Positions 1-64,000 of a stretch of DNA of 64,000 nucleotides are shown in pieces (position 1 is the first letter of the stretch; the number at the start of each line of letters is the position of its first letter). The notes under the pieces are model-generated. The model saw only the letters and a list, made by a program, of their open reading frames with translations, ran no database searches and was not told the origin of the DNA. The translations under genes and the position numbers were made by a program. Source of the stretch: Clostridiales bacterium (GTDB taxonomy: Bacteria > Bacillota > Clostridia > Christensenellales > Aristaeellaceae); NCBI GenBank assembly GCA_017569285.1, contig CP069419.1, positions 2,914,001 through 2,978,000 of the forward strand. The letters run 5' to 3'.

Positions 1-1
1 G

Positions 2-1483
2 GATACGAAAGGAAAACCGGAACGAGCCAAAGCATGCTTTATGACAGCAAAGGATCTTCATTGCTCGCTTCTTAAGAAAGCAGATTCTTTACCTGCAGAA
101 GCACTGATCAACTTTTTTATGAACTGGGATCCGCAATTGGCGGAAAACCATCCTGTTCTTTCTGAATGTGCGGAAGATCTTCTTGCCGGGGATAATTTGA
201 CGTTTTTCTTTGATGGACAAATGATTTCAGAAGATCCCAAAATCAGAGCAGTATGGTCAGAAGCTTACGGGAATAAGGCAGATGGAGAAGAAATGCGCTG
301 CCTTGTAACCGGCAAAAGAACAGTTCCGGAACTTGTACATCCCGCGATTATGCATGTTCGCGATGCGCAATCTTCCGGAGCAGCACTTGTTTCTTTCAAT
401 GCCCCCGCATTTTGTTCATTTGGTCATGAGCAAAACGCAAATGCCCCGATCAGCAAGTATGCTGCTTTTGCATATACCAGTGCATTGAATTATCTGACTT
501 CAGACAGAGATCATGTAAAGGTAATCGGCAATACAACCGTGGTATATTGGGCTGCTTCTGGAGGCCCGCAATACCAGGATGCCTTTGCAGCATTGCTGGA
601 TGGAAATAGTGATCAGGTGACAGATGCAGATTTGAATAGCCTGATGGACGCTGTTACAAGCGGCAAGCCCTATAACTTCGAGGGCTTACCAGTTATGCCG
701 GATAATGAGTTCTATATTCTGGGAATATCACCGAATGCTGCACGCCTGTCTGTTCGCTTTTTCTGGCACAGCAGGTTCGGAACAGTTATTTCCAATCTTA
801 AAAGGCACTACGATGGTATCAGTATTATTTCCGACAATAGAAGCAAGTGGCTGAACATCCCATTGTGGGCTTTGCTCAGGGAGACAGTCAATCAAAAATC
901 CAGTGACAAAACCCCGCTACCGCAGTTGGCCGGAGATGTGATGAGGAGTATGATTTCAGGCACACGATATCCGGAAACACTCATGAACCAGACTCTTCTG
1001 CGAATTCGTGCCGAGCATGATGTGACACGTGGACGAGCAGGAATTATCAAAGCATACCTGATAAGAAACACGGGAGATTATGCAAACAATAAGATTAAGG
1101 AGGTGACGACCGTGTCATTAAACCAGGAAAGCAGTTTTACACCGTATGTGCTAGGACGCTTATTTGCTGTACTTGAAAAAGTCCAGAAGGATGCCAATCC
1201 AGGAATCAACGCAACAATTAAAGACCGCTTCTTCAATTCGGCGTGTGCCACACCTGGAGCGGTTTTCCCGATATTGTTGAAACTGTCAAACAGCCACCTG
1301 AAAAAACTCGATACGGGGAAATCATTATATTGGACAAAGCAAATAGGCGAATTGACCGAACGCCTGAGCATGCAGTTCCCAACGCATCTTTTGTTACAGG
1401 ATCAGGGTGCATTTATTCTGGGTTACTATCATCAGACTCAAAAACTTTACGAAAAGAAGACGACAGAAACGGAGGAAAAGTAA
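2..1483 (+). CDS. cas8c: Cas8c/Csd1, type I-C Cascade large subunit (5' truncated by window edge)
   Basis: This is the large subunit of the type I-C Cascade complex, which recognises the PAM and helps load crRNA-guided Cascade on target DNA. The reading frame is open from the first base of the window, so the N-terminal part lies outside; about 493 codons are visible, and full family members are usually near 600 residues. The C-terminal QGAFILGYYHQ stretch and the SGTRYPETLMNQTLLRIRAE region match the Csd1 family. The stop is followed after 1 bp by the cas7 start codon, so the two are one transcript. A downstream ATG at 41 is internal and is not the true start. GC is visibly lower than in genes after 6.9 kb. 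Confidence 0.93.
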   Translation, partial: DTKGKPERAKACFMTAKDLHCSLLKKADSLPAEALINFFMNWDPQLAENHPVLSECAEDLLAGDNLTFFFDGQMISEDPKIRAVWSEAYGNKADGEEMRCLVTGKRTVPELVHPAIMHVRDAQSSGAALVSFNAPAFCSFGHEQNANAPISKYAAFAYTSALNYLTSDRDHVKVIGNTTVVYWAASGGPQYQDAFAALLDGNSDQVTDADLNSLMDAVTSGKPYNFEGLPVMPDNEFYILGISPNAARLSVRFFWHSRFGTVISNLKRHYDGISIISDNRSKWLNIPLWALLRETVNQKSSDKTPLPQLAGDVMRSMISGTRYPETLMNQTLLRIRAEHDVTRGRAGIIKAYLIRNTGDYANNKIKEVTTVSLNQESSFTPYVLGRLFAVLEKVQKDANPGINATIKDRFFNSACATPGAVFPILLKLSNSHLKKLDTGKSLYWTKQIGELTERLSMQFPTHLLLQDQGAFILGYYHQTQKLYEKKTTETEEK

Positions 1484-1484
1484 A

Positions 1485-2375
1485 ATGGCAGATGTGATTA
1501 AGAACCGTTATGAGTTTGTAATTCTCTTCGATGTGGAAAATGGAAATCCCAATGGTGATCCCGATGCCGGCAATATGCCCAGAGTTGATCCGGAAACAGG
1601 ATATGGCATTGTTACAGATGTGTGCCTGAAGCGTAAAATCAGGAATTATGTGGAAACCGTGAAGGAAGACGATCCGAATTATCACATTTACATCAAGGAT
1701 GGAGTGCCGCTGAACCAAAGCGACAGAACCGCCCTTGAAGCTTATGGCATTACAGAAGATAAGATCAAGGAAGCAAAGAAAAATGACAAAGACCTTGATG
1801 TGAAAGTACGGGATTTTATGTGTCAGCATTTTTTCGATATTCGTACGTTCGGCGCAGTGATGACCACGTTTACAAAAGGCGCCTTGAATTGCGGCCAGGT
1901 ACGTGGCCCTGTGCAGATTTCCTTTGCCAGAAGCATTGATCCTATTGTACCGCAGGAACTCACCATTACGCGCACTGCAATCACAACAATAGCGGATGCA
2001 GAAATCAAAAAGACTGAAATGGGACGGAAATATATTGTGCCTTATGCATTATATCGCGCGGAGGGATATATTTCAGCAAATCTCGCTCGAAAGGTGACCC
2101 ACTTCAATGAGGATGATTTGAAGTTGCTTTGGACTGCAATTCTGAATATGTTTGAGATTGATCATTCAGCTGCTCGTGGGAAAATGGCTGTACGTGAACT
2201 CATTGTTTTCAAGCATGATAATGAACTTGGCAATGCACCTGCATATAAGCTGTTTGATTCAGTGCGTGTTAAGAAAATCAAGCAAGATGGACCGGCGCGG
2301 GACTATTCAGATTACGAAGTAACAGTTGATAAATCATCAATTCCTGAGCAAGTATCTGTAGTATATATGACATGA
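1485..2375 (+). CDS. cas7: Cas7c/Csd2, type I-C Cascade backbone
   Basis: Cas7 forms the helical backbone of Cascade along the crRNA spacer. The 296-residue length and the N-terminal RYEFVILFDVENGNPNGDPD motif (a signature of the Csd2/Csh2 family RAMP fold) identify it. The start at 1485 is chosen over upstream in-frame codons because GGAGG lies at 1471-1475 and the codon follows the cas8c stop by one base. In canonical type I-C loci cas4, cas1 and cas2 follow cas7; here the stop codon is followed after 15 bp by the first CRISPR repeat, so the adaptation genes are missing from their usual place. Confidence 0.95.
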   Translation: MADVIKNRYEFVILFDVENGNPNGDPDAGNMPRVDPETGYGIVTDVCLKRKIRNYVETVKEDDPNYHIYIKDGVPLNQSDRTALEAYGITEDKIKEAKKNDKDLDVKVRDFMCQHFFDIRTFGAVMTTFTKGALNCGQVRGPVQISFARSIDPIVPQELTITRTAITTIADAEIKKTEMGRKYIVPYALYRAEGYISANLARKVTHFNEDDLKLLWTAILNMFEIDHSAARGKMAVRELIVFKHDNELGNAPAYKLFDSVRVKKIKQDGPARDYSDYEVTVDKSSIPEQVSVVYMT

Positions 2376-2390
2376 GTTATATGAAGTCTT

Positions 2391-4030
2391 GTCGCCTCCC
2401 ACACGGGAGGTGCGGATTGAAATTTTTATGGCGAGTGGTGGGAAGATGAAACCGCAGGTCGCCTCCCGCGTAGGAGGCGCAGATTGAAATGCCGCTTCCA
2501 TCCGGCGGTTTCCGATCACCACCGGTCGCCTCCCGCACGGGAGGCGCGGATTGAAATTTCCTTTGCGGCGAAGGTTTCGCGGACAACGACGTGTCGCCTC
2601 CCGCAGTGGAGGCGCGGATTGAAATAACGCGACCTACATGGAAGCGGCCACGCTGACCGGTCGCCTCCCGCACGGGAGGCGCGGATTGAAATTGCGGACA
2701 CTGCGGTGCTGCTATGATCGGCGATGTCGCCTCCCGCATGGGAGGCGCGGATTGAAATAACATGACCGTGACGCAGCTGGCGGCCTACACCAGTCGCCTC
2801 CCGCACGGGAGGCGCGGATTGAAATCCTTATCAATGGGGAGTCTATACAACCGCATAGTCGCCTCCTGCACGGGAGGCGCGGATTGAAATAATGGGAAGG
2901 AACAAAAATGTCCGATTTGTGGAAAGTCGCCTCCCGCACGGGAGACGCGGATTGAAATCAGGGGATGATGGCAGCACAGACAGAAATGCAGAAGGTCGCC
3001 TCCCGCGTAGGAGGCGCGGATTGAAATTACGACCTGGTTCAGACGGTTATCCGTGAAACCTGTCGCCTCCCGCACGGGAGGTGCGGATTGAAATTGCTGA
3101 AGCTTGCGTACCTTTTCTGCCTTACCCGGTCGCCTTCCGCACGGGAGGTGCGGATTGAAATCTGGGCCACAGCCGGATACAGACCACCCTGCGGTGTCGC
3201 CTCCCGCGTAGGAGGCGCGGATTGAAATCCGATCAGATACGCGATCACCGCCACTAGGAACGTGTCGCCTCCCGCACGGGAGGCGCGGATTGAAATGTGT
3301 GTCCTACATCAAGTGGAGATGAACCACTAATCGCCTCCCGCACGGGAGGCGCGGATTGAAATAACGAAAACGAGCAGAATCAACAGTTTTTCTTTGTCGC
3401 CTCCCGCACGGGAGGCGCGGATTGAAATTTGCAAATGCCCTTTTCCGGGTCAAGGAACGCTGTCGCCTTCCGCACGGGAGGCGCGGATTGAAATTTCGAC
3501 TGCACGGCCTTCGGAAAGACCGGCGTGGTCGCCTCCTGCACGGGAGGCGCGGATTGAAATGGCGCACCGGGTATGACTTCCCCGATCCGGGTTGGTCGCC
3601 TCCCGCACGGGAGGCGTGGATTGAAATCCTATTGCTGTTGCTGTTGCAATGTTTATCATGTGTCGCCTCCCGCACGGGAGGCGTGGATTGAAATGTGTAT
3701 GTGTTCGGAAAGAGGATCATCCCACCGGTCGCCTCCCGCACGGGAGGCGCGGATTGAAATAACGGTTGGACGATCAGCCCGAGCTCCGTTACTATGTCGC
3801 CTCCCGCACGGGAGGCGCGGATTGAAATTTCCGGATCCACTCGATCAGCTCACGTCCCGTCATGTCGCCTCCCGCGTAGGAGGCGCGGATTGAAATTACT
3901 GCTTGAAGAATGTCGGATATGACCGGGGCTGTCGCCTCCCGCGTAGGAGGCGCGGATTGAAATGATTACCGGTCCACTGACGGACAGGCCCGGATGGGTC
4001 GCCTCCCGCGTAGGAGGCGCGGATTGAGAT
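2391..4030 (+). CRISPR. Type I-C CRISPR array, 25 repeats and 24 spacers
   Basis: The 33-bp repeats begin at 2391, 2458, 2525, 2593, 2660, 2726, 2793, 2858, 2926, 2995, 3062, 3129, 3196, 3264, 3330, 3396, 3462, 3528, 3595, 3662, 3728, 3796, 3864, 3931 and 3998. Spacers are 32-36 bp and all different. The repeat starts GTCGCCTCCC, forms a GC-rich stem and ends GGATTGAAAT, which is the type I-C pattern and sets transcription on the plus strand. Repeats are unusually heterogeneous: the loop is GCAC in most, but GCGTA in repeats 2, 10, 13, 23, 24 and 25, and further single changes occur at 2391, 2593, 2858, 2926, 3129, 3330 and 3595. The last repeat ends GAGAT, marking the old distal end. No leader precedes repeat 1. 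Confidence 0.98.
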
Positions 4031-4089
4031 CTTTCAGAACAACTCATTGTTATAAAGCGCAATTGATTGTAATGAATAATAGTTTTACC

Positions 4090-4118
4090 TTTTCATTTTT
4101 TGAACACCCGTATATAAT
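4090..4118 (+). promoter_or_regulatory. Putative sigma-A promoter of the MazG/DUF2075 operon
   Basis: TTTTCA at 4090 and a perfect TATAAT at 4113 are separated by 17 bp in the AT-rich gap between the array and the MazG-like gene. The gap 4031-4153 has no other recognisable feature. Confidence 0.5.
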
Positions 4119-4153
4119 ATTTTTTATCTGATATTAATAAAGAGGTTACTTCC

Positions 4154-4477
4154 ATGAGCGATATTCATGATCTGATGCAGGAAGTGGCAGCATTCTCCGA
4201 AGAAAGAGATTGGGATCAGTTCCATTCCCCGGAGAATCTGGCCAAGTCTATTTCCATTGAAGCGGGAGAACTGTTGGAATGCTACCAGTGGAGCAATGAT
4301 CCTGCTATTGAAAAGGTGGAAGAGGAACTGGCTGATGTGTTGAACTACTGCCTGCAGATGGCTACGAAGCTGGGACTTGATCCCATTGAGATCGTTCGTA
4401 AGAAGATGAAGAAAAATGCGGAGAAATATCCTGTAGACAAAAGCAAGGGGAGAAGCACGAAGTATGATCAACTTTAA
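4154..4477 (+). CDS. MazG-like nucleotide pyrophosphohydrolase
   Basis: This 107-residue protein belongs to the all-alpha NTP pyrophosphatase superfamily (MazG/RS21-C6 type), which hydrolyses (d)NTPs to monophosphates with Mg2+. The metal-binding pattern is visible as E36-x-x-E39 in the IEAGELLE segment and E58-x-x-D61 in EEELADVL. A single domain of this size resembles the RS21-C6/dCTPase branch rather than full MazG. It overlaps the next gene by 14 bp, implying translational coupling to the GIY-YIG/DUF2075 protein. Small MazG-like enzymes beside CRISPR loci may deplete nucleotides during phage infection, but that role is inference; housekeeping of modified dNTPs is equally possible. AAAGAGG upstream serves as ribosome site. 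Confidence 0.85.
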   Translation: MSDIHDLMQEVAAFSEERDWDQFHSPENLAKSISIEAGELLECYQWSNDPAIEKVEEELADVLNYCLQMATKLGLDPIEIVRKKMKKNAEKYPVDKSKGRSTKYDQL

Positions 4478-6248
4478 TGTTCAGATTCGGGATTATCCCT
4501 TTGACGGCAACAGTCAGAGTCTGATTGAGCAATGGAAGAAAGGGAAAAGGGAATACGGTTCCAACTGGCCGGTAGTCTATATAATCCATAACGATGAGCT
4601 CGAGGAAGCGTATGTCGGAGAAACACTGAATGCCGGGAGGCGTGCAGCACAGCACTGGCAAGTAGCTGACCGGAAACGCCTGAAGACCATCCATATAGTT
4701 ACAGACGACACGTTCAATAAATCTGTTATTCTGGATCTGGAATCCTTTCTGATCAAATACATTTCGGCTGATGGCAAATATAAGCTCCAGAACGGCAACG
4801 CTGGTCTGGCTAATTTCGATTATTTCGACCGTTCAGGATATGAAGAACAGTTTGAAAAGATCTGGGAAAAGCTGAAAGAACTAAAGATCGTCGATAACGG
4901 AATCCGGGATATTGAAAATTCCGACCTGTATAAATACTCTCCCTATAAGTCGCTGACCCGGGACCAGGAACGGGTTATGGAGGAAATCCTGGGTATTCTG
5001 GTGCAATGCTTGGACAATGGGAATGAAGAAACTGTAATCGTTGAGGGTGGAGCCGGGACCGGGAAAACCATACTGGCCGTGTTCCTGATCAAACTCCTTT
5101 TTGACCTAAGGAATAATACATATGAAACCGGAGAGGAAACAGAAGCAGAAGACGGAACAGAGAGCTTCCGGGCAGCTTTGACGGGGAAAGAACTGAGGAT
5201 TGGATTCATTGTGCCGCAACAATCTTTGCGAAAAACATTGAAGAAGGTTTTTGGAACAATCCGCGGCATTCCGGATTCGATTATCATGACACCTGCGGAA
5301 GCGGCCAAAGCGGCGCAGGAAAAACCGTTTGATCTGCTTATTTGTGATGAAGCGCACCGTCTGCGGAGAAGAGCAGCGCTCAGCCAATATCCGGCATATG
5401 ACCGGATTAACCAGGCACTTGGTTTGCCGAAGGATGCTACAGAGCTGGATTGGATTATGCAATCCGGGAAAATGCAGATTCTGTTTTATGATTCAGCACA
5501 GTCAGTAAGACCATCCGATATTCCGAAAAACATGTTCCGTGACATTCTGGATGAGCAAGGACAAAAACATATGCTGAAACTGTCCTCCCAGCTGCGTTGC
5601 TTGGGCGGGGATGACTATATCCAGTACATTCATGAAGTGCTGGATATCGGCGGCTTTATAAAGGCTGCGGATGCACCGGTATCATATACTGCCATGATGA
5701 AAGAACAGGCGAAGCCCCTGCTTGAACCGCATGGGGAATTCAAGGATTATACCATCCGGTTCTATGATGAAATTGATCCGATGATGGATGAGATCAACCG
5801 TCTGGACCAGAAGTATGACCTGTGCTGCGCGGTGGCTGGTTACGGATGGGAATGGATTACCAAAGGGGAACCGAAAAATACAACAAAACGGGATATTGAC
5901 ATCGGCCGGGGATATATCTGGAACCGGACGGATACGGACTGGATCAATTCGGACCGCCTGCCGTATGAAGTCGGATGCATCCATACCGTACAGGGATATG
6001 ATTTAAACTATGTCGGCGTGATCTTCGGGCCGGAAATCTATTATGACAAGACATCCGGCCGGATTGAGGTTGACAAGGGGAAATACAAGGACAGCCTCGG
6101 AAAAGCAGTCGGCAATGACTATGAAGCGCTGCGCTCATATATCCTGAATATCTATGCCACATTGCTGACCCGGGGAATCCATGGGGCGTTTGTGTATGTA
6201 TATGATGAGGCACTGAGGGAGCATCTTAGACCTTATTTCACGAAGTGA
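4464..6248 (+). CDS. GIY-YIG nuclease domain fused to DUF2075 helicase-like ATPase
   Basis: The 594-residue protein has an N-terminal GIY-YIG-like domain (VVYIIHNDELEEAYVGET, residues 37-54, with R59/R60 and E93 in DLESFLIKY as likely catalytic positions) followed by a DUF2075 P-loop domain. Walker A is GGAGTGKT (195-202) and Walker B is LLICDEAH (291-298), a superfamily 1 helicase-like DEAH arrangement. VGCIHTVQGYDLNYVGVIFG near the C-terminus resembles a helicase motif V/VI region. The architecture suggests a DNA- or RNA-cleaving, ATP-driven enzyme. It is coupled to the MazG-like gene by overlap and lies beside a CRISPR locus, so a defence role is plausible but not shown by sequence alone. 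Confidence 0.85.
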   Translation: MINFNVQIRDYPFDGNSQSLIEQWKKGKREYGSNWPVVYIIHNDELEEAYVGETLNAGRRAAQHWQVADRKRLKTIHIVTDDTFNKSVILDLESFLIKYISADGKYKLQNGNAGLANFDYFDRSGYEEQFEKIWEKLKELKIVDNGIRDIENSDLYKYSPYKSLTRDQERVMEEILGILVQCLDNGNEETVIVEGGAGTGKTILAVFLIKLLFDLRNNTYETGEETEAEDGTESFRAALTGKELRIGFIVPQQSLRKTLKKVFGTIRGIPDSIIMTPAEAAKAAQEKPFDLLICDEAHRLRRRAALSQYPAYDRINQALGLPKDATELDWIMQSGKMQILFYDSAQSVRPSDIPKNMFRDILDEQGQKHMLKLSSQLRCLGGDDYIQYIHEVLDIGGFIKAADAPVSYTAMMKEQAKPLLEPHGEFKDYTIRFYDEIDPMMDEINRLDQKYDLCCAVAGYGWEWITKGEPKNTTKRDIDIGRGYIWNRTDTDWINSDRLPYEVGCIHTVQGYDLNYVGVIFGPEIYYDKTSGRIEVDKGKYKDSLGKAVGNDYEALRSYILNIYATLLTRGIHGAFVYVYDEALREHLRPYFTK

Positions 6249-6272
6249 TTAAGCAATAGAGGAGGTGCATGA

Positions 6273-6794
6273 ATGGTCAGATTCTCCTGCCCTAAGTGCG
6301 GTGGTATGTACTTGAAAGACGGCCGATGCGAAACCTGCGGTTTTGTTGTTGATGAAGCTAGGGCAAACCGTGCCAGTCAGACAAGCAATACAGTTCCGTC
6401 AACGCCAGAAGAATCCGGCAAACACGCGCCAGCAAACAGGGATATGTCCCCCTCGAATACAAGTCCAACAGACATCCCCAAGACTTTAATGGTTTGCCCT
6501 GACTGTGGGAGATGGATCAGCAGGGATGCAATCAGCTGCCCTCAGTGCGGATGTGTGTTCCCGGGCAACATGGAGAAAATAGCCACGCAATCCCAGCCAA
6601 GGCAAAGCAGCAAGTCCGGAACTGGTATACTGGGCATCATCGCTGGCATTGTTATAGGCGGGTTGATTCTCTGGTATCTTGCAGCGCCATATACAACACC
6701 ACTGTGGCTGCAGCATATTGGCGGAACCATAAAGGCGTTCTTTGAGGGAAAGGAAACATACACCGTATTTGATCCTTCAAAACTTGGAAGATAG
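6273..6794 (+). CDS. Double zinc-ribbon protein with one membrane segment
   Basis: The 173-residue protein begins with a four-cysteine zinc ribbon (C6-x2-C9 ... C19-x2-C22). A low-complexity Ser/Thr/Pro linker follows, then a second ribbon (CPDC ... CPQC). A glycine/isoleucine-rich transmembrane helix lies in GTGILGIIAGIVIGGLILWYL, with a short extracytoplasmic tail. No enzymatic domain is visible. It starts 25 bp after the DUF2075 gene with a good AGAGGAGG ribosome site and is probably the third gene of that operon. Such zinc-ribbon membrane proteins often act as scaffolds or sensors; the function here is unknown. Confidence 0.75.
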   Translation: MVRFSCPKCGGMYLKDGRCETCGFVVDEARANRASQTSNTVPSTPEESGKHAPANRDMSPSNTSPTDIPKTLMVCPDCGRWISRDAISCPQCGCVFPGNMEKIATQSQPRQSSKSGTGILGIIAGIVIGGLILWYLAAPYTTPLWLQHIGGTIKAFFEGKETYTVFDPSKLGR

Positions 6795-6870
6795 GGAATT
6801 GATCGGACAGAAAGTGGAGAGCCTGTCCACATGGTATCATTTACTGAAAGAAAGAAGGATTTACAGGCAC

Positions 6871-7185
6871 ATGGTCGGCAAATACAAAGTCATCACCCTC
6901 TGCGGCAGCACGCGCTTCCGGGATGCCTTCATGGAGGCCCAGAAGCGCCTGACCCTGGAGGGGAATATCGTGATCAGCGTGGGCCTGTTCGGCCACGCCG
7001 GGGACGACGAGGTATGGAAGCCCGGCACGAAGGAAATGCTGGACGACATGCACAAGCGGAAGATTGACATGGCGGATGAGATCTATGTGATCAATGTCGG
7101 CGGGTATATCGGCGAGAGCACCCGGAGCGAGATTGAGTACGCCCGCAGGACCGGAAAGGCGGTACGGTACCTGGAAGAGGTTTAG
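6871..7185 (+). CDS. Nucleoside 2-deoxyribosyltransferase-like (DUF4406-type) protein
   Basis: This is a small (104 aa) Rossmann-like protein. The N-terminal VITLCGSTRF strand-loop, central acidic DEIYVINVGGYIGESTRSEIEYA segment and size match the nucleoside 2-deoxyribosyltransferase-like/DUF4406 group, which contains enzymes acting on N-glycosidic bonds of nucleosides and many members of unknown substrate. The start at 6871 is chosen because similarity begins at KYKVITLCGS and GAAGGA lies upstream; a longer in-frame extension to 6742 overlaps the zinc-ribbon gene and looks non-coding. GC content jumps at this gene relative to everything upstream, marking the right edge of the defence-like island. 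Confidence 0.6.
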   Translation: MVGKYKVITLCGSTRFRDAFMEAQKRLTLEGNIVISVGLFGHAGDDEVWKPGTKEMLDDMHKRKIDMADEIYVINVGGYIGESTRSEIEYARRTGKAVRYLEEV

Positions 7186-7237
7186 TTGATTTTTCGGAAC
7201 ATCAGGGACGGTTTTGTACTATTCCGGGCTTGACTTT

Positions 7238-7338
7238 CGGAACGTCGGGGACAGTCCCGTGGTCCCGCTCCGATTGTGATATCGAGCTGCTTTTGAATTT
7301 TACAGGCTATTCCGAAACGGAGCGGTACGAGCGGGACA
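7238..7338 (+). repeat. GGGAC/GTCCC inverted-repeat element, interrupted
   Basis: The left arm (CGGAAC..CGGGGACAGTCCCG..CCCGCTCCG) and the right arm from 7318 (CGGAGCGGTACGAGCGGGACA) match the intact element at 8625-8739. The right arm is cut after GGGACA by the 102-bp element at 7339 and resumes as GTCCCATTGTTCCGG at 7444. The gap 7186-7237 holds a further GGGACGGTTTTG-type fragment. Confidence 0.75.
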
Positions 7339-7440
7339 CTATCCGCAATCTCAATGGTCGCAACTCTCCACTGGAGAGCTTGCTCCCTTTCGATTGAACT
7401 CACCTCTGATGAAATTCCCCGCACTGCGGATCATCAGAGG
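7339..7440 (+). repeat. 102-bp double-hairpin element, copy 1
   Basis: The core CAATCTCAATGGTCGC is followed by hairpin A (CTCTCC 7364-7369 / GGAGAG 7373-7378), the segment CTTTCGATTGAACTCA, and hairpin B with a 10-bp outer stem (7403-7412 / 7431-7440) and inner stem CCGC/GCGG. Six other copies occur in the window. Confidence 0.85.
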
Positions 7441-7499
7441 TTCGTCCCATTGTTCCGGAACGCAGTCGTCAGATGTTCGTCCCTTTGTTCCGAACTTGC

Positions 7500-7528
7500 T
7501 TGAATCAGCAACGGAAGAGAAATATAAT
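7500..7528 (+). promoter_or_regulatory. Putative promoter of the first M42 peptidase
   Basis: TTGAAT at 7500 and TATAAT at 7523 are separated by 17 bp. The promoter follows directly after the repeat block. Confidence 0.6.
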
Positions 7529-7569
7529 AAACCTATCCCTGCGGAAACAGTACCACGGAGGAAAAACAG

Positions 7570-8607
7570 ATGAACAAGGAATTCCTATTTGACATGCTGA
7601 GAACGGGTTCCGTCGGCGGGAACGAGGCGGAGCTGGAAAAGAAGATTTATGACTACATGCAGGGCAAGGCCGACACCGTGACGGTGGACGAGCTGGGCAA
7701 TGTGACCGCGGCGGTGAACCCGGAGGCAGACTTCAAGGTGCTGCTGGCCGGGCACGCGGACGAGATCGGCCTGATGGTGACCGCCATCGGGAACGACGGC
7801 ACCCTGATGGTCCGGAAGATCGGCGGGATCTATGTTTCCACCTATCCCGGACACAAGGTACGGGTGTACACGAAGAGCGGCGTGATCTACGGCGCGGTGG
7901 CCAACAGCGAGGATATCTCCAAGAACAAGGACCTGGAGGCTTCCGCACTGCGGATTGACATCGGGGCCAAGGACAAGGAAGACGCGCAGAAGTATGTGGA
8001 GCTGGGCGATACGGTGTCGTTTGACACGGACGTAAGGGAAATGCTGAACGGCTGCATTACAGCCCGGGCCATGGACGACCGGATCGGCGCGTATATCGTG
8101 ATGGAAGCGGTGGCGGAGGCGAAGAAGAAGGGCGCGTCCGTCGGCTGCTGGGCGGTGAGCACCATCGGGGAGGAAACCTGCGGGAGCGGCGCGTATTTCG
8201 CCGCCAGCCGGGTGAAGCCGAACATCGCCATCGCGGTGGATGTGACCTATACATCCGACAACTGCGGCATCAGCGAAGCGGAGACCGGGGACATCTGCGT
8301 GGGGAAGGGCCCGGTGCTGTGCAACAGCCCGGCCATTCACAAAAAGGTGAATGAGTACCTGAAGGACGCCGCGAAGAAGCTGAACATGAAGGTACAGATT
8401 GAAGCGGCGGGAGGAAGAACCGGGACGGACGGGGATACGATGACGAGGACGGGCATCGGCGTGCCGTTTGCGCTGGTGTCGATTCCGCTGAGGTATATGC
8501 ATAATCCGGCGGAGGTTGGGTCGATGAACGACATTCAGGAATGTATTGAGCTGCTGGCTGAGTTTCTTGTCAGCTGCTCCGCTGACATGAATCTGAAGCC
8601 GTTCTGA
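7570..8607 (+). CDS. M42 family metallo-aminopeptidase
   Basis: A 345-residue cytoplasmic di-metal aminopeptidase of family M42 (glutamyl/leucyl aminopeptidase, TET-type dodecamers), which trims peptides from the N-terminus. All expected residues are present: H62 and D64 in AGHADEIG, the bridging D169/D170 in ARAMDDRIG, the catalytic E201/E202 in IGEETCGSG, D224 in VDVT and H311 in YMHNPAEV. Its length is normal for the family. A GGAGG at 7558-7562 supports the start. It is followed by a second, only distantly similar M42 gene, so the pair probably covers different peptide specificities. Several family members were formerly named endoglucanases, which is a known misannotation. Confidence 0.93.
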   Translation: MNKEFLFDMLRTGSVGGNEAELEKKIYDYMQGKADTVTVDELGNVTAAVNPEADFKVLLAGHADEIGLMVTAIGNDGTLMVRKIGGIYVSTYPGHKVRVYTKSGVIYGAVANSEDISKNKDLEASALRIDIGAKDKEDAQKYVELGDTVSFDTDVREMLNGCITARAMDDRIGAYIVMEAVAEAKKKGASVGCWAVSTIGEETCGSGAYFAASRVKPNIAIAVDVTYTSDNCGISEAETGDICVGKGPVLCNSPAIHKKVNEYLKDAAKKLNMKVQIEAAGGRTGTDGDTMTRTGIGVPFALVSIPLRYMHNPAEVGSMNDIQECIELLAEFLVSCSADMNLKPF

Positions 8608-8624
8608 TTCAGGCTTGATTCTGT

Positions 8625-8739
8625 CGGAACAGAGGGGACAGTCCCGTGGTCCCGCTCCAGTTACAGCAAATCGTAGCTCCTGCCTTTATTGAACAATTCT
8701 GTTGCGGAGCGGTACGAGCGGGACAGTCCCCCTGTTCCG
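8625..8739 (+). repeat. GGGAC/GTCCC inverted-repeat element, intact
   Basis: Imperfect inverted arms at 8625-8658 and 8706-8739 (CGGAACAG..GGGGACAGTCCC and GGGACAGTCCCCCTGTTCCG) enclose about 47 bp of unrelated sequence. It is the uninterrupted form of the element at 7238. Confidence 0.8.
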
Positions 8740-8842
8740 AGCATGCTTGCTTCGCTCCATACCCCAATTATGGGGCCACATTAAGCGTTACTGAGCTTAT
8801 ATACCTATGAAATAACAATCCCAGCATTTAAGGAGAAACACC

Positions 8843-9889
8843 ATGAAGAAGAACTGGAAGAAGTATACGGATTTTATTGTGAAGGAAACGGAAGCGGTGC
8901 TGAACATCGACTCGCCGACGGGGTATACGGAAGAGGCGGCGAAGTGGGTGAAGGCGGAATTTGAAAAGCTCGGGTATGAGGCGAAGCTGACCAACAAGGG
9001 CGGCGTGCTGGTGGACCTGGGCGGAAAAGACAAGGAGAACGGCCTGCTGCTGGAAGCCCATGTGGATACGCTGGGCGGCATGGTGGCGGAGGTGAAGGGA
9101 AACGGACGCCTGCGCCTGACTAACCTGGGCGGGATGAACCCCAACAACGCGGAGACGGAGAACGTACGCGTGGTGACGAAGGGAAACGGCATCTACGAGG
9201 GGACCTTCCAGCTGTGCAACGCCTCGATCCATGTGAACGGGGACTACAACGACACGAAGCGGAGCTGGAGCACCTGCGAAGTGGTACTGGACGAGGACGT
9301 GAAGAGCAAAGAGGACACGCTGAAGCTGGGCATCCAGGTGGGGGACATCGTATGCTTTGAGCCGAACGTGCGCGTGACGAAGAGCGGATACATCAAGAGC
9401 CGCTTCCTGGACGACAAGCTGAGCGTCGGCATCCTGCTGGGGCTGGCGAAGTACCTGAAGGACGAGAAGATCGTGCCGGAATGGGCAATCTACGCGCATA
9501 TTACGGTGTATGAAGAAGTGGGCCACGGCGGATCCGGAAGCGTGCCCGCCGGATGCACGGAGGCAATCTCCGTGGACATGGGCTGTGTGGGCGAGGGGCT
9601 GCAGTGCACCGAGCGGCAGGTATCCATCTGCGCAAAGGACAGCCACGGCCCGTACAGCTATCCCGTGGTGACGGGACTGATCGAGGCGGCAAAGCGCAGC
9701 GGCGCAGACTATGCCGTGGACATCTATCCGCACTACGGCAGCGACGTGGAAGCGACGCTGGATGCCGGCGCGGACCTGCGGCACGGGCTGATCGGCGCGG
9801 GGGTGTATGCATCCCATGGGTATGAGCGGAGCCACCGGGACGGCGCGGAGAACACGCTGAAGGTGCTGGCGGAATACATCGGGGCCTGA
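8843..9889 (+). CDS. M42 family metallopeptidase (second paralogue)
   Basis: A 348-residue M42 peptidase with H73 and D75 in EAHVDTLGG, D190/D191 in FLDDKLS, E224/E225 in YEEVGHGGS, D245 in SVDMGC and H325 in ASHGYERSH, so the full di-zinc site is kept. The start has AAGGAG upstream. Its last 39 codons are duplicated as an orphan fragment at 19090-19206, next to a different gene. With the preceding paralogue it suggests active peptide use by the cell. Specificity cannot be read from the sequence. Confidence 0.92.
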   Translation: MKKNWKKYTDFIVKETEAVLNIDSPTGYTEEAAKWVKAEFEKLGYEAKLTNKGGVLVDLGGKDKENGLLLEAHVDTLGGMVAEVKGNGRLRLTNLGGMNPNNAETENVRVVTKGNGIYEGTFQLCNASIHVNGDYNDTKRSWSTCEVVLDEDVKSKEDTLKLGIQVGDIVCFEPNVRVTKSGYIKSRFLDDKLSVGILLGLAKYLKDEKIVPEWAIYAHITVYEEVGHGGSGSVPAGCTEAISVDMGCVGEGLQCTERQVSICAKDSHGPYSYPVVTGLIEAAKRSGADYAVDIYPHYGSDVEATLDAGADLRHGLIGAGVYASHGYERSHRDGAENTLKVLAEYIGA

Positions 9890-9923
9890 TCCCCGGATTG
9901 GGCATATCCAGTGAGAAACTGTG

Positions 9924-9952
9924 TTGGCACAGCGCCGGTACAGTGATATAAT
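9924..9952 (+). promoter_or_regulatory. Putative promoter in the gap before the secreted protein
   Basis: TTGGCA at 9924 and a perfect TATAAT at 9947 are separated by 17 bp. It could serve the small reading frame near 10074 or the secreted protein at 10296. Confidence 0.5.
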
Positions 9953-10073
9953 AGATTAAAGTTGTCTGGTTCTTCACAGCCTTCTGTGGACAGAATGATG
10001 ATCATCATGAAGAAAAAGACGGCTTTTTCGTGATGCAGTTTCGGGGCTTCCGGCCGGGAGGCGGGAGCGGGAC

Positions 10074-10205
10074 GTGATCAAGCGGGAGCACCGCTCGGGA
10101 ATGCATATTTCCTCCTATATCGTCAGCCACATGCTGTACCAGGCGTTCCTGTGCCTGGCGCAGACGGCGGTGACACTGGAGTTTATCGACAAAGACAAAC
10201 GATGA
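10074..10205 (+). CDS. Possible small protein, perhaps frameshifted
   Basis: A GTG codon preceded by a purine-rich GGGAGGCGGGAG tract opens a 43-residue frame ending in a mixed hydrophobic/basic stretch (SYIVSHMLYQAFLCLAQTAV). The frame is actually open from 10011, and a different frame beginning with ATG codons at 9998-10010 ends at 10033, so a longer protein may have been broken by a single indel. No family is recognised. A consensus-like promoter lies upstream at 9924. The rest of 9890-10295 shows nothing else. Confidence 0.25.
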   Translation: MIKREHRSGMHISSYIVSHMLYQAFLCLAQTAVTLEFIDKDKR

Positions 10206-10295
10206 GGCCGCAGGGGGCGGCACGGATTCCGATTGATCCGGGTTTTGTTCCGGTGAGATAAATCAAACTGATCAGACAGAAGGAGGTTTCCTGAA

Positions 10296-11030
10296 ATGAA
10301 AAAACTGCTTGTAGTGGTACTTGCCCTGTGCCTTTTCATTCCCGCGGCGGCGGTAATGGCGGAGGATGACGCGGAGATCAGCTTCTACACGGAAGAGGTT
10401 CCGGAAGCGGCCGCTTACGTCAGCACCTGGGTGGCGGAGGACGGCGACTGGCGCATTGAGTTCTTTGATGAGGACGGCGGGATCAAACTGATGGTGGTCC
10501 ACCGGCTGGGCGACAACCAGGAGGACGTCTGGGAATACGCCGCCGCGCTGAACGAGGAAAAGACCGCGCTGGTTTCCATGCCCCTGGGCCTGCATTACCG
10601 GCAGGATACCGTGACAAACGACTGGGTGGAGAACTACTATGAGGACGGCGACGCCACCTTCACCATCAACGAGGCCGGGAAGCTCCTGTGGAGCGACGCG
10701 AAGGAAGACGCCGGGAAGGGCCTGGAGTTCCTGAAGATCGGCAACTTCTACGGCGGACGCTGGATGAAGGGGGATACGGAGGTCATCTTCTACGACTGGT
10801 ATGAAGGGCAGTACGATATCCGCCTGTACCAGCGGGGAGCGGACGGCGCGATCCTGAAGGACGCCATTCTGAAGGGCGACTATGACCCGGAGACGGACAG
10901 CATTGCCGCCGAGGGAACCTTCGGCGAGGACAGCGTCGCCATCACGTTCTCCTATGACGAGCAGAGGAACGTCGTATGGACGGAGAACGGGGAAAGCATC
11001 GTGCTGGAATACAGCTACCTGACCGACTGA
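10296..11030 (+). CDS. Secreted acidic protein of unknown function
   Basis: The 244-residue product has a clear Sec signal peptide (KK, then a hydrophobic run LLVVVLALCLFIPAAAV, cleavage probably after AVMA). The mature part is very acidic and rich in Trp, Tyr and short beta-prone repeats such as DWRIEFFDEDGG, IFYDWYEGQYDIRLY and YDPETDSIAAEG, suggesting an all-beta fold. No catalytic motif is recognised. A strong AGAAGGAGG ribosome site precedes the start. A terminator-like hairpin follows at 11066, so it is probably monocistronic. It could be a cell-surface or ligand-binding protein; no more can be said. Confidence 0.6.
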   Translation: MKKLLVVVLALCLFIPAAAVMAEDDAEISFYTEEVPEAAAYVSTWVAEDGDWRIEFFDEDGGIKLMVVHRLGDNQEDVWEYAAALNEEKTALVSMPLGLHYRQDTVTNDWVENYYEDGDATFTINEAGKLLWSDAKEDAGKGLEFLKIGNFYGGRWMKGDTEVIFYDWYEGQYDIRLYQRGADGAILKDAILKGDYDPETDSIAAEGTFGEDSVAITFSYDEQRNVVWTENGESIVLEYSYLTD

Positions 11031-11065
11031 CCGGTCGGCGGTAAGGGAAAAAGATCCCGGAAGGA

Positions 11066-11096
11066 AGAAAAGCCATGGCGCGGCCACGGCTTTTCT
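11066..11096 (+). terminator. Rho-independent terminator
   Basis: AGAAAAGCC at 11066 pairs with GGCTTTTCT ending at 11096; an inner TGG/CCA extends the stem. The T-run is inside the 3' arm. Confidence 0.6.
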
Positions 11097-11099
11097 GAC

Positions 11100-11126
11100 G
11101 TGACAAAGGGACAGCCCTGCTGTCAC
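11100..11126 (+). repeat. REP hairpin, single left half
   Basis: A 27-nt unit (GTGACA..AGGGACAGCCCT..TGTCAC) with one change from the consensus. Its inverted partner is missing. Confidence 0.8.
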
Positions 11127-11151
11127 ATTTTCCCAAGGAACGGCAGGGACA

Positions 11152-11312
11152 CTATCCGCAATCTCAATGGTCGCAACTCTCTACAAGAGAGCAAGGATTC
11201 GCACACGCACCGCGGAGCCGTAGTCACGGCTCTCGCGCACCGCGCGCGGCAGCGCTCCCTTTCGATTGAACTCACATCTGACGAGATTCCCCGCACTGCG
11301 GGTCGTCAGATG
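11152..11312 (+). repeat. 102-bp double-hairpin element, copy 2 (with insertion)
   Basis: The same core as copy 1, with hairpin A as CTCTCT/AGAGAG and hairpin B outer stem CATCTGACGA/TCGTCAGATG. About 57 bp with its own hairpin (GAGCCG..CGGCTC) is inserted after hairpin A. It is flanked by GGAAC..GGGACA at 11137-11151 and GTCCCTTTGTTCC from 11316. Confidence 0.82.
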
Positions 11313-11398
11313 TTCGTCCCTTTGTTCCGGAACGGAGCTGATTCGTCCCTTTGTTCCTAGTCTGAACGGAGGGACGGTATTGGTTCAGACTTGAGTGG

Positions 11399-11517
11399 TC
11401 CGGAACGTCAGGGACGGTTCTGGTAGTTCGATCCGGATGAAATGATTTCAGGTTGAAACAACTGCCAACAGGCTGAAAACGCGGATCGAACGAGCAAAAC
11501 CGTCCCTTTATTCCGGA
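11399..11517 (+). repeat. Nested inverted repeat with GGGACGG core
   Basis: Outer arms TCCGGAAC..GGGACGGTT (11399-11419) and AACCGTCCC..TTCCGGA (11498-11517) enclose inner arms TTCGATCCG and CGGATCGAA. The whole stretch 11097-11572 is repeats and holds no gene. Confidence 0.75.
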
Positions 11518-11572
11518 ACGGAGTTGATTCGTCCTTTTGTTCCGGAATGCAGGAAGTCAGGAGGGATATGAT

Positions 11573-12490
11573 ATGGAAATCATGCTGATTCTTGTGCGGC
11601 AGATCCTGCAGATGTTCCTGCTGAGCGGGCTGGGATTTGCGCTGTACAGGGGAAAGAAGATTACCGCGGAGGGCAGCAAAGCCCTGGGGAATATCCTGAT
11701 TTACCTGGCGCTGCCCGCGGTGATTATCAACAGCTTCCTGGTGGAGAGAACGGCAGAGCACCTGTACGGAATCCTGTACAGCGCCGGTGCGGCGGCAGTG
11801 ATCCTGCTGGTTTCCATCCTGATTTCGAGGGCTTTTTTCAAAAAAGATCCGATCGCGGCTTTTGCCGGGGCTTTTTCCAATCCCGGCTTTTTCGGCGTTC
11901 CGCTGATTATCGCGTCTGTGGGGCAGGGAGCGGTTTTCTATGTGGCGTGCTTTATCGCGTTCCTGAATATCGGGCAGTGGACATACGGCGTTTCCGTGCT
12001 GAACGGACAGCCGGTGCTCCAGGGCTTCCAGCCGAAGAAGCTGATCCGCGCGCCGTTCATGATCGCGATCATCATCGGGCTGATCCTGTTCCTGACGCAG
12101 ATTCCGCTGCCTGCCGTGGTGACGGGCTGCCTGTCCACGGTTGCTTCGCTGAACACGCCGCTGGCCATGTTTACGATCGGGATCTACCTGGCCCAGACCG
12201 ATATCGGAAAGATGATCCGGAAGCTTTCCCTGTACAAAATTGCCACGGTGCGGCTGCTGCTGATTCCGGCAGCGTCCATCCTGCTGCTGAGCCTGCTGCC
12301 CAAAGAGATGCTGGATATGAAGATGGCCCTGCTGCTGGCCGCCGCGTGCCCGGTGGGTTCCAATGTGGCCGTGTATGCACAGCTGCACGGGAAGGACTAT
12401 GCCTACGCGGTGGAAACGGTGGTGATTTCCACGCTGCTTGCCGTTGTGACCATTCCGGCTGCCGCGTGGATTGCCCGGATGATCTGGTAA
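11573..12490 (+). CDS. AEC family transporter (auxin efflux carrier fold)
   Basis: A 305-residue integral membrane protein of the AEC/BASS-like superfamily, which exports organic acids or amino-acid-like solutes. About ten hydrophobic segments are visible, beginning IMLILVRQILQMFLLSGLGFAL. The duplicated five-helix units and the SNPGFFGVPL-like motif (GAFSNPGFFGVPLI) and ACPVGSNVAVYA segment are typical. The start at 11573 is chosen because AGGAGGGATATGAT lies just upstream; longer in-frame starts run into the repeat block. Substrate is unknown. A 25-bp palindrome follows the stop. Confidence 0.88.
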   Translation: MEIMLILVRQILQMFLLSGLGFALYRGKKITAEGSKALGNILIYLALPAVIINSFLVERTAEHLYGILYSAGAAAVILLVSILISRAFFKKDPIAAFAGAFSNPGFFGVPLIIASVGQGAVFYVACFIAFLNIGQWTYGVSVLNGQPVLQGFQPKKLIRAPFMIAIIIGLILFLTQIPLPAVVTGCLSTVASLNTPLAMFTIGIYLAQTDIGKMIRKLSLYKIATVRLLLIPAASILLLSLLPKEMLDMKMALLLAAACPVGSNVAVYAQLHGKDYAYAVETVVISTLLAVVTIPAAAWIARMIW

Positions 12491-12492
12491 CA

Positions 12493-12517
12493 ACAACTGC
12501 AAACCGTTTGCAGTTGT
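12493..12517. promoter_or_regulatory. 25-bp palindrome, candidate LacI-type operator
   Basis: ACAACTGCAAA and TTTGCAGTTGT are perfect inverted arms around CCG. The TGCAAA..TTTGCA core resembles LacI-family operators that control sugar ABC transporters. No T-run follows, so it is a poor terminator. It lies upstream of the sugar-binding protein gene. Confidence 0.5.
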
Positions 12518-12542
12518 CCGATTTACAACAAACAAATTTTAC

Positions 12543-12571
12543 TTGAATTATAACCTGATATGTGTTACATT
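12543..12571 (+). promoter_or_regulatory. Putative promoter of the sugar ABC operon
   Basis: TTGAAT at 12543 and TACATT at 12566 are spaced 17 bp. A second weaker option is TTCTTG with TACAAT further downstream. Confidence 0.35.
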
Positions 12572-12661
12572 GAGGTCAGAAGGAAACGAATCACCGTTTT
12601 CTTGCGACCGTTTTTTTCATTGTACAATTTTATACCCGGCGACCAAGAAAGGAGACCTACC

Positions 12662-13942
12662 ATGAAAAAACTGTTGGCTCTCATCCTTGCTCTTGTAATG
12701 GCACTTATGTGCACTGCCGCTTTTGCGGAAGACGTTGGCGAACCCTTCGAAAACGAAGTGTTCTTTACGATGCTGAACTCCAAGCCTGAAATCACCAAGG
12801 CACTGCAGGCTGCCGCGGACCAGTTCGGCGCGGCCTACAAGGTAAAGATCGAAGTCGTTGAGACGAGCAATCCGGGCGACGAGATTTCAAAGCGCTACAA
12901 CGGCGGCGAAGCCCCCACGATCTCCGTGGTGGATATCGCGCAGGTGAAGGACCTGGCCCGTGAAGGCAAGATTATCGACCTGGGCGGCGAGCCCTGGGCG
13001 GAAGTCGGCGGAAGGGACCTGGGCGCCGTGATCAACGACGTGCTGTACGGTATGCCGCTGACCATCGAATCCAAGGCCAACCTGATCAATAAGACCGCCA
13101 TCGAGAAGATTACCGGCGAACCCTTCGACCCGATGAAGTACATCACGAAGGAAGACTTCGAAGCGCTGCTGAAGCAGCTGCGTGAAGGCGGCATGGAGAA
13201 CCCGGTGATCATCAACAAGGAAGACTGGTCCATCGGTTCCCACTTCGTACAGTATTTCTACGGCATCCAGGACGGCACCATCGCCGGCGCGGAAGCCTTC
13301 ATCGAGAAGGTGCGCGCGAAGGAAGCATCCTTCGTGACCGACCCGGTGTTCAACGCCTGCATGGATATGTTTGACCTGTACATGGAATACAACATCAACA
13401 AGCAGGACCCGCTGAGCGCAGACTATGACGTGAACGCGTCCTACCTGGCGGAAGGCGAAGCGGCCTTCTGGATCAACGGCACCTGGGCATGGCCGAACCT
13501 GGAGCCCTTCGCGGTGGAAGGCCAGGAATACTCCATCATGCATATGCCGGTGAGCGCCGGCGCGCAGGGCAAGCTGCTGGCCCAGGCGACCAAGTTCGTC
13601 GTTGTGGACAAGCAGAACGCGACCGAAGACCAGCAGAAGGCGGCCCTGATGTTCCTGCGCTGGCTGGTATTCACGCCTGAAGGAAACGACGCGATGATCA
13701 ACCAGTGCGGCATGGTAACCGCGTTCAGCAACATCACGCTGCCTCCGTCCAATCCCTTCAACGTCGGCCTGAAGGAATACATCGACAAGGGCCTGACCTT
13801 CGAAGCGGTGACCTACCTGCCCAGCGACCACCGCAGCCAGCTCGGCGCCAACATGCAGAAGTACCTGGACGGTTCCGAGACCAGGGAAGAAGTCGGCGCG
13901 GCATTCGACGCCTACTGGGCAGAGCACGAAGTGAACTATTGA
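12662..13942 (+). CDS. Sugar ABC transporter substrate-binding protein
   Basis: A 426-residue extracellular binding protein of the carbohydrate cluster (MalE-like, SBP_bac fold) that delivers sugars to the two downstream permeases. It has a signal peptide (KKLLALILALVMALMCTAAFA) and no obvious lipobox; the cysteine in the h-region is unlikely to be modified. The start at 12662 follows AAGGAGACCTACC; a longer in-frame extension to 12560 is not supported. An AFWINGTWAWPNLEPF segment fits the family's ligand cleft. Two strong hairpins between this gene and the permeases probably stabilise its mRNA, giving excess binding protein. The nearby GH13 enzyme suggests an alpha-glucoside such as sucrose. 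Confidence 0.9.
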   Translation: MKKLLALILALVMALMCTAAFAEDVGEPFENEVFFTMLNSKPEITKALQAAADQFGAAYKVKIEVVETSNPGDEISKRYNGGEAPTISVVDIAQVKDLAREGKIIDLGGEPWAEVGGRDLGAVINDVLYGMPLTIESKANLINKTAIEKITGEPFDPMKYITKEDFEALLKQLREGGMENPVIINKEDWSIGSHFVQYFYGIQDGTIAGAEAFIEKVRAKEASFVTDPVFNACMDMFDLYMEYNINKQDPLSADYDVNASYLAEGEAAFWINGTWAWPNLEPFAVEGQEYSIMHMPVSAGAQGKLLAQATKFVVVDKQNATEDQQKAALMFLRWLVFTPEGNDAMINQCGMVTAFSNITLPPSNPFNVGLKEYIDKGLTFEAVTYLPSDHRSQLGANMQKYLDGSETREEVGAAFDAYWAEHEVNY

Positions 13943-13969
13943 TTCCAAGCTGAAAAGAAGTAATCCCCG

Positions 13970-14031
13970 GGGCACAGCAGCTGTGCCCTGAACCAGGGTG
14001 CCGCAAAGCGGGTTCTCCCGCTTTGCGGCAC
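13970..14031 (+). other. Two intercistronic hairpins
   Basis: GGGCACAG/CTGTGCCC (13970-13988) and a perfect 15-bp stem (13998-14012 / 14017-14031, loop TTCT) lie between the binding protein and first permease. Neither has a T-run, which fits mRNA processing or stabilisation rather than full termination. Confidence 0.65.
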
Positions 14032-14053
14032 TTCCGAAAGGGGTTGAAACGCC

Positions 14054-14938
14054 TTGGACCAAAATCTGTCATTCAGGAAAAGACTTTACCTGTTCCTGAC
14101 ATTTGCAGGGCCCGCCGTATTCTTCTTCATCTGCGTGGTTATCATTCCGCTGATCTACGGTATTTACCTGACGTTCACGGACTGGAACGGACTTTCCGAT
14201 GCGAAGAATTTCGTCGGCTTCGACAACTATGTGGCGACATTCCAGGACGGCGCGTTCTGGAATTCCCTGGGACTGACCACCGGGTTTGCCCTGCTGTCCG
14301 TTATATTCATCAACCTGCTTGCCTTCCTGCTGGCGTACCTGCTGACCAGCGGTGTGAAGGGACAGAACTTCTTCCGGGCGGGATTCTTTACGCCCAACCT
14401 GATCGGCGGCCTGATCCTCGGTTATATCTGGCAGATTATTTTCAGCCGGGTGTTCCCGAGCCTGTACAGCGTGCTGCCGATTCCGCTGCTGCAGAAATCC
14501 TGGCTGTCCGCGCCGGGAACGGCGTTTACCGCCATGGTGATCGTGCAGACGTGGCAGCTGAGCGGCTATATGCTGCTGATTTACATCTCCGGCTTTGTGG
14601 GCGTTTCGGAGGACGTGCTGGAAGCGGCGAAGATCGACGGAGCAAACGAGCGGCAGACGCTGCTGCATATCCGCCTGCCCCTGATGATTCCGTCGTTTGT
14701 AATCTGCCTGTTCCTGAGCCTGACACGGTCGTTCAAGATCTACGACATGAACCTGTCCCTGACGGCAGGCGGACCCTACAATTCCACCAAGATGACGGCC
14801 ATGCACGTATATACGCAGGCATTTGAAAACCACCGCTACGGCGTCGGCCAGGCGGAGGCGCTGATCTTCTTCCTCGTCATCGCGGTCATATCCCTGACGC
14901 AGACCTACCTGGGCAAGAAGAGGGAGGTGGAAGCGTAA
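14054..14938 (+). CDS. Sugar ABC transporter permease, MalF-like
   Basis: A 294-residue inner membrane permease with six predicted helices; the first follows FRKRLYLFLTFAGPAVFFFI. The EAA loop that docks on the ATPase is visible as EAAKIDGANERQTLLHIRLPLM. It starts at a TTG codon (14054) with AAAGGGG upstream. The stop overlaps the start of the second permease by one base (TAATG), so the two are translationally coupled. No dedicated ATP-binding subunit is encoded here, which is usual for systems that share an MsmK/MalK-type ATPase. Confidence 0.92.
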   Translation: MDQNLSFRKRLYLFLTFAGPAVFFFICVVIIPLIYGIYLTFTDWNGLSDAKNFVGFDNYVATFQDGAFWNSLGLTTGFALLSVIFINLLAFLLAYLLTSGVKGQNFFRAGFFTPNLIGGLILGYIWQIIFSRVFPSLYSVLPIPLLQKSWLSAPGTAFTAMVIVQTWQLSGYMLLIYISGFVGVSEDVLEAAKIDGANERQTLLHIRLPLMIPSFVICLFLSLTRSFKIYDMNLSLTAGGPYNSTKMTAMHVYTQAFENHRYGVGQAEALIFFLVIAVISLTQTYLGKKREVEA

Positions 14939-15801
14939 TGAGCGAAGCACCTCATGCCGTGAGCGGACATAAAACCCTCACACAGGCGGTGAAAATCATT
15001 ATCGCCGTCATCATGCTGTTCATCTACCTGTTCCCCTTTGTGCTGGTGCTGGTCAACTCGCTGAAGACCAAGGTGGCGATCGTGAAAACGCCGCTGCTGC
15101 TGGCGGATCCAAAGGGACCGCAGTGGGTGAACTACCAGAACGCCGTTGAGGAAATGGACTTTGTGCGGGCGTTCGGAAACAGCCTTTTCGTGGTCGGCCT
15201 CTCGGTCGTGCTGCTGATGCTCTTTTCCAGCATGGCGGCGTGGCTGTTTGTGCGGTACAACAAATGGATCTCGAGCCGGCTGAGCTTCTCGGCGATGCTT
15301 GCCTCGATGATCGTGCCTTTCCAGGTGGTTATGATCCCGCTGATCGCCATCTACGGCGCGCAGCTGCACCTGCAGAACTACCGGATGACCATGGTGTTTA
15401 TGAACCTGGGATTCGGCGTGAGCATGTGTACGTTTATGTGCCACGGATTCATCAAGGGGAATATTCCCCGGGCGCTTGAGGAAGCGGCGCGGATTGACGG
15501 CGCCGGTTACCACCGGACGTTCTTCTCAATCGTGCTGCCGCTGCTGAAGCCCATCCTTTCCACGATATCGATCCTGCAGATCCTGAACTACTGGAACGAC
15601 TACCTGCTCCCGTCCATGATATTCACGCGGAAACAGTTCTACACGCTGCCGCTGGCGATCCGCACGTTCTACGGCGAATTCTCCAGCGACTACGGAAACA
15701 TCATGGCGGGCCTGACGCTGTCGGTCGCACCGGTTATCATCGTTTACCTGATCCTGCAGAAGCACGTTATCGGCGGTATTGTTGCCGGCGCGGTGAAATA
15801 A
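14938..15801 (+). CDS. Sugar ABC transporter permease, MalG-like
   Basis: A 287-residue permease of the CUT1 family with six membrane helices, starting IIIAVIMLFIYLFPFVLVLV. Its EAA loop reads EEAARIDGAGYHRTFFSIVLPL, and the WNDYLLPSMIF segment is typical of MalG homologues. It forms a heterodimer with the upstream MalF-like protein. A hairpin with T-run follows 36 bp after the stop and before the GH13 gene, so read-through may set the ratio between transport and the enzyme. Confidence 0.92.
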   Translation: MSEAPHAVSGHKTLTQAVKIIIAVIMLFIYLFPFVLVLVNSLKTKVAIVKTPLLLADPKGPQWVNYQNAVEEMDFVRAFGNSLFVVGLSVVLLMLFSSMAAWLFVRYNKWISSRLSFSAMLASMIVPFQVVMIPLIAIYGAQLHLQNYRMTMVFMNLGFGVSMCTFMCHGFIKGNIPRALEEAARIDGAGYHRTFFSIVLPLLKPILSTISILQILNYWNDYLLPSMIFTRKQFYTLPLAIRTFYGEFSSDYGNIMAGLTLSVAPVIIVYLILQKHVIGGIVAGAVK

Positions 15802-15836
15802 CCGGCGGCCGGATTCCACGGAGGAACCCTGTTTCA

Positions 15837-15873
15837 CGGGCAGTACGATTTCCAGCGTCCTGCCCGGTTTTTT
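15837..15873 (+). terminator. Terminator or attenuator between transporter and GH13 gene
   Basis: CGGGCAG (15837-15843) pairs with CTGCCCG (15860-15866), followed by TTTTTT. Confidence 0.55.
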
Positions 15874-15895
15874 CCATCGGGGAGGGACGATTGCC

Positions 15896-17332
15896 ATGGC
15901 ACACAGACCGATTGAAAACAAAGCGATGCTGATTACCTACGCCGACAGCCTCGGAAAGGACCTGAAGGACCTGGAGCAGGTGCTGGACGGCCCGTTTTCC
16001 GGAGCGTTCGGCGGTGTACATATCCTGCCGTTTTTCCCGTCCTCCGGCGACCGTGGCTTTTCGCCCATCACATACCGCGAGGTCGATCCTGTGTTCGGCA
16101 CATGGGAGGACATCGACCGCATCGGTTCGCGGTATTACCTGATGTATGACTATATGATCAACCATATCTCGGTGCGGAGCCCGGAATACCGGGACTTCCT
16201 GGAAAAGAAGGACGAATCCAGGTACCGGGACTTCTTTATCCGCTTCAAGGATTTCTGGGAGAACGGGGAACCGACCGAGGAGGAAGATAAGGCGATCTAC
16301 CGCAGGCGGATCGGGAAGGGCACGTATATCATTGCCAACTTTGCGGACGGAACAAGCGAAAAGGTGTGGTGCACCTTCTCGGACGAGCAGGTGGACATCA
16401 ACTGCCAGCGGTCGGAGGAAGCCAGGCGCTTCCTGCGGGACACGATGGAATTCCTCGGGGAACACGGCTGCTCCCTGATCCGGCTGGACGCGTTTGCCTA
16501 CGCGACCAAAAAAGCGGGGACCAACTGCTTCTTTGTGGAGCCTGAGGTATGGGACCTGATGGCGGAAGCCCGGGCCGCGGCCGCAGCTCACGGCGTGGAA
16601 ATCCTTCCGGAAATCCATGAGAACTATTTCATCCAGATGAAGCTTTCGGAGAAAGGGTATTACGTGTACGATTTCCAGCTGCCGATGCTGCTGCTGAACG
16701 CCTTGTTTACGGGGAAGACACGCTACCTGAAGAACTGGCTGAAGATCTGTTCGCCGCACCAGTTCACCACGCTGGATACGCACGACGGAATCGGCGTGGT
16801 GGACGTCCGGTACCTGATGCCGGATGACGAGGTGCAGGAAACGAAGATGAAGGTGTACGAGCTCAACCCCGGCACGGCGAAAATCTTCAGTGAACTCCGG
16901 GGCCCGCTGGACCGGAACTTCAACACATACCAGATCAACTGCTCGTATTACTCCGCGGTCGGGGAGGACGACGACCGGTACCTGCTGACCCGCGCGGTCC
17001 AGATGTTCGCGCCGGGAATCCCGCAGATCCATTACCAGGGACTGCTGGCCGGAAAGAATGACTTTGACCTGTTTGAAAAGACGAAGCAGCCCAGGGACGT
17101 GAACCGGCACAATTACACGATGGAGGAGGTCCGGACAGAGACGGAACGGCCGGTCGTACAGGCGCTGCTGAACCTGCTGCGCTTCCGGAATACGCATCCC
17201 GCTTTCGACGGAACCTTCCGGCTGGAAGACTGCGGGGAAAACGAACTGGTGATCCGCAGAGAAAACGGAGCCGCGTGGGCGCAGCTCCGTGCAGACTTTG
17301 AAAAGATGACGTACGAGATTACCTGCTCATAA
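15896..17332 (+). CDS. GH13 subfamily 18 glycoside phosphorylase, sucrose phosphorylase-like
   Basis: A 478-residue cytoplasmic enzyme of GH13_18, which splits sucrose or a related alpha-glucoside with phosphate to give alpha-glucose 1-phosphate. The catalytic nucleophile is D198 in IRLDAFAYATKKAGTNCFF, the acid/base E239 in ILPEIHENY and the stabiliser D297 in TLDTHDGIG. The RLDAFAY segment and FFVEPEVWDL are close to streptococcal/lactobacillal GtfA. Length fits sucrose phosphorylase. It is in an operon with the sugar ABC transporter, so sugar is likely imported intact and phosphorolysed. Sucrose 6'-phosphate or glucosylglycerol activity is a real alternative in this subfamily. Confidence 0.85.
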   Translation: MAHRPIENKAMLITYADSLGKDLKDLEQVLDGPFSGAFGGVHILPFFPSSGDRGFSPITYREVDPVFGTWEDIDRIGSRYYLMYDYMINHISVRSPEYRDFLEKKDESRYRDFFIRFKDFWENGEPTEEEDKAIYRRRIGKGTYIIANFADGTSEKVWCTFSDEQVDINCQRSEEARRFLRDTMEFLGEHGCSLIRLDAFAYATKKAGTNCFFVEPEVWDLMAEARAAAAAHGVEILPEIHENYFIQMKLSEKGYYVYDFQLPMLLLNALFTGKTRYLKNWLKICSPHQFTTLDTHDGIGVVDVRYLMPDDEVQETKMKVYELNPGTAKIFSELRGPLDRNFNTYQINCSYYSAVGEDDDRYLLTRAVQMFAPGIPQIHYQGLLAGKNDFDLFEKTKQPRDVNRHNYTMEEVRTETERPVVQALLNLLRFRNTHPAFDGTFRLEDCGENELVIRRENGAAWAQLRADFEKMTYEITCS

Positions 17333-17362
17333 CCGGGAAAGGCGATCCGGCTGCCTGGCCGC

Positions 17363-18175
17363 TTACAGGCCGAAGAAGGCCAGCGCCTCCTGGATGGCCA
17401 GATCCCAGAACCGCCACTCATGCCCGAATCCCGGCCTGGAGAACCAATGTACCTCCAGGCCGATTTTTGTGCAGTGGTCCCTGAATTTCAGGTATTCGCC
17501 ATACAGGGGCTGGTCGTTCTCACCGCAGGCGAACATCAGGCGGGGAAGCGTTCCCGTCGGCGCCAGGCGGTCGATGATCTCCCGCACATTTTCATTGGAA
17601 TGGATAAACTGATCCATACCGCCGGCGTTGCGGAATGTATTGATCATCCGCGGGTTATCCGTATCCATCAGGAAATGCGGATGGCCCGGGCGCATCTCGG
17701 AGAGGTCCATCGGAACCGCGGACAGGATGGCTGCCGCGGCGAACTTATCAGGATGGTTGACCGCGTATTTGACCGCGCCGCGGCCGCCCATGGACAGTCC
17801 GGCGATGAAATTATCCTCCCGGCGGTCGGAAACGGGAAGCCATCCGTAGACCAGGGGCATCAGCTCTTCTGTAAGATAATCAAACATCCGGAATCCCAGC
17901 ATGGTATCATCCCAGTTGGAATAGTTGGAGTTCAGGGCCGGCGGCATGACCACGGCCAGGTTTTTTTCTTCCGCGTACAGCTCGATATTTGATTTCCGGA
18001 CCCAGTCGGTCTGGTCACCGAAGGTGCCGTGGAGGAGCCACAGGACCTTATATTTCTCCCCGGAACGGTAGAAGGCTTCCGGCGTCATGTTCCGGGGCTT
18101 GTCCGGCAGGATGACGTAAACCTGATGGTTGTTGGAGAGGTACTGGCTTTCAAAGTTGATCTTCAGCAGGGACAT
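17363..18175 (-). CDS. Alpha/beta-hydrolase esterase (Esterase D / FrmB-type)
   Basis: A 270-residue esterase of the PF00756 family, related to tributyrin esterase EstA and acetyl-ester hydrolases. The nucleophile elbow GLSMGG carries S128. The WLLHGTFGD oxyanion-region segment lies at about 46-54, and the C-terminal GFGHEWRFWD supplies the likely catalytic histidine. No signal peptide is seen, so it acts in the cytoplasm. It is convergent with the GH13 gene, and the intergenic gap is only 30 bp. Short-chain acyl or acetylated oligosaccharide esters are plausible substrates. Confidence 0.85.
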   Translation of the reverse strand: MSLLKINFESQYLSNNHQVYVILPDKPRNMTPEAFYRSGEKYKVLWLLHGTFGDQTDWVRKSNIELYAEEKNLAVVMPPALNSNYSNWDDTMLGFRMFDYLTEELMPLVYGWLPVSDRREDNFIAGLSMGGRGAVKYAVNHPDKFAAAAILSAVPMDLSEMRPGHPHFLMDTDNPRMINTFRNAGGMDQFIHSNENVREIIDRLAPTGTLPRLMFACGENDQPLYGEYLKFRDHCTKIGLEVHWFSRPGFGHEWRFWDLAIQEALAFFGL

Positions 18176-18234
18176 GGCGGATCCTCCTCATACGCTGCGG
18201 CTGTATGGAAACGGGCCGGGATATGCCGGCGGGA

Positions 18235-18954
18235 TTACCGGGACGGCGGAAGCAGGAAATCCAGCAGCTTTCGTTCATCCGTGTTCAGGATCAGTTCTTC
18301 GGGGAAGGAGACGCTTTCCAGCAGCTCCAGCGCCGGGCCGACGCAGCCGACGGCGCTCGGATCATGCGCGTCGGAGCTGACGATGATCGGGACATTCAGC
18401 TTCCGGCAGCAGGACAGCATATGGCGGTAATTGTCAAAGCAGTTCATGCGGTGCTCCGGCTTCAGGAGGGAGCTGCTGTTCAGCTCCAGCGCTGTATTTG
18501 TATCGCGGGCGGCTTCCACCAGCATTTCATAATCCAGGGGTGTATGGTCATCGTCCGGATGGGAGATCAGCCGGACCAGGGGATGCTTCATGGCGGAGAT
18601 GACGTTTTCCGTATTCCGGAGCTTTCCCGCGTCCTGATAGCAGGTGGTATGGATGCCGGCGATCGCAAAATCCAGATAGATCATATAGCGCTCCTCCAGC
18701 GACAGGGTCCCGTCGTTGAGGATATTCATTTCACAGCCGTGAATGACCCGGACACCGTAGAGCGTGCGCGGGACCAGGTTCAGGCAGAGATAATAGAACG
18801 GATCCGTGGTGCCGGGAACGCCGGGCGCATGCTCGGTAATCCCCAGAACGGCAAGTCCTTTTTCCGACGCGGCCTGCGCCATTTCCCGGATGGTGCCATA
18901 AGCGTGGCCGCTTGCAATCGTATGGGTATGGATATCGCAAGTGATTCTGTACAT
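18235..18954 (-). CDS. PHP domain metal-dependent phosphatase, YcdX-like
   Basis: A 239-residue protein with the PHP fold. Metal-binding motifs are CDIHTHTIASGHA at residues 6-18, GITEHAP near 38-44, HGCEMNIL, SHPDDDHTP and SSDAHDPSAVGC. YcdX-type PHP proteins form trimers and hydrolyse phosphoesters with a trinuclear metal centre. It is transcribed as a divergent minus-strand pair with the esterase, 59 bp apart. The exact substrate is unknown; histidinol phosphatase is less likely given no his genes nearby. Confidence 0.85.
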   Translation of the reverse strand: MYRITCDIHTHTIASGHAYGTIREMAQAASEKGLAVLGITEHAPGVPGTTDPFYYLCLNLVPRTLYGVRVIHGCEMNILNDGTLSLEERYMIYLDFAIAGIHTTCYQDAGKLRNTENVISAMKHPLVRLISHPDDDHTPLDYEMLVEAARDTNTALELNSSSLLKPEHRMNCFDNYRHMLSCCRKLNVPIIVSSDAHDPSAVGCVGPALELLESVSFPEELILNTDERKLLDFLLPPSR

Positions 18955-19089
18955 AGCTTCCTGTTCCCTCTGCAGTTTTCTCCGGTCGGTAGGTTTTTGA
19001 TCTCTGCTTATATTTTAGTATTGGGAGATGCGTTTGTCCAGCGGGGATGTTCTGGTGGTGAAATGTTCTGTTCTGCCTGGTGTCAAAAA

Positions 19090-19206
19090 GCGGACCTGCA
19101 GCACGGGCTGATCGGCGTGGGGGTGTACGCATCCCATGGGTATGAGCGGAGCCACCGGGACGGTGCGGAGAACACGCTGAAGCTGCTGGCGGAGTATATC
19201 GGGTAA
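19090..19206 (+). pseudogene. Orphan 3' fragment duplicated from the M42 gene at 8843-9889
   Basis: Thirty-nine codons ending in TAA encode ADLQHGLIGVGVYASHGYER and the following C-terminus, nearly identical to the last 39 codons of the second M42 peptidase (9772-9889 region). Most differences are silent or single changes. Nothing M42-like lies upstream, so it is a remnant of a duplication or recombination event. Confidence 0.88.
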
Positions 19207-19267
19207 AATGAGACATGAAAGCCGGGAGGTATGCGCGCATACCTCCCGGTTGGTTGTTTTGGGGCAG

Positions 19268-19332
19268 GTGACAAAGGGACAGCCCTACTGTCACGTTGTG
19301 AAAATGTGACAGTAGGGCTGTCCCTTTGTCAC
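19268..19332. repeat. 65-bp inverted REP pair
   Basis: Two perfect 27-nt inverted arms (19268-19294 and 19306-19332) flank 11 nt. Each arm can itself fold as GTGACA..AGGG CTGT CCCT..TGTCAC. It is identical in its arms to the copy left of the transposase gene. Confidence 0.92.
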
Positions 19333-19353
19333 ACATTGCAATTGGAAACAGGG

Positions 19354-19385
19354 CAAGATAACATACAAGATAACATACAAGATAA
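19354..19385 (+). repeat. Short tandem repeat
   Basis: The 12-bp unit CAAGATAACATA is repeated 2.7 times. Confidence 0.8.
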
Positions 19386-19429
19386 ATGCCGGGAAGGAAG
19401 AGGACGGGGGTTTCGTTAATTGAGTGTAT

Positions 19430-19527
19430 GGAACGGAGGGACGGTTCTGTGGTTCGACCCCGAATGGTTGTTATCCGTTTGAATCAAGGGCAGACAATTA
19501 TATGACGCGGGTTCGAACGAGCAAAAC
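19430..19527 (+). repeat. GGGACGG inverted-repeat element, interrupted
   Basis: It matches the element at 11399-11517 (GGAACGGAGGGACGGTT..GGTTCGACCCCG and CGGGTTCGAACGAGCAAAACC). The right arm is broken after AAAACC by the 102-bp element at 19528 and a GTCCCT remnant resumes at 19633. Confidence 0.7.
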
Positions 19528-19629
19528 CTATCCGCAATCTCAATGGTCGCAACTCTCTACAAGAGAGATTGCTCCCTTTCGATTGAACTCACATCTGACG
19601 AGATTCCCCGCACTGCGGGTCGTCAGATG
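19528..19629 (+). repeat. 102-bp double-hairpin element, copy 3
   Basis: Hairpin A is CTCTCT/AGAGAG with loop ACA and hairpin B outer stem CATCTGACGA/TCGTCAGATG around CCCGCACTGCGGG. Exactly the same length as copy 1. It ends 38 bp before the SH3-protein start codon, within its 5' leader region. Confidence 0.85.
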
Positions 19630-19667
19630 TTCGTCCCTCAGATCCCTCAAAACAGGAGGTACCCGAA

Positions 19668-21086
19668 ATGCGGAAGAACGGATGGATACTGCTGCTTGTA
19701 CTGATGCTGGCAGCGGGGATGATGGTGCTGGCGGCCGGCAGTGCGCTGGCGGGATGGAATGATGTGACCGTGTGCACGGACGGGGACGGGGCGCCGGTGT
19801 ATGCCTCCTCCGGGGCTTCGAAGAAGGCCGGTATCATGTACAACGGGTATTCCAGCGGTATCGGCCTGGATGAAGTGAACGGAAGATATGACCTGTGGCT
19901 GACGAGCGATTATACCGTGTGGATCGACTCGGTGAAGGCGGAGAACCGGCGGCCGGTCATCAACAACTACGACGCACGCAAGGAATGGGAAGCAAAGGAA
20001 CCCGCCGGCGTTTTCGCAGGAGAAATCCTGGAAGACGACATTCCGGTGTATTCCGCCCCGAACCATAAGCATATCACCGCAAAGCACGCCAAAGGCACCC
20101 TGGTGCGGGTGTGCGGCGAATTCGGGGACGACTACTATATCGAAGCCCCGAACAGAGGGTTTGTGGCGAAGAAATCGGTAAAAAAGGCAATCGACCTGAC
20201 TTTCGCAAACTGGAATGACAACTATTTCGGACTGACGGACCTGACGGAGGAAACCGTTTACGCGACGGAAACCCAGCCGGTGGTCTGCTCCGCTTCCGCG
20301 ACCGGATACAGCGAGGAATCCTACTTCCAGGTCCATACAGAGAACTGGCAGACAAAGATCCTGCGGGACCTGGGGGACTGGGTGCAGATCGACGATGACG
20401 CATTCCTGGAAAAGCGCTTCCTGGACCCGGAAGGGGACCACAGCCATCCGGCGGCCCGGGTGAAGACGGACGGGAAGCTGGACCGCCTGATTGTGCACGA
20501 CAATGCAGTGAAGCTGGTTTCCGGCGTGCCGGTGCAGGTGATCTCCCGGACAAAGGACTGGGCGGTGATTTTCCTGACCGGGCCCAACGGGGGAATGTAT
20601 GAAACCGGCAGGGTGAAGCCGGAATACCTTTCCTTTGACGGGAACGAGCAGATCCGGGACGGAAGCACCAAAGTGCGACTGACGAAGGAGCTGCAGGGCG
20701 ATGAGTCGATGCTGTACTTTGCCGAAACCAAGCGGAAACCGGGCGGGACAATCCCGGCGGGGACGATGCTGAAGGTGAAGGGTGTATACTCATCCGGCAG
20801 CAGCGAATCCGACCAGAGCGACCGGTTTATGTGCGAGACAGAGGACGGAAAGTATATTGAAGTGGACGGCGGGGAATTCCTGGAGCCGCTGGAAAGCACC
20901 GGCCTGATGGCGACCGCCCGGCAGGCGGTACGGATGCGGGAGAAGCCGAATCCGGACAGCAAGGTGCTGCACCAGGTGAAGGTGAAGACGAAGGTGGAAG
21001 TGCTGCTGCGCGGGGAGATCTGGACGATGGTGAAGTATCGGGATGAGGTCGGGTACATGATGAGCCGGTACCTGAGCTTTCCGTAA
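19668..21086 (+). CDS. Secreted protein with bacterial SH3-like domains
   Basis: A 472-residue exported protein with signal peptide (WILLLVLMLAAGMMVLAAGSALA, cleavage after ALA). The C-terminal 60 residues form a clear SH3b domain (ARQAVRMREKPNPDSKVLHQ, then KVEVLLRGEIWTMVKYRDEVGYMMSRYLSF). Two or three earlier segments with VPVYSAPNHKHI and APVYASSG openings look like degenerate SH3b repeats. Such domains usually bind the cell wall. No hydrolase domain is fused, so it may be a wall-associated structural or targeting protein. AACAGGAGGTACCCGAA gives a strong ribosome site. Confidence 0.75.
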   Translation: MRKNGWILLLVLMLAAGMMVLAAGSALAGWNDVTVCTDGDGAPVYASSGASKKAGIMYNGYSSGIGLDEVNGRYDLWLTSDYTVWIDSVKAENRRPVINNYDARKEWEAKEPAGVFAGEILEDDIPVYSAPNHKHITAKHAKGTLVRVCGEFGDDYYIEAPNRGFVAKKSVKKAIDLTFANWNDNYFGLTDLTEETVYATETQPVVCSASATGYSEESYFQVHTENWQTKILRDLGDWVQIDDDAFLEKRFLDPEGDHSHPAARVKTDGKLDRLIVHDNAVKLVSGVPVQVISRTKDWAVIFLTGPNGGMYETGRVKPEYLSFDGNEQIRDGSTKVRLTKELQGDESMLYFAETKRKPGGTIPAGTMLKVKGVYSSGSSESDQSDRFMCETEDGKYIEVDGGEFLEPLESTGLMATARQAVRMREKPNPDSKVLHQVKVKTKVEVLLRGEIWTMVKYRDEVGYMMSRYLSFP

Positions 21087-21095
21087 CATTGGAAG

Positions 21096-21160
21096 GTGAC
21101 AAAGGGACAGCCCTACTGTCACATTGAGAGAATGTGACAGTAGGGCTGTCCCTTTGTCAC
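21096..21160. repeat. 65-bp inverted REP pair, left flank of RAYT
   Basis: Perfect 27-nt arms (21096-21122, 21134-21160) flank an 11-nt loop ATTGAGAGAAT. It lies 9 bp after the SH3-protein stop and could also serve as its terminator. Confidence 0.92.
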
Positions 21161-21237
21161 ATCCACCTACAAAAGTTTTTTGTTCGCCTTGAGTTATGGA
21201 CACTGACCGCCTATACTGAAAACAGGAGGTGCAGTGC

Positions 21238-21990
21238 ATGCCAAGAACAGCGAGAACAATCAGCGCAAGCGGCTATTATCACATTATCGCCCGCGGGATC
21301 GGCAAGCAGATTCTGTTTGAGGAAGATGAAGACTACCTGTTTTTCCTTAGGCTGATGAAAAACTATTCATCATCCGGCGAATTCAGTGTGACTGCTTTCT
21401 GCCTGATGGAAAACCATGTCCATATCCTGGCGAAAATTGCTGATGGAATGATGGACAAAGTCATGCACAACCTTCTGGCGACATACGCAACTTATTATAA
21501 TAAGAAATATGACAGGATCGGACATCTGTACCAGGACAGGTACAGAAGCAAACCGATTGAAAATGACATGTACCTGCTGACGGCAGTGCGATATATCCAT
21601 AACAACCCTGCCAAAGCAGGAATATGTCCGCCGGATCAGTATCGCTGGAGCAGCTGGAGATGCTATTCCGGTGATATCAGGAGCTTTGTTGATACAACCT
21701 ATGCACTACAGCTGTTTGGCGGTAAAGAAGGCTTCCTGAAGCACAGCTCCATGGAAGCCCAGGACGAAGAGGACGACGGGTATTTTGAATTCGAAAGGAC
21801 CCGGTTATCAGACAATACTGCCAGATCGGTTATGCGTGATGTGCTGCATCTCGAAACCGGAACGCAGATTCAGGGTATGGACAGGGTAAACCGGGATTTA
21901 TCCCTCCGGACTCTGAGGGACAACGGTTTATCCATCCGGCAGATTGAAAGGCTGACCGGAATACCCAGATCGATCATTATGCGCGTGTGA
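21238..21990 (+). CDS. REP-associated tyrosine transposase (RAYT, Y1 family)
   Basis: A 250-residue single-strand transposase of the IS200/IS605 Y1 superfamily, RAYT branch. The HUH motif is H60-V-H62 in LMENHVHILAKI, the GYYHIIARG N-terminal motif and GHLYQDRYRSKPIE are typical, and the probable catalytic tyrosine is Y119 in VRYIHNNPAKAG. The start at 21238 has AGGAGG 7 bp upstream; the upstream GTG at 21229 overlaps the ribosome site. The C-terminal SLRTLRDNGLSIRQIERLTG helix-turn-helix-like tail resembles domesticated members. No second IS605-type gene is present. RAYTs cut and rejoin REP hairpins in vitro in enterobacteria; activity here is inferred. Confidence 0.9.
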   Translation: MPRTARTISASGYYHIIARGIGKQILFEEDEDYLFFLRLMKNYSSSGEFSVTAFCLMENHVHILAKIADGMMDKVMHNLLATYATYYNKKYDRIGHLYQDRYRSKPIENDMYLLTAVRYIHNNPAKAGICPPDQYRWSSWRCYSGDIRSFVDTTYALQLFGGKEGFLKHSSMEAQDEEDDGYFEFERTRLSDNTARSVMRDVLHLETGTQIQGMDRVNRDLSLRTLRDNGLSIRQIERLTGIPRSIIMRV

Positions 21991-21995
21991 TGAAA

Positions 21996-22060
21996 CAGAC
22001 AAAAGGACAGCCCTACCGGCACGTTCTGAAAACGTGACAGTAGGGCTGTCCCTTTGTCAC
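21996..22060. repeat. 65-bp inverted REP pair, right flank of RAYT
   Basis: The right arm (22034-22060) is perfect, while the left arm (21996-22022) has four or five changes, including CGGCAC for TGTCAC. It ends 1 bp before the stop codon of the convergent ABC permease. Confidence 0.88.
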
Positions 22061-22061
22061 A

Positions 22062-22847
22062 TCAGTGGATATCCTTCCGGGGGTACCAGAGGTACGCCGC
22101 GAGGATGCCCAGGGCGCAGAGGGCAAAGCCGACGGCGATGCCGGTTCCGTCCAGGGCACCTTTGGAGACGATGTCCGCGCCGGCGCAGAAGCCGAAGGGC
22201 GTGATGGTATTGAGGAAGGAGACCGAGTCCGTGATGTTGGCGATGAGGTTCATGAAATACAGGCCGGCCGCGATGCCGATGCCCACGCCGGCGCTGGCGC
22301 CGGAGATGAAGGCGGAGACGCCGAAGCAGATACCGGAGATGACCAGCTGCATGAGCCAGTAGGCCAGGTGCAGGAGGCAGACTTCCTTCCACGGGACGGC
22401 CTCGCCGACGGCGGCGATGGAGCCGACGGAGACGAGGAAGATGACTACGTTCATGGCGGTGACCTGAAGGAAGACCGCGAGGAGCTTTTCCGACACCACG
22501 CGCACGCGGCTGACCGGATGGGTGAGGAGGAATTCCGCGGTGCGCTCCTTTTCCTCCTTGGCGAGCATGCCAGCGGCCAGCAGGGCCGCGAAGAACGCGC
22601 CGCCCAGGCCGAGCACATTGCCGCACTCGACGGCGTAGTAGCCGGTGAGGGTGCCGAAGTTGAGCTTATCCATGCCGAAGGCGGCGGTGAAGGAGCCCAT
22701 GGAGGAGAACAGACTGCCGATGCCGTCCATCTGACCCTTCATCTCCGGCCAGAGGAAGATACAGGTGGCCATGAGGAAGGCGATGGCGCCGGTCCAGATG
22801 AGGAAAGAGGTTTTGCCCCGGCGGACTTCATGACGGGTGATGGTCAT
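22062..22847 (-). CDS. ABC-2 type permease
   Basis: A 261-residue integral membrane protein with about six helices, starting with the cytoplasmic TITRHEVRRGKTSFLIWTGAIA and containing the GMLAKEEKERTAEFLLTHPVSR loop that is typical of ABC-2 permeases. It pairs with the ATPase encoded just upstream on the same strand (4-bp overlap) to form an exporter of unknown substrate, perhaps a drug or peptide. TetR control of the operon points to drug efflux. Confidence 0.9.
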   Translation of the reverse strand: MTITRHEVRRGKTSFLIWTGAIAFLMATCIFLWPEMKGQMDGIGSLFSSMGSFTAAFGMDKLNFGTLTGYYAVECGNVLGLGGAFFAALLAAGMLAKEEKERTAEFLLTHPVSRVRVVSEKLLAVFLQVTAMNVVIFLVSVGSIAAVGEAVPWKEVCLLHLAYWLMQLVISGICFGVSAFISGASAGVGIGIAAGLYFMNLIANITDSVSFLNTITPFGFCAGADIVSKGALDGTGIAVGFALCALGILAAYLWYPRKDIH

Positions 22848-23734
22848 GCCTGCTCACCTCCTTTGTCGTAGTAGTGGAGGAAGACTTCCTCCAGGTCCGG
22901 CTCGGAAATGGAGAGGCCGTGGACGTCCCCGTCCGCCAGGCGGCGGAGCAGGACGTTGGTGGAGCCGCTGTAGAGGAAGCTGTAGGAATCACCGGCCTGC
23001 TGCAGGTCCCGGATGCCGGGGAGGCCTTCGAGGCTGACGGCCCCGTGGAAGGAGACCCGGCGGGCATTGGTTTTGGCCAGGTTGTCCACGGTGTCGCAGG
23101 CGATGATCTGCCCCTCCCGGATGACGGCCGCGCGGGTGCAGTTCCGCTCGACCTCGGAGAGGATGTGGCTGGAGAACAGGACTGTGGCGCCGGCGCGGTG
23201 CTTCTCCCGGACGATTTCGAAAAACGCGTGCTGCATGAGGGGGTCCAGGCCGCCGGTGGGCTCATCCAGGATGAGGAGGCGGGGATTGGACTGCAGGGCG
23301 CAGACGATGGCGACCTTTTTGCGGTTGCCGAAGGAGAGCTCATTCACCTTGCGGGAGGGATCCAGCTGGAGCCGCTCGCAAAGGGCGGCGGCTTCCCGGG
23401 AGCAGTCCTTTTTCCGCAGGTCCGCGGAGAACTTCAGGACATCCTTCACGCGCATGCCGGGGTAGAACATGGCCTCGGAGGGGAGGTAGCCGGTTTCCCG
23501 GAGGATGGCTTCCTTCTCCTTGACGATGTCCTTGCCCAGGACGGTGGCGGAGCCGGAAGAGGGGGAGATGAGGCCCAGGAGGGTGCGGATGGTGGTGGAC
23601 TTGCCGGCGCCGTTGGGACCGATGAAGCCGAAGCATTCGCCTTCCTCCACGGTGAGGTTCAGATTGATGATTCCACGGGCTTTGCCGTAGTATTTGGTCA
23701 GGCTGGCGGTTTGGATCGCGTTCAACCCGGTCAC
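22844..23734 (-). CDS. ABC transporter ATP-binding protein
   Basis: A 296-residue ATPase with Walker A GPNGAGKST near residue 38, Q-loop, an altered signature region NELSFGNRKKVAIVCALQ, and Walker B LLILDEPTGGLDPL followed by the H-loop SSHILSEVE. The C-terminal extension after about residue 215 is typical of CcmA/NatA-like exporters. It overlaps both neighbours by 4 bp (permease downstream, TetR upstream), so all three form one operon. The signature motif reads LSFGN instead of LSGGQ, a variation also seen in some NatA-type ATPases. Confidence 0.93.
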   Translation of the reverse strand: MTGLNAIQTASLTKYYGKARGIINLNLTVEEGECFGFIGPNGAGKSTTIRTLLGLISPSSGSATVLGKDIVKEKEAILRETGYLPSEAMFYPGMRVKDVLKFSADLRKKDCSREAAALCERLQLDPSRKVNELSFGNRKKVAIVCALQSNPRLLILDEPTGGLDPLMQHAFFEIVREKHRAGATVLFSSHILSEVERNCTRAAVIREGQIIACDTVDNLAKTNARRVSFHGAVSLEGLPGIRDLQQAGDSYSFLYSGSTNVLLRRLADGDVHGLSISEPDLEEVFLHYYDKGGEQA

Positions 23735-24342
23735 TCCTTTCTTTTGTAAATGCTCTTCCAGAAATCCATGAGCTTGCGGAAATCCGCCTGGATCTGGTCA
23801 TAGTCCAGGTCGCCCTTCTGGGTGGCTTCCCAGAGGTAGCCTTCCGAAGCCCAGTACATCTCCCGGTACATCATGGGGACATCCAGGCCCGGGATGAACT
23901 GGGCGGGATCCAGGTTGACGCGCGTTTTTTCCGCCTTGAGGTTGAAGTATCTGCGGTAGGTGGCCTGGATATCCGCGGCGACTTCCGGATCCTTCTCGTA
24001 GAAGGCCTTGATGGTGAAGTCGGTCATATCCGGCCAGCGGCGCATGATCTCCAGCTTGGCGGTCATCCCGATCTCCATGGCCTCGAAGAGGTCATCGTGG
24101 CCGTAGGCATTGTACCGGGTGAGGTACTCGATGGTGATTTCGGCGCATTTGTTCCAGAGATACAGGTAGAGTTCCTTCTTGTTGTGGAAATAATGGAAGA
24201 GCAGGGATTTGCTGATGCCGGCCGCTTCGGCGATTTCGCTCATGGGGCTGTTTTTGTACGAGTTCTGCGAGAAAACCCGGTAGCCCGCGTTGAGGATCGC
24301 CTGCTGCTTCTCCGCCGGCAGGGAGAAGAACTTTTCGTTCAT
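23731..24342 (-). CDS. TetR/AcrR family repressor
   Basis: A 203-residue regulator with the N-terminal TetR helix-turn-helix: AILNAGYRVFSQNSYKNSPM, then SEIAEAAGISKSLLFHYFHNKKELYLYLW. The C-terminal half is a helical ligand-binding domain. The start at 24342 is selected because CGGAGGTGCAC precedes it; the upstream in-frame extension contains the operator region. It is the first gene of the exporter operon and probably represses itself and the ABC genes through the inverted repeat at 24355-24371. Confidence 0.92.
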   Translation of the reverse strand: MNEKFFSLPAEKQQAILNAGYRVFSQNSYKNSPMSEIAEAAGISKSLLFHYFHNKKELYLYLWNKCAEITIEYLTRYNAYGHDDLFEAMEIGMTAKLEIMRRWPDMTDFTIKAFYEKDPEVAADIQATYRRYFNLKAEKTRVNLDPAQFIPGLDVPMMYREMYWASEGYLWEATQKGDLDYDQIQADFRKLMDFWKSIYKRKE

Positions 24343-24354
24343 GGTGCACCTCCG

Positions 24355-24371
24355 TTGACCGTTTCGGTCAA
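24355..24371. promoter_or_regulatory. Probable TetR operator
   Basis: TTGACC and GGTCAA are perfect 6-bp inverted arms around GTTTC, 12 bp upstream of the tetR-like start codon. A second TTGACCGA half-site follows at 24387. Confidence 0.7.
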
Positions 24372-24541
24372 TGACATTATTACGCCGTTGACCGATTTTG
24401 AGAAGACCCCTATGCAGAAAAAGTTGCAGGCTTTTAATTAAGTCAATAAATATTAAATTGATTTTACAAACATGCATAAAGAAAAAAAGTTTATAAAATA
24501 CACTTTACAAACTTGAAAAAACACAACAAGTATGATATCAG

Positions 24542-24712
24542 GTGGCGTATACCGTAAATGACGCTGATGGGAAAACCCTTGCACGCGAACTTGCACCGCT
24601 GGAGAGCATCAGGGATCACAATCCAAAGTACCTGATTACTATGGATTTTGTGCCTCTGACTTCCCACAATGGGATTAAGCAGATCAATGCATTGGAGTGG
24701 CTGCTGAATTAA
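24542..24712 (+). pseudogene. C-terminal remnant of an AAA ATPase / DUF4143 protein
   Basis: An open frame of 56 codons reads VAYTVNDADGKTLARELAPL and continues through a KYLITMDFVPLTSHNGIKQINALEWLLN ending. This matches the characteristic C-terminus of AAA_14/DUF4143 ATPases (ending in an LT.D and GI..IN...WL pattern). A stop codon lies in frame just upstream and no ATPase domain is present, so it is a relic. Its base composition is lower in GC than flanking genes. Confidence 0.8.
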
Positions 24713-24746
24713 CTTTGCACAGAAGTATTTCCGAGTGATCAGCAAT

Positions 24747-24775
24747 GAAACAGTGGGGACTGCCCACATCGTTTC
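24747..24775. repeat. 29-bp GAAACAG quasi-palindrome (REP2)
   Basis: GAAACAGTGGGGACTG and CCCACATCGTTTC form an imperfect palindrome; other copies are at 25564, 28157, 32515 and 46645. Confidence 0.75.
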
Positions 24776-24837
24776 GGGATGCCAATTTGATATCCCGATG
24801 AAAACCATTGAAATCATTGGCAAGAGGACGATTATTC

Positions 24838-25467
24838 ATGAGCAATCCGTGGGAAGAGATCCGGCTGGAGGATTATGAAAAGCATATGGCGCTGGATTCC
24901 GTGCGGCAGCTGCAGGCGCTGAACGGGATCATGAAGGCGCAGATGGAAGCGTATTCTGTAAAGACGGTGATGATTCTCGGAGTTGCCGGCGGCAACGGGC
25001 TGGAGCATATGGACCCGGAGAAGTATGACCGGGTATACGGAGTGGATATCAACCGGGAGTATCTGCAGGCGGCCGGAGAGCGGTTTGCCGGGCTGGGGGA
25101 GAAGCTGGAACTGATATGCCTGGATCTGACGAAGGATGCCGGGAAGCTGCCGGAGGCGGAGCTGGTGATCGCCGACCTGCTGATTGAGTATACCGGGTAC
25201 GCGGCGTTTACGGCCGCGGTGAAGCAGGCCGGGGCCGGGGTTGTTTCCTGCGTGATCCAGATCAATCCGGAGGAGGAAGAGAGCTGGGTTTCCGATTCCC
25301 CGTACCTGCACGCGTTTGACCGGCTGGATGAGGTGCATCATGAGATGGCACCGGAAATGCTGGCAGCCGCGATGAAGGCGGAAGGGTACCGGGAAATCCT
25401 GCGGGAGAGCACGGATCTTCCGAACGTGAAGAAACTGATGCGGATGGATTTTGAGAAAGAAGAATAG
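24838..25467 (+). CDS. Class I SAM-dependent methyltransferase
   Basis: A 209-residue protein with a Rossmann methyltransferase core. Motif I is VMILGVAGGNGLEH, followed by the acidic ribose-binding YGVDINREYL and the ELICLDLTKD strand. The start at 24838 follows AGAGGA. It lacks other domains, so the substrate (small molecule, RNA or protein) is unknown. A GC-rich hairpin follows the stop. It is not part of an obvious operon. Confidence 0.8.
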   Translation: MSNPWEEIRLEDYEKHMALDSVRQLQALNGIMKAQMEAYSVKTVMILGVAGGNGLEHMDPEKYDRVYGVDINREYLQAAGERFAGLGEKLELICLDLTKDAGKLPEAELVIADLLIEYTGYAAFTAAVKQAGAGVVSCVIQINPEEEESWVSDSPYLHAFDRLDEVHHEMAPEMLAAAMKAEGYREILRESTDLPNVKKLMRMDFEKEE

Positions 25468-25470
25468 TGA

Positions 25471-25497
25471 AAGAGCGCCGGGGAAACCCGGCGCTTT
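25471..25497 (+). terminator. Probable terminator after methyltransferase gene
   Basis: GCGCCGGG (25475-25482) and CCCGGCGC (25487-25494) pair around GAAA, followed by TTTG; the T-run is short. Confidence 0.5.
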
Positions 25498-25563
25498 GAA
25501 ATGTTAGGGAGAATCTCTTGCGTTATAGATGAAATTTCAGATGACTACAAATTGTAGTCAGTT

Positions 25564-25637
25564 GAAACAGCGGGGACTGGCCCCACTGTTTCCTGACACG
25601 TTCTAAAAATGTGACAGTAGGGCTGTCCCTTTGTCAC
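25564..25637. repeat. REP2 plus REP half, composite
   Basis: A 29-bp GAAACAG..CTGTTTC quasi-palindrome (25564-25592) is joined to an intact right-hand REP arm (25611-25637). Only a stub (TGACACGTT) remains of the left REP arm. The rest of 25468-25789 holds no gene. Confidence 0.85.
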
Positions 25638-25789
25638 ATGGTTACATACTATTGCATTTGTAACCGGTTTTATGGATAATATAGGCAGCAGTATCTGTAT
25701 TTCATGCCCAAAGAGGGGCAGACACAAGTGAAGAAACCGCAATACCTGAGGGAGAGAGAGACCAACTGCCACGTACAGGAGGGAAATCC

Positions 25790-28075
25790 ATGAGACGGTT
25801 ATTTGCCGTGCCGGGCATCCGGAGAATGATGTGTGTGTTTGCTGCGCTGGTGATGATCTGCGGCTGTATGGTTTCGTTTACTTCCGCGGAGGGAACGGAG
25901 CTGGCGCTGGAGGGGTATATCCGCGGGGCGTTTACGATGGACAGCCTGTTTGCCGCGGCGGAGAGCGCGCTGGAAGACGGCATGGAAGCCAAACAGGTGG
26001 TGCAGGAGATGATCGCGCTGGCGGACAGCGAGGACGCGCTGGAATTCCTGAACCGCGCGATGGACAACTGCGCGGCGGCGGACAGCGAGGAGTCGAAGAA
26101 GATCCTGGCGCTGCTGGAGGCGGACGAGGAGCACCGGCATTTTGAGACGAGCTTTGACAATACATATGAACACAGCCGGGACCTGAAATTCGGCATCCAT
26201 GACATACCGGAGGCCAGCGATGAACTGAAGGCGGCATTCAGTACCAAGAACGCGCACCAGTCGTTTGAGCCGATCATCTGGACGGAGAAGGATTTCAACA
26301 CTGTTTTCGGCAAATCGATTTCCCAGTTCAAGCCGGCGAACCCGCGGCCGGCGTATGCCTGTATCGTGATCAAAAACGATACGCAGGGCGAGCCGGACAA
26401 ATCGTGGTTCGAGAGCGATCCGGACGAAGCCATGGAGGCCATGAGCGAGATCATCGAGAACCTGCGGAGGGACCTGGATGATGATATGCCTGCGCTGACG
26501 GGCAACCCGCAGCTGGCTTCATCCTTCTGGATTATCCAGCTGAAGTATCCATTCTACGCACGGTACGGAACCGAAGGGGAAGTGAAGGGATACAACTGTT
26601 CGCTGACGGTGACGGTGCAGGATGCGGTGAGCCACCAGAAGATCGGGGAGATTTCCGCCAAAGAGCAGCTGGGGGATACCATTTACAGATGGAGCAACTG
26701 GATCGCCAAGGCGGACATACCGTACCTGGCGAACCGGAGCAACTATGAAAGCCAGCTGATGGGCAAGGTGCGGGCTGCGATCCAGAGGGAGCGGGCGGCA
26801 CTGCAGGCGAACCGGCCGCTGACCATGCTGAACGCGGAAAAGGTGGTCAACGCGATGCTGCTGCAGCAGACAGACAAGCTGAATGACGCGTGGCAGAAGG
26901 CGATCTATGAAAGCGGCGCGAAGAATATTGAAATTGACGGAAATACGCTGACATTCGCGCTGCGGAGCTATGACGCAAAGCAGAAGGAACTGGGGAAGTA
27001 CTCCGCGGCGGAGGACAAGGACAAATGGCTGCTGGCAATGCTGAAAAACGCGTCCGCCTATGACCTGGAGATTTCCGTGGAACTGGAGAACGGGAATATT
27101 CCCCAGAAGAGCGTGAACAAGATAAAAACAGCAGTGCAGCAGGCGGCGCCGAAAGCCCGGCAGTTCTTCAGCGGGCAGGATTTCCTGGCCGCGCTGAAGG
27201 ACTACCTGTTCCCGGTAATGGAGAGGGCAAAGTCGGCGGAGGACCTGATGAATCCGGCGGAGAGCTTTGCCCAATTCTATTCCGGCCTTGGGAACCTGCT
27301 GGACTATGCGCCGGTGAGCGTGGGGGCTGTGGTATTCCAGCTGCAGAAGAACCTGGCGCTGAACGTGAAGGACGGGCCGCACGCAATGGAACTGAGCTGT
27401 TCGAGCATTTCGCTGGCGGAGCTGCTGAGCAGCAGCGCCAGGGCCGTGCTGGACACGCAGGCGTACCTGCCGGCGGAAGAGCGGGGCACCGGGGACGTGG
27501 CCGGCCTGGTGGCGGAGGAATTCGCAGCGGAGGCGTATAAGCAGATCCAGAAATCGGGAAGCAAGAACGGGATTGTGCTCGACGTTGACGGCCTGATTGT
27601 GGACGGGCGGCCCCGTGGATACGAGGAGTACTTTGAAAGCTTCCGGTGGGGCGATACGATTGAGTCGCTGGAAAATACACTGGACAAGCTGCCGGATATC
27701 GCGGCGCTGCCGCTGCCGAAGGCCGGACTGATGCGCGGAAACAACAGGGGCACGACGGTGAACTTCAAGCTGAGCAAGGATTCCAGCCCGACGTATATCA
27801 TCATGCGGGATGATTACGACCAGATCGTGATGGCCTGTTTCGCACTGGCCGGGAAGACGACCACGGTGCATGTGCAGCAGGGCCGGTACCGGATTGCCTG
27901 GTGCAGCGGGCCGTACTGGTACGGGGAGGAGATCCTGTTTGGTGAGCTCGGCGCGTACAGCAAGAGCGAGACGGTGGAGATCAAGGGCACGAACTATTCC
28001 CATACGTTCACACTGGAAAGCAGTGCGGACGGCGACGTGAACATCTACGGCGCGACCCCGGCGGACTTCCACTGA
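25790..28075 (+). CDS. Large secreted protein of unknown function
   Basis: A 761-residue exported protein. The N-terminus has a hydrophobic signal sequence (MMCVFAALVMICGCMVSFTSAEG) with a possible lipobox ICGC, so it may be a lipoprotein. The body is mostly helical in character, with alternating acidic stretches such as AAESALEDGMEAKQVVQEM, and ends in a beta-rich region (YRIAWCSGPYWYGEEILFGE). No catalytic motif or known domain is recognised. A strong CAGGAGGGAAATCC ribosome site and a following terminator indicate a single-gene transcript. The gene's GC matches the surrounding chromosome. Confidence 0.6.
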   Translation: MRRLFAVPGIRRMMCVFAALVMICGCMVSFTSAEGTELALEGYIRGAFTMDSLFAAAESALEDGMEAKQVVQEMIALADSEDALEFLNRAMDNCAAADSEESKKILALLEADEEHRHFETSFDNTYEHSRDLKFGIHDIPEASDELKAAFSTKNAHQSFEPIIWTEKDFNTVFGKSISQFKPANPRPAYACIVIKNDTQGEPDKSWFESDPDEAMEAMSEIIENLRRDLDDDMPALTGNPQLASSFWIIQLKYPFYARYGTEGEVKGYNCSLTVTVQDAVSHQKIGEISAKEQLGDTIYRWSNWIAKADIPYLANRSNYESQLMGKVRAAIQRERAALQANRPLTMLNAEKVVNAMLLQQTDKLNDAWQKAIYESGAKNIEIDGNTLTFALRSYDAKQKELGKYSAAEDKDKWLLAMLKNASAYDLEISVELENGNIPQKSVNKIKTAVQQAAPKARQFFSGQDFLAALKDYLFPVMERAKSAEDLMNPAESFAQFYSGLGNLLDYAPVSVGAVVFQLQKNLALNVKDGPHAMELSCSSISLAELLSSSARAVLDTQAYLPAEERGTGDVAGLVAEEFAAEAYKQIQKSGSKNGIVLDVDGLIVDGRPRGYEEYFESFRWGDTIESLENTLDKLPDIAALPLPKAGLMRGNNRGTTVNFKLSKDSSPTYIIMRDDYDQIVMACFALAGKTTTVHVQQGRYRIAWCSGPYWYGEEILFGELGAYSKSETVEIKGTNYSHTFTLESSADGDVNIYGATPADFH

Positions 28076-28104
28076 GAGTGAAGAAGGGAAACTGAATGGA
28101 ATAG

Positions 28105-28137
28105 AAATCCCCCTGCCATTGCGGCAGGGGGATTTTT
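28105..28137 (+). terminator. Strong rho-independent terminator
   Basis: A 13-bp stem (AAATCCCCCTGCC/GGCAGGGGGATTT) with loop ATTGC and a TTTTT tail. Confidence 0.9.
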
Positions 28138-28156
28138 AAGTGAAGAGTGAAAAGTT

Positions 28157-28231
28157 GAAACAGTGGGGACTGTCCCTACTGTTTCACTGTCCCCATTGTT
28201 TCATGTGACAGTAGGGCTGTCCCTTTGTCAC
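28157..28231. repeat. REP2 plus REP half, composite
   Basis: The REP2 quasi-palindrome (28157-28185), a partial second REP2 half (ACTGTCCCCATTGTTTC) and an intact REP right arm (28205-28231) lie in a row. It ends 1 bp before the stop codon of the MGMT-like gene. Confidence 0.85.
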
Positions 28232-28232
28232 A

Positions 28233-28550
28233 TTATACCATTGGCAGGAAGGGAACACGGTAGCGCGACATGTCCACATGGGTCTCGTCGATGAAGCCCA
28301 CGCCTTCGGCCTGGAGAAGCTCGACTTGCTTATTGGCGCCTCCAAATGCGAAAGCAGACGAAACTTCACCGTTTTGTTTGACCACGCGGTGGCAGGGGAT
28401 GACGCCGGGTTCCGGATTGACATGGAGCGCGTAGCCCACGACCCGGGAAAGACGCTTGTTGCCGACAGCCTCAGCGATCTGGCCGTAGGTGGCGACATAA
28501 CCGATGGGGATCTGTTTTACCACCTGGTAGACTTTGTCGAAAATGCTCAT
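28233..28550 (-). CDS. MGMT-family DNA alkyltransferase (short form)
   Basis: A 105-residue protein comprising only the C-terminal helix-turn-helix and active-site domain of O6-alkylguanine-DNA alkyltransferases. The acceptor cysteine C53 is present in the IPCHRVV motif, and VGYALHVNP and RLSRVVG match the DNA-binding region. Because the cysteine is kept, it is closer to an active transferase than to the alkyltransferase-like proteins that have Trp or Ala there, although its small size matches the latter. It probably repairs or flags O6-alkylguanine. Confidence 0.85.
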   Translation of the reverse strand: MSIFDKVYQVVKQIPIGYVATYGQIAEAVGNKRLSRVVGYALHVNPEPGVIPCHRVVKQNGEVSSAFAFGGANKQVELLQAEGVGFIDETHVDMSRYRVPFLPMV

Positions 28551-28579
28551 GTGCCTGCTCCAAGTTGAGAGTGAAGCGT

Positions 28580-29866
28580 TTACTTCGTAATGCCGGTGAC
28601 CGTCGCGCCGTTCAGGCGGGTGACAGCGGGGATGCGCATATTGTTATACTGGCGGGACTCTTTGGAGAAGCGCATGGTGCTCATGAGCTCGCTGATAGAG
28701 CCGGAGACGGAGCCGCCGCTGACCGGGGTGACATTGCCTTTGCCGTCATGCCAGTAGGCCAGGCGGATTTCGCCAGCGATGCCGCCGTTGATGACGTTGA
28801 CCTGGAAATCGGAGAATTCCACGACTTCCAGGAAAGCACCCCGGCGAAGCTCATCCGCGGAAAGGGTGCCGCCGGTGACCTCATAGTTATTGGGGATGAA
28901 GGAATTCTCCAGGCCCAGGTACTGGCTGAACTGGCGGGAACCGAAGAAGCTGACGGGCACGCCGGCATCCATGAGGAGCAGGTCGCGCACGGGAGCACCT
29001 TCGCGGTCGTAGGCGCCGTTGGAGGAGGAGTTGGGCAGCTCCCGCAGGGCGCGGACGGTGACCTTGTCGCCATTGAACTGTTCCGCGACGGGTTTGCCGA
29101 TTTCCCAGCTGCTGATGCGGCGGTAGACAGCGGCGGTGCTCAGGCGGGAGATGAAATATTCATAGACGCTGGTGGCGGCGTCCGTGGAAAGGACGACGTC
29201 CGCCGTGCCGAGGGCCGGCGTTTCACCGGCGATGAGCTTATCCCGGCCGTAGCGCAGGGTTTCGGACAGGTCGTGGGTGAGCTGTTCCGCGTCGCAGGCG
29301 CCGGAGCGGTAGAAACGGTAGAGCTCGATTTCGTGGCCGTCCCGGCGGGCGTTGACCACGGCTTCCACGGTGGAGGAGGGGGAAACGGCGGTGACGTCGA
29401 TGCCCTCGCTGTTGAGGAAGCGGGTGCGGACCTCATTGACGAAGATTTCGTAGCTGTTGAGGTCCTCGGTGGCCGTTTCGGGCAGGGAGGCGAGCGTGTT
29501 CAGGAAATCCCGGGAGATGGCCTTGATATCCACGGGCTGCTGGGGCACGGGCGGCTGGTTCACGGGCCTGTTGAGCGTGTAGGCCGGGTTGCGGACGTAG
29601 AGCGCGTCCTGGCAGAGACCGTCGACCACGCGGCGGATCTCCTCCGTGGAGGCGGTGGTGGAGATGCCGGCCTGGGCGGAACCCAGGAATTTGCCGTCAT
29701 CAATTTTCCGGTAGACCTTGACGGTGTACTCCTCGACATCCGTGAAACGGTTCTGGTCGAGCTTATGGCGGATGAAGTAGAACTCCCATCCGGTTTTGCG
29801 CTCATCGGTGACTTCCCAGGCATCCGCGCCGGAAGCACGGAGGATTTCAATCAGTTGATTCAGCAT
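28580..29866 (-). CDS. TldD/PmbA family protein, TldE-like partner
   Basis: A 428-residue protein of the TldD/PmbA family lacking the HExxxH zinc site, so it is the non-catalytic E-type partner. The C-terminal PNNYEVTGGTLSADELRRG and SVSGSISELMSTMRFS segments are typical. The start at 29866 overlaps the upstream tldD-like stop codon (TAATG), showing coupling. The pair forms a heterodimeric metalloprotease that degrades unfolded or modified peptides. Longer in-frame starts lie within the tldD-like gene. Confidence 0.88.
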   Translation of the reverse strand: MLNQLIEILRASGADAWEVTDERKTGWEFYFIRHKLDQNRFTDVEEYTVKVYRKIDDGKFLGSAQAGISTTASTEEIRRVVDGLCQDALYVRNPAYTLNRPVNQPPVPQQPVDIKAISRDFLNTLASLPETATEDLNSYEIFVNEVRTRFLNSEGIDVTAVSPSSTVEAVVNARRDGHEIELYRFYRSGACDAEQLTHDLSETLRYGRDKLIAGETPALGTADVVLSTDAATSVYEYFISRLSTAAVYRRISSWEIGKPVAEQFNGDKVTVRALRELPNSSSNGAYDREGAPVRDLLLMDAGVPVSFFGSRQFSQYLGLENSFIPNNYEVTGGTLSADELRRGAFLEVVEFSDFQVNVINGGIAGEIRLAYWHDGKGNVTPVSGGSVSGSISELMSTMRFSKESRQYNNMRIPAVTRLNGATVTGITK

Positions 29867-31299
29867 TATCCCAGCCTCACTTTCGCTTTCAGATAGGGAC
29901 CGCCGTCGGCGACCTTGACCCATTCCTTGTGGCCCTTGCCGCAGGCGCCGTTGCCGAAGACGCCGCGGTCGGAGGAGACCATGGAGACGGAGCCGAGGAG
30001 GTCCGGCACGTAGCCGGTCATGACGAGCGGGGAGACGACCTTGCCGGTGAGCTTCCCGTCGATGATTTCATAGCCGCGCTCGATGATGCACTGGATGCCC
30101 CAATGCTTGGGATCCTCCATGCCGGACTGCATGCCACAGAGGAGGTAGCCCTTGGAGATGGAGGCGATCATCTCCTCCAGGGTGCTGGAGCCGGAATCGA
30201 AGAGGGTGTTGGTCATGCGGGTGTAGACCTTGTGGGCGAAGTTCTCGCGTTTGCCGTTGCCGGTGGGCTGAATGCCGAGGCGCAGGGCGCTGAGGGCATC
30301 GCAGATGCCGGTGCGCAGGATGCCGTTTTCGATTTCGATGACGTCGCCGGCGGGGGTGCCTTCGTCATCAAAGGCATAGCCGGTGACGCTGTCGGCACAG
30401 AGGGCGCCCTCGTGCATGGTGACGTTGTCGGAGCCGACGCGCTTGCCGATGTATTCGGCGCCGAGGGCGCGGCCTTTGACGAACATATCCATTTCCACGC
30501 CGTGGCCGAAGGCTTCGTGGGCGATGAGGCCGGAAACCTCCGGGCTGGTGATGACGTCATACTCGCCGGGGACGACGCGGTCCGCGGAGAGCAGCTCGCC
30601 GACGACCTTCAGGACCTTGGGGGACTCATCGCCGAGGCGGTCGAAGAGTTCCGGGCCCTCGCGGCCGGAAATGCCGGAATGGGACATCTCATTGCGGCCG
30701 TTGCGCATGGCGAGCATCATGACGGAGCCTTCGCTCTGCACGTAGCTCTGGCGCAGGTCGCGGTGCTCCGTGAGGAACATCTTGCAGATGTGGGTCGAGG
30801 TGGCGGAGATGTTGCAGTCCAGCAGCTCACCATTCTGCGCAACGGCCTTGTCCGAAACCTCGGAAAGGCGGGTGACGAGGTCGGCGAGGTCTTCCTCCTC
30901 CGGCAGGCGGCCGGTTTCCATCTCCACGAAGATGGTTTGCGGTTCATCCGGCAGGGCGGCGGTTTCATACACGGCGGTGCCGGTTTCCCGCAGGAGCTCC
31001 AGCTGGGCGTCCAGCGAGGCGGTGAGGGAGGCGCAGGCACCTTCCGGGTCCGCCGGGTTGAAGCCGGTGAAGGCGGCCTCGGAATACAGGCCGTCCTTGT
31101 ACACGCGGACGACGGTGCCGCGCTCGGTGGTGCGGGTGTCGCGGGCGACGCCCTTGTAGCGCTGGCTGATGCGGACGGTGAAACCGACAGAGTCCGTGGA
31201 CAGGACGCTGACGTAATCATACCGGCGGCGCAGCAGGGCGATCAGCTGTTTGAGCCCCGGGGCGATACCGGTGAGGTACGGGGAAAAAGGTGCTTTCAT
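29866..31299 (-). CDS. TldD/PmbA family metalloprotease, TldD-like subunit
   Basis: A 477-residue protease with the zinc motif H261-E-x3-H266 in LIAHEAFGHGVEMD. The C-terminal DRGVFGNGACGKGHKEWVKV segment, with a conserved Cys, fits TldD. In E. coli TldD/TldE matures microcins and degrades the CcdA antitoxin; here the target is unknown. The one-base overlap with the E-type gene shows the two are made together. It does not overlap the divergent aldolase region. Confidence 0.9.
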   Translation of the reverse strand: MKAPFSPYLTGIAPGLKQLIALLRRRYDYVSVLSTDSVGFTVRISQRYKGVARDTRTTERGTVVRVYKDGLYSEAAFTGFNPADPEGACASLTASLDAQLELLRETGTAVYETAALPDEPQTIFVEMETGRLPEEEDLADLVTRLSEVSDKAVAQNGELLDCNISATSTHICKMFLTEHRDLRQSYVQSEGSVMMLAMRNGRNEMSHSGISGREGPELFDRLGDESPKVLKVVGELLSADRVVPGEYDVITSPEVSGLIAHEAFGHGVEMDMFVKGRALGAEYIGKRVGSDNVTMHEGALCADSVTGYAFDDEGTPAGDVIEIENGILRTGICDALSALRLGIQPTGNGKRENFAHKVYTRMTNTLFDSGSSTLEEMIASISKGYLLCGMQSGMEDPKHWGIQCIIERGYEIIDGKLTGKVVSPLVMTGYVPDLLGSVSMVSSDRGVFGNGACGKGHKEWVKVADGGPYLKAKVRLG

Positions 31300-31396
31300 A
31301 GGGTTTTATTCTCCTTTCCGGAAGTACTTTTATTGTAGCGGATGGGTGCAGGCAGGTCAACGGATGCGGCTTGCCTGTTATTGGCGAAGTGAAGAG

Positions 31397-32431
31397 TTAA
31401 CAGCTGAGCAGGATATCCCGCAGAGCGGAGATATCTTCTTCAGTTGTTGACCAGCCGGTGGCGAAACGGACAACGGTGTGCGTATCGTCATACTTCTCCC
31501 AGAAGCTGAAGCGGACCTTCTCCCGGAGGGCCTCCAGGCGGGAGTTCTCCAGGATGACGAACTGCTGGTTGGTGGGGGAACTGAGCGCGAAGGGGATGCC
31601 GCAGTCCAGGAAGACCTTCTTCAGCTCTTCCGCCAGGGCGATGGCGTGGCGGCTGATGCGGAAGTAGAGATCATCCGTGAAGAGGGTGTCGAACTGGATG
31701 CCCAGGAGGCGGCCCTTGGCCAGGAGCGCGCCGTGCTGCTTGACGGTGTTCATGAAATGCGGGGGCTTGTTGCCTTTCGGGAAAACGACGGCCTCACCGC
31801 AGAGGGCGCCGACCTTGGTGCCGCCGATGTAGAAGACATCGCAGAGGGAGGCAAGCTCCGGCAGGGTGAGATCCGCGGCGGGGCTGGCCAGGCCGTAGCC
31901 CAAGCGGGCGCCGTCGATGAAGAGGGAAAGGTTATACTGTTTGCAGAGGGCGGAGATGGCTTCCAGTTCCGCCTTTGAATACAGGGTGCCGTATTCGGTG
32001 GGCCAGGAGAGGTAGACCATACCGGGCCAGACCATGTGCTCCCGGTTTTCATCCCCGTGGAAGGCGGAGAGCCAGGAGGACAGGTCCGTGGAATTGATTT
32101 TGCCTTCCTGCTGCGGAAGGGAAATCACCTTATGGCCGGTGTATTCCACGGCGCCGGCTTCATGGGCGTTGATATGGCCGGTTTCGGCCGAGATGACGCC
32201 GCACCAGGCAGGGAGCATGGCGGCGATGATGAGCGCGTTGGTCTGGGTGCCGCCGGAGAGAAACTCCACGTCCGCTTCCGGGCAGCCGACGGCTGCGCGG
32301 ATTTTTTCCTTCGCGCTGTCGCAGTATTTATCTGTGCCGTAGCCGGGCAGGGGCTCGAGGTTGGTTTCTGCCAGGCGGCGCAGGATATCCGGATGGGCGC
32401 CGGCGATGTAATCGCTTTCAAAAGACAGCAT
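31397..32431 (-). CDS. PLP-dependent threonine aldolase family protein
   Basis: A 344-residue fold-type I PLP enzyme of the low-specificity L-threonine aldolase/beta-eliminating lyase family, which splits threonine to glycine and acetaldehyde. PLP-contact motifs are SGGTQTNALI, HINAHEAGAVE, FIDGARLGYGL and YIGGTKVGALCG, the last holding the Schiff-base lysine. The start is placed at 32431 because the upstream ATG at 32449 overlaps a GGAGG ribosome site 9 bp before 32431. It is monocistronic. Confidence 0.88.
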   Translation of the reverse strand: MLSFESDYIAGAHPDILRRLAETNLEPLPGYGTDKYCDSAKEKIRAAVGCPEADVEFLSGGTQTNALIIAAMLPAWCGVISAETGHINAHEAGAVEYTGHKVISLPQQEGKINSTDLSSWLSAFHGDENREHMVWPGMVYLSWPTEYGTLYSKAELEAISALCKQYNLSLFIDGARLGYGLASPAADLTLPELASLCDVFYIGGTKVGALCGEAVVFPKGNKPPHFMNTVKQHGALLAKGRLLGIQFDTLFTDDLYFRISRHAIALAEELKKVFLDCGIPFALSSPTNQQFVILENSRLEALREKVRFSFWEKYDDTHTVVRFATGWSTTEEDISALRDILLSC

Positions 32432-32514
32432 ATGATATGTAGCCTCCATTTATCGGATAAAAGATATTTTAACGCAGAGAACAGGAAAACACCAGCAAGA
32501 ATACTGGATACAAT

Positions 32515-32543
32515 GAAATGAAGGGGACTGTCCTGAATGTTTC
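32515..32543. repeat. REP2 quasi-palindrome, diverged copy
   Basis: GAAATGAAGGGGACTG and TCCTGAATGTTTC form an imperfect 29-bp palindrome upstream of the GH3 gene. Confidence 0.6.
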
Positions 32544-32644
32544 ATAACCTTGCCAAAAAAGCTTTTGTTCGATATAATGGCCGAAGGCTCAGATGAAAAC
32601 GTTTTTTTATTTTTTTGAAAATTGAATTTGGAGGAACCAGGAGA

Positions 32645-35119
32645 ATGAAACTGAAGAACGGATTCAGCGGGACTGCATCTGCGGAAATTACGCCCCGGGA
32701 GATCAAACACCGGGAGATCGCGCGCCGCGTGGCGGCGGGCGGTGTGGTGCTGCTGAAGAACAACGGCGTGCTGCCGCTGCAGGAGTATACGGGCGTGGCG
32801 CTGTACGGCGCAGGCGCACGGCATACGATTACGGGCGGAACCGGATCCGGCGAGGTGAACTGCCGGCCGGGCGTCTCCATCTGCGAAGGGCTGGAGAGCG
32901 CCGGAATGAAGATTGTGAGCAAGGGCTGGCTGGACGCGCTGGACGCGGCGTATGACCGGGCCTTTGAGGAGTGGAAAGAGGCCGTCCGCGCGAAGATCGT
33001 GCCGGGGAAATTCGACGGCATGTGGGAAGCATTTGTGAGCACGCCGAAGAAGATCCCGGAAGGGCCGCACATCATGCACGAGGGCGATACCGATACGGCG
33101 ATCTACGTGATCAGCCGGATCGCGGGCGAAGGCGCTGACCGGCATCCCGTGGCCGGGGACTACCTGCTGAGCGAGATTGAAGAGCGCGAGCTGGGCGAGG
33201 TATGCTCGGCGTACAGCCGGGTGATCGTGGTGCTGAACATGGGCGGCGTGATCGACCTGGGATTCATGGACCGGTATCCGGTTTCCGCGCTGATACTGCT
33301 GGGCCAGGCGGGCATGGAAGGCGGCAACGTGCTGGCGGACATCCTGCTGGGCAAGGTGAACCCGAGCGGCCGGCTGGCCGAGACCTGGGGCATGGCGTAT
33401 GAGGATTATCCCTGCGCGGACATGTACTCCAACGTGGGCGGCAACCTGCAGGAGGAAAAGTACAAGGAAGGCATCTACGTTGGCTACCGCTGGTTTGACG
33501 CGTTTGAGAAGAAGCCGCGGTATCCCTTCGGATACGGGCTGAGCTATACGACGTTCGGAATTTCCCCGGCGGGCGTGGAACTGAACGGCGGGAAGGCTGT
33601 TGTGACCGTGAAGGTGGAGAACACCGGCGACCGGGCGGGGCGGACCTCCGTGCTGCTGTTTGCGGCGTGCCCGGAAGGCCTGCGGAAGAAGGAACGGAAA
33701 AAGCTGGCCGGATTTGCCAAGACGAAGGAGCTGCAGCCCGGGGAAAGCACCGAGCTGAAGATTGAAGCCTGCCTGCCGTACCTGGCCGCATGGCACGCGG
33801 GCAAATCCGCGTATTTCATGGACGCGGGCGAATACCGCCTGCTGATCGGCACGGACGCCGCGAACTACATGGCGGCCGGAACGCTGACCGTGAAGGAAAC
33901 CATCTGGGGCGCGAAGCAGCACCGGATCTGCCCGCTGCTGGATGCGCTGCCGGAGAAGAAGCCGGAGGACGAGGCGGACAAGCGCTGGGCGGATGAATTG
34001 GCCGGGCTGTTTGCTGCAGGGCTGCCGGTGATTGCCATCGACGATGCGGCGGCGGAAGCGTTGGCAAAGTATACCGCGCCGGCGAACCTGCCGGAGCCGA
34101 AGGATCCCCTGGTGGAGAAGCTGACGCTGGAAGAGAAGGCGTGCCTGGTATGCGGGCGGCCCACCCACGGCGAAGTGTCGTTCATCGGCGACGCGGGCGT
34201 GACGGTGCCCGGGGCGGCGGCGGAAACCACGCCGGTGCTGAAGAAATACGGTATTCCCACGAGCATCCTGGCGGACGGCCCGGCGGGCATCCGCATTGAG
34301 CACCGGTATGAGGTGAAGGACGGAAAGATCTTCCACGCGGACCGCGCGGAAGGCTTCCTGGCCCGGATTTTCAAAGAAGAGATCCGCCACGAGGGAACGG
34401 AAGCGTACTACCAGTACTGCACGGCCATCCCGGTGGGCATGGTGCTGGCGCAGACGTTTGACACGGACGCGCTGGAGGAGATCGGCGGCGTGATCGCCCG
34501 CGAGATGGAAGAGTTTGGCGTGACCTGGTGGCTGGCGCCCGGCATGAACATCAAACGGAACCCGCTGTGCGGCCGGAGCTTTGAGTATTATTCCGAGGAT
34601 CCGCTGGTTGCCGGAAAGATCGCGGCGGCGATTACCCGCGGCGTGCAGGCAGTGCCCGGCGCGGCGGTGACCATCAAGCATTTCGCGTGCAACAACCAGG
34701 AGGACAACCGGCGCGGCGTATCGAGCATTGTGAGCGAGCGGGCGCTGCGGGAAATCTACCTGAAGGGCTTCGAGATCGCCGTGCGCGAGGCGCAGCCCCA
34801 TGCGATCATGACCTCCTACAACAAGATCAACGGCGTGCACACCGCGAACAGCCGCGACCTGTGCACCGTGGCGGCCCGCGGGGAGTGGGGCTTCCAGGGA
34901 CTGATCATGACCGACTGGACGACGACGAACTTCGAGGGCGGGTCTTCCGCCGCGAAGTGCGTGGCGGCCGGTAACGACCTGACGATGCCCGGGCTGGAAA
35001 GCGATATCCGGGAGATCATCGGGGCGGTGAAGGAAGAGAACGACCAGAGCCTGGATATCAAAGACCTGGATGCATGCTGCGCGCGGATCCTGGGCCTGAT
35101 CCGGAAACTGTGCTGCTGA
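32645..35119 (+). CDS. GH3 glycosidase with permuted domain order
   Basis: An 824-residue beta-glucosidase-type enzyme whose domains run in reverse order. The (alpha/beta)6 sandwich domain comes first (REIARRVAAGGVVLLKNNGV at about 20-40), followed by a fibronectin III-like region (VTVKVENTGDRAGRTSVLLF), and the catalytic TIM barrel is last. The nucleophile is D757 in LIMTDWTTTN, and KHFACNNQEDNR is the substrate-binding KH segment. This permutation is known from Butyrivibrio and Ruminococcus beta-glucosidases. No signal peptide is present, so it hydrolyses imported oligosaccharides. The start at 32645 follows GGAGGAACCAGGAGA. Confidence 0.92.
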   Translation: MKLKNGFSGTASAEITPREIKHREIARRVAAGGVVLLKNNGVLPLQEYTGVALYGAGARHTITGGTGSGEVNCRPGVSICEGLESAGMKIVSKGWLDALDAAYDRAFEEWKEAVRAKIVPGKFDGMWEAFVSTPKKIPEGPHIMHEGDTDTAIYVISRIAGEGADRHPVAGDYLLSEIEERELGEVCSAYSRVIVVLNMGGVIDLGFMDRYPVSALILLGQAGMEGGNVLADILLGKVNPSGRLAETWGMAYEDYPCADMYSNVGGNLQEEKYKEGIYVGYRWFDAFEKKPRYPFGYGLSYTTFGISPAGVELNGGKAVVTVKVENTGDRAGRTSVLLFAACPEGLRKKERKKLAGFAKTKELQPGESTELKIEACLPYLAAWHAGKSAYFMDAGEYRLLIGTDAANYMAAGTLTVKETIWGAKQHRICPLLDALPEKKPEDEADKRWADELAGLFAAGLPVIAIDDAAAEALAKYTAPANLPEPKDPLVEKLTLEEKACLVCGRPTHGEVSFIGDAGVTVPGAAAETTPVLKKYGIPTSILADGPAGIRIEHRYEVKDGKIFHADRAEGFLARIFKEEIRHEGTEAYYQYCTAIPVGMVLAQTFDTDALEEIGGVIAREMEEFGVTWWLAPGMNIKRNPLCGRSFEYYSEDPLVAGKIAAAITRGVQAVPGAAVTIKHFACNNQEDNRRGVSSIVSERALREIYLKGFEIAVREAQPHAIMTSYNKINGVHTANSRDLCTVAARGEWGFQGLIMTDWTTTNFEGGSSAAKCVAAGNDLTMPGLESDIREIIGAVKEENDQSLDIKDLDACCARILGLIRKLCC

Positions 35120-35137
35120 GTTTCAGCAGGGCAAGCA

Positions 35138-35166
35138 AAAACAGCCGGCGGAATGCCGGCTGTTTT
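35138..35166. terminator. Bidirectional terminator between GH3 and NUDIX genes
   Basis: A 12-bp stem AAAACAGCCGGC/GCCGGCTGTTTT with loop GGAAT has A-rich and T-rich ends and serves two convergent genes. Confidence 0.85.
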
Positions 35167-35175
35167 GATGTTGAT

Positions 35176-35646
35176 TTACAGGAGCTCCTTTCCGTCCACC
35201 ACGGCGCGGAGAAGCTCACCGCCCGGGGCGTATTCCAGCTTGACGGAGAAGCAGTCCTCCCGGGTGAGGAGAAGGGGGATGAAGACGCGGTCGCCTTCCC
35301 AGAGGGACAGGGAGAGAACCTCCTCCAGGGGGATCCATTTCAGTTCGCCCTCGGTGCATTCGGGCAGGGTTTCCGTTTCGGTGCGGGCGGTGTAGAGGAA
35401 GGTGAGTTCGTTGCCCCAGTCCGGCAGGATGAAGGTGATGATTCCGCGCAGGCGGAGATCTGTGACCTCCAGGCCGGCTTCCTCGCAGATTTCCCGCAGG
35501 ACGCATTCCTCGGGGGATTCGTTTTCCTCCAGGTGGCCGCCGAGACCGATCCATTTGCCGGCGTTTTCATCCGCGTCCTTTTTGACGCGGTGCATCATCA
35601 GCCAGCGGCCGTCCTTTTCCACATGGCACAAGGTTGTCAGGCGCAT
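35176..35646 (-). CDS. NUDIX hydrolase, MutT/8-oxo-dGTPase-like
   Basis: A 156-residue NUDIX protein with a perfect Nudix box at residues 36-58 (GGHLEENESPEECVLREICE, then EAGL). The N-terminal MRLTTLCHVEKDGRWLMMHR is typical of the Bacillota MutT-like group that hydrolyses oxidised nucleotides. The start at 35646 follows GGGGAGGG; an upstream in-frame ATG at 35703 has no ribosome site. Nucleotide sanitation is likely but other NDP-X substrates are possible. Confidence 0.88.
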   Translation of the reverse strand: MRLTTLCHVEKDGRWLMMHRVKKDADENAGKWIGLGGHLEENESPEECVLREICEEAGLEVTDLRLRGIITFILPDWGNELTFLYTARTETETLPECTEGELKWIPLEEVLSLSLWEGDRVFIPLLLTREDCFSVKLEYAPGGELLRAVVDGKELL

Positions 35647-35763
35647 GATATCCCTCCCCGCAGAAATCGGGAAAATGATACCACAGCGGCAGGGGAATGG
35701 CAAACGTCAAAACGAAGGAGAGTACGGAGATTCATCGCTCGCTTTCGCTCGCTGGCAAGCACC

Positions 35764-35792
35764 TGGAACGAAAAAGACCGTCCCTCCGTTCC
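35764..35792. repeat. Short GGAACG..CCGTCCCT..CGTTCC palindrome
   Basis: GGAACG and CGTTCC arms flank AAAAAGACCGTCCCTC. Nearly the same sequence occurs at 43585. Confidence 0.7.
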
Positions 35793-35800
35793 TGTCTTCC

Positions 35801-35829
35801 TTGACAAAAAAAGCATCGTTGTTCATACT
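35801..35829 (+). promoter_or_regulatory. Promoter of the murB operon
   Basis: TTGACA at 35801 and CATACT at 35824 are spaced 17 bp, 57 bp before the murB start. Confidence 0.65.
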
Positions 35830-35885
35830 TATTATGAGGGAAAGTTTTTCCCTCAGGAAGAAACGGAAGAGGTATTACCGGGCTT

Positions 35886-36764
35886 ATGTTTGAAAGATTT
35901 GACGCAATCCGCAATGCGGAGATGAGACAATATACAACCCTGCGGCTGGGCGGACCGGCGGACTGGCTGGTTTTCCCGCGGAGCGGGGAGGAAATTACGG
36001 AGATTTTCGCCGAGGCCAGGGAGGCCGGGCTGACTGTGACCGTGATCGGCCACGGGAGCAACCTGCTGGTGCTGGACGGCGGCATCCGGGGCGTTGTGAT
36101 CCGGGTGGAGAAGAACATGCGGGCCATCCGGGTGGAGGGCACGCGGATTGTCGCGCAGGCGGGGGCCATGCTGGGCACCGTGGCGATGGCGGCCGCGGAG
36201 GCCGGGCTGACCGGGCTGGAATTTGCCAGCGGGATTCCCGGAACCGTGGGCGGCGGCGTGACGATGAACGCCGGGGCTTACGACGGCGAGATGGCGCAGG
36301 TGGTGACGCGGGTGAACGGCGTGTATCCGAACGGGACGCGCGTTTCGATGGCGGCGGAGGAAATGCGCTTCGGCTACCGGACGAGCCTGATCCAGGGGAC
36401 GGACCTGGTGGTGACTGAGGTGACGTTTGACCTGCAGGAAGGCGACCCGGCGGAGATCCGGGCGAAGATGAGCGAACTGAACGCGAAGCGGGCGGAGAAG
36501 CAGCCGCTGGACGTGCCGAGCGCGGGAAGCACCTTCAAGCGGCCGGAAGGCTACTTTGCCTCGGCGCTGATTGACCAGTGCGGCCTGAAGGGATACAGCA
36601 TCGGCGACGCGATGGTGAGCATGAAGCACGCGGGCTTCCTGGTGAACACCGGGAGCAGCAGCGCGGATTTCAAGGCGCTGATGGACAAGGTGCAGTCGAT
36701 TGTGGAAGAGCGGGCCGGGGTGCACCTGGAGCCCGAGATCCGCGTACTGGGCGAGGAGGCTTAA
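35886..36764 (+). CDS. murB: UDP-N-acetylenolpyruvoylglucosamine reductase
   Basis: MurB (292 aa) reduces UDP-GlcNAc-enolpyruvate to UDP-MurNAc with NADPH and FAD, the second committed step of peptidoglycan synthesis. FAD-binding motifs are TLRLGGPADWLVF, VIGHGSNLLVLD and GLEFASGIPGTVGGGVTMNA. The catalytic serine lies in PSAGSTFKRP and the C-terminal Glu in VHLEPEIRVLG. The missing loop places it in type II MurB. It heads the murB-rapZ-whiA block, as in many Clostridia. Confidence 0.96.
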   Translation: MFERFDAIRNAEMRQYTTLRLGGPADWLVFPRSGEEITEIFAEAREAGLTVTVIGHGSNLLVLDGGIRGVVIRVEKNMRAIRVEGTRIVAQAGAMLGTVAMAAAEAGLTGLEFASGIPGTVGGGVTMNAGAYDGEMAQVVTRVNGVYPNGTRVSMAAEEMRFGYRTSLIQGTDLVVTEVTFDLQEGDPAEIRAKMSELNAKRAEKQPLDVPSAGSTFKRPEGYFASALIDQCGLKGYSIGDAMVSMKHAGFLVNTGSSSADFKALMDKVQSIVEERAGVHLEPEIRVLGEEA

Positions 36765-36770
36765 GGGAAA

Positions 36771-37682
36771 ATGAAATACCTGATCGTTACGGGACTGAGC
36801 GGCGCGGGAAAAACGGCATGCGTCCGCTACCTGGAGGACCGGGGCAGCTTCTGCATGGACAATATTCCGCCGATGATGCTGCCGCGCCTGATCGAGGCTT
36901 TCGATGCGGCGCATACCCGGACCCAGACGGTGACGATCGCGGTGGACGCGCGCAGCGGCGAGTTTTTCGACGCGGCGGCGGTGGCCCATATGATCCGGGA
37001 GCTGGTACAGCTGGGACATCCGATTGAGACGATCTTCATGGAGGCCAGCGAGGAGACCATCCTGAACCGGTACAAGGAAACGCGGCGGGACCACCCGCTG
37101 AGCCAGGAGGGCATGACGCTGACCCAGGCGATTGCCGAGGAGCGGAACCGCCTGCAGCCCCTGCGGGAAACGGCGAACTACGTGATCGACACGACGAACC
37201 TGACATCCCGGAGCCTGCGGCGCACGCTGGAAAAGACGCTGGGCAACCTGAACGCGGACGAGGCGCCGATGCGCGCCGAGGTGCTGAGCTTCGGGTTCAA
37301 GCGCGGGCTGCCGCGGCAGGCAGACCTGGTGGTGGACGTGCGGTTCCTGCCGAACCCGTTCTATATCGATGCCCTGTGCCGCCACAGCGGGCTGGACGAC
37401 GACGTGCGCGAGTTCGTGATGGGACACCCGGTAACGAAGGAATTTATGGAAAAATGGAAGGATATGCTGTCCTTCCTGATCCCGCACTATAAGGACGAAG
37501 GCAAGCACCGAATCGTGATCGCGGTCGGGTGTACCGGCGGCGCGCACCGCAGCGTGGCGATCGCGGAGGCGATCGGGAAGTACCTGCGGGATGAAATGGG
37601 GCTGCCGACCGAAATCAGCCACCGGGACCTGCTGCTGGAGCAGGCGCGGTGGACAACGCCGGTTGAGGATGGCGAGACATGA
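36771..37682 (+). CDS. rapZ: RNase adapter protein / P-loop nucleotide-binding protein RapZ (YvcJ)
   Basis: A 303-residue RapZ/YvcJ protein with Walker A GLSGAGKT (residues 8-15) and a C-terminal domain containing VAVGCTGGAHRSVAIAE. It binds nucleotides and UDP-GlcNAc-type metabolites, linking envelope precursor levels with regulation. It begins 6 bp after murB and overlaps whiA by 4 bp, so the three are co-transcribed. In most Bacillota yvcK lies between rapZ and whiA; it is absent here. Confidence 0.95.
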   Translation: MKYLIVTGLSGAGKTACVRYLEDRGSFCMDNIPPMMLPRLIEAFDAAHTRTQTVTIAVDARSGEFFDAAAVAHMIRELVQLGHPIETIFMEASEETILNRYKETRRDHPLSQEGMTLTQAIAEERNRLQPLRETANYVIDTTNLTSRSLRRTLEKTLGNLNADEAPMRAEVLSFGFKRGLPRQADLVVDVRFLPNPFYIDALCRHSGLDDDVREFVMGHPVTKEFMEKWKDMLSFLIPHYKDEGKHRIVIAVGCTGGAHRSVAIAEAIGKYLRDEMGLPTEISHRDLLLEQARWTTPVEDGET

Positions 37683-38647
37683 AGACAGACACCCGGCAGA
37701 GCTTTTCCGCGAAGGTGAAGGCGGAGCTGATCCGCCTGCCGCTGGGAAAGGCCTGCTGCATGCTGAGCGAAATATCGGCACTGACGATGACCTCCGGGCA
37801 CCTGGCGTTCCGCGGCGGCGGATGGATTTCCATCAGCTACCGGCTGGATGACGCCGGGACGGCCCGGAGACTTCTGATGCTGCTGAAAAAACGGCTGAAC
37901 GTGAATCCGACGCTGCACTTTACGCAGACGGCGCGGATGGGCGGGCGGAAGACGTGCGTTCTTTCCCTGACGGGCGAGGACGCGAACACGCTGCTGAACG
38001 CGCTGCACATGGCGGAGACGGACGAGGACGGCCAGATGCACCTGAAGCGGATGGCGCCGCGGCACCCGATGACGCGGCAGTGCTGCCGGCGGGCGTTCCT
38101 GCGCGGGGCATACCTGGGGGCCGGCACGATGACCAACCCGGAGAAGGGATACCACTTCGAGTGGAAGGCGGAGGACGAGCAGCTGCCGCGGACGCTGGAA
38201 AAGCTGCTGGAGAAATGCGAGATGCCCTACCGCGACTATGAGCGGAAGGGCACCCAGGTGATCTACCTGAAGGGCGCGCAGCACATCGCGGATATGCTGG
38301 CGCTGATGGGCGCCGGGCAGAGCGTGCTGGACATGGAAACCATCCGCGTGGGCAAGCAGGTGAAGGCCGCAGCGACCCGGGCGGCCAACTGCGACGAGCA
38401 CAACGGCGACAAGATGCTGGCGGCCGCGCAGAAGCAAGCGGACGCGATCCGGAGGATCTCGCTGAAGCAGGGGCTGTTTACGCTGCCGCCGGGGCTGCAG
38501 GAGATTGCCCGGCTGCGGCTGGACAATCCCGAGATGAGCCTGAAGGAGCTTGGGGAACTGATGGATCCCCCGGTGGGCAAGAGCGGCGTGAACCACCGGA
38601 TGCGGCGGCTGATGGAGATCCTGGACGGGGAGGACCCCGTAAACTGA
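37679..38647 (+). CDS. whiA: Sporulation/cell-division regulator WhiA
   Basis: WhiA (322 aa) couples a degenerate LAGLIDADG homing-endonuclease domain with a C-terminal helix-turn-helix. Visible landmarks are FSAKVKAELIRLPLGKACCM at the N-terminus, CCRRAFLRGAYLGAGTM, and the HTH region MSLKELGELMDPPVGKSGVN. The conserved final MRRLMEI segment is present. It is an essential-type developmental or division regulator in Gram-positive bacteria; sporulation by this organism cannot be judged from it. Confidence 0.95.
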   Translation: MKTDTRQSFSAKVKAELIRLPLGKACCMLSEISALTMTSGHLAFRGGGWISISYRLDDAGTARRLLMLLKKRLNVNPTLHFTQTARMGGRKTCVLSLTGEDANTLLNALHMAETDEDGQMHLKRMAPRHPMTRQCCRRAFLRGAYLGAGTMTNPEKGYHFEWKAEDEQLPRTLEKLLEKCEMPYRDYERKGTQVIYLKGAQHIADMLALMGAGQSVLDMETIRVGKQVKAAATRAANCDEHNGDKMLAAAQKQADAIRRISLKQGLFTLPPGLQEIARLRLDNPEMSLKELGELMDPPVGKSGVNHRMRRLMEILDGEDPVN

Positions 38648-38675
38648 TATTGTTGGAAAGCAGGCGGAGGACAGG

Positions 38676-40667
38676 ATGATTGCGGCGACGGCATATATGC
38701 TGATGTTTCTGATCTACGGGGTGATGACGGCACAGTTCCTGCTGCCGCGCCACCGGCCGCTGAACCGGCTGTGGATCGGACTGTGCCTGGGCCTGCTGGA
38801 GGAAATGTGGCTGCCGGCGCTGTGCGCGTTTTTCCTGGACTTTACGGGGCTGGCGCATATGGCGGCGGCGCTGGTTTCCCTGGTGATCACGCTGGTGTGC
38901 TTCCTGCTGCGCGACAAGCGGGAAGCGGCGAAATGGGACGCGGAGGAAAGCCGCCTGCTGAAGCAGATGCTGTGGGTGGGGATTCCGCTGACGGTGCTGG
39001 GCATTTTCCTGCAGTATACGCATGTGATGCGCGTGGATGGCGCGGGGAACTGGAACGTGGGGCAGAGCACCTACGGCGACCTGCCGATGCACCTGAGCTT
39101 TATCACGAACCTGCCGGGGAAGAAATTTCCGGCGGACTATCCGTTTTTCCCGGGAGCCCGGCTGAGCTATCCCTTCCTGACGGACTCGCTGAGCTCCACG
39201 CTGTACCTGCTGGGAATGAGCCTGCAGGCGGCGACGATCGTGCCCGCGGCGCTGATGATGGCGCTGTGCTACATGGGTGTGATGGTGCTTGCGCGGGAGA
39301 TGACCGCGGGCGGGAAGGCCGTGGTGCTGGCGGCGCTGCTGTTCTTCCTCAACGGCGGGCTGGGCTTCCTGTACGACTTTGACATGGCCGGCGGGAACGC
39401 CGGGCAGGGGTATTTCGCGACCGTATGGGAACGGATTGAGAACATCCTGACGGGATACTACAAGACGCCGACAAACCAGCCGGATCCGAACAACCTGCGC
39501 TGGAGCAACATGATCTGCGACATGATGGTGCCGCAGCGGACCCTGCTGGGCGGATACTGCATGGTGTTCCCGTGCATCTACCTGCTGGACGCGGCGCTGC
39601 GGCCGCGCAAGATGGACCGGAAGGACGGCGGACGCGCACTGATCCTGCTGGCGGTATGGGGCGGCGCGCTGCCGCTGATCCACACGCACAGCTTCCTGGC
39701 GCTGGGACTGATGTCCATTGGCGCGATGGCGTATGACCTGATCCACGGGGATCCGAAGGCAATGATGGAGCGGCGGAGCCGGTGGCAGATCCTGCTCCGG
39801 TACGCGGTATACGGCCTGATTGCCGCCGCGCTGGCCGCGCCGCAGCTCATCTTCTTCACGTTCCGGCAGGCGCTGAGCGGGGATGCGCAGGGAAGCTTCC
39901 TGAAGCTGCAGTTCAACTGGGTGAACAATCCGAACGGGGCCGGGATGCGGGACCTGTACCTGTGGTTCTACATCAAGAACATCGGGCTGCCGTTTATCGC
40001 GCTGATCCTGGCGCTGTTTGAGAAGAAACCGCGGAACCGGCGGCTGTTCGCGATGATGCTGCCGATTATCCTGGCGGCGGAGCTGGTGCGCTTCCAGCCA
40101 AATGAGTACGACAACAACAAACTGTTCTACCTGGCGTGGCTGCTGGGCTGCATGATTGTGGCCGACTGGTGCTGCACGGTGTGGGAAAAGCTGAAGGGCA
40201 TGCGGGGACGCACGGCGCTGGCGGTGCTCTGCGCGGTGGTGACGTTCCTGAGCGCGGGACTGACCGTGTGGCGGGAATGCGTATCCGACTATATGGCGTT
40301 CAGCCGGTATTCCGTGGAAGCGGGCGAGTTTGCCCGGGACGAGACGCCGGCCGACGCCGTGTACCTGACCGGGCGGCAGCACCTGAACCCCGTGCTTTCC
40401 ATCGCGGGGAAGACGATCGTGTGCGGGCCGGACCTGTGGCTGTACTGGCACGGCATCAACACAACCGACCGGGACTGGGACATCCGGGAGTTCTATGAAG
40501 ATCCGGAGGAGTACGCCGGGGTGCTGGCGGACTACGACGTATCGTATATCTACGTGTCCTCCTACGAGCGGAGCAATTACGACGTGGACGAGGAAGCGCT
40601 GCGGCGGAACTACACGGTGGTGTTTGAGAACCCCGAAGCGGTGATTTACATGGTGCCGAACGGCTGA
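38676..40667 (+). CDS. Polytopic membrane protein, possible GT-C glycosyltransferase
   Basis: A 663-residue protein with about 10-12 hydrophobic helices. A large extracytoplasmic segment after the fourth helix (NVGQSTYGDLPMHLSFITNL, then KKFPADYPFFPGARLSYPFL) and a soluble C-terminal domain (DVSYIYVSSYERSNYDV) resemble membrane mannosyl/arabinosyl transferases of the GT-C fold, where an acidic loop residue is catalytic. No DxD loop can be assigned with certainty. It starts 28 bp after whiA and is probably in the same transcript. Polyprenyl-phosphate sugar transfer to a wall polymer is plausible. Confidence 0.55.
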   Translation: MIAATAYMLMFLIYGVMTAQFLLPRHRPLNRLWIGLCLGLLEEMWLPALCAFFLDFTGLAHMAAALVSLVITLVCFLLRDKREAAKWDAEESRLLKQMLWVGIPLTVLGIFLQYTHVMRVDGAGNWNVGQSTYGDLPMHLSFITNLPGKKFPADYPFFPGARLSYPFLTDSLSSTLYLLGMSLQAATIVPAALMMALCYMGVMVLAREMTAGGKAVVLAALLFFLNGGLGFLYDFDMAGGNAGQGYFATVWERIENILTGYYKTPTNQPDPNNLRWSNMICDMMVPQRTLLGGYCMVFPCIYLLDAALRPRKMDRKDGGRALILLAVWGGALPLIHTHSFLALGLMSIGAMAYDLIHGDPKAMMERRSRWQILLRYAVYGLIAAALAAPQLIFFTFRQALSGDAQGSFLKLQFNWVNNPNGAGMRDLYLWFYIKNIGLPFIALILALFEKKPRNRRLFAMMLPIILAAELVRFQPNEYDNNKLFYLAWLLGCMIVADWCCTVWEKLKGMRGRTALAVLCAVVTFLSAGLTVWRECVSDYMAFSRYSVEAGEFARDETPADAVYLTGRQHLNPVLSIAGKTIVCGPDLWLYWHGINTTDRDWDIREFYEDPEEYAGVLADYDVSYIYVSSYERSNYDVDEEALRRNYTVVFENPEAVIYMVPNG

Positions 40668-40813
40668 CGGACATATACGGAAGCTATGGCCGGCTATCGG
40701 AAAAAGTAAATAAAATTGTCTGTTCATATTCTCCCATCTGTGTTACAATAGCATAAAAGGTTCAGTCCTGTCCGGACCGGACAAATCCGTCAACTAAATA
40801 GGAGGAACTCGAC

Positions 40814-42334
40814 ATGAAGAAGAGTACAGTGGTTATCGCCCTGCTGGCGGTGCTGGCAATCGTTTTCGGTATCCTTTTCATCACCGGAAACAACGAGAAG
40901 AATGACCTGCAGGCCAAAGTGGATGAGCTGAACACGGTTGTGAAGTCCGCAGCCGACCAGGGCAAGATTGACCTGGACAGCGCGGTTGCCGCCGCGAAGC
41001 AGGAAGCGGAAGAAGCCACCAACAAGGCTGTTGAAGACGCCCTGGCTGCTGCCAAGGTAGACGCGGATGCCGCGACCACCAAGGCTGTGGAAGACGCCGT
41101 TGCCAACGCGAAGGCTGAAGCGGACAAGGCCCTGGCTGATGTGAAGGCTGAAGGCGAGAAGGCCCTGGCCGACGCGAAGGAAGCCGGTGAAAAGGCCCTG
41201 GCTGAAGCGCAGGAAGCCGGCGAAAAGGCCCTGGCTGAAGCGCAGGAAGCCCTGGCCAATGCCAAGGCTGAAGGCGAAAAGGCCCTGGCCGACGCGAAGG
41301 CTGCCGGCGAAAAGGCCGTGGAAGATGCCAAAGCTGAAGGCGAGAAGGCCCTGAAGGCGGTCCAGGATGAACTGGAAACCTGGAAGACCAAGGCCGGCGA
41401 CCTGGAAAAGCAGATTGCCGACGCCGCGGCTGCTGCTACCGAAAAGGTGGAAGAAGTCAAGGAAGCTGTAACCGATAAGACTGAAGAAGTGAAAGACGCT
41501 GCCACCGAGAAGGTTGAGGAAGTCAAGGAAGCGGCCGAAGAAGTAAAGGAAACCGCGACCGAAGCCGTCGAGGAAGCAACCGAGACCGTCGAGGAAAAGG
41601 TTGAAGAAGCTGCCGAGGCTGTAGAGGAAAAGGTTGAAGAGGCGGTCGAAACTGCGGAAGAAGCCGTGGGAGAAATCGCTGTGATGGACCATGCGGCGTA
41701 TGTTGCTGCCGAGCTGGACACCGAAGTGGTGATCGAGACGACCGTTCAGGCAACGCAGGCCTGGTGGGAAAAGGACGGCGTCGGCAAGATCACCGTTTAC
41801 GGCCAGAGCGAAGACGGCGCTTACTTCATCTATGAGATGAACTGCTCCAAGGAAGATGCTGAGAAGCTGGTTCCCGGTGCGAAGATCAAGGTGAAGGGCT
41901 TCAAGAGCGCGTGGAGCGGCGAAGTGGAAATCACCGACGCGACATTCGAATTCGTGGAAGGTGAAGGCTTCAAGGCCGAGCCGGAAGACGTGACCGCGCT
42001 GCTGGGGACGGAAGAACTGATCAACAAGCAGAACGCGCTGGTGGCGTTCAAGGGCCTGACGGTTGCGGCGAAGAAGGATGCGGAAGGCAATGACGCGGCG
42101 TTCCTGTACAAGTGGAACGGCGCCGGACAACAGGGCGACGACCTGTACTTCGACGTGACGGTGAATGACGCGACCTATACGTTCGTGGTGGAATCCTACC
42201 TGTGCGGGCAGGACACCGAAGTGTACAAGGCGGTTGAAGGCCTGAAGGTTGGCGACGTGATCGACGCGGAAGGCTTCCTGTACTGGTACGAAGGCGTACA
42301 GCCCCACATCATTAAGGTGGCTGCCGCCCAGTAA
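40814..42334 (+). CDS. Hendecad coiled-coil surface protein with OB-like C-terminal domains
   Basis: A 506-residue exported protein with an N-terminal signal/anchor (KSTVVIALLAVLAIVFGILF). Residues about 50-270 are almost wholly Ala, Glu, Lys and Asp, built from 11-residue repeats such as ADAKEAGEKAL and AEAQEAGEKAL, then a 7/11-residue EVKEAATEKVE region. Such repeats form right-handed coiled coils or LEA-like helices. The C-terminal 220 residues contain two similar beta modules (ITVYGQSEDGAYFIYEMNCS and LYFDVTVNDATYTFVVESYL) that look like OB-fold domains. A strong AGGAGGAACTC ribosome site and a terminator bound it. The role is probably a periplasmic-space or wall spacer. Confidence 0.75.
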   Translation: MKKSTVVIALLAVLAIVFGILFITGNNEKNDLQAKVDELNTVVKSAADQGKIDLDSAVAAAKQEAEEATNKAVEDALAAAKVDADAATTKAVEDAVANAKAEADKALADVKAEGEKALADAKEAGEKALAEAQEAGEKALAEAQEALANAKAEGEKALADAKAAGEKAVEDAKAEGEKALKAVQDELETWKTKAGDLEKQIADAAAAATEKVEEVKEAVTDKTEEVKDAATEKVEEVKEAAEEVKETATEAVEEATETVEEKVEEAAEAVEEKVEEAVETAEEAVGEIAVMDHAAYVAAELDTEVVIETTVQATQAWWEKDGVGKITVYGQSEDGAYFIYEMNCSKEDAEKLVPGAKIKVKGFKSAWSGEVEITDATFEFVEGEGFKAEPEDVTALLGTEELINKQNALVAFKGLTVAAKKDAEGNDAAFLYKWNGAGQQGDDLYFDVTVNDATYTFVVESYLCGQDTEVYKAVEGLKVGDVIDAEGFLYWYEGVQPHIIKVAAAQ

Positions 42335-42353
42335 TCCCCAGAAGGCAATTCAT

Positions 42354-42385
42354 TCCGGCGGAGGAAACTCCGCCGGATTTTTTTC
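42354..42385 (+). terminator. Strong rho-independent terminator
   Basis: TCCGGCGGAG/CTCCGCCGGA with a GAAA tetraloop and a T8 tail. Confidence 0.92.
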
Positions 42386-42395
42386 CTTTTTGTGC

Positions 42396-42424
42396 TTGAC
42401 TTTTCCGGACGTGTCCTGTATTAT
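42396..42424 (+). promoter_or_regulatory. tRNA operon promoter
   Basis: TTGACT at 42396 and TATTAT at 42419 with 17-bp spacing, 32 bp before the first tRNA. Confidence 0.75.
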
Positions 42425-42455
42425 ATCCCTTGCCGCTTGAAAAGGCGGACAGTGA

Positions 42456-42531
42456 CGCGGGGTGGAGCAGCTGGCAGCTCGTCGGGCTCATAACCCGGAG
42501 GTCGGAGGTTCAAATCCTTCCCCCGCAACCA
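42456..42531 (+). tRNA. Initiator tRNA-fMet (CAT)
   Basis: The acceptor stem has the initiator hallmark C1 x A72 mismatch, and the anticodon stem has three consecutive GGG/CCC pairs around loop CTCATAA (anticodon 42489-42491). The CCA end is encoded (42529-42531). Confidence 0.95.
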
Positions 42532-42534
42532 CAT

Positions 42535-42608
42535 GGCTCAATAGCTCAGTTGGCTAGAGCATTCGGTTCATACCCGGAGTGTCATAGGTTCGAGTCCTAT
42601 TTGAGCCA
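42535..42608 (+). tRNA. Elongator tRNA-Met (CAT)
   Basis: GGCTCAA/TTGAGCC acceptor stem, anticodon loop TTCATAC and T-arm ATAGG-TTCGAGT-CCTAT fold as a normal tRNA with CAT anticodon. CCA is not encoded (discriminator A is followed by CAT). The GGTTCATACC context fits elongator Met rather than tRNA-Ile2. Its last 26 nt are copied at 42809. Confidence 0.92.
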
Positions 42609-42610
42609 CA

Positions 42611-42647
42611 TAAGAAAACCGGATCCCTTGAGGATCCGGTTTTCTTA
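42611..42647 (+). terminator. tRNA operon terminator
   Basis: A perfect 16-bp stem (TAAGAAAACCGGATCC and its complement) with loop CTTGA, with the T-run inside the 3' arm. Confidence 0.85.
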
Positions 42648-42703
42648 TGTAATTCGATAAGGACTTGATCCTATGGCACGGAGGATCTGGAAGATCCGGA
42701 GTG

Positions 42704-42805
42704 GAAGAAATTTGATGACCGCCAGTGGCGGAAATTTCATCAAATTTCTTCTCAACCGAAAAGGAGCGGCCTCTCCAGTGGAGAGCCGCGACTATTGAGG
42801 TTGCG
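42704..42805 (-). repeat. 102-bp double-hairpin element, copy 4
   Basis: On the minus strand it reads like copies 1-3. Hairpin B has a perfect 15-bp outer stem (42704-42718 / 42737-42751) of different sequence and the inner CCGCC-AGT-GGCGG hairpin; hairpin A is CTCTCC/GGAGAG. It lies between the tRNA terminator and a copied tRNA 3' end. Confidence 0.88.
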
Positions 42806-42808
42806 CAC

Positions 42809-42836
42809 CATAGGTTCGAGTCCTATTTGAGCCACA
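42809..42836 (+). repeat. Duplicated 3' end of tRNA-Met
   Basis: 28 bp are identical to 42583-42610 (T-arm, acceptor 3' strand and ACA). Confidence 0.93.
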
Positions 42837-42873
42837 CAGAAAAAACAGACCCCTCGAGGGTCTGTTTTTTCTG
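42837..42873 (+). terminator. Second tRNA-type terminator after the duplicated tRNA end
   Basis: A perfect 16-bp stem begins at the base after the tRNA 3' copy, as in the first unit, but with a different stem sequence (CAGAAAAAACAGACCC) and loop CTCGA. Confidence 0.8.
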
Positions 42874-42910
42874 TATGCCCCAAACGGACCTCGAACCTAG
42901 GGCACGGAGG

Positions 42911-43013
42911 GAACCCATTTGATGACCGCCGGTGGCGGGAATTTCATCAAATGGGTTCTCACCTGAAAAGGAGCGATCTCCACGGTTGTGGAGTCGCGAC
43001 TATTGAAGGTGCG
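42911..43013 (-). repeat. 102-bp double-hairpin element, copy 5
   Basis: Hairpin B has another perfect 15-bp outer stem (42911-42925 / 42944-42958, GAACCCATTTGATGA) and inner CCGCC-GGT-GGCGG. Hairpin A is CTCCAC/GTGGAG. Confidence 0.87.
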
Positions 43014-43060
43014 GAATCTGGAAGATCCGGAGTGAACCGGATCCCGCCGCGCCAGTGGAC

Positions 43061-43160
43061 GAACCTCTGACGACCGCCAGTGGCGGAAATTTCGTCAGAG
43101 GTGAGTTCAACCGAAACAAGCGATCTCCACGGGTGTGGAGTCGCGCAGATTGAGGTTGCG
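43061..43160 (-). repeat. 102-bp double-hairpin element, copy 6
   Basis: Hairpin B outer stem is ACCTCTGACGA/TCGTCAGAGGT (43063-43073 / 43092-43102), with inner CCGCC-AGT-GGCGG. Hairpin A is CTCCAC/GTGGAG. Confidence 0.85.
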
Positions 43161-43236
43161 GGGCGGGAGGAGGTTCAATGAGCAAAGGCTTCCGGCAAGC
43201 GAAGAGCGAAGCCGAAAGCCTATTGCGAATTGTGAC

Positions 43237-43251
43237 CATAGGTTCGAGTCC
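43237..43251 (+). repeat. Third tRNA-Met T-arm fragment
   Basis: CATAGGTTCGAGTCC is identical to the first 15 nt of the two larger copies, then sequence diverges (GTGCGGGGAATGGGCC). Confidence 0.7.
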
Positions 43252-43379
43252 GTGCGGGGAATGGGCCAGAGCTAAATGAAGAGAAATAATTCCATTGTAC
43301 GCTTCAACCCGGAGAATTCCGTTCCGGGACACGGCTCGCGCCTGTATTCCGCACGCAGCAGATTCTAAGCTCTGTCAAC

Positions 43380-43500
43380 CGTTCGCTCAATGGTCGCCTG
43401 AAACCCTTGGAGCGGGTTTCATTCTCCCTTTCGCGCTAACAAATTCGAGTCGCTTGCCTTTGGCACTCCCCACTGGGGAGACGCTTCTCTCGTTTGCGCC
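43380..43500 (+). repeat. Longer relative of the double-hairpin element (L1)
   Basis: GTTCGCTCAATGGTCGC is followed by a stem TGAAACCC/GGGTTTCA around the loop TTGGAGC, then TTTCGCGCTAACAAATTCGAG, then CTCCCC-ACT-GGGGAG and CTTCTCTCGTTTGCG. Two relatives lie at 58299 and 58510. Confidence 0.75.
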
Positions 43501-43584
43501 TACGCTCGCCAATCGCTAAGAACTGGCGTGCTCCATAACGTCCCGGGACGAAACACCCCGGGTTTTCGCTTGCGGCAACCGACA

Positions 43585-43701
43585 TGGAACGAAAAAGACC
43601 GTCCCTCCATTCCATATATTATGTGAATAATCCATGTTGCCGTCAAGAAGGTAGAATGGATTCAAAAATCGAACGAAAGGAACCGTCCCTGCGTTCGATT
43701 T
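43585..43701. repeat. Two short palindromes with CCGTCCCT cores
   Basis: TGGAACG..CCGTCCCT..ATTCCA (43585-43614) and AAATCGAACG..CCGTCCCT..CGTTCGATTT (43666-43701) keep the core and change both arms together. The whole stretch 42648-43777 is non-coding repeat mosaic. Confidence 0.7.
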
Positions 43702-43777
43702 ACCTGAAAAAGATTTTTCCGTTACCTCAAATATGACCCATCCCATTCCGTCTATATTTATGGAGGAGGTGAAGCGC

Positions 43778-44299
43778 GTGACTGGAATCCAGGGCCCGGA
43801 TTCTACGAACAGGGAACGCCTGACCGAGCTGGTGCGCCGGTATGAAAAGGATATCCTGCGGATATGCTACGTGTACCTGCGGGATACGGAACAGGCCAAA
43901 GACGCGGTGCAGGAAACGTTCCTGAAAGCTTACCTCCACATGAACCAGCTGAAGGATGACAGCAAGGCAAAGAGCTGGCTGGCGCGGATCGCGGTGAATG
44001 TATGCCGGGACGTGCTGCGCAGCCCGTGGATGATCCATACCGACCGCCGGGTGCAGCCGGAGGACGTGCGCCGGACGGCGGAAGCGCCGGATGAGGCGCG
44101 GGGCGGCCTGGGCGAGGCAGTGATGAACCTGCCGGTGAAACTGCGGGAAGCGGTTACGCTGCGGTATGTATACGGGTTTGACATCCATGAGACGGCCGGG
44201 ATTCTCGGCATCACTCCTTCAGCGGTATCCAGGCGATGCGGGGAAGCCCGTGTCCGACTGAAAGACGAACTGGAAGGGAGCACAGACGGCGATGAATGA
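43778..44299 (+). CDS. ECF-type RNA polymerase sigma factor
   Basis: A 173-residue group 4 sigma factor. Region 2 is RLTELVRRYEKDILRICYVY, then LRDTEQAKDAVQETFLKAY. Region 4 is LPVKLREAVTLRYVYGFDIH with the HTH AGILGITPSAVSRRCGEARV. The GTG start at 43778 is preferred because GGAGGAGGT lies 8 bp upstream; earlier in-frame ATGs at 43733 and 43760 lack or overlap that site. It overlaps the next gene, which carries a short anti-sigma-like cytoplasmic segment, by 8 bp. It probably responds to envelope stress. Confidence 0.92.
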   Translation: MTGIQGPDSTNRERLTELVRRYEKDILRICYVYLRDTEQAKDAVQETFLKAYLHMNQLKDDSKAKSWLARIAVNVCRDVLRSPWMIHTDRRVQPEDVRRTAEAPDEARGGLGEAVMNLPVKLREAVTLRYVYGFDIHETAGILGITPSAVSRRCGEARVRLKDELEGSTDGDE

Positions 44300-45980
44300 A
44301 CATGAAGCGGAAAAGCGGATTCGTCGGGCAGTAACGGAGAAGACTGCCTTCCTCGACGGGCTTCCTTCCCAGGAGAAAGAGATCCTGGAAAGGATCCCGA
44401 CGGAGGATGAAAATATGACAATCGCATATGGAAAAACGAGGGTGTTTCCTGCGGGAAGACGGAAAACGGGATGGCAGGGATGGATCCGGCCGCTGGCAGC
44501 GGCATGCGCGATGGTGATCCTGGCCGCCTGTATCGGACTATGGATGAACGGGGCCAACCAGCCGGATGAGGTGAAAAGCACGCCTGCCATGCAGCCGGAG
44601 GAGATGCCCGGGATGGCGGCTGTGGTGCCCGCGGGCACACCGGACGGGAAGGAAGCGGCTGCCGATGTTCCGCTGGACCGGGTGGACCTGTACGTGGATC
44701 CGGCGCTGCTGTATGACCCGGAGAACGGGCTGCTGGCGACCGGGGAGGACGTTGTGAAAAAGCCCGGACAGCTGCCGTTCCAGGGAACGGTATACCGCTG
44801 GCATTATGACCATGGCACCACGCTGGACGGGGAAATGACCTATACTTCCGGGGAGAAAGGAACCGGATTCCAGCAGGCGGTCCGGCTGCAACTGGGCGGG
44901 GGCGACTACGGCCTGGACATGCCGCAGAAGGCCCTGCAGATTACTGCGGCGGAAGGGACGTTTGAATACGCCCTGTTTGACGACCGGCCGTATCCTTCCT
45001 ACCGGTCCTTCCTGCTGAGCAACGCGGACGGAGACAGCATGTTTACCCGTGTGGCCGACCCGGTGCAGCACCGAATGGTGGAGCGGTACCTGGATACCGG
45101 CCTGCTGACCCTGGCATGGCGGCCGGTGAACGTGTATATCAACAACGAATACCAGGGCATCTACAACATGCGGGAAACCATGGACCAATACACGATGGCC
45201 CATCATGAGGGACTGCCGGAAGAGGAAGCGGACAGCATTAACATCCTGACGATCAGTGGTTACATTGAACACGGGGACAACCGGGGATTCAGGGAAATGG
45301 TGCGCGAACTGAAAGGGAAAAAGCCGGGGGAGAATCCGGAGGATCTCGCGTACCTGGAGGAACAGGTTGATACCGAAAGCTTCCTCGACTGGCTGGCTGT
45401 TGCTGTATATTACGGGAACAGCGACGTTGGGACGGGACTGCGGTATTACCAGGTGCCGGGAGGCAAATGGAAGTGCGCGCTTTACCGGCTCCATTACGGT
45501 CTGTTCGCTTCGGATTACAATTCCGTGAAGCTTTACCTGCAGGAGGAAGGAATGGGTGTGCAGGAGCTTGACAACACCGTTTTCCGGAAAATCCTGGAGG
45601 CGGACACATACAGGGAACGGTTCCTCGAAAAGCTGGGGAACCTGTACCGGACGCTGAATACGGAGACCATGCGGAAGGAACTGGACGCGTGCGTGGCGTG
45701 GATTATGCCGGACATGCGGGCGCATATTGACCGCTGGGCGCCTTACTATGACAAATACGTGATTTCGGATGTTCCGACGGATCCGGATGAGGCATGGAGA
45801 TACTGGCAGAAACGAGTGGTCCGGATGCACAATACCATGACCAAGCGGCCGAACCTGCTGTACGGATTTGTGCAGGAGTACTTCGAACTGAGCGATGCCG
45901 AAATGGAGAAATACTTCGGGCCCAAGGCGGAACAGGGGGAAGAAATCCTGAGCATTGAACAGGTGTTTGGGGAAGAATGA
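44292..45980 (+). CDS. Membrane protein: anti-sigma-like N-terminus fused to a CotH domain
   Basis: A 562-residue single-pass protein. Residues 1-64 are charged and cytoplasmic, as in anti-sigma factors encoded next to ECF genes. A helix at 65-86 (WIRPLAAACAMVILAACIGL) crosses the membrane, and the outer 450 residues are a CotH-like kinase fold (VNVYINNEYQGIYNMRETMD; RYYQVPGGKWKCALYRLHYG). The CotH catalytic strand that normally reads W-D-x-D-W/F reads YRLHY here, so the key aspartates are lost and the domain may be a pseudokinase sensor. The C-terminus DAEMEKYFG is shared with the CotH protein at 61162. An 8-bp overlap with the sigma gene supports a functional pair. Confidence 0.75.
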   Translation: MNEHEAEKRIRRAVTEKTAFLDGLPSQEKEILERIPTEDENMTIAYGKTRVFPAGRRKTGWQGWIRPLAAACAMVILAACIGLWMNGANQPDEVKSTPAMQPEEMPGMAAVVPAGTPDGKEAAADVPLDRVDLYVDPALLYDPENGLLATGEDVVKKPGQLPFQGTVYRWHYDHGTTLDGEMTYTSGEKGTGFQQAVRLQLGGGDYGLDMPQKALQITAAEGTFEYALFDDRPYPSYRSFLLSNADGDSMFTRVADPVQHRMVERYLDTGLLTLAWRPVNVYINNEYQGIYNMRETMDQYTMAHHEGLPEEEADSINILTISGYIEHGDNRGFREMVRELKGKKPGENPEDLAYLEEQVDTESFLDWLAVAVYYGNSDVGTGLRYYQVPGGKWKCALYRLHYGLFASDYNSVKLYLQEEGMGVQELDNTVFRKILEADTYRERFLEKLGNLYRTLNTETMRKELDACVAWIMPDMRAHIDRWAPYYDKYVISDVPTDPDEAWRYWQKRVVRMHNTMTKRPNLLYGFVQEYFELSDAEMEKYFGPKAEQGEEILSIEQVFGEE

Positions 45981-45983
45981 AGC

Positions 45984-46024
45984 AAAAAAGCGTGGCCGGG
46001 AGGGGAAACCTTCCGGCCACGCTT
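45984..46024 (-). terminator. Terminator of the brnTA operon (also downstream of CotH gene)
   Basis: AAGCGTGGCCGG/CCGGCCACGCTT stem; on the minus strand it is followed by TTTTTTGC. Confidence 0.75.
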
Positions 46025-46045
46025 AAATTGGAGAACGGTTCATTG

Positions 46046-46255
46046 TTACTCCCAGGCAAGTCTGAGCTGGCGTTTGTTTCTGGCGCAATCGCCGAGATAC
46101 AGATTGATCAGAGTCTGATAAGGGATACCGCTGGTTACGGCCTGTTCTTTGAAATAATTAATTGTTTCCACATCCAGATTGATGGTTATCTGGCTTTTCA
46201 GCTTTTTTGCATATGGATTCGGCCGAGCATTGGAAAAATCGTATTCTTCTTTCAT
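46046..46255 (-). CDS. brnA: BrnA-type antitoxin (CopG/ribbon-helix-helix)
   Basis: A 69-residue antitoxin. The beta strand SQITINLDVETINYFKEQA followed by SGIPYQTLINLYLGDCA is the ribbon-helix-helix pattern of BrnA/CopG antitoxins, with the conserved NPYAKKLK opening. It lies 15 bp downstream of brnT, the usual toxin-first order of this module, and binds the toxin and the operon promoter. A terminator follows. Confidence 0.88.
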   Translation of the reverse strand: MKEEYDFSNARPNPYAKKLKSQITINLDVETINYFKEQAVTSGIPYQTLINLYLGDCARNKRQLRLAWE

Positions 46256-46270
46256 TGCCTTTCACTCCTT

Positions 46271-46546
46271 TCAGCCGTAGAAGGAAGATTCTGTCTTTGT
46301 GGCCTTTCGTGCGGAGATAATCCGAATTATGCTGTCTGATGATCGATAGCAATGACAGACGATCAACAGATTTGCCCTGGCACTCATTCCGAGAATAATG
46401 AATCTTTCTTCTTCCTGAGAATGCTCCGGATCATCAATCACCAGTGCACGTTCATCATAAAAAACAGTTTTGGCTTCTTCGAACGATACTTTATGCTTTT
46501 TCTGATTGATCCTGTTTTTATCCTCATCCCATTCAAACGACAACAT
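46271..46546 (-). CDS. brnT: BrnT-type ribonuclease toxin
   Basis: A 91-residue toxin of the BrnT family, a RelE-like RNase that blocks translation. Family landmarks are FEWDEDKNRINQKKHKVSFE, the acidic DDPEHSQEEERFIILG and the C-terminal IRIISARKATKTE, where Arg and Lys are catalytic. Its length is normal and no disruption is visible. The pair has lower GC than surrounding genes, consistent with horizontal arrival. Confidence 0.9.
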   Translation of the reverse strand: MLSFEWDEDKNRINQKKHKVSFEEAKTVFYDERALVIDDPEHSQEEERFIILGMSARANLLIVCHCYRSSDSIIRIISARKATKTESSFYG

Positions 46547-46644
46547 ATGAGGCCATCACCATCCCTCTAAGAGCAATTATATTATAATTATTTAATAATT
46601 ATCAGTCAAGACTAAGAATAAGCACATGATACCAAAGTGTAGAC

Positions 46645-46727
46645 GTATAAATAGGGACTGTCCCCAATGTTTCATGACACGTGGCGACCTGAGAGGAGAT
46701 GTGACAGTAGGGCTGTCCCTTTGTCAC
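46645..46727. repeat. REP2 remnant plus REP half, composite
   Basis: AGGGACTGTCCCCAATGTTTC (the right part of REP2, with a degraded left end) is followed by TGACACGTGG and an intact REP right arm at 46701-46727. The stretch 46547-46802 has no gene. Confidence 0.8.
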
Positions 46728-46734
46728 ATTGCTC

Positions 46735-46763
46735 TTGTGGCAGGTATACTGTTGTGATATACT
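46735..46763 (+). promoter_or_regulatory. Promoter of the split thrE operon
   Basis: TTGTGG at 46735 and TATACT at 46758 are spaced 17 bp, directly after the REP arm. Confidence 0.6.
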
Positions 46764-46802
46764 GCAGATAACGTTTACAGGCGAATGAAGCAGGAGGGCT
46801 GT

Positions 46803-47588
46803 ATGGCCGAAAGCACCCTTTCTTCCCCGATGGAGGCATTGCAGCTGGCGGGGAAGATCATCATGGAAAACGGCGGGGAGACTTACCGCGCGGAGGAGAC
46901 CATCTGCCGCATGGGCGGCGGGTTCGGACTCAGCGAGGTGGAGAGCTTTGCTGTGCCCACGGGGCTGTTTATCAGCTACCGGAACGCGGAAGGGACGCTG
47001 GAAACCAGCATCAAGCGCGTGCGGCGGTCGGGAAGGAACCTGACGCGGGTGAACGAGGCGAACCGGATTTCCCGGATGGTTTCGGCCGGGCAGATGGACT
47101 GCGCGGATGCGCTGAAAGCCTTGCAGGAGATTGAACAGATGCCGGGGACCTTCCGGAAGGGATGGAGCATCCCGGCGGCATTCCTGTGCGCGGCGGGATT
47201 CGCGGCGCTGTTCGGCGGAACATGGTATGACATCGCGGCGGCCGGCGTGGTCGCATCGATTGTTCAGCTGGTGTCGCTGGCGAACGACCGGGCGCACATG
47301 CGGTGGATCGCGACGGCGATTGTGGGCGGATTCCTGACCTCGCTGCTGCCGCACCTGCTGCAGACGTGGACAGGGCTGCTGCAGACCGAGGCGACGATTG
47401 CCGGCGCGGTGATGCCCCTGGTGCCCGGGCTGGCAATGACCAACGCGGTGCAGGACGCGGTGCGGGGAGACATGCTGAGCGGAATGAGCCACGGGATGCA
47501 GGCGCTGCTGACCGCCTGCCTGATTGCGGGCGGCGCACTGATGGCTTCGCTGCTGGTGCGCATGGTGACGGGAGGTGTGCTGCTGTGA
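46803..47588 (+). CDS. Threonine/serine exporter, N-terminal subunit (ThrE/DUF1212)
   Basis: A 261-residue membrane protein equivalent to the N-terminal half of ThrE. The soluble part has the conserved LAGKIIMENGGETYRAEETI and VPTGLFISYRN motifs, followed by five membrane helices. The start at 46803 follows CAGGAGGGCTGT; an earlier ATG at 46785 overlaps no ribosome site. It overlaps the second subunit by 4 bp (GTGA). ThrE-type exporters move threonine and serine out of the cell; substrate assignment is from family. Confidence 0.85.
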   Translation: MAESTLSSPMEALQLAGKIIMENGGETYRAEETICRMGGGFGLSEVESFAVPTGLFISYRNAEGTLETSIKRVRRSGRNLTRVNEANRISRMVSAGQMDCADALKALQEIEQMPGTFRKGWSIPAAFLCAAGFAALFGGTWYDIAAAGVVASIVQLVSLANDRAHMRWIATAIVGGFLTSLLPHLLQTWTGLLQTEATIAGAVMPLVPGLAMTNAVQDAVRGDMLSGMSHGMQALLTACLIAGGALMASLLVRMVTGGVLL

Positions 47589-48052
47589 GCGAGACACTGA
47601 CCGGAATCATCCGGGCGCTGGCCGGATCCTTTGCCGGCACGGTGGGATTTGCCATGCTGGTGCATGTGCCGAAGAAGAGCTGGCTGCTGTGCGGGCTGAT
47701 TGCCGCGCTGAGCTACCTGGTATACTGGGCGCTGGTGCAGGTTGCGGGGCTGGCGGACCCGATCGGGATCTTTGCCGGATCGCTGGTGGGCAGCGTGATC
47801 GGCCAGATCTGCGCGCGGCGGATGAAGACAATTGCCACGGTGTTCCTGATGGCGGCCGTGGTGCCGGTGGTGCCGGGACTGGGGCTGTACCGGATGATGG
47901 CCCTGCTGGGATCGGGCAATATGTCCGCCGGCGGAAACCAGGGAATCGCCGCGATGATCACCATCGCGATGATCGTGCTGGGCATCAGTATGGGCAGCTT
48001 TATCGACCGGCTGGTGCACCCGGTGCGGCCGGAAGAGCACGGGAAAGACTGA
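47585..48052 (+). CDS. Threonine/serine exporter, C-terminal subunit (DUF3815-like)
   Basis: A 155-residue membrane protein with four helices, matching the C-terminal half of ThrE as a separate gene. It starts at GTG 47585 overlapping the upstream stop codon. GFAMLVHVPKKSWLLCGLIA and VPVVPGLGLYRMMALL are typical. Split two-gene ThrE exporters are common in Bacillota. Confidence 0.85.
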   Translation: MSETLTGIIRALAGSFAGTVGFAMLVHVPKKSWLLCGLIAALSYLVYWALVQVAGLADPIGIFAGSLVGSVIGQICARRMKTIATVFLMAAVVPVVPGLGLYRMMALLGSGNMSAGGNQGIAAMITIAMIVLGISMGSFIDRLVHPVRPEEHGKD

Positions 48053-48081
48053 TTGACGGACAAAGCCGTTTCCTCTATAAT
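48053..48081 (+). promoter_or_regulatory. Strong sigma-A promoter
   Basis: TTGACG at 48053 and TATAAT at 48076 are spaced exactly 17 bp, giving a 100-nt leader before the dCMP deaminase gene. The TTGACG overlaps the end of the upstream gene region. Confidence 0.75.
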
Positions 48082-48192
48082 AACTGTATCGAACGAAAAG
48101 AGATCCTTCACTTCAAACCGGAACATGGGCTGAGATATTCCGGATGAGGGGAAGAATCTTTTCGCATACCTGAAAAAAGGCGGGATTACAGG

Positions 48193-48639
48193 ATGGATAA
48201 ATGGGATCAGCGGTTTATGGACATGGCGTTTACCATTGCCGGCTGGAGCAGCTGTTTCCGCGCGGGGCGGAGCATCGGCTGCGTGATCGTGAAGGATAAA
48301 CGGATTATGACCACCGGGTACAACGGCGCGCCCGCGGGCATCAAAACCTGCCGCGAGAAGGGCGAGTGCCTGCGGGACAAGCTGGGGATTCCCAGCGGTA
48401 CCCGGATGGAAACCTGCTACGCGGTGCATGCGGAGCAGAACGCGATTGTGCAGGCGGCCAAGCTGGGCGTGTCCATAGACGGGGCGACCCTGTACTGCAC
48501 CCACCAGCCCTGCTCGATGTGCTGCAAGATGATCATCAACAGCGGCATCAACCGCGTGGTGTACAAGGAAGGATATCCGGACGCGTTTACGCTGGAGCTG
48601 TTTGCCGAGGCGGGCGTGAAGGTTGAAAAATTCGAATAA
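48193..48639 (+). CDS. dCMP deaminase
   Basis: A 148-residue zinc deaminase of the ComEB/dCMP deaminase family that converts dCMP to dUMP for thymidylate synthesis. The zinc site is H79-A-E81 in YAVHAEQNAI and C107/C110 in QPCSMCCKM. The N-terminal WDQRFMDMAFTIAGWSSCFR and the SIGCVIVKDKRI strand are typical. It is followed by the DUF6062 gene after 18 bp, probably in the same transcript. Confidence 0.92.
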   Translation: MDKWDQRFMDMAFTIAGWSSCFRAGRSIGCVIVKDKRIMTTGYNGAPAGIKTCREKGECLRDKLGIPSGTRMETCYAVHAEQNAIVQAAKLGVSIDGATLYCTHQPCSMCCKMIINSGINRVVYKEGYPDAFTLELFAEAGVKVEKFE

Positions 48640-48657
48640 GGCCAAAGGAACGAGCGA

Positions 48658-49431
48658 ATGAAGTATCATATTGACACAATCCCGGTATGGGACGCGATGA
48701 AACGGGACGGGGAGTGCCTGCTGTGCGCCCTGGAACGGAAGACGGAACTGGGCGAGGCGGAGCGCTACCTGGGCGCCTCCGTGATGGAGCCTGATATCCG
48801 GGTTCAGGTGAACAAGAAGGGATTCTGCCGGAAGCACCACGGGATGCTGTTCGGCATGAGCAACCGGCTGGGCCACGCGCTGATGCTGGAAAGCCACACG
48901 ATTGAGACGCGGGAACGGATGGCAGCGACCTTCGCAAAGCTGAACAGCGCGGCGGAGCAGCTGCAGAACGTGAGCGCGATCGGCAAGCTGGGCGGGAAGG
49001 CCCGCGGGGCGGAAACCATCGTGATGGAGCAGGCGGCAGCGCTGCACGAGATGGCGGACAGCTGCCTGATGTGCGAGACGATTGAAGAGAACATGAACCG
49101 GTACCTGCACACCTTCTTCCACCTGTATAAGAACGATACGGATTTCCGCAACCGCTTCCAGAACAGCAAGGGCGTGTGCCTGCCGCACAGCGCACGGCTG
49201 CTGGAGACGGCCATCGGGGAGCTGAGCTCCCGCGAGCTGGCGGATTTCATCAAAGTGCTGACCAAGCTGCAGACGGAGAACATGGACCGGATGCAGGAGG
49301 ATATTTCCTGGTTTATCAAAAAGTTTGACTACCGCTATGAGAAGGAAAGCTGGGGGAACAGCAAGGACGCGGTGGAACGGACCGTGAACAAGCTGCGCGG
49401 CTGGTCCGTCGGCAAGGAACCGAACGAGTAG
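48658..49431 (+). CDS. DUF6062 family protein
   Basis: A 257-residue, largely helical cytoplasmic protein. Conserved cysteine/histidine pairs (CLLCALERK near residue 21, FCRKHHGML near 59, CLMCETIEE near 136, CLPHSARLL) suggest a metal- or thiol-binding role, and match DUF6062 members that accompany hydrogenase or nucleotide genes in Clostridia. Function is unknown. Ribosome site AAAGGAACGAG precedes the start. Confidence 0.75.
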   Translation: MKYHIDTIPVWDAMKRDGECLLCALERKTELGEAERYLGASVMEPDIRVQVNKKGFCRKHHGMLFGMSNRLGHALMLESHTIETRERMAATFAKLNSAAEQLQNVSAIGKLGGKARGAETIVMEQAAALHEMADSCLMCETIEENMNRYLHTFFHLYKNDTDFRNRFQNSKGVCLPHSARLLETAIGELSSRELADFIKVLTKLQTENMDRMQEDISWFIKKFDYRYEKESWGNSKDAVERTVNKLRGWSVGKEPNE

Positions 49432-49447
49432 AAAGAGGGAAAGCGGC

Positions 49448-49822
49448 ATGATGACCATTCGGGAAGTCGTGAAAATTGTATCCGGCGAGGTACTCGTCGG
49501 GGAGGACCGGCTGGACGAGCGTGTGGACACGGCGTGCGGCTCCGACCTGATGAGCGACGTGCTTGCGTTTGTGAAGGAAAAGACGGTGCTGATTACCGGG
49601 CTGATCAATCCCCACGTGGTGCGGACCAGCGAAATGCTGGACATCACGTGCATTGTGTTCAGCCGGGGCAAGAAGCCCAGCGAGGAGATCCTGGACATGG
49701 CGGAGGAGGTCGGCATTACGGTGATATCCAGCCCGCTGACCACCTACACGGCCTGCGGCGAACTGTATACCCACGGTCTGCCCGGCACCAAGCCGAAGCA
49801 GAAACCCGCAGAGGAGGTGTAA
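49448..49822 (+). CDS. DRTGG domain protein
   Basis: A 124-residue single-domain protein of the DRTGG family (residues 1-110, MTIREVVKIVSGEVLVGEDR). These domains, also present in HPr kinase and phosphotransacetylases, probably bind ligands and act as regulators. It is the first of a run of regulatory genes placed before the hydrogenase subunits, and a related shorter DRTGG-like gene lies at 51956. Overlapping signals link it to the next gene, only 5 bp away. Confidence 0.82.
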   Translation: MMTIREVVKIVSGEVLVGEDRLDERVDTACGSDLMSDVLAFVKEKTVLITGLINPHVVRTSEMLDITCIVFSRGKKPSEEILDMAEEVGITVISSPLTTYTACGELYTHGLPGTKPKQKPAEEV

Positions 49823-49827
49823 GCGCG

Positions 49828-50256
49828 ATGGCGGTCATTCTGGAAAAGAACTTTCCGGTGGAGGCCGGTGCGTTTACCACGGCCGGCGAGGCGTCGACCA
49901 CGATCAAGCGGACACTGAAGCAGCTGGGCATCAGCGCGGAGGTGCTGCGGCATGTGTCGGTGGCGTGCTACGAGGTGGAGCTGAACCTGGTGATCCACAG
50001 CCTGGGCGGAACGCTGACCCTGCTGGTGGACCCGGACAACGTGACGCTGATTTCGAAGGACGTGGGCCCGGGAATCCCGGATATTGAGCAGGCGATGACG
50101 GAGGGCTTCTCCACGGCGAGCGCGGAGGCCCGGACACTGGGATTCGGCGCCGGCATGGGACTGCCGAACATGAAGCGGAACGCGACGGAATTCGACATCC
50201 AGAGCGAAGTGGGGGTTGGGACGACGATCACGATGAAGTTCGCGATTGCGACTTAA
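49828..50256 (+). CDS. RsbW-like ATP-binding protein (HATPase)
   Basis: A 142-residue GHKL ATPase of the anti-sigma/serine kinase type. The N box is ACYEVELNLVIHS, the G1 box is DVGPGIPD and the G2 region is FGAGMGLPNMKR. Without other domains it resembles RsbW or SpoIIAB and may phosphorylate a partner. A second, larger HATPase is encoded at 53681. Homologues recur with DRTGG and hydrogenase genes in Clostridia, where they are thought to regulate, but the target is unknown. Confidence 0.85.
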   Translation: MAVILEKNFPVEAGAFTTAGEASTTIKRTLKQLGISAEVLRHVSVACYEVELNLVIHSLGGTLTLLVDPDNVTLISKDVGPGIPDIEQAMTEGFSTASAEARTLGFGAGMGLPNMKRNATEFDIQSEVGVGTTITMKFAIAT

Positions 50257-50331
50257 TCCAGGCTTGCCTGTTATTTACCGATTGCAGAACGAGTGTTGAA
50301 GATATCTAACTGATGGAGGAAGCGGTTCATC

Positions 50332-51627
50332 ATGGAACAGAAGCGATTCCACTCGGTGCGGCTGGAAGGCGACAAGTGCAGGGGATGCACGAACTGCCTG
50401 AAGCGCTGCCCGACGGAGGCGATCCGGGTCCGCGGGGGACGCGCGCACATCATCGATGAGCGCTGCATCGACTGCGGTGAATGCATCCGGGTGTGCGGAT
50501 ACCACGCGAAGGTCGCGGTGACGGACCCGCTGAGCGCGATCAGCCGGTTCAAATACAAGATTGCGCTGCCGGCTCCCAGCCTGTACGGCCAGTTCGCCAG
50601 CCTGAAAAGCATCTCCCAGGTGCTGAACGGGCTGAAGCAGATGGGCTTTGACGATGTGTTCGAGGTAGCCCGGGGCGCCGATGTGGTGAGCCGCGCCATC
50701 CGGGAACGGCTGAAGAACCCCGACATCCCGCGGCCGGTGATTTCATCCGCCTGCCCGGCGATTGTACGGCTGATCCAGGTACGTTTCCCGGACCTGCTGG
50801 ACCATATTGTGGACGTGCGCCAGCCGATGGAGGTTGCCGCGATGATCGCGCGGCAGGAGTTCGTGCGGAAGAACGGCGTGAAGCCTGAAGAAGTGGGCTG
50901 CTTCTTTATCACCCCGTGCCCGGCCAAGGTGACGGCCATCAGGAACCCGATCGGGCATGACACGAGCGCGGTGGACGGCGCGATCTCCGTGCTGGAGATC
51001 TACGGGCTGCTGTCGAGCCAGATCCGGAATGCACCGGTGGACCTTACGCTGGAACAGGCGTCGGACCTGGGCGTCGGCTGGGCCCGGAGCGGCGGCGAAT
51101 GCTATGCCGTGATGCCGGAGAACTCGATGGCGGTGGACGGCATCGAGAACTGCATCCGCGTGCTGGAGGAAATTGAGGATAACCGGCTGAAGGGCCTGGA
51201 ATTCTTTGAGGGCGCGGCGTGCACCGGCGGGTGCGTCGGCGGACCATTGAACTTTGAGAACAACTATGTGGCGCGGGCCGGAATCGGGCGGCTGAGCACC
51301 CGGGATCCGAACGCGGACCTGAACGTGGACAGCGGCATGATGACGAAGTACAAGCTGTACGACGACAGGCGGATTATGCCGAACTCCGCGATGAAGCTGG
51401 ACGATGACCTGATGGAAGCGGCCCGGAAGATGGAGCAGATTGAGAAGATCTACAAGGAGCTGCCGGGGTTTGACTGCGGCAGCTGCGGAAGCCCCACATG
51501 CCGGACGTTTGCGGAGGATATTGTGCAGGGGGATGCAACGAAGATGGATTGCATCCATAAGATGAAAGAACAATTGCGCGTTATGGCGCAGCAGATGGTG
51601 GATCTGGCGCAGACCACAAGAGAATAG
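50332..51627 (+). CDS. HsfB-like sensory [FeFe]-hydrogenase domain protein
   Basis: A 431-residue iron-sulfur protein. The N-terminus has a 2[4Fe-4S] ferredoxin (CRGCTNCLKRCPTEAI; CIDCGECIRVC). The middle is an [FeFe]-hydrogenase H-cluster domain with altered motifs: SSACPAIVR, ITPCPAKVT and AACTGGCVGG instead of the catalytic TSCCP/MPC/ECGG-type motifs. The C-terminus carries a Fe4-type cluster motif CGSCGSPTCRTFAEDIV. This matches HsfB-type sensory or regulatory hydrogenases rather than a catalytic HydA, and it is encoded among regulators just upstream of hydCBA. It probably senses H2 or redox state. Confidence 0.85.
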   Translation: MEQKRFHSVRLEGDKCRGCTNCLKRCPTEAIRVRGGRAHIIDERCIDCGECIRVCGYHAKVAVTDPLSAISRFKYKIALPAPSLYGQFASLKSISQVLNGLKQMGFDDVFEVARGADVVSRAIRERLKNPDIPRPVISSACPAIVRLIQVRFPDLLDHIVDVRQPMEVAAMIARQEFVRKNGVKPEEVGCFFITPCPAKVTAIRNPIGHDTSAVDGAISVLEIYGLLSSQIRNAPVDLTLEQASDLGVGWARSGGECYAVMPENSMAVDGIENCIRVLEEIEDNRLKGLEFFEGAACTGGCVGGPLNFENNYVARAGIGRLSTRDPNADLNVDSGMMTKYKLYDDRRIMPNSAMKLDDDLMEAARKMEQIEKIYKELPGFDCGSCGSPTCRTFAEDIVQGDATKMDCIHKMKEQLRVMAQQMVDLAQTTRE

Positions 51628-51655
51628 TTTGATCTATGCGGCTTTCAGGTCGCAC

Positions 51656-51756
51656 CGCAGCCTCAATCGTCGCGACTCCGCACTGCGGAGATCGCTCGTT
51701 TCGGCTGAGACTGCCGCCGACGAGACTTCCGCCACTGGCGGTCGTCGCCGGCAGTC
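51656..51756 (+). repeat. 102-bp double-hairpin element, copy 7
   Basis: GC-rich version: hairpin A is CTCCGC/GCGGAG with loop ACT, hairpin B has a 15-bp outer stem with one mismatch (51709-51723 / 51742-51756) and inner CGCC-ACT-GGCG. It is the most diverged copy, yet all stems are kept. The rest of 51628-51955 shows no gene; it includes a second GCACGGAGA-rich segment of no clear type. Confidence 0.8.
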
Positions 51757-51955
51757 CCCTACACCCCTTCTCCGTGCTGTTACTTGGTTCGTGCGTGAGA
51801 AGGCTCGCACGGAGACGGGGATTAAATGCTGGTGGGGCTGCGCCCCACGGCCCTGCTCAAGGATCAGGGTTGAGTGAAACAGCGTAATTGATTCGTTTTG
51901 CCAGGAACAAAGGATACGGATTACGGTAAGTTTGGAATAATGGAGGACAGGACCA

Positions 51956-52297
51956 ATGACCGTTAAGGAAATGATTGAACTGATTGAGGCGGAGAATATG
52001 ACGCCGGAGACGGATGTGAACGCGGAGGTTTCCTGCGGGTACACATGCGACCTGCTGAGCTGGGTGATGGCCCATGGCGCGGCGGGGATGGCCTGGGTGA
52101 CGGTGCAGACGCACATGAACGTGATCGCTGTGGCGAGCCTGATGGAGATGGCGGCGGTGATCATTCCCGAAGGCATCCAGATGGAGCAGCCCTCGCTGGA
52201 AAAGGCGAAGGACGAAGGGATCACCGTGCTGCAGACAAAGCTGACGGCGTATGAGATCTGCGCGCGGCTGGCAGCGGCCGGACTTGCGGGTAAATAA
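51956..52297 (+). CDS. DRTGG-like domain protein
   Basis: A 113-residue protein starting MTVKEMIELIEAENMTPETD and ending in TVLQTKLTAYEICARLA, the same overall fold as the DRTGG gene at 49448 but without its exact motif. AGGACAGGACC serves as ribosome site. It lies in the hydrogenase regulatory cluster, 34 bp before the PHP gene, and probably senses a ligand or binds another regulator. No enzymatic residues are visible. Confidence 0.75.
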   Translation: MTVKEMIELIEAENMTPETDVNAEVSCGYTCDLLSWVMAHGAAGMAWVTVQTHMNVIAVASLMEMAAVIIPEGIQMEQPSLEKAKDEGITVLQTKLTAYEICARLAAAGLAGK

Positions 52298-52331
52298 TTG
52301 TTATTTATTGAGATGAGGGGAGGAATGACAT

Positions 52332-53024
52332 ATGTTTGCGGATCTTCATATGCATTCCTGCCTGAGTCCGTGCGCGGATGACGACATGACGCCGGCGAAC
52401 ATCTGCGGGATGGCGTATATCAAGGGCCTGCAGGCGATTGCGGTGACGGATCACAACACGGGGCGGAACCTGCCCTATGTGAAGGAAGCGGCGGACCATT
52501 ACGGGCTGATTTTCCTGCCCGGGATGGAGATTACCACGAAGGAGGAAGTGCACCTGCTGGGGTACTTCAAAGACGTGGAAACGGCGGTGGAGGTCGGGGA
52601 GATCTTCAGCAGCCACCTGCCGCCGATGAAGAACAAGCCGGACTTCTTCGGGAACCAGCTGGTGATGAACACCGATGACGAGGTGGTGGACATCGAGGAC
52701 CGGCTGCTGATCGGCGCGACGGACCTGGACCTGGAAGAGTGCACGCGGATTATCCGGGAGCATGGGGGCGCGGCGGTGCCGGCGCACATCAACCGCGGGC
52801 ACGGGCTGCTGACCAACCTGGGTTTATTTCCGGCGGAGCCGGAATTCCCGGTGGTCGAGGTGCGGAACGAACTGGACGTGAACGATAAGCTGATCGGGAA
52901 CCGGCGGCGGCTGCAGTCCTCCGACGCGCACCACCTGGGAGACATCCTGGAGGCGGTATATGACCTGCCGGCGGAGCGGTTCTCGCTGGGCGGGCTGTTC
53001 GACTACGTGAGCGGAAAGGCGTAA
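52332..53024 (+). CDS. PHP domain phosphoesterase
   Basis: A 230-residue PHP protein with metal motifs ADLHMHSCLSPCADDD (residues 3-18), AVTDHNTGRN, LPGMEITTKEEVHLLGYF, AHINRGHGL and SSDAHHLGDI. All metal ligands of the family appear to be kept, so it is probably an active phosphatase or nuclease. PHP genes in this exact position are common in clostridial hydrogenase loci. Its role there is unknown. Confidence 0.87.
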   Translation: MFADLHMHSCLSPCADDDMTPANICGMAYIKGLQAIAVTDHNTGRNLPYVKEAADHYGLIFLPGMEITTKEEVHLLGYFKDVETAVEVGEIFSSHLPPMKNKPDFFGNQLVMNTDDEVVDIEDRLLIGATDLDLEECTRIIREHGGAAVPAHINRGHGLLTNLGLFPAEPEFPVVEVRNELDVNDKLIGNRRRLQSSDAHHLGDILEAVYDLPAERFSLGGLFDYVSGKA

Positions 53025-53051
53025 CGGCGCGAAGCGTTGGCGGAAAAGGGC

Positions 53052-53075
53052 TTGGGTTAGCATTAGCTAACCCAA
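53052..53075. promoter_or_regulatory. 24-bp perfect palindrome before hydC
   Basis: TTGGGTTAGC and GCTAACCCAA flank ATTA. It lies 29 bp upstream of a promoter-like sequence and 143 bp before hydC, so it may be an operator or a terminator for the PHP transcript; no T-run follows on the plus strand. Confidence 0.5.
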
Positions 53076-53103
53076 AAACCTTGTAAAGGCTAAGAAAAAA
53101 GGC

Positions 53104-53132
53104 TTTTCAAAGGGTCCAAATTATGGTACTAT
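53104..53132 (+). promoter_or_regulatory. Putative hydrogenase operon promoter
   Basis: TTTTCA at 53104 and TACTAT at 53127 are spaced 17 bp. Confidence 0.5.
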
Positions 53133-53217
53133 TTATAGTCGGAATACGGCGGGTTTCTGTCTGCCTTCAGACAGGGATCCGTTTGAGAGATTACAGTTCA
53201 AGGAGGTCAAGGACGGT

Positions 53218-53688
53218 ATGCCTGACAACAAGGAAAAGTACGCAAAGTTGCAGGAGGTTATTGAAAAGCGCAAAGGCGAACGCGGCGCTGTGATGCCCTG
53301 CCTGCAGGAGGCCATGAACATCTTCGGCTATGTGCCCCAGGATGTTCAGGAGATGATCGCGGATGGACTGGGCGTGACCCTGTCCGAAGTCTACGGTGTT
53401 TCCACCTTCTATTCCCAGTTTTCCCTGAAACCCAAGGGAGAGCACGTTATCGGCGTATGCCTGGGCACCGCCTGCTACGTAAAAGGCAGCCAGAAGATTA
53501 TCGATAAGCTCTCTGAAGAACTGAAGATTCAGCCCGGCGACACCACGGATGACGGAAAGTTCACGCTGAACGCCACCCGCTGCCTGGGCGCCTGCGGCCT
53601 GGCCCCGGTTATGATGATCGGTGAAGAGGTTTACGGCCGTCTGACACCCGACCAGGTGCCTGCCATCCTGGACAAGTACCGTGCGTGA
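53218..53688 (+). CDS. hydC: Hydrogenase subunit HydC (NuoE-like, thioredoxin-fold [2Fe-2S])
   Basis: A 156-residue NuoE-like subunit. The [2Fe-2S] cysteines lie in VCLGTACYVKGS and RCLGACGLAPVMMI. In HydABC-type complexes this subunit passes electrons between the NADH-oxidising HydB and HydA. AAGGAGGTCAAGG gives a strong ribosome site. The stop overlaps the next GTG start, so it is coupled to a HATPase gene. Confidence 0.93.
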   Translation: MPDNKEKYAKLQEVIEKRKGERGAVMPCLQEAMNIFGYVPQDVQEMIADGLGVTLSEVYGVSTFYSQFSLKPKGEHVIGVCLGTACYVKGSQKIIDKLSEELKIQPGDTTDDGKFTLNATRCLGACGLAPVMMIGEEVYGRLTPDQVPAILDKYRA

Positions 53689-54238
53689 CCTGAGCCTGCA
53701 TCTGCTGGATCTGGCCCAGAACAGCATCACCGCCGGGGCCGACCTGGTTACGGTGCGGCTGACGCTGGCGGACAACGGCATGCTGACGATGGAACTGGAG
53801 GATGACGGCAAGGGCATGAGCCCCGAGCTGCTCGCACGGGTGACGAGCCCCTTCGCGACGACGAGGACGACCCGCAAGGTCGGCCTGGGCATTCCGATGA
53901 TGAAGGAGAACGCCGAAAAAGCCGGCGGAACCTTCACCCTGGAAAGCACGGAAGGGAAGGGCACGAAGCTGACCGCGAGCATGGATACGGGCAACATTGA
54001 CTGCCTGCCTCCGGGAGACATCAGCGGCACGCTGCTGAGCCTGATGCTGACGAATCCCATGCATCCCGATTTCCGGTTTGAAGGCAAAAGCCCGAAGGGC
54101 GAAGGCGCCTTCGACACCCGGGAGGTACGGGCGGTACTGGGGAGTGATATCCCATTCAATGAGCCCTCCGTAGCCGCATGGCTGAAGGAGGCGCTGGACG
54201 AGGAAATGAATTCAATCTTTGGAGGTGTATTGATATGA
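53681..54238 (+). CDS. HATPase domain protein in the hydrogenase operon
   Basis: A 185-residue GHKL ATP-binding protein starting at GTG 53681. The N box LDLAQNSITAGADLV, G1 DDGKGMSPELL, and G2 KVGLGIPMMKENAEKAGG are visible, but no phosphoacceptor or sensor domain. It overlaps hydC (8 bp) and the ferredoxin-like gene (4 bp), so it is tightly co-translated with structural subunits. In clostridial hydrogenase loci this gene is constant but its role, perhaps a histidine-kinase-like regulator of assembly or activity, is not established. Confidence 0.85.
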   Translation: MRDLSLHLLDLAQNSITAGADLVTVRLTLADNGMLTMELEDDGKGMSPELLARVTSPFATTRTTRKVGLGIPMMKENAEKAGGTFTLESTEGKGTKLTASMDTGNIDCLPPGDISGTLLSLMLTNPMHPDFRFEGKSPKGEGAFDTREVRAVLGSDIPFNEPSVAAWLKEALDEEMNSIFGGVLI

Positions 54239-54603
54239 AGTCTTTGGCAGATCTGGAAGCCATCCGCGCCAGAACACTGGAAAACATCAACATGCGCAAG
54301 GATGAAAACGCGGCCCGCGTTGTCATCGGTATGGCCACCTGCGGTATCGCCGCCGGCGCCCGTCCCGTGATGCTCGCTTTCATGGACGAAATCCAGAAGC
54401 GGAACCTGCAGCATGTGACCGTGAGCCAGACCGGCTGCATCGGCATGTGCCGCTATGAGCCCATGCTGGACGTGATCCTGCCCGGGCAGGAAAAGGTAAC
54501 CTACATCCACGTGACCCCCGAAATGGTACCGCGGATCGTAACCGAGCACATCGTTAACGGCCGTCCGGTGGAAGAATACACCATCGGCGCCGCGAAAGAC
54601 TAA
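54235..54603 (+). CDS. [2Fe-2S] thioredoxin-like ferredoxin subunit
   Basis: A 122-residue protein with cysteines in MATCGIAAGA and SQTGCIGMCRYEPML, the C-x(10)-C...C-x3-C type pattern of thioredoxin-like [2Fe-2S] ferredoxins. The start at 54235 overlaps the upstream stop (ATGA). It is encoded just before hydB and may be an additional electron-transfer subunit of the complex, as also seen in several Clostridia. Confidence 0.87.
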   Translation: MKSLADLEAIRARTLENINMRKDENAARVVIGMATCGIAAGARPVMLAFMDEIQKRNLQHVTVSQTGCIGMCRYEPMLDVILPGQEKVTYIHVTPEMVPRIVTEHIVNGRPVEEYTIGAAKD

Positions 54604-54630
54604 TCAACGACAAAGAGGAGGAACACCCAG

Positions 54631-56427
54631 ATGGAGCTTTATCGTTCTCATGTGCTGGTCTGCGGCGGTACCGGCTGTTCTTCATCCGGCTCTGCGAAGC
54701 TGATTGAACGCTTTGAGGAGCAGCTGAAGGAGAAGGGCCTTGACAAGGAAGTCAAGGTGGTCCGCACGGGCTGCTTCGGACTGTGCGAAGCGGGTCCCGT
54801 TGTTATCGTTTATCCCGAAGGAACGTTCTACAGCCGCGTCAAGGTTGAAGACGTGGACGAGATCGTTGCCGAGCACCTGCTGAAGGGCCGCCGGGTACAG
54901 CGCCTGGTGTATGTGGATCACAAGACCCACGAGTCCACCGTGCAGAAGAGCCTGAGCGAAATCGGGTTCTACAAGCAGCAGATGCGCGTTGCGCTGCGGA
55001 ACTGCGGTGTGATCGATCCCGAGAACATCGATGAATATATCGCGTTTGACGGTTACAAGGCGCTGGCCAAGGCGCTGACCGAGATGACCCCTGACCAGGT
55101 CATCCAGGAGATCCTGGATTCCGGCCTGCGGGGCCGCGGCGGCGCGGGCTTCCCGACCGGCAAGAAGTGGCAGTTCGCGAAGGCCAGCCAGGCTGAGCAC
55201 AAGTACTTCGTCTGCAACGCGGACGAAGGCGACCCCGGCGCCTTCATGGACCGCTCCCTGCTGGAGGGCGACCCCCACGCGATCCTCGAAGCCATGGCCA
55301 TCGGCGGCTACGCCATCGGCGCGGACGAAGGCTGGATCTACGTCCGTGCGGAGTACCCGATCGCCGTGAAGCGGCTGGAGAAGGCCATCGAGCAGGCGCA
55401 TGAATACGGCCTGCTGGGCGAGAACATCTTCGGCACCGGCTTCAACTTCGACATCCACATCCGCCTGGGCGCCGGCGCGTTCGTGTGCGGCGAGGAAACC
55501 GCTCTGATGGCCTCCATCGAAGGCAAGCGCGGTGAGCCCCGGCCGAAGCCCCCGTTCCCGGCGGTGAAGGGCCTGTTCGAGAGCCCCACCAACATCAACA
55601 ACGTGGAAACCCTGGGCAACGTGGCCCAGATCATCCTGAAGGGTGCCGACTGGTTCAAGAGCATCGGTACCGAACGCTCCACCGGTACGAAGGTATTCGC
55701 GCTGGGCGGCAAGATCAACAACACCGGTCTGGTGGAAGTGCCCATGGGTATTCCGCTGCGGACCATCATCGAGGACATCGGCGGCGGCTGCCCGAACGGC
55801 AAGAAGTTCAAGGCCGTGCAGACCGGCGGTCCTTCCGGCGGATGTATCCCGGCCGCGCTGCTGGATACCCCCGTGGAATATGACACCCTGACCGCCATCG
55901 GCGCCATGATGGGTTCCGGCGGTATGATCGTCATGGATGAAGACAACTGTATGGTGGACATCGCCCGGTTCTTCCTCGACTTCACGGTCGACGAGAGCTG
56001 CGGCAAGTGCACCCCCTGCCGCATCGGTACCCGCCGCATGCTGGAGATCCTCGAGCGGATCACCCAGGGCAAGGGCGAGGAAGGCGACATCGAGAAGCTG
56101 CAGACGCTGGCTGAGAACATCAAGAGCAGCGCGCTGTGCGGCCTGGGCCAGACGGCTCCGAACCCCGTGCTTTCCACCATCAAGTACTTCCGCGATGAGT
56201 ATGAGGCGCACATCAAGGAGAAGCGGTGCCCGGCGCATCACTGCCAGGCCCTGCTGAACTACGAGATCACCGACGCCTGCCGCGGCTGCACGGCCTGCGC
56301 GCGCAAGTGCCCCGTGAACGCCATCAGCGGCAACGTCAAGGAACGCCACGTGATCGATACCAGCAAGTGCATCAAGTGCGGCAACTGCATGGCGACATGT
56401 AAGTTCGGCGCTATCATCAAGAACTAA
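54631..56427 (+). CDS. hydB: Hydrogenase subunit HydB (NuoF-like, FMN, NADH-binding)
   Basis: A 598-residue flavoprotein, the electron-bifurcating core of HydABC. Order: N-terminal thioredoxin-like [2Fe-2S] (CGGTGCSSSG; RTGCFGLCEAGP), NuoF domain with NADH/FMN loops (RGRGGAGFPTGKKW; CNADEGDPGAFMDR), SLBB segment, [4Fe-4S] motif SCGKCTPCRIGTRRM, and C-terminal 2[4Fe-4S] ferredoxin (CRGCTACARKCPVNAI; CIKCGNCMATC). Length is as expected. It interacts with HydC and HydA. Confidence 0.95.
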   Translation: MELYRSHVLVCGGTGCSSSGSAKLIERFEEQLKEKGLDKEVKVVRTGCFGLCEAGPVVIVYPEGTFYSRVKVEDVDEIVAEHLLKGRRVQRLVYVDHKTHESTVQKSLSEIGFYKQQMRVALRNCGVIDPENIDEYIAFDGYKALAKALTEMTPDQVIQEILDSGLRGRGGAGFPTGKKWQFAKASQAEHKYFVCNADEGDPGAFMDRSLLEGDPHAILEAMAIGGYAIGADEGWIYVRAEYPIAVKRLEKAIEQAHEYGLLGENIFGTGFNFDIHIRLGAGAFVCGEETALMASIEGKRGEPRPKPPFPAVKGLFESPTNINNVETLGNVAQIILKGADWFKSIGTERSTGTKVFALGGKINNTGLVEVPMGIPLRTIIEDIGGGCPNGKKFKAVQTGGPSGGCIPAALLDTPVEYDTLTAIGAMMGSGGMIVMDEDNCMVDIARFFLDFTVDESCGKCTPCRIGTRRMLEILERITQGKGEEGDIEKLQTLAENIKSSALCGLGQTAPNPVLSTIKYFRDEYEAHIKEKRCPAHHCQALLNYEITDACRGCTACARKCPVNAISGNVKERHVIDTSKCIKCGNCMATCKFGAIIKN

Positions 56428-56450
56428 TCGCGCGAGGAGGAAACAACACA

Positions 56451-58199
56451 ATGGAAAATCTCGTTAAGCTTACGATTGACGGCGTCAGTGTTGAAGTTCC
56501 GGCCGGCACGACGGTTCTGGAAGCCGCCAAGAAGGCGGGGATCAACATCCCCACGCTGTGCTACCTGAAGGACATCAACCAGATCGGCGCCTGCCGTATG
56601 TGTATCGTGGACACCGGCGCCCGCGCTTTTGGCGCGGCCTGCGTGCTGCCCGTTTCCAACGGCATGAACGTCAAGACCAATACGCCCAAGATCCGGGAAG
56701 CCCGCCGGGTGAACCTGGAGCTGCTGCTCTCCAACCACGACAAGAAGTGCCTGGAGTGCCCCCGCAACCAGAAGTGCGAACTGCAGCAGATGTGCAACGA
56801 CCTGGGCGTTGACGACGTGGATAAGTACAAGGGCAAGATGAACCAGTACGACATCGACGACCTGAGCCCGTCCATCGTCCGCGACAACAACAAGTGCATC
56901 CTGTGCCGCCGCTGCGTCGCCGCCTGCAACAAGACCCAGGCTGTCGGCGTGATCGGCCCCATGGGCCGCGGCTTCAAGACCCAGATCCGTTCCGCATGGG
57001 ACCAGCCGCTGAACGACGTGGCCTGCATCAACTGCGGCCAGTGTATCGCGGCCTGCCCGACCGGCGCCCTGTATGAAAAGGACTCCACGAAGGCGGTCTG
57101 GGACCTGCTGAGCGACACCACCAAGCATGTGGTGGTGCAGCCCGCTCCCGCCGTGCGCGCCGCGCTGGGCGAGGAATTCGGCATCCCGATGGGCACCGCT
57201 GTGACCGGCAAGATGGCCGCCGCGCTGCGCCGCCTGGGATTCGAAAAGGTGTTCGACACCGACTGGGCTGCTGACCTGACCATCATGGAAGAAGGCACCG
57301 AGTTCATCGGCCGGCTGAAGAATGGCGGCGTGCTGCCCCTGATCACCAGCTGCTCTCCCGGATGGATCAAGTTCTGCGAAACCTACTATCCGGACTTCAT
57401 CCCGAACCTGTCCAGCTGCAAGAGCCCCCACGAAATGGAAGGCGCCATGATCAAGAGCTACTGGGCACAGAAGGAAGGCATCGATCCCAAGGATATCCGC
57501 GTGGTCTCCGTGATGCCCTGCACCGCGAAGAAGTTCGAAGCCAAGCGGCCTGAGCTGGGCCACGACGGCATGCAGGACGTGGACGAAGTCATCACCACCC
57601 GCGAGCTGGCCAAGATGATCAAGGAAGCGGGCATCGACTTCGCGAACCTGCCGGATGAAGACTTTGATCCCATGCTGGGCGAAAGCTCCGGCGCCGGCGT
57701 CATCTTCGGCGCGACCGGCGGTGTTATGGAAGCTGCCCTGCGTACCGTGTACGAAGTTGTGACCGGCAAGACCCTGGACAAGGTGGACTTCACCGCGGTC
57801 CGCGGTATTGAAGGCGTGAAGGAAGCGACCATCAAGGTCGGCGACCTGGACGTGAACGTGGCCGTTGCCCACGGCACCGCGAACGCCGCCAAGCTGCTGG
57901 ACAGCGTGAAGAACGGCGAGAAGACCTACCACTTCATCGAGATCATGGGATGCCCCGGCGGCTGCGTAACCGGCGGCGGTCAGCCCTTCGTCTCCGCCCA
58001 GAAGCGGATGGAATGCGATCCCAAGGTGCTGCGTGCCCAGGCACTGTACACCGAAGACGCGAACAAGCCTGTTCGGAAGAGCCACGAGAACGCCTCTATC
58101 AACGTACTGTACAAGGAGTTCCTGGGCGAGCCCAACAGCCACAAGGCGCACGAGCTGCTGCACACCACGTATGTGAAGCGGCCGAAGTACACCAAGTAA
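56451..58199 (+). CDS. hydA: [FeFe]-hydrogenase catalytic subunit HydA
   Basis: A 582-residue hydrogenase, group A. N-terminus: plant-type [2Fe-2S] domain (LCYLKDINQIGACRMC), a His-Cys [4Fe-4S] ligand region (CLECPRNQKCELQQMC), and 2[4Fe-4S] ferredoxin (CILCRRCVAAC; CINCGQCIAACPTGAL). H-cluster motifs are L1 TSCSPGWIKF, L2 MPCTAKKFEA and L3 MGCPGGCVTGGGQP. L1 with serine (TSCSPGW) is typical of the trimeric, ferredoxin/NADH-using bifurcating type. Together with HydB and HydC it makes H2 from both NADH and reduced ferredoxin. Confidence 0.96.
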   Translation: MENLVKLTIDGVSVEVPAGTTVLEAAKKAGINIPTLCYLKDINQIGACRMCIVDTGARAFGAACVLPVSNGMNVKTNTPKIREARRVNLELLLSNHDKKCLECPRNQKCELQQMCNDLGVDDVDKYKGKMNQYDIDDLSPSIVRDNNKCILCRRCVAACNKTQAVGVIGPMGRGFKTQIRSAWDQPLNDVACINCGQCIAACPTGALYEKDSTKAVWDLLSDTTKHVVVQPAPAVRAALGEEFGIPMGTAVTGKMAAALRRLGFEKVFDTDWAADLTIMEEGTEFIGRLKNGGVLPLITSCSPGWIKFCETYYPDFIPNLSSCKSPHEMEGAMIKSYWAQKEGIDPKDIRVVSVMPCTAKKFEAKRPELGHDGMQDVDEVITTRELAKMIKEAGIDFANLPDEDFDPMLGESSGAGVIFGATGGVMEAALRTVYEVVTGKTLDKVDFTAVRGIEGVKEATIKVGDLDVNVAVAHGTANAAKLLDSVKNGEKTYHFIEIMGCPGGCVTGGGQPFVSAQKRMECDPKVLRAQALYTEDANKPVRKSHENASINVLYKEFLGEPNSHKAHELLHTTYVKRPKYTK

Positions 58200-58211
58200 T
58201 CAAAAGCAAAG

Positions 58212-58246
58212 GCAGGCATTCCCTGAAAAGGGGATGCCTGCTTTTT
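58212..58246 (+). terminator. Terminator of the hydrogenase operon
   Basis: GCAGGCAT..CCC and GGGG..ATGCCTGC pair, followed by TTTTTG. Confidence 0.88.
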
Positions 58247-58298
58247 GTTTGCCATTCATACTATTCATTTTTTTCTTCGCCTCAACCTGGGGAATAAA

Positions 58299-58628
58299 CG
58301 TTCGCTCAATCGTCGTACAGATGCCTTGGAGCGGCGTCTGTACTCGTTTCGCGCTAACAAACTCGAGTCGCTTGCCTTCGGCACTCCCCACTGGGGAGTC
58401 GCTTCTCTCGTTTGCATTCCGGACACGCTCTCGCTGTGTTTCGCACGCAGCAGATTCTAAGCTCTGTCTTCGCCTTCGGTTCGCCAATCGCTAAGCATCG
58501 GCGTGCAAACGTTCGCTCAATCGTCGCTGCTCGCGCTTGGAGCGCGCTCGCCGCTCGTTTCGCGCTAACAAACTCGAGTCGCTTCTGCATTGCAGACAGC
58601 CCACCGGGCTGACGCTTCTCTCGTTTGC
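58299..58628 (+). repeat. Two long double-hairpin relatives in tandem (L2, L3)
   Basis: L2 (58299-58414) and L3 (58510-58628) both run GTTCGCTCAATCGTCG - stem - TTGGAGC - stem - CTCGTTTCGCGCTAACAAAC - hairpin - CTTCTCTCGTTTGC. The first stem is CAGATGCC/GGCGTCTG in L2 but TGAAACCC/GGGTTTCA in L1; the second is CTCCCC/GGGGAG in L2 and CAGCCC/GGGCTG in L3. The 95 bp joining L2 and L3 recurs around L1 (ACGCAGCAGATTCTAAGCTC). The stretch 58247-58709 has no gene. Confidence 0.75.
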
Positions 58629-58709
58629 TTAACGTCCCTGAACGAAACACACCGGGCTTCCGCTCGCCACTTTTATCGGCAATTTGCGAGTGAAGAGTAA
58701 AGAGAAGAT

Positions 58710-58736
58710 GTGACAGTAGGACTGTCCCTCTGTCAC
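58710..58736 (+). repeat. REP half, single unit
   Basis: The 27-nt REP arm with two changes (GACTGTCCCTCTGTCAC), without inverted partner. Confidence 0.8.
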
Positions 58737-58740
58737 ATGT

Positions 58741-58769
58741 TTGTGCAGATACTCTATTTATGATAAAAT
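58741..58769 (+). promoter_or_regulatory. Putative promoter of the FRG protein gene
   Basis: TTGTGC at 58741 and TAAAAT at 58764 are spaced 17 bp, directly after the REP half. Confidence 0.5.
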
Positions 58770-58827
58770 ATATTGGTTAGAATGTCGGATGAAACAGGGT
58801 GTATGAACCGTTATTTTGGAGGGAAAT

Positions 58828-59625
58828 ATGATTCAGGAAATCCGGATTGAGAAAGTGGAAGACCTGATGCCCATGCTGAGCGAGCAGGAGTACCGGCCGG
58901 AGCTGGGACGGAATCGGAGCGGATACCTGTACCGGGGAATGCCGAACTCCACCTATAAGATGCGGACGAGCCTGAGCCGCTGCTGCAAGGACAAGCAGAA
59001 GATGCTGGAACCGGCGATCCTGAATAATTTTGCGAAGTACGCGATTGAGGACGATCCGACGGTGGCGCAGAGCGTGTGGAACCGGATGATTACCGGGCAG
59101 CACAACGGCCTTCCGACCCGGCTGCTGGACTGGAGCCACAGCGCACTGGTGGCGCTGCACTTTGCCACGACGGAGGAGAACCTGAACTCGATGACCACCC
59201 ATGACTGCGTGGTGTGGCGGATTGACATGTATGAGCTGATCGCCCACCTGCCGGAGAAATACCGGCTGGCGGTGGGAAGGGAACAGAGCACGCTGTTCAG
59301 CGTGGAGATGTTGAACGGGCTGGCGCCGACGCTGGAACAGTATGATGAGGACATGGGCGACCATTCCATGGTGATTATTGAGCCGCCGAGCACCAACGAG
59401 CGGATTATTACCCAGTATTCCTTCTTCAGTGTGATTCCGACGGGAATGGACATTGAGAAGTTCCTGGATGAGCGGACGGAGAAGACCGTGAAATACGTGA
59501 TTGACAAAAACCTGCGGTGGCGGGTGCGGGATATGCTGGATTCGCTGAACATTTCCGAGCGGCTGTTCTTCCCCGGGCTGGACGGGCTGAGCAAATGGAT
59601 TGCCCGGCATTACTACGTGAAATAA
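58828..59625 (+). CDS. FRG domain protein
   Basis: A 265-residue protein with the FRG domain (PF08867): YLYRGMPNSTYKMRTSLSR near residues 34-52, then the signature GQHNGLPTRLLDWSHSALVALHFA near 94-117, where the conserved H and RLLDWS motif are kept. The FRG name comes from an F/Y-R-G motif, here YRG. The family is of unknown biochemical activity, is often found in mobile or defence-associated genes, and has a distant resemblance to ADP-ribosyltransferase folds. The start at 58828 follows GGAGGGAAAT. It is followed by a surface-protein operon. Confidence 0.85.
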   Translation: MIQEIRIEKVEDLMPMLSEQEYRPELGRNRSGYLYRGMPNSTYKMRTSLSRCCKDKQKMLEPAILNNFAKYAIEDDPTVAQSVWNRMITGQHNGLPTRLLDWSHSALVALHFATTEENLNSMTTHDCVVWRIDMYELIAHLPEKYRLAVGREQSTLFSVEMLNGLAPTLEQYDEDMGDHSMVIIEPPSTNERIITQYSFFSVIPTGMDIEKFLDERTEKTVKYVIDKNLRWRVRDMLDSLNISERLFFPGLDGLSKWIARHYYVK

Positions 59626-59646
59626 GGAGACGGCGGAAGAAACGGT

Positions 59647-61149
59647 ATGAAGCGGAGAATCCTGACAGCGCTGGCAGCGGTATGCTTTATTCTCGGCGTG
59701 CTGATCCTGGTCCTGACGGACTGGTATACGGGAAAATTCAATACAAGCTTTGCGGGGCTGCTGTTTACGCTGATGACGCCGGTGAAGGGCGTGGGCGGCG
59801 GATTCTGGCAGGACCTGTGCGCAGCTATCCTGCCGAAGGTGATTCCGGCGGCAGTGGTTTACCTGTTGCTGCTGGGCTGGTTCCGGGGGCACATCGCGTA
59901 TGAAGCGGTGAAAAAGCACGCGGCGTTCCTGGAGAAGACGGAACGGATCCGGACGTTGACCGGAAAGCTGCTGGTGGCGCTGGGATTCCTGACGCTGGCA
60001 GCGGCACTGGTTTTCTGCTGGGTGAAGCTGAATGTGAGCGATTACCTGCGGACGCGGAATGCGCAGACACGGATTTACGAAGAGCAGTATGTGGACCCGA
60101 ACACCGTGGCGGTGACGGCGCCGGCGGAGAAGCCGAACGTGATCTGGCTGGTGCTGGAGAGCATGGAGACGACGTACGCCTCAAGGGAAGAGGGCGGAAT
60201 CCAGGACGCGAACTACATGCCGAACCTGACCCGGCTGGCGAAGGAGAACATCTCCTTTTCGAACACGGAGAAGCTGGGCGGGCTGCACACGACGAACAAC
60301 ACGAACTGGACCATGGCGGCGCTGTTTGCCGGGACCAGCGGACTGCCCTTCGGCTTCCCGGTGGACCAGAACAGCATGAACAAATACACGGAGTTCGCGC
60401 CGGACATTGCGGCGATGGGCGACATCCTGAAGCGGGACGGATACGTGAACGAATTCCTGTGCGGCAGCGACGCGGCATACGGCGGGCGGGCGCTATACTT
60501 CCGGGACCACGGGGCATACGAAATCTACGACCTGTTCAGGGCCCGGGAAAACGGGGATATCCCGAAGGATTACTACGTTTTCTGGGGATTTGAGGACCGG
60601 CACCTGTTCCGCATCGCGAAGCAGGAGCTGACGCGGCTGTACGAGGCCGGGGAGCCCTTCAACCTGACGATGCTGACGGTGGACGCGCATCACCTGGGCG
60701 GGTACACCTGCGAGGAATGCGGGAACGAGTATCCGGAGCGGACGGCGAACGTGATCGCCTGCACGGACCGGCAGGTGGGCGAATTCATTGAATGGTGCCA
60801 GGCACAGCCGTTCTACGGCAATACGGTGATCGTGATCACGGGGGACCACCCCCGGATGGACACCTTCCTGACGGAGGGTGTGGACTACCAGGACCGGACG
60901 ATCTACAACTGCTTCCTGAACGCGCGGAAGGCGCCGGAGGGCGGCACGGAGAACCGGACCGCGGTGATGATGGACCTGTATCCCACGATGCTGGGCGCGA
61001 TGGGGTATACGATTGAGGGAAACCGGCTGGGGCTGGGGACCGACCTGTTCTCCGGGGAGAAAACCCTGGCGGAAGAAATGGGATACGAAGAACTGAACGA
61101 AGAGGTTTCGAAGTATTCGGAATACTTTGTGACCCACTTCGCGAGATAA
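59647..61149 (+). CDS. LTA synthase family sulfatase/phosphoglycerol transferase
   Basis: A 500-residue membrane-anchored enzyme of the LtaS/alkaline-phosphatase superfamily. Three to four N-terminal helices are followed by an outer catalytic domain. Metal and active-site segments are NVIWLVLESMETTY (Glu), HTTNNTNWTMAALF with the candidate threonine nucleophile, and VIVITGDHPRMD. Family members add glycerol-phosphate or phosphoethanolamine to envelope glycans or lipids. The gene is 21 bp after the FRG gene, and the next gene is 12 bp downstream. Confidence 0.87.
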   Translation: MKRRILTALAAVCFILGVLILVLTDWYTGKFNTSFAGLLFTLMTPVKGVGGGFWQDLCAAILPKVIPAAVVYLLLLGWFRGHIAYEAVKKHAAFLEKTERIRTLTGKLLVALGFLTLAAALVFCWVKLNVSDYLRTRNAQTRIYEEQYVDPNTVAVTAPAEKPNVIWLVLESMETTYASREEGGIQDANYMPNLTRLAKENISFSNTEKLGGLHTTNNTNWTMAALFAGTSGLPFGFPVDQNSMNKYTEFAPDIAAMGDILKRDGYVNEFLCGSDAAYGGRALYFRDHGAYEIYDLFRARENGDIPKDYYVFWGFEDRHLFRIAKQELTRLYEAGEPFNLTMLTVDAHHLGGYTCEECGNEYPERTANVIACTDRQVGEFIEWCQAQPFYGNTVIVITGDHPRMDTFLTEGVDYQDRTIYNCFLNARKAPEGGTENRTAVMMDLYPTMLGAMGYTIEGNRLGLGTDLFSGEKTLAEEMGYEELNEEVSKYSEYFVTHFAR

Positions 61150-61161
61150 CAGGGAGAAGGT

Positions 61162-63144
61162 ATGAAACGAAGGATCCTGATACTGGCCGCGATGTGCGCG
61201 GTGCTCCTGCTGCTGGCCGGGACGGCCGGGGCGGACGTGACCATCAGCGAGGTGATGGCGAGCAACGGCACATATGAAAACGGCGAGGCATACGACTGGG
61301 TGGAGCTGCACAACGACGGGAACAAGGCCGTGGACATCGGCGGATGGTACCTGAGCGACAGCAAGAAAAACCCGATGAAATGGGCGTTCCCGAAGGGCGC
61401 GAAGATCAAGGCCGGCGGATACGTAACGGTGTTCTGCACGGGCGAAGAGGTGCAGAACGCGGGCAAGGGAAGCGTGTTCTACACGGACTGGGCGATTTCG
61501 TCCTCCGGGGAGACGCTGATCCTTTCCGACGCGGAAGGCACAGAGCTGGACCGGGTGAAGATGCCGGAGCAGTACGGCAACGTATCCTGGGGACGGCCGG
61601 CGGGCGGCGGGGAAGCCGGCTTTTTTGAAACGGCGACCCGCGGCGCGAAGAACGCGAAGGAAGCATATGGCGGACGGACCGGGACGCCCCGGATTATGAC
61701 GCCCGGCGGATTCTACACGGACAGCGTGGTGGTGTACGCCTCCGAAGAGGGCGGCACGACGCTGCGCTACACCACGGACGGAGAGACGCCCACCGCGAAG
61801 AGCAAGCAGTTTCCGACGGAAGGCCTGCTGCTGAAAAAGACCACGCCGCTGCGGGTGAAGGCGTTCCGGGAGGGGGAGGTTTCCTCCGAAACGGTGAGCG
61901 CGACGTATTTCATCAACGACGACCCGATGACGCCGGTGGTGAGCCTGATTACCGACGACAAATACCTGTTCAATAAGAAAACCGGGATGCTGGTGAAGGG
62001 CACCGGGAGCACGCCGAACTACTCCAAGGGATTCGAGTATCCGGTACATATTGAGTACTTCAACGGGAAAGGCGCGCAGGAGATCAGCCAGAACGGCACG
62101 ATGACCGTATCCGGCCATAGCGCGCGGATCAACGCCCAGAAGAGCATTGCCCTGTACGCCCGGAAATCCTGGGGCGCAGCGACGTTCGCGTTCAATCCCT
62201 TCCCGACGCGGGACTACACGGAATACAAGAGCCTGCTGCTGCGGGCGGCGAACAGCGACGCCTACGCGACGCGTGTGCGGGACATCGTGGCCAGCTCGCT
62301 GGCAGAGGGGCAGGGCATCCTGTACCAGGACCATGTGGTGATCCAGGTGTACATCAACGGCGAATACTGGGGCCACTACAACCTGCGGGAGAAGATCAAC
62401 AAGCACTTTATCGCGGCCTATGAGGGCGTGACGGAAGAAGCCCAGGTGGACGCGATTGACATCCTGGCACGGACGGGGACGGACCAGTTCCTGCAGAACG
62501 GGGACAACACCGACTGGCTGGCACTGTGCGACTACTGCAAAAAGCAGGACCTGAACGACCCGGAGAAGCTCACGTATGTGGAAGAGCGGCTGGACATCGA
62601 CAACATGTTTACGCACGCGGCATTCGAGATTATCCTGGGGAACGTGGACTTCACGAACGTGCGGGTATACCGCGTGCCGGGCGGGAAGTGGAAGTACCTG
62701 CTGTTTGACGTGGAGGCCTGCTGGCGGAACCTGGACAAGACGCCGATTGAATACTACATCAAGCCGCTGAACGCCAAGATCCAGGGATTCCGGCACGAGC
62801 CGCTGAACGCGCTGCTGAAGGTGCCGGAGATGAAGGAGCGGTTCCTGCGGCGGGTGAGCGAGCTGCTCAGCACGGTGTTCCGGTGGGACAACGTGGAGAA
62901 GACGTTCGACGGCATCCTGGCGCAGGTGGAGCCGATCCTGCCGCGGCATATCGCCCGGTGGAAGAACATGAAGCTGGGCAACTGGCAGACGAACATCAAG
63001 GCGACGAAGTATTACGCGCGCGTGCGGCCGAAGGAAATTCCCGGCATGCTGAAGGACGCGATGAAGCTGACGGGCGATGAGATGGAGGAATACTTCGGCG
63101 AGACGCTGCGGCTGCTGGAGGAAACGAACAAAAAGCCGGAATGA
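61162..63144 (+). CDS. Exported lamin-tail and CotH kinase protein
   Basis: A 660-residue secreted protein. Signal peptide (RRILILAAMCAVLLLLAGTAGA), then a lamin-tail domain (VTISEVMASNGTYENGEAYD, WVELHNDGNKAVDIGGWYLS), a chitobiase-like/FN3-associated module (TLRYTTDGETPT), and a CotH kinase domain. CotH motifs are VVIQVYINGEYWGHYNLREK, and NVRVYRVPGGKWKYLLFDVEACW, where D and E stand at the catalytic D-x-D positions, so activity is more likely than in the paralogue at 44292. It may phosphorylate surface proteins. It starts 12 bp after the LTA-synthase-like gene. Confidence 0.88.
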   Translation: MKRRILILAAMCAVLLLLAGTAGADVTISEVMASNGTYENGEAYDWVELHNDGNKAVDIGGWYLSDSKKNPMKWAFPKGAKIKAGGYVTVFCTGEEVQNAGKGSVFYTDWAISSSGETLILSDAEGTELDRVKMPEQYGNVSWGRPAGGGEAGFFETATRGAKNAKEAYGGRTGTPRIMTPGGFYTDSVVVYASEEGGTTLRYTTDGETPTAKSKQFPTEGLLLKKTTPLRVKAFREGEVSSETVSATYFINDDPMTPVVSLITDDKYLFNKKTGMLVKGTGSTPNYSKGFEYPVHIEYFNGKGAQEISQNGTMTVSGHSARINAQKSIALYARKSWGAATFAFNPFPTRDYTEYKSLLLRAANSDAYATRVRDIVASSLAEGQGILYQDHVVIQVYINGEYWGHYNLREKINKHFIAAYEGVTEEAQVDAIDILARTGTDQFLQNGDNTDWLALCDYCKKQDLNDPEKLTYVEERLDIDNMFTHAAFEIILGNVDFTNVRVYRVPGGKWKYLLFDVEACWRNLDKTPIEYYIKPLNAKIQGFRHEPLNALLKVPEMKERFLRRVSELLSTVFRWDNVEKTFDGILAQVEPILPRHIARWKNMKLGNWQTNIKATKYYARVRPKEIPGMLKDAMKLTGDEMEEYFGETLRLLEETNKKPE

Positions 63145-63157
63145 GGGGGATGGACCC

Positions 63158-63817
63158 ATGCTGAAATACCCGTGCCTGGTGCTGGACCACGACGATACGA
63201 CGGTGAACTCTACCGCCACGGTACACTATCCCTGCTTTGTGGAGTACATGGCGAAGTATTTTCCCAATGTGCACCTGACGCTGGAGGAGTATTTCAACTA
63301 CAATTTCGACCCCGGCGTGATCGACATGTTCACGAAGATCTGCGGGATGACGTGGGACCAGATGATGGACGAGGAGAAGTACTGGAAGGCCTATGCCTCC
63401 ACCCACGTGCCGAAGGCTTACCCGGGCATCCGGGAGATTATGGAAGAGCAGAAAAAACGGGGCGGAAGGGTGTGCGTGGTGAGCCACTCCTTCCGGGAGA
63501 ATATCCTGCGGGATTACCGCGAGAACGGCCTGCCGGAGCCGGACCTGGTGTACGGATGGGAATGCCCGCCGGAGCAGCGCAAACCCGCCGTATGGCCCCT
63601 GGAACAGATTATGGCGAAGTGGGGCTACCAGCCCGGAGAACTGCTGGTGGTGGACGACCTGAAGCCGGGATATGACATGGCGAAGGCCGCGGGCGTACCC
63701 TTTGCCGCCGCCGGATGGGCCAACGACATCGAAAAGATTGAACAGTTTATGCGGAAGAACTGCGGGCTGTACTTCAAGACCGTGGAAGGGCTGCGGAAAT
63801 ACCTGTTTGAAGACTGA
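63158..63817 (+). CDS. HAD superfamily phosphatase
   Basis: A 219-residue haloacid dehalogenase-like hydrolase. Motif I is LVLDHDDTTVNS near residue 7 (with His between the Asp residues: DHDDT), motif II is VVSHS, and motif IV is VVDDLKPGYDMAK. The cap domain between suggests a phosphoglycolate phosphatase-like or sugar phosphatase enzyme. The start at 63158 follows GGGGGATGG-type purines; longer in-frame starts lie in the CotH gene. The end has AGGGGGACGGAAGG leading to the next gene. Confidence 0.88.
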   Translation: MLKYPCLVLDHDDTTVNSTATVHYPCFVEYMAKYFPNVHLTLEEYFNYNFDPGVIDMFTKICGMTWDQMMDEEKYWKAYASTHVPKAYPGIREIMEEQKKRGGRVCVVSHSFRENILRDYRENGLPEPDLVYGWECPPEQRKPAVWPLEQIMAKWGYQPGELLVVDDLKPGYDMAKAAGVPFAAAGWANDIEKIEQFMRKNCGLYFKTVEGLRKYLFED

Positions 63818-63830
63818 GGGGGACGGAAGG

Positions 63831-64000
63831 ATGAAACAGCAGATTGCCGGGAAGACGGTGCGCGTGCTCGGCCGGACGGCGGAGGACGGGGGCATGCTGT
63901 GGCTGATGTCCTCCCTGAGCGAGGCGGGCTTTACCGTGAGCGGCGCCGCGGAAGTGAAGCTGGTGCTGAAGGCGGACGACACGGTGAGTGATCCCGCGCG
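63831..64000 (+). CDS. SGNH/GDSL (CE2-like) esterase, N-terminal part, cut by window end
   Basis: The first 56 codons of a reading frame that continues beyond the window. GKTVRVLGRTAEDGGMLWLM, then SEAGFTVSGAAEVKLVLKAD matches the N-terminal beta-sandwich of CE2-type acetyl esterases and related GDSL hydrolases, which precede the catalytic SGNH domain. GGACGGAAGG is the ribosome site, 14 bp after the HAD gene. The catalytic residues lie outside the window, so the assignment is by this N-terminal domain only. Confidence 0.7.
   Translation, partial: MKQQIAGKTVRVLGRTAEDGGMLWLMSSLSEAGFTVSGAAEVKLVLKADDTVSDPA

Follow-up and report, generated by a model that had tools for sequence, protein, structure and literature searches.

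We found seven copies of a double-hairpin repeat in the window (the whole 64,000-nucleotide stretch of DNA analysed here) and, with a probability of roughly 0.6, interpret the family to which they belong as non-autonomous mobile DNA elements of ~105 bp that would be recognized by their structure. Hundreds of copies occurred across one genus of gut bacteria, and their paired stem changes were confirmed to lie far beyond chance. Comparison of sites and genomes also indicates mobile behaviour of the family, a feature absent from the preliminary description of the repeat.

All seven repeats that this description had placed in the window were genuine, each being found by covariance model R1. Intact copies lay on the forward strand at 7342-7447 (115.5 bits, fold z -4.95), 19531-19636 (118.2 bits, folding into hairpin A at 19535-19585 and hairpin B at 19591-19630) and 51654-51758 (111.9 bits), and on the reverse strand at 42909-43015 (111.3 bits, z -8.14) and 43057-43162 (108.6 bits, z -5.59). 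A further reverse-strand copy (42702-42807, 114 bits) adjoined at its 5' end a tRNA-Met 3'-end remnant on the forward strand (42809-42837), which matched the intact tRNA at 42535-42609 as direct repeat D16. Fold z-scores for the six intact copies ranged from -4.85 to -8.14, and for each of them none of 200 shuffles was as stable. By model boundaries six copies were 105-107 bp, and the forward-strand copy at 11155-11319 (80.3 bits), whose insert was evident from sequence, was 165 bp, with ~59 extra bp, palindromic in part, 3' of the hairpin A tip.

Paired changes previously quoted for the hairpin A stem were present, but the hairpin was larger than described and had two more covarying stems, forming one structure of outer stem, internal loop, middle stem, 1-nt bulge and tip stem. 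The outer stem was CAACC/GGTTG (variants CAATC/GATTG, CAAAC/GTTTG, CATCC/GGATG, CAAGC/GCTTG and CAGCC/GGCTG) and the middle stem GCAA/TTGC (variants GCGA/TCGC, GTGA/TCAC and GCGG/CCGC). The outer-stem changes attributed to hairpin B, each with its own complement, were likewise seen in the window copies. Hairpins A and B were unlike in sequence and shape and were arranged in direct order. Several unpaired stretches were conserved at ≥90%: in the internal loop TCAAT and TTTC, and in the triloops AC. The 3' end was CCC or TCC in 110 of 125 copies, and the element termini, TCCGC and CCC, were not inverted repeats of each other.

Across 25 copies of this genome, 99.0% of 825 stem-pair cells paired, compared to 78.6% in shuffles, and sliding the 3' partners by 1-3 columns dropped pairing to 30.5-44.6%. 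Both sides had changed in 26 of 33 pairs (15.0 in shuffles), double-changed cells numbered 162 (43.2 in shuffles) and the covariation score was 0.569 (0.175 in shuffles); none of 500 shuffles reached the observed value for any of these four measures. The least striking of the five measures was further pair types (47 versus 42.1), reached by 22 of 500 shuffles. With 25 rows that included a second subfamily, 0 of 500 shuffles reached the observed number of double-changed cells. The claim that pairing is maintained through paired changes persisted in a larger alignment of 58 representatives with <85% identity, where 381 double-changed cells were counted; 300 shuffles averaged 92 and did not exceed 113. 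All of these shuffle tests ignored kinship among copies. Representative, pair-type and G.T/A.C counts were based on 124 distinct sequences of 98-112 nt from 178 matches in alignments A2-A4, in which decayed copies are under-represented because duplicates, truncated and inserted copies were dropped. These alignments were fitted to the model structure, giving a bias towards pairing, and the rows of A3 came from a pattern search with part of the core fixed.

A covariance-model search of relatives, as had been proposed, gave matches in 45 of 45 congeneric genomes, at least 602 in sum and up to 42 per genome, and a broader model extended the range to three further genera of its family. Outside that family, the broader model under strict filters found no match among 396 genomes of the order. 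As the genus search scored up to 87 candidates per genome under strict filters, and the other two collection searches 10 and 9 (the latter order-wide), these counts are lower bounds and the absences are valid at that sensitivity. Copies were also carried by three viral contigs, on which genes for tail, endolysin/baseplate or integrase proteins were present; a blastn search of plasmid and phage records with one copy gave no match, and a viral search using a neighbouring protein found nothing. In line with the preliminary description, which knew of no named element of this form, no Rfam family reached its gathering score on any element: the only matches above cut-off were two tRNAs in the window, and at E up to 1 (positions 42000-44000 and four loci) there were sub-threshold matches only, mostly to microRNA families. 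A named bacterial element of such form was not found in the literature, with most subscription journals outside the search.

Carrier repeats occurred both filled with the element and empty, which together with patchy presence, tandem arrays and the copies on viral contigs indicates mobility. The carrier GYTGT[TACCC]AAATC was empty in L044, L142 and L145 and filled in L161, L158 and L162, and the carrier GCACT[GCTCG or GCTCT]CTTGGAGC was empty in L024 and L145 and filled in L031. Hairpins A and B were present or absent together at the compared carrier sites, and ~2-5 target bases were replaced at matched empty sites. At a locus of permease and solute-binding-protein genes, model R2 found a match in 7 of 20 relatives fetched (one weak, at 39 bits) and none in the other 13, and a copy was also found at this locus in genomes G000, G020 and G023. 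At the intergenic spot of 51654-51758, R1 found no element in 20 fetched relatives or in the closest one (G015, L117). Copies lay inside other repeats as well as in arrays. Against the mobile reading, matched empty sites were few, several filled carriers shared one ancestral insertion, and neither a mobilizing gene nor an excision product nor a fresh insertion was encountered. A flank search with 6273-12560 yielded no useful empty sites. A YCC target motif fitted TACCC, GCTCC and the permease sites but failed at the unfilled carriers in L031 and L160 (GCTCG, GCTCT, GCGCT) and was not adopted. A classical DDE MITE was rejected, as the ends TCCGC/CCC formed no terminal inverted repeat and the few matched empty sites showed no clean target-site duplication.

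We postulate hairpin formation in DNA that is single-stranded or extruded, where a host or phage enzyme would read the hairpins by loops, bulges and shape; TnpA-REP, IntI and IS200/IS605 transposases are described in the available text of PMC8266576 as recognizing folded single-stranded DNA through its loops, bulges and mismatches. If only foldable copies get copied, pairing would be renewed at every jump through selection on the replicator, while resident copies would decay slowly, and templating of one arm by the other, or exchange among copies, may contribute to the paired changes. Counting against such a structure-read mobile DNA, unpaired columns were not clearly better conserved than paired ones (mean entropy 0.66 versus 0.75 in A2, 0.69 versus 0.66 in A3), 4 of 7 stem differences in four flank-sharing copy pairs were one-sided, and 15 of 23 differences between copies differing at one stem pair were not paired changes. 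A fuller version, offered tentatively as possible rather than probable, is that the double hairpin is recognized by shape and a few unpaired bases, its stems drifting freely in Watson-Crick pairs. An enzyme class other than Y1 or reverse transcriptase, possibly phage-supplied, would have carried it through one bacterial family, with insertion next to hairpins, tRNA T-arms and the stop codons of genes.

Somewhat unlikely, in our view, is that the paired changes arose mechanically and without selection for folding, by template switching or mismatch correction between palindrome arms, or by entire hairpin tips passing from one copy to another. Paired transversion swaps (C-G to A-T, C-G to G-C) were common and G.T cells few, and in sister-species copies L144 and L164 three neighbouring A-tip pairs had changed on both arms but just one other stem pair; template switching homogenizes inverted-repeat arms, as far as the accessible portions of PMC8604942 and PMC6649704 describe it. 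Unrestricted correction would, however, erase the internal loop, the 1-nt bulge and a 5-nt one-sided bulge, all of which remain unpaired, and four one-sided changes persisted in the four flank-sharing pairs. Mechanical correction accounts for pairing but not for spread.

Whether pairing acts in RNA or single-stranded DNA had been left undecided previously. In 3,911 stem cells without pair 7 there were 20 G.T and 25 A.C, whereas 255 pairs of 15 tRNAs, a small control sample, held 16 G.T and 4 A.C (Fisher p 0.014 for 20:25 versus 16:4). G.T in element stems was thus 7- to 12-fold below its tRNA frequency and roughly on a par with A.C, so that the constraint on pairing probably acts at the DNA rather than the RNA level. 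Pair 7, which was left out of this test, alone held 16 of 36 G.T cells, and when it was kept (4,035 cells) G.T exceeded A.C (36 versus 25), which counts against the DNA-level reading. A structured RNA, either a small RNA or an mRNA-stabilizing element with pairing selected in RNA, appears unlikely given the G.T rarity, the patchy presence among species and the nesting in other repeats. In its favour, the 3' end coincided with an ABC-permease-like gene's stop codon in 13 of 125 distinct copies and with a gene ending IEWE in two, the copy at the locus examined standing between a permease gene and one for a solute-binding protein, and the apparently orthologous copies L099 and L150 persist across diverged species; the gene at L010 was PF00528, followed by PF01547, and that at L025 GMP synthase. 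A TTTT came within 12 nt after the 3' end in just 7 of 125 copies, which speaks against a structured RNA and led us to reject an intrinsic terminator, in which a T tract would succeed the GC hairpin.

Mobilization of a REPIN-like family by a host Y1 transposase (RAYT or IS200-type) is similarly improbable. Y1 genes were present in 28 of the 45 congeneric genomes and the window holds one (21229-21990), but this was flanked by a different repeat, with the nearest element ~1.6 kb away, and an element was nearby at 1 of 30 fetched Y1 loci (up to ~1.5 kb either side; further Y1 matches exist). The single Y1 gene with a nearby element had a 155-aa open frame and is, by its length, presumably IS200-type. 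No Y1 match was found in G045 (32 element matches, 83% complete), G048 (20, 89%) or G012 (8, 93%). Replication strand bias, expected of a Y1-type single-stranded DNA mechanism, was absent overall, with a count of 37 of 85 listed copies in four genomes summed (p 0.28, terminus assumed opposite dnaA), which also counts against a single-stranded mobile DNA. Among copies listed, per-genome counts were 20/35, 3/13, 9/18 and 5/19 (p 0.50, 0.09, 1.0 and 0.06), two of the four genomes leaning one way but not the sum. Spread via an RNA copy by reverse transcriptase, as suggested for Allomyces mitochondrial double-hairpin elements, is very improbable: clean target duplication was absent at matched sites and the anatomy is similar to that outlined in part of PMC2800124, but PF00078 had no match in 8 of 12 genomes, including near-complete G000, G041, G023 and G002 (33-42 element matches).

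The at least 602 matches in 45 genomes form a large natural collection in which DNA hairpins have evolved through paired changes, so that selection for folding can be distinguished from templating between arms and from exchange among copies. The mobilizer, if found, may prove to be an enzyme that reads DNA structure and is largely indifferent to stem sequence. Strong covariation alone does not imply functional RNA.

The repeat of a CRISPR-like array at 2384-4043, when reversed, shares TCAATC..GCGC..CTCC with the element core, for which reason a link was considered; it was rejected, as model R2 did not match the array even with E up to 1. Integron attC sites are recognized by their fold, have freely varying stems and occur in arrays, as is seen or proposed for the element, but their AAC/GTT core triplets are invariant; outer stem pairs 3 and 4 of the element showed all four Watson-Crick types, which speaks against an attC identity. 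By analogy, the element looks like REPINs or mitochondrial double-hairpin elements. REPINs are short, extragenic, non-autonomous palindromic units in which compensatory changes are common in the hairpin spacer, according to the sections of PMC3116915 at hand. Here, two different hairpins stood in direct order rather than as an inverted doublet of one REP, and elements did not flank Y1 genes (1 of 30 fetched loci), both of which speak against REPIN/RAYT membership. GTAG- and CGTC-tagged REPs, in the partial text of PMC3733652, also often lie downstream of coding regions, the CGTC group having no dedicated transposase, but are 20-40 bp palindromes with a tetranucleotide tag, unlike the two-hairpin unit of ~105 bp. 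Mitochondrial double-hairpin elements of chytrid fungi and fission yeasts, likened here by description only, differ in that our element resides on a bacterial chromosome with up to 42 matches per genome and has conserved core loops; in the available parts of PMC2800124 and PMC10085805 they too are short, GC-rich double hairpins, mostly intergenic, with copy numbers that vary between close species and, in Allomyces, no flanking duplications.

All seven copies that the preliminary description placed in the window were recovered, by sequence and by model search. Six were 105-107 bp long, and the copy at 11155 measured 165 bp because of an insert of ~59 bp, partly palindromic, after the tip of hairpin A. 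The consensus of 25 copies from the source genome (3.27 Mb, two contigs) read TCCG-CAACC-TCAAT-n-G-TC-GCAA-CTCCCC-ACT-GGGGAG-bulge-TCGC-TCC..TTTC-GGTTG-A-spacer-outer stem B-AAATT-CCGCC-ACT-GGCGG-outer stem B-TTCGCCC. In hairpin A three stems were stacked, interrupted by an internal loop and by a bulge of 1 nt. Hairpin B consisted of an outer stem of at least 11 bp, a one-sided bulge of 5 nt and, capped by an ACT-type triloop, an inner stem of 5 bp. The computed fold of the six intact window copies was this double-hairpin shape, or nearly so. A second subfamily, to which several of the hairpins at a permease/solute-binding-protein locus belonged, had a different outer stem (GCCAATA/TATTGGC and the like) on the same architecture, and the stems common to both subfamilies covaried there too.

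The compensatory stem changes proposed from the sequence were borne out. In the 25 source-genome copies, 26 of 33 pairs were altered on both sides, a count reached in 0/500 shuffles, and standard pairs filled 99.0% of 825 cells (0/500 shuffles), falling to 30.5-44.6% when the 3' partners were shifted by 1-3 columns. The number of further pair types was a weaker signal, equalled in 22/500 shuffles. In a larger copy set, biased towards paired copies because it was found and aligned by covariance model, 58 representatives below 85% identity had 1,776 Watson-Crick cells out of 1,857 and 381 double-changed cells (mean 92, maximum 113 in 300 shuffles); among 124 copies stem B was perfectly paired in 81 and had 76 distinct 5' arms. 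Copy pairs differing at three stem pairs showed 168 double and 30 other differences, and those differing at one showed 8 and 15, the pairs not being independent. The four pairs that share both flanks and that differ, or could, held four one-sided and three double stem differences, the latter adjoining each other in one hairpin tip. Unpaired changes are therefore frequent among the youngest differences, and a whole tip sometimes changes as a block.

G.U is tolerated far better than A.C in RNA stems. Across 4,035 stem cells of the 124 copies we counted 36 G.T, 25 A.C and 56 other mismatches; a single stem pair accounted for 16 of the G.T cells, and leaving it out gave 20 G.T and 25 A.C in 3,911 cells. 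The control, 15 tRNA genes found in the fetched loci and the window, had 16 G.T and 4 A.C in 255 pairs. At a G.T rate of 0.5-0.9% in the element against 6.3% in tRNA, constraint on a DNA hairpin, or correction between its arms, fits better than constraint on RNA.

The search of the genome and its relatives that had been proposed was run with covariance model R1, which matched all 45 genomes of the genus, perhaps Aristaeella (1-42 matches each, 602 in total). Among 391 genomes of the class, which included just one further genome of the family, R1 matched the source genome only. When the broader model R2 was run on 396 genomes from across the order, 11 matched, seven from this genus and four from three other genera of the family (E-values 7e-7 to 5e-4 for those four); under the strict filters used, no genome outside the family matched. 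Multi-copy repeats of two of those other genera (g239, g244) retained TCCGCAACCTCAATCGTCG...GTTTCGGTTGA in an otherwise quite different sequence; the third (g243) did not retain it. Against named genomes the core pattern matched 45 stretches; every one bore the title Clostridia or Clostridiales bacterium, and gut samples of goats, sheep, roe deer and water buffalo were the origin of many. Plasmid and phage records, compared with one copy by blastn, gave no match. The core pattern matched six viral contigs, three weakly; the other three (L245, L247 and L248), which encode tail, endolysin/baseplate or integrase genes, carried clear elements. Two adjoining genes of the integrase/DNA-invertase families (PHROG 95, PHROG 125) lie at 1919-4686 of L248, ~0.8 kb from its element copy.

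Carrier repeats were found both with and without the element. The first reads GYTGT[TACCC]AAATC when empty (loci L044, L142, L145) and GTTGTAT-element-(C)AAATC when filled (L158, L161, L162); the second GCACT[GCTCG or GCTCT]CTTGGAGC (L024, L145) and GCACTT-element-CTTGGAGC (L031); the third GCTCTC[GCTCC or GCTTC]GTTCC (L095, L097, L114) and GCTCTCTT-element-GTTCC (L086). Independent events are few, since a number of the filled carriers trace back to a single ancestral insertion. At these matched sites insertion replaced ~2-5 target bases, with no clean target duplication. Tandem arrays had a spacing of ~102-106 bp in L013, L022, L087 and G060:C7:106127-106537, and of 91 bp in L243. For the copy at 51654, R1 found no counterpart at the matching intergenic spot in 20 fetched relatives, nor in the closest relative, G015 (96% identical on one side). 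In L121, L129, L130 and L137 a small gene flanked by short A+T-rich repeats stood in its place, encoding in L130 a 23S rRNA-intervening-sequence/four-helix-bundle protein; gene and repeats look like another mobile unit. At the permease/solute-binding-protein locus R2 matched 7 of 20 fetched relatives (one at 39 bits only) and found nothing in the remaining 13.

Some insertion contexts recurred. Of 125 distinct copies, 13 had their 3' end on the stop codon of a gene with a product ending in ..GAVKG or the like, and two had it on that of a gene ending ..IEWE; one gene of each sort was identified, as an ABC permease (PF00528) in L010 and GMP synthase in L025, the C-termini suggesting like identities for the rest. 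In six copies (window 42702, L018 twice, L049, L084, L098) the final 40 nt of the left flank contained a tRNA T-arm-like sequence, called by motif, its tRNA nature being read by eye in all but the window copy. In the window, 42456-43265 holds two intact tRNA-Met genes, then tRNA 3'-end-like remnants interleaved with three elements (read by eye near 42809 and 43238, with an inverted, degenerate remnant near 42883).

A phage-borne or host recombinase is a possible mobiliser. Suspicion first fell on Y1 transposases, because PMC8266576 describes folded single-stranded DNA as the substrate of TnpA-REP, IS200/IS605 transposases and integron integrases. The element lay near just one of 30 fetched Y1 loci, the element-bearing genomes G045, G048 and G012 (incomplete) gave no Y1 match, and overall strand bias with replication was absent. 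A reverse transcriptase is an unlikely mobiliser: of 12 genomes searched for one, 8 had no match, and four of these 8 are near-complete and carry 33-42 element matches each.

The window holds a Y1 transposase-domain gene at 21229-21990 (PF01797), with the repeat GTGACAGTAGGGCTGTCCCTTTGTCAC on both sides in a RAYT-like arrangement (unit 21091-22061) and related copies at several further places. Another dispersed hairpin family, TTTCGCGCTAACAAACTCGAGTCGC..CTCCCCACTGGGGAG.. (43429-43497, 58347-58415, 58536-58584), had weak R2 matches (E ~0.1) near two of its three places, a hint in its sequence that it may be distantly related to the element. A CRISPR-like array at 2384-4043, which looks like type I-C, has the repeat GTCGCCTCCCGCACGGGAGGCGCGGATTGAAAT, one repeat family alone numbering 24 copies spaced mostly 65-69 bp apart. 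A 33-bp tandem repeat (41060-41398) lies inside an ORF (40814-42334) whose translation matched an apolipoprotein model weakly, under the cut-off.

The literature searched held no description of a bacterial chromosomal element built, like this one, of two hairpins with freely varying stems. REPINs and mitochondrial double-hairpin elements are the nearest kinds by anatomy and behaviour. Two defining features of REPIN/RAYT systems are lacking in the element, which we do not place among them; compensatory changes, which we find in the element's stems, are also reported for the hairpin spacer of REPINs (PMC3116915). The mitochondrial double-hairpin elements, as portrayed in PMC2800124 and PMC10085805, are like it in anatomy and behaviour.
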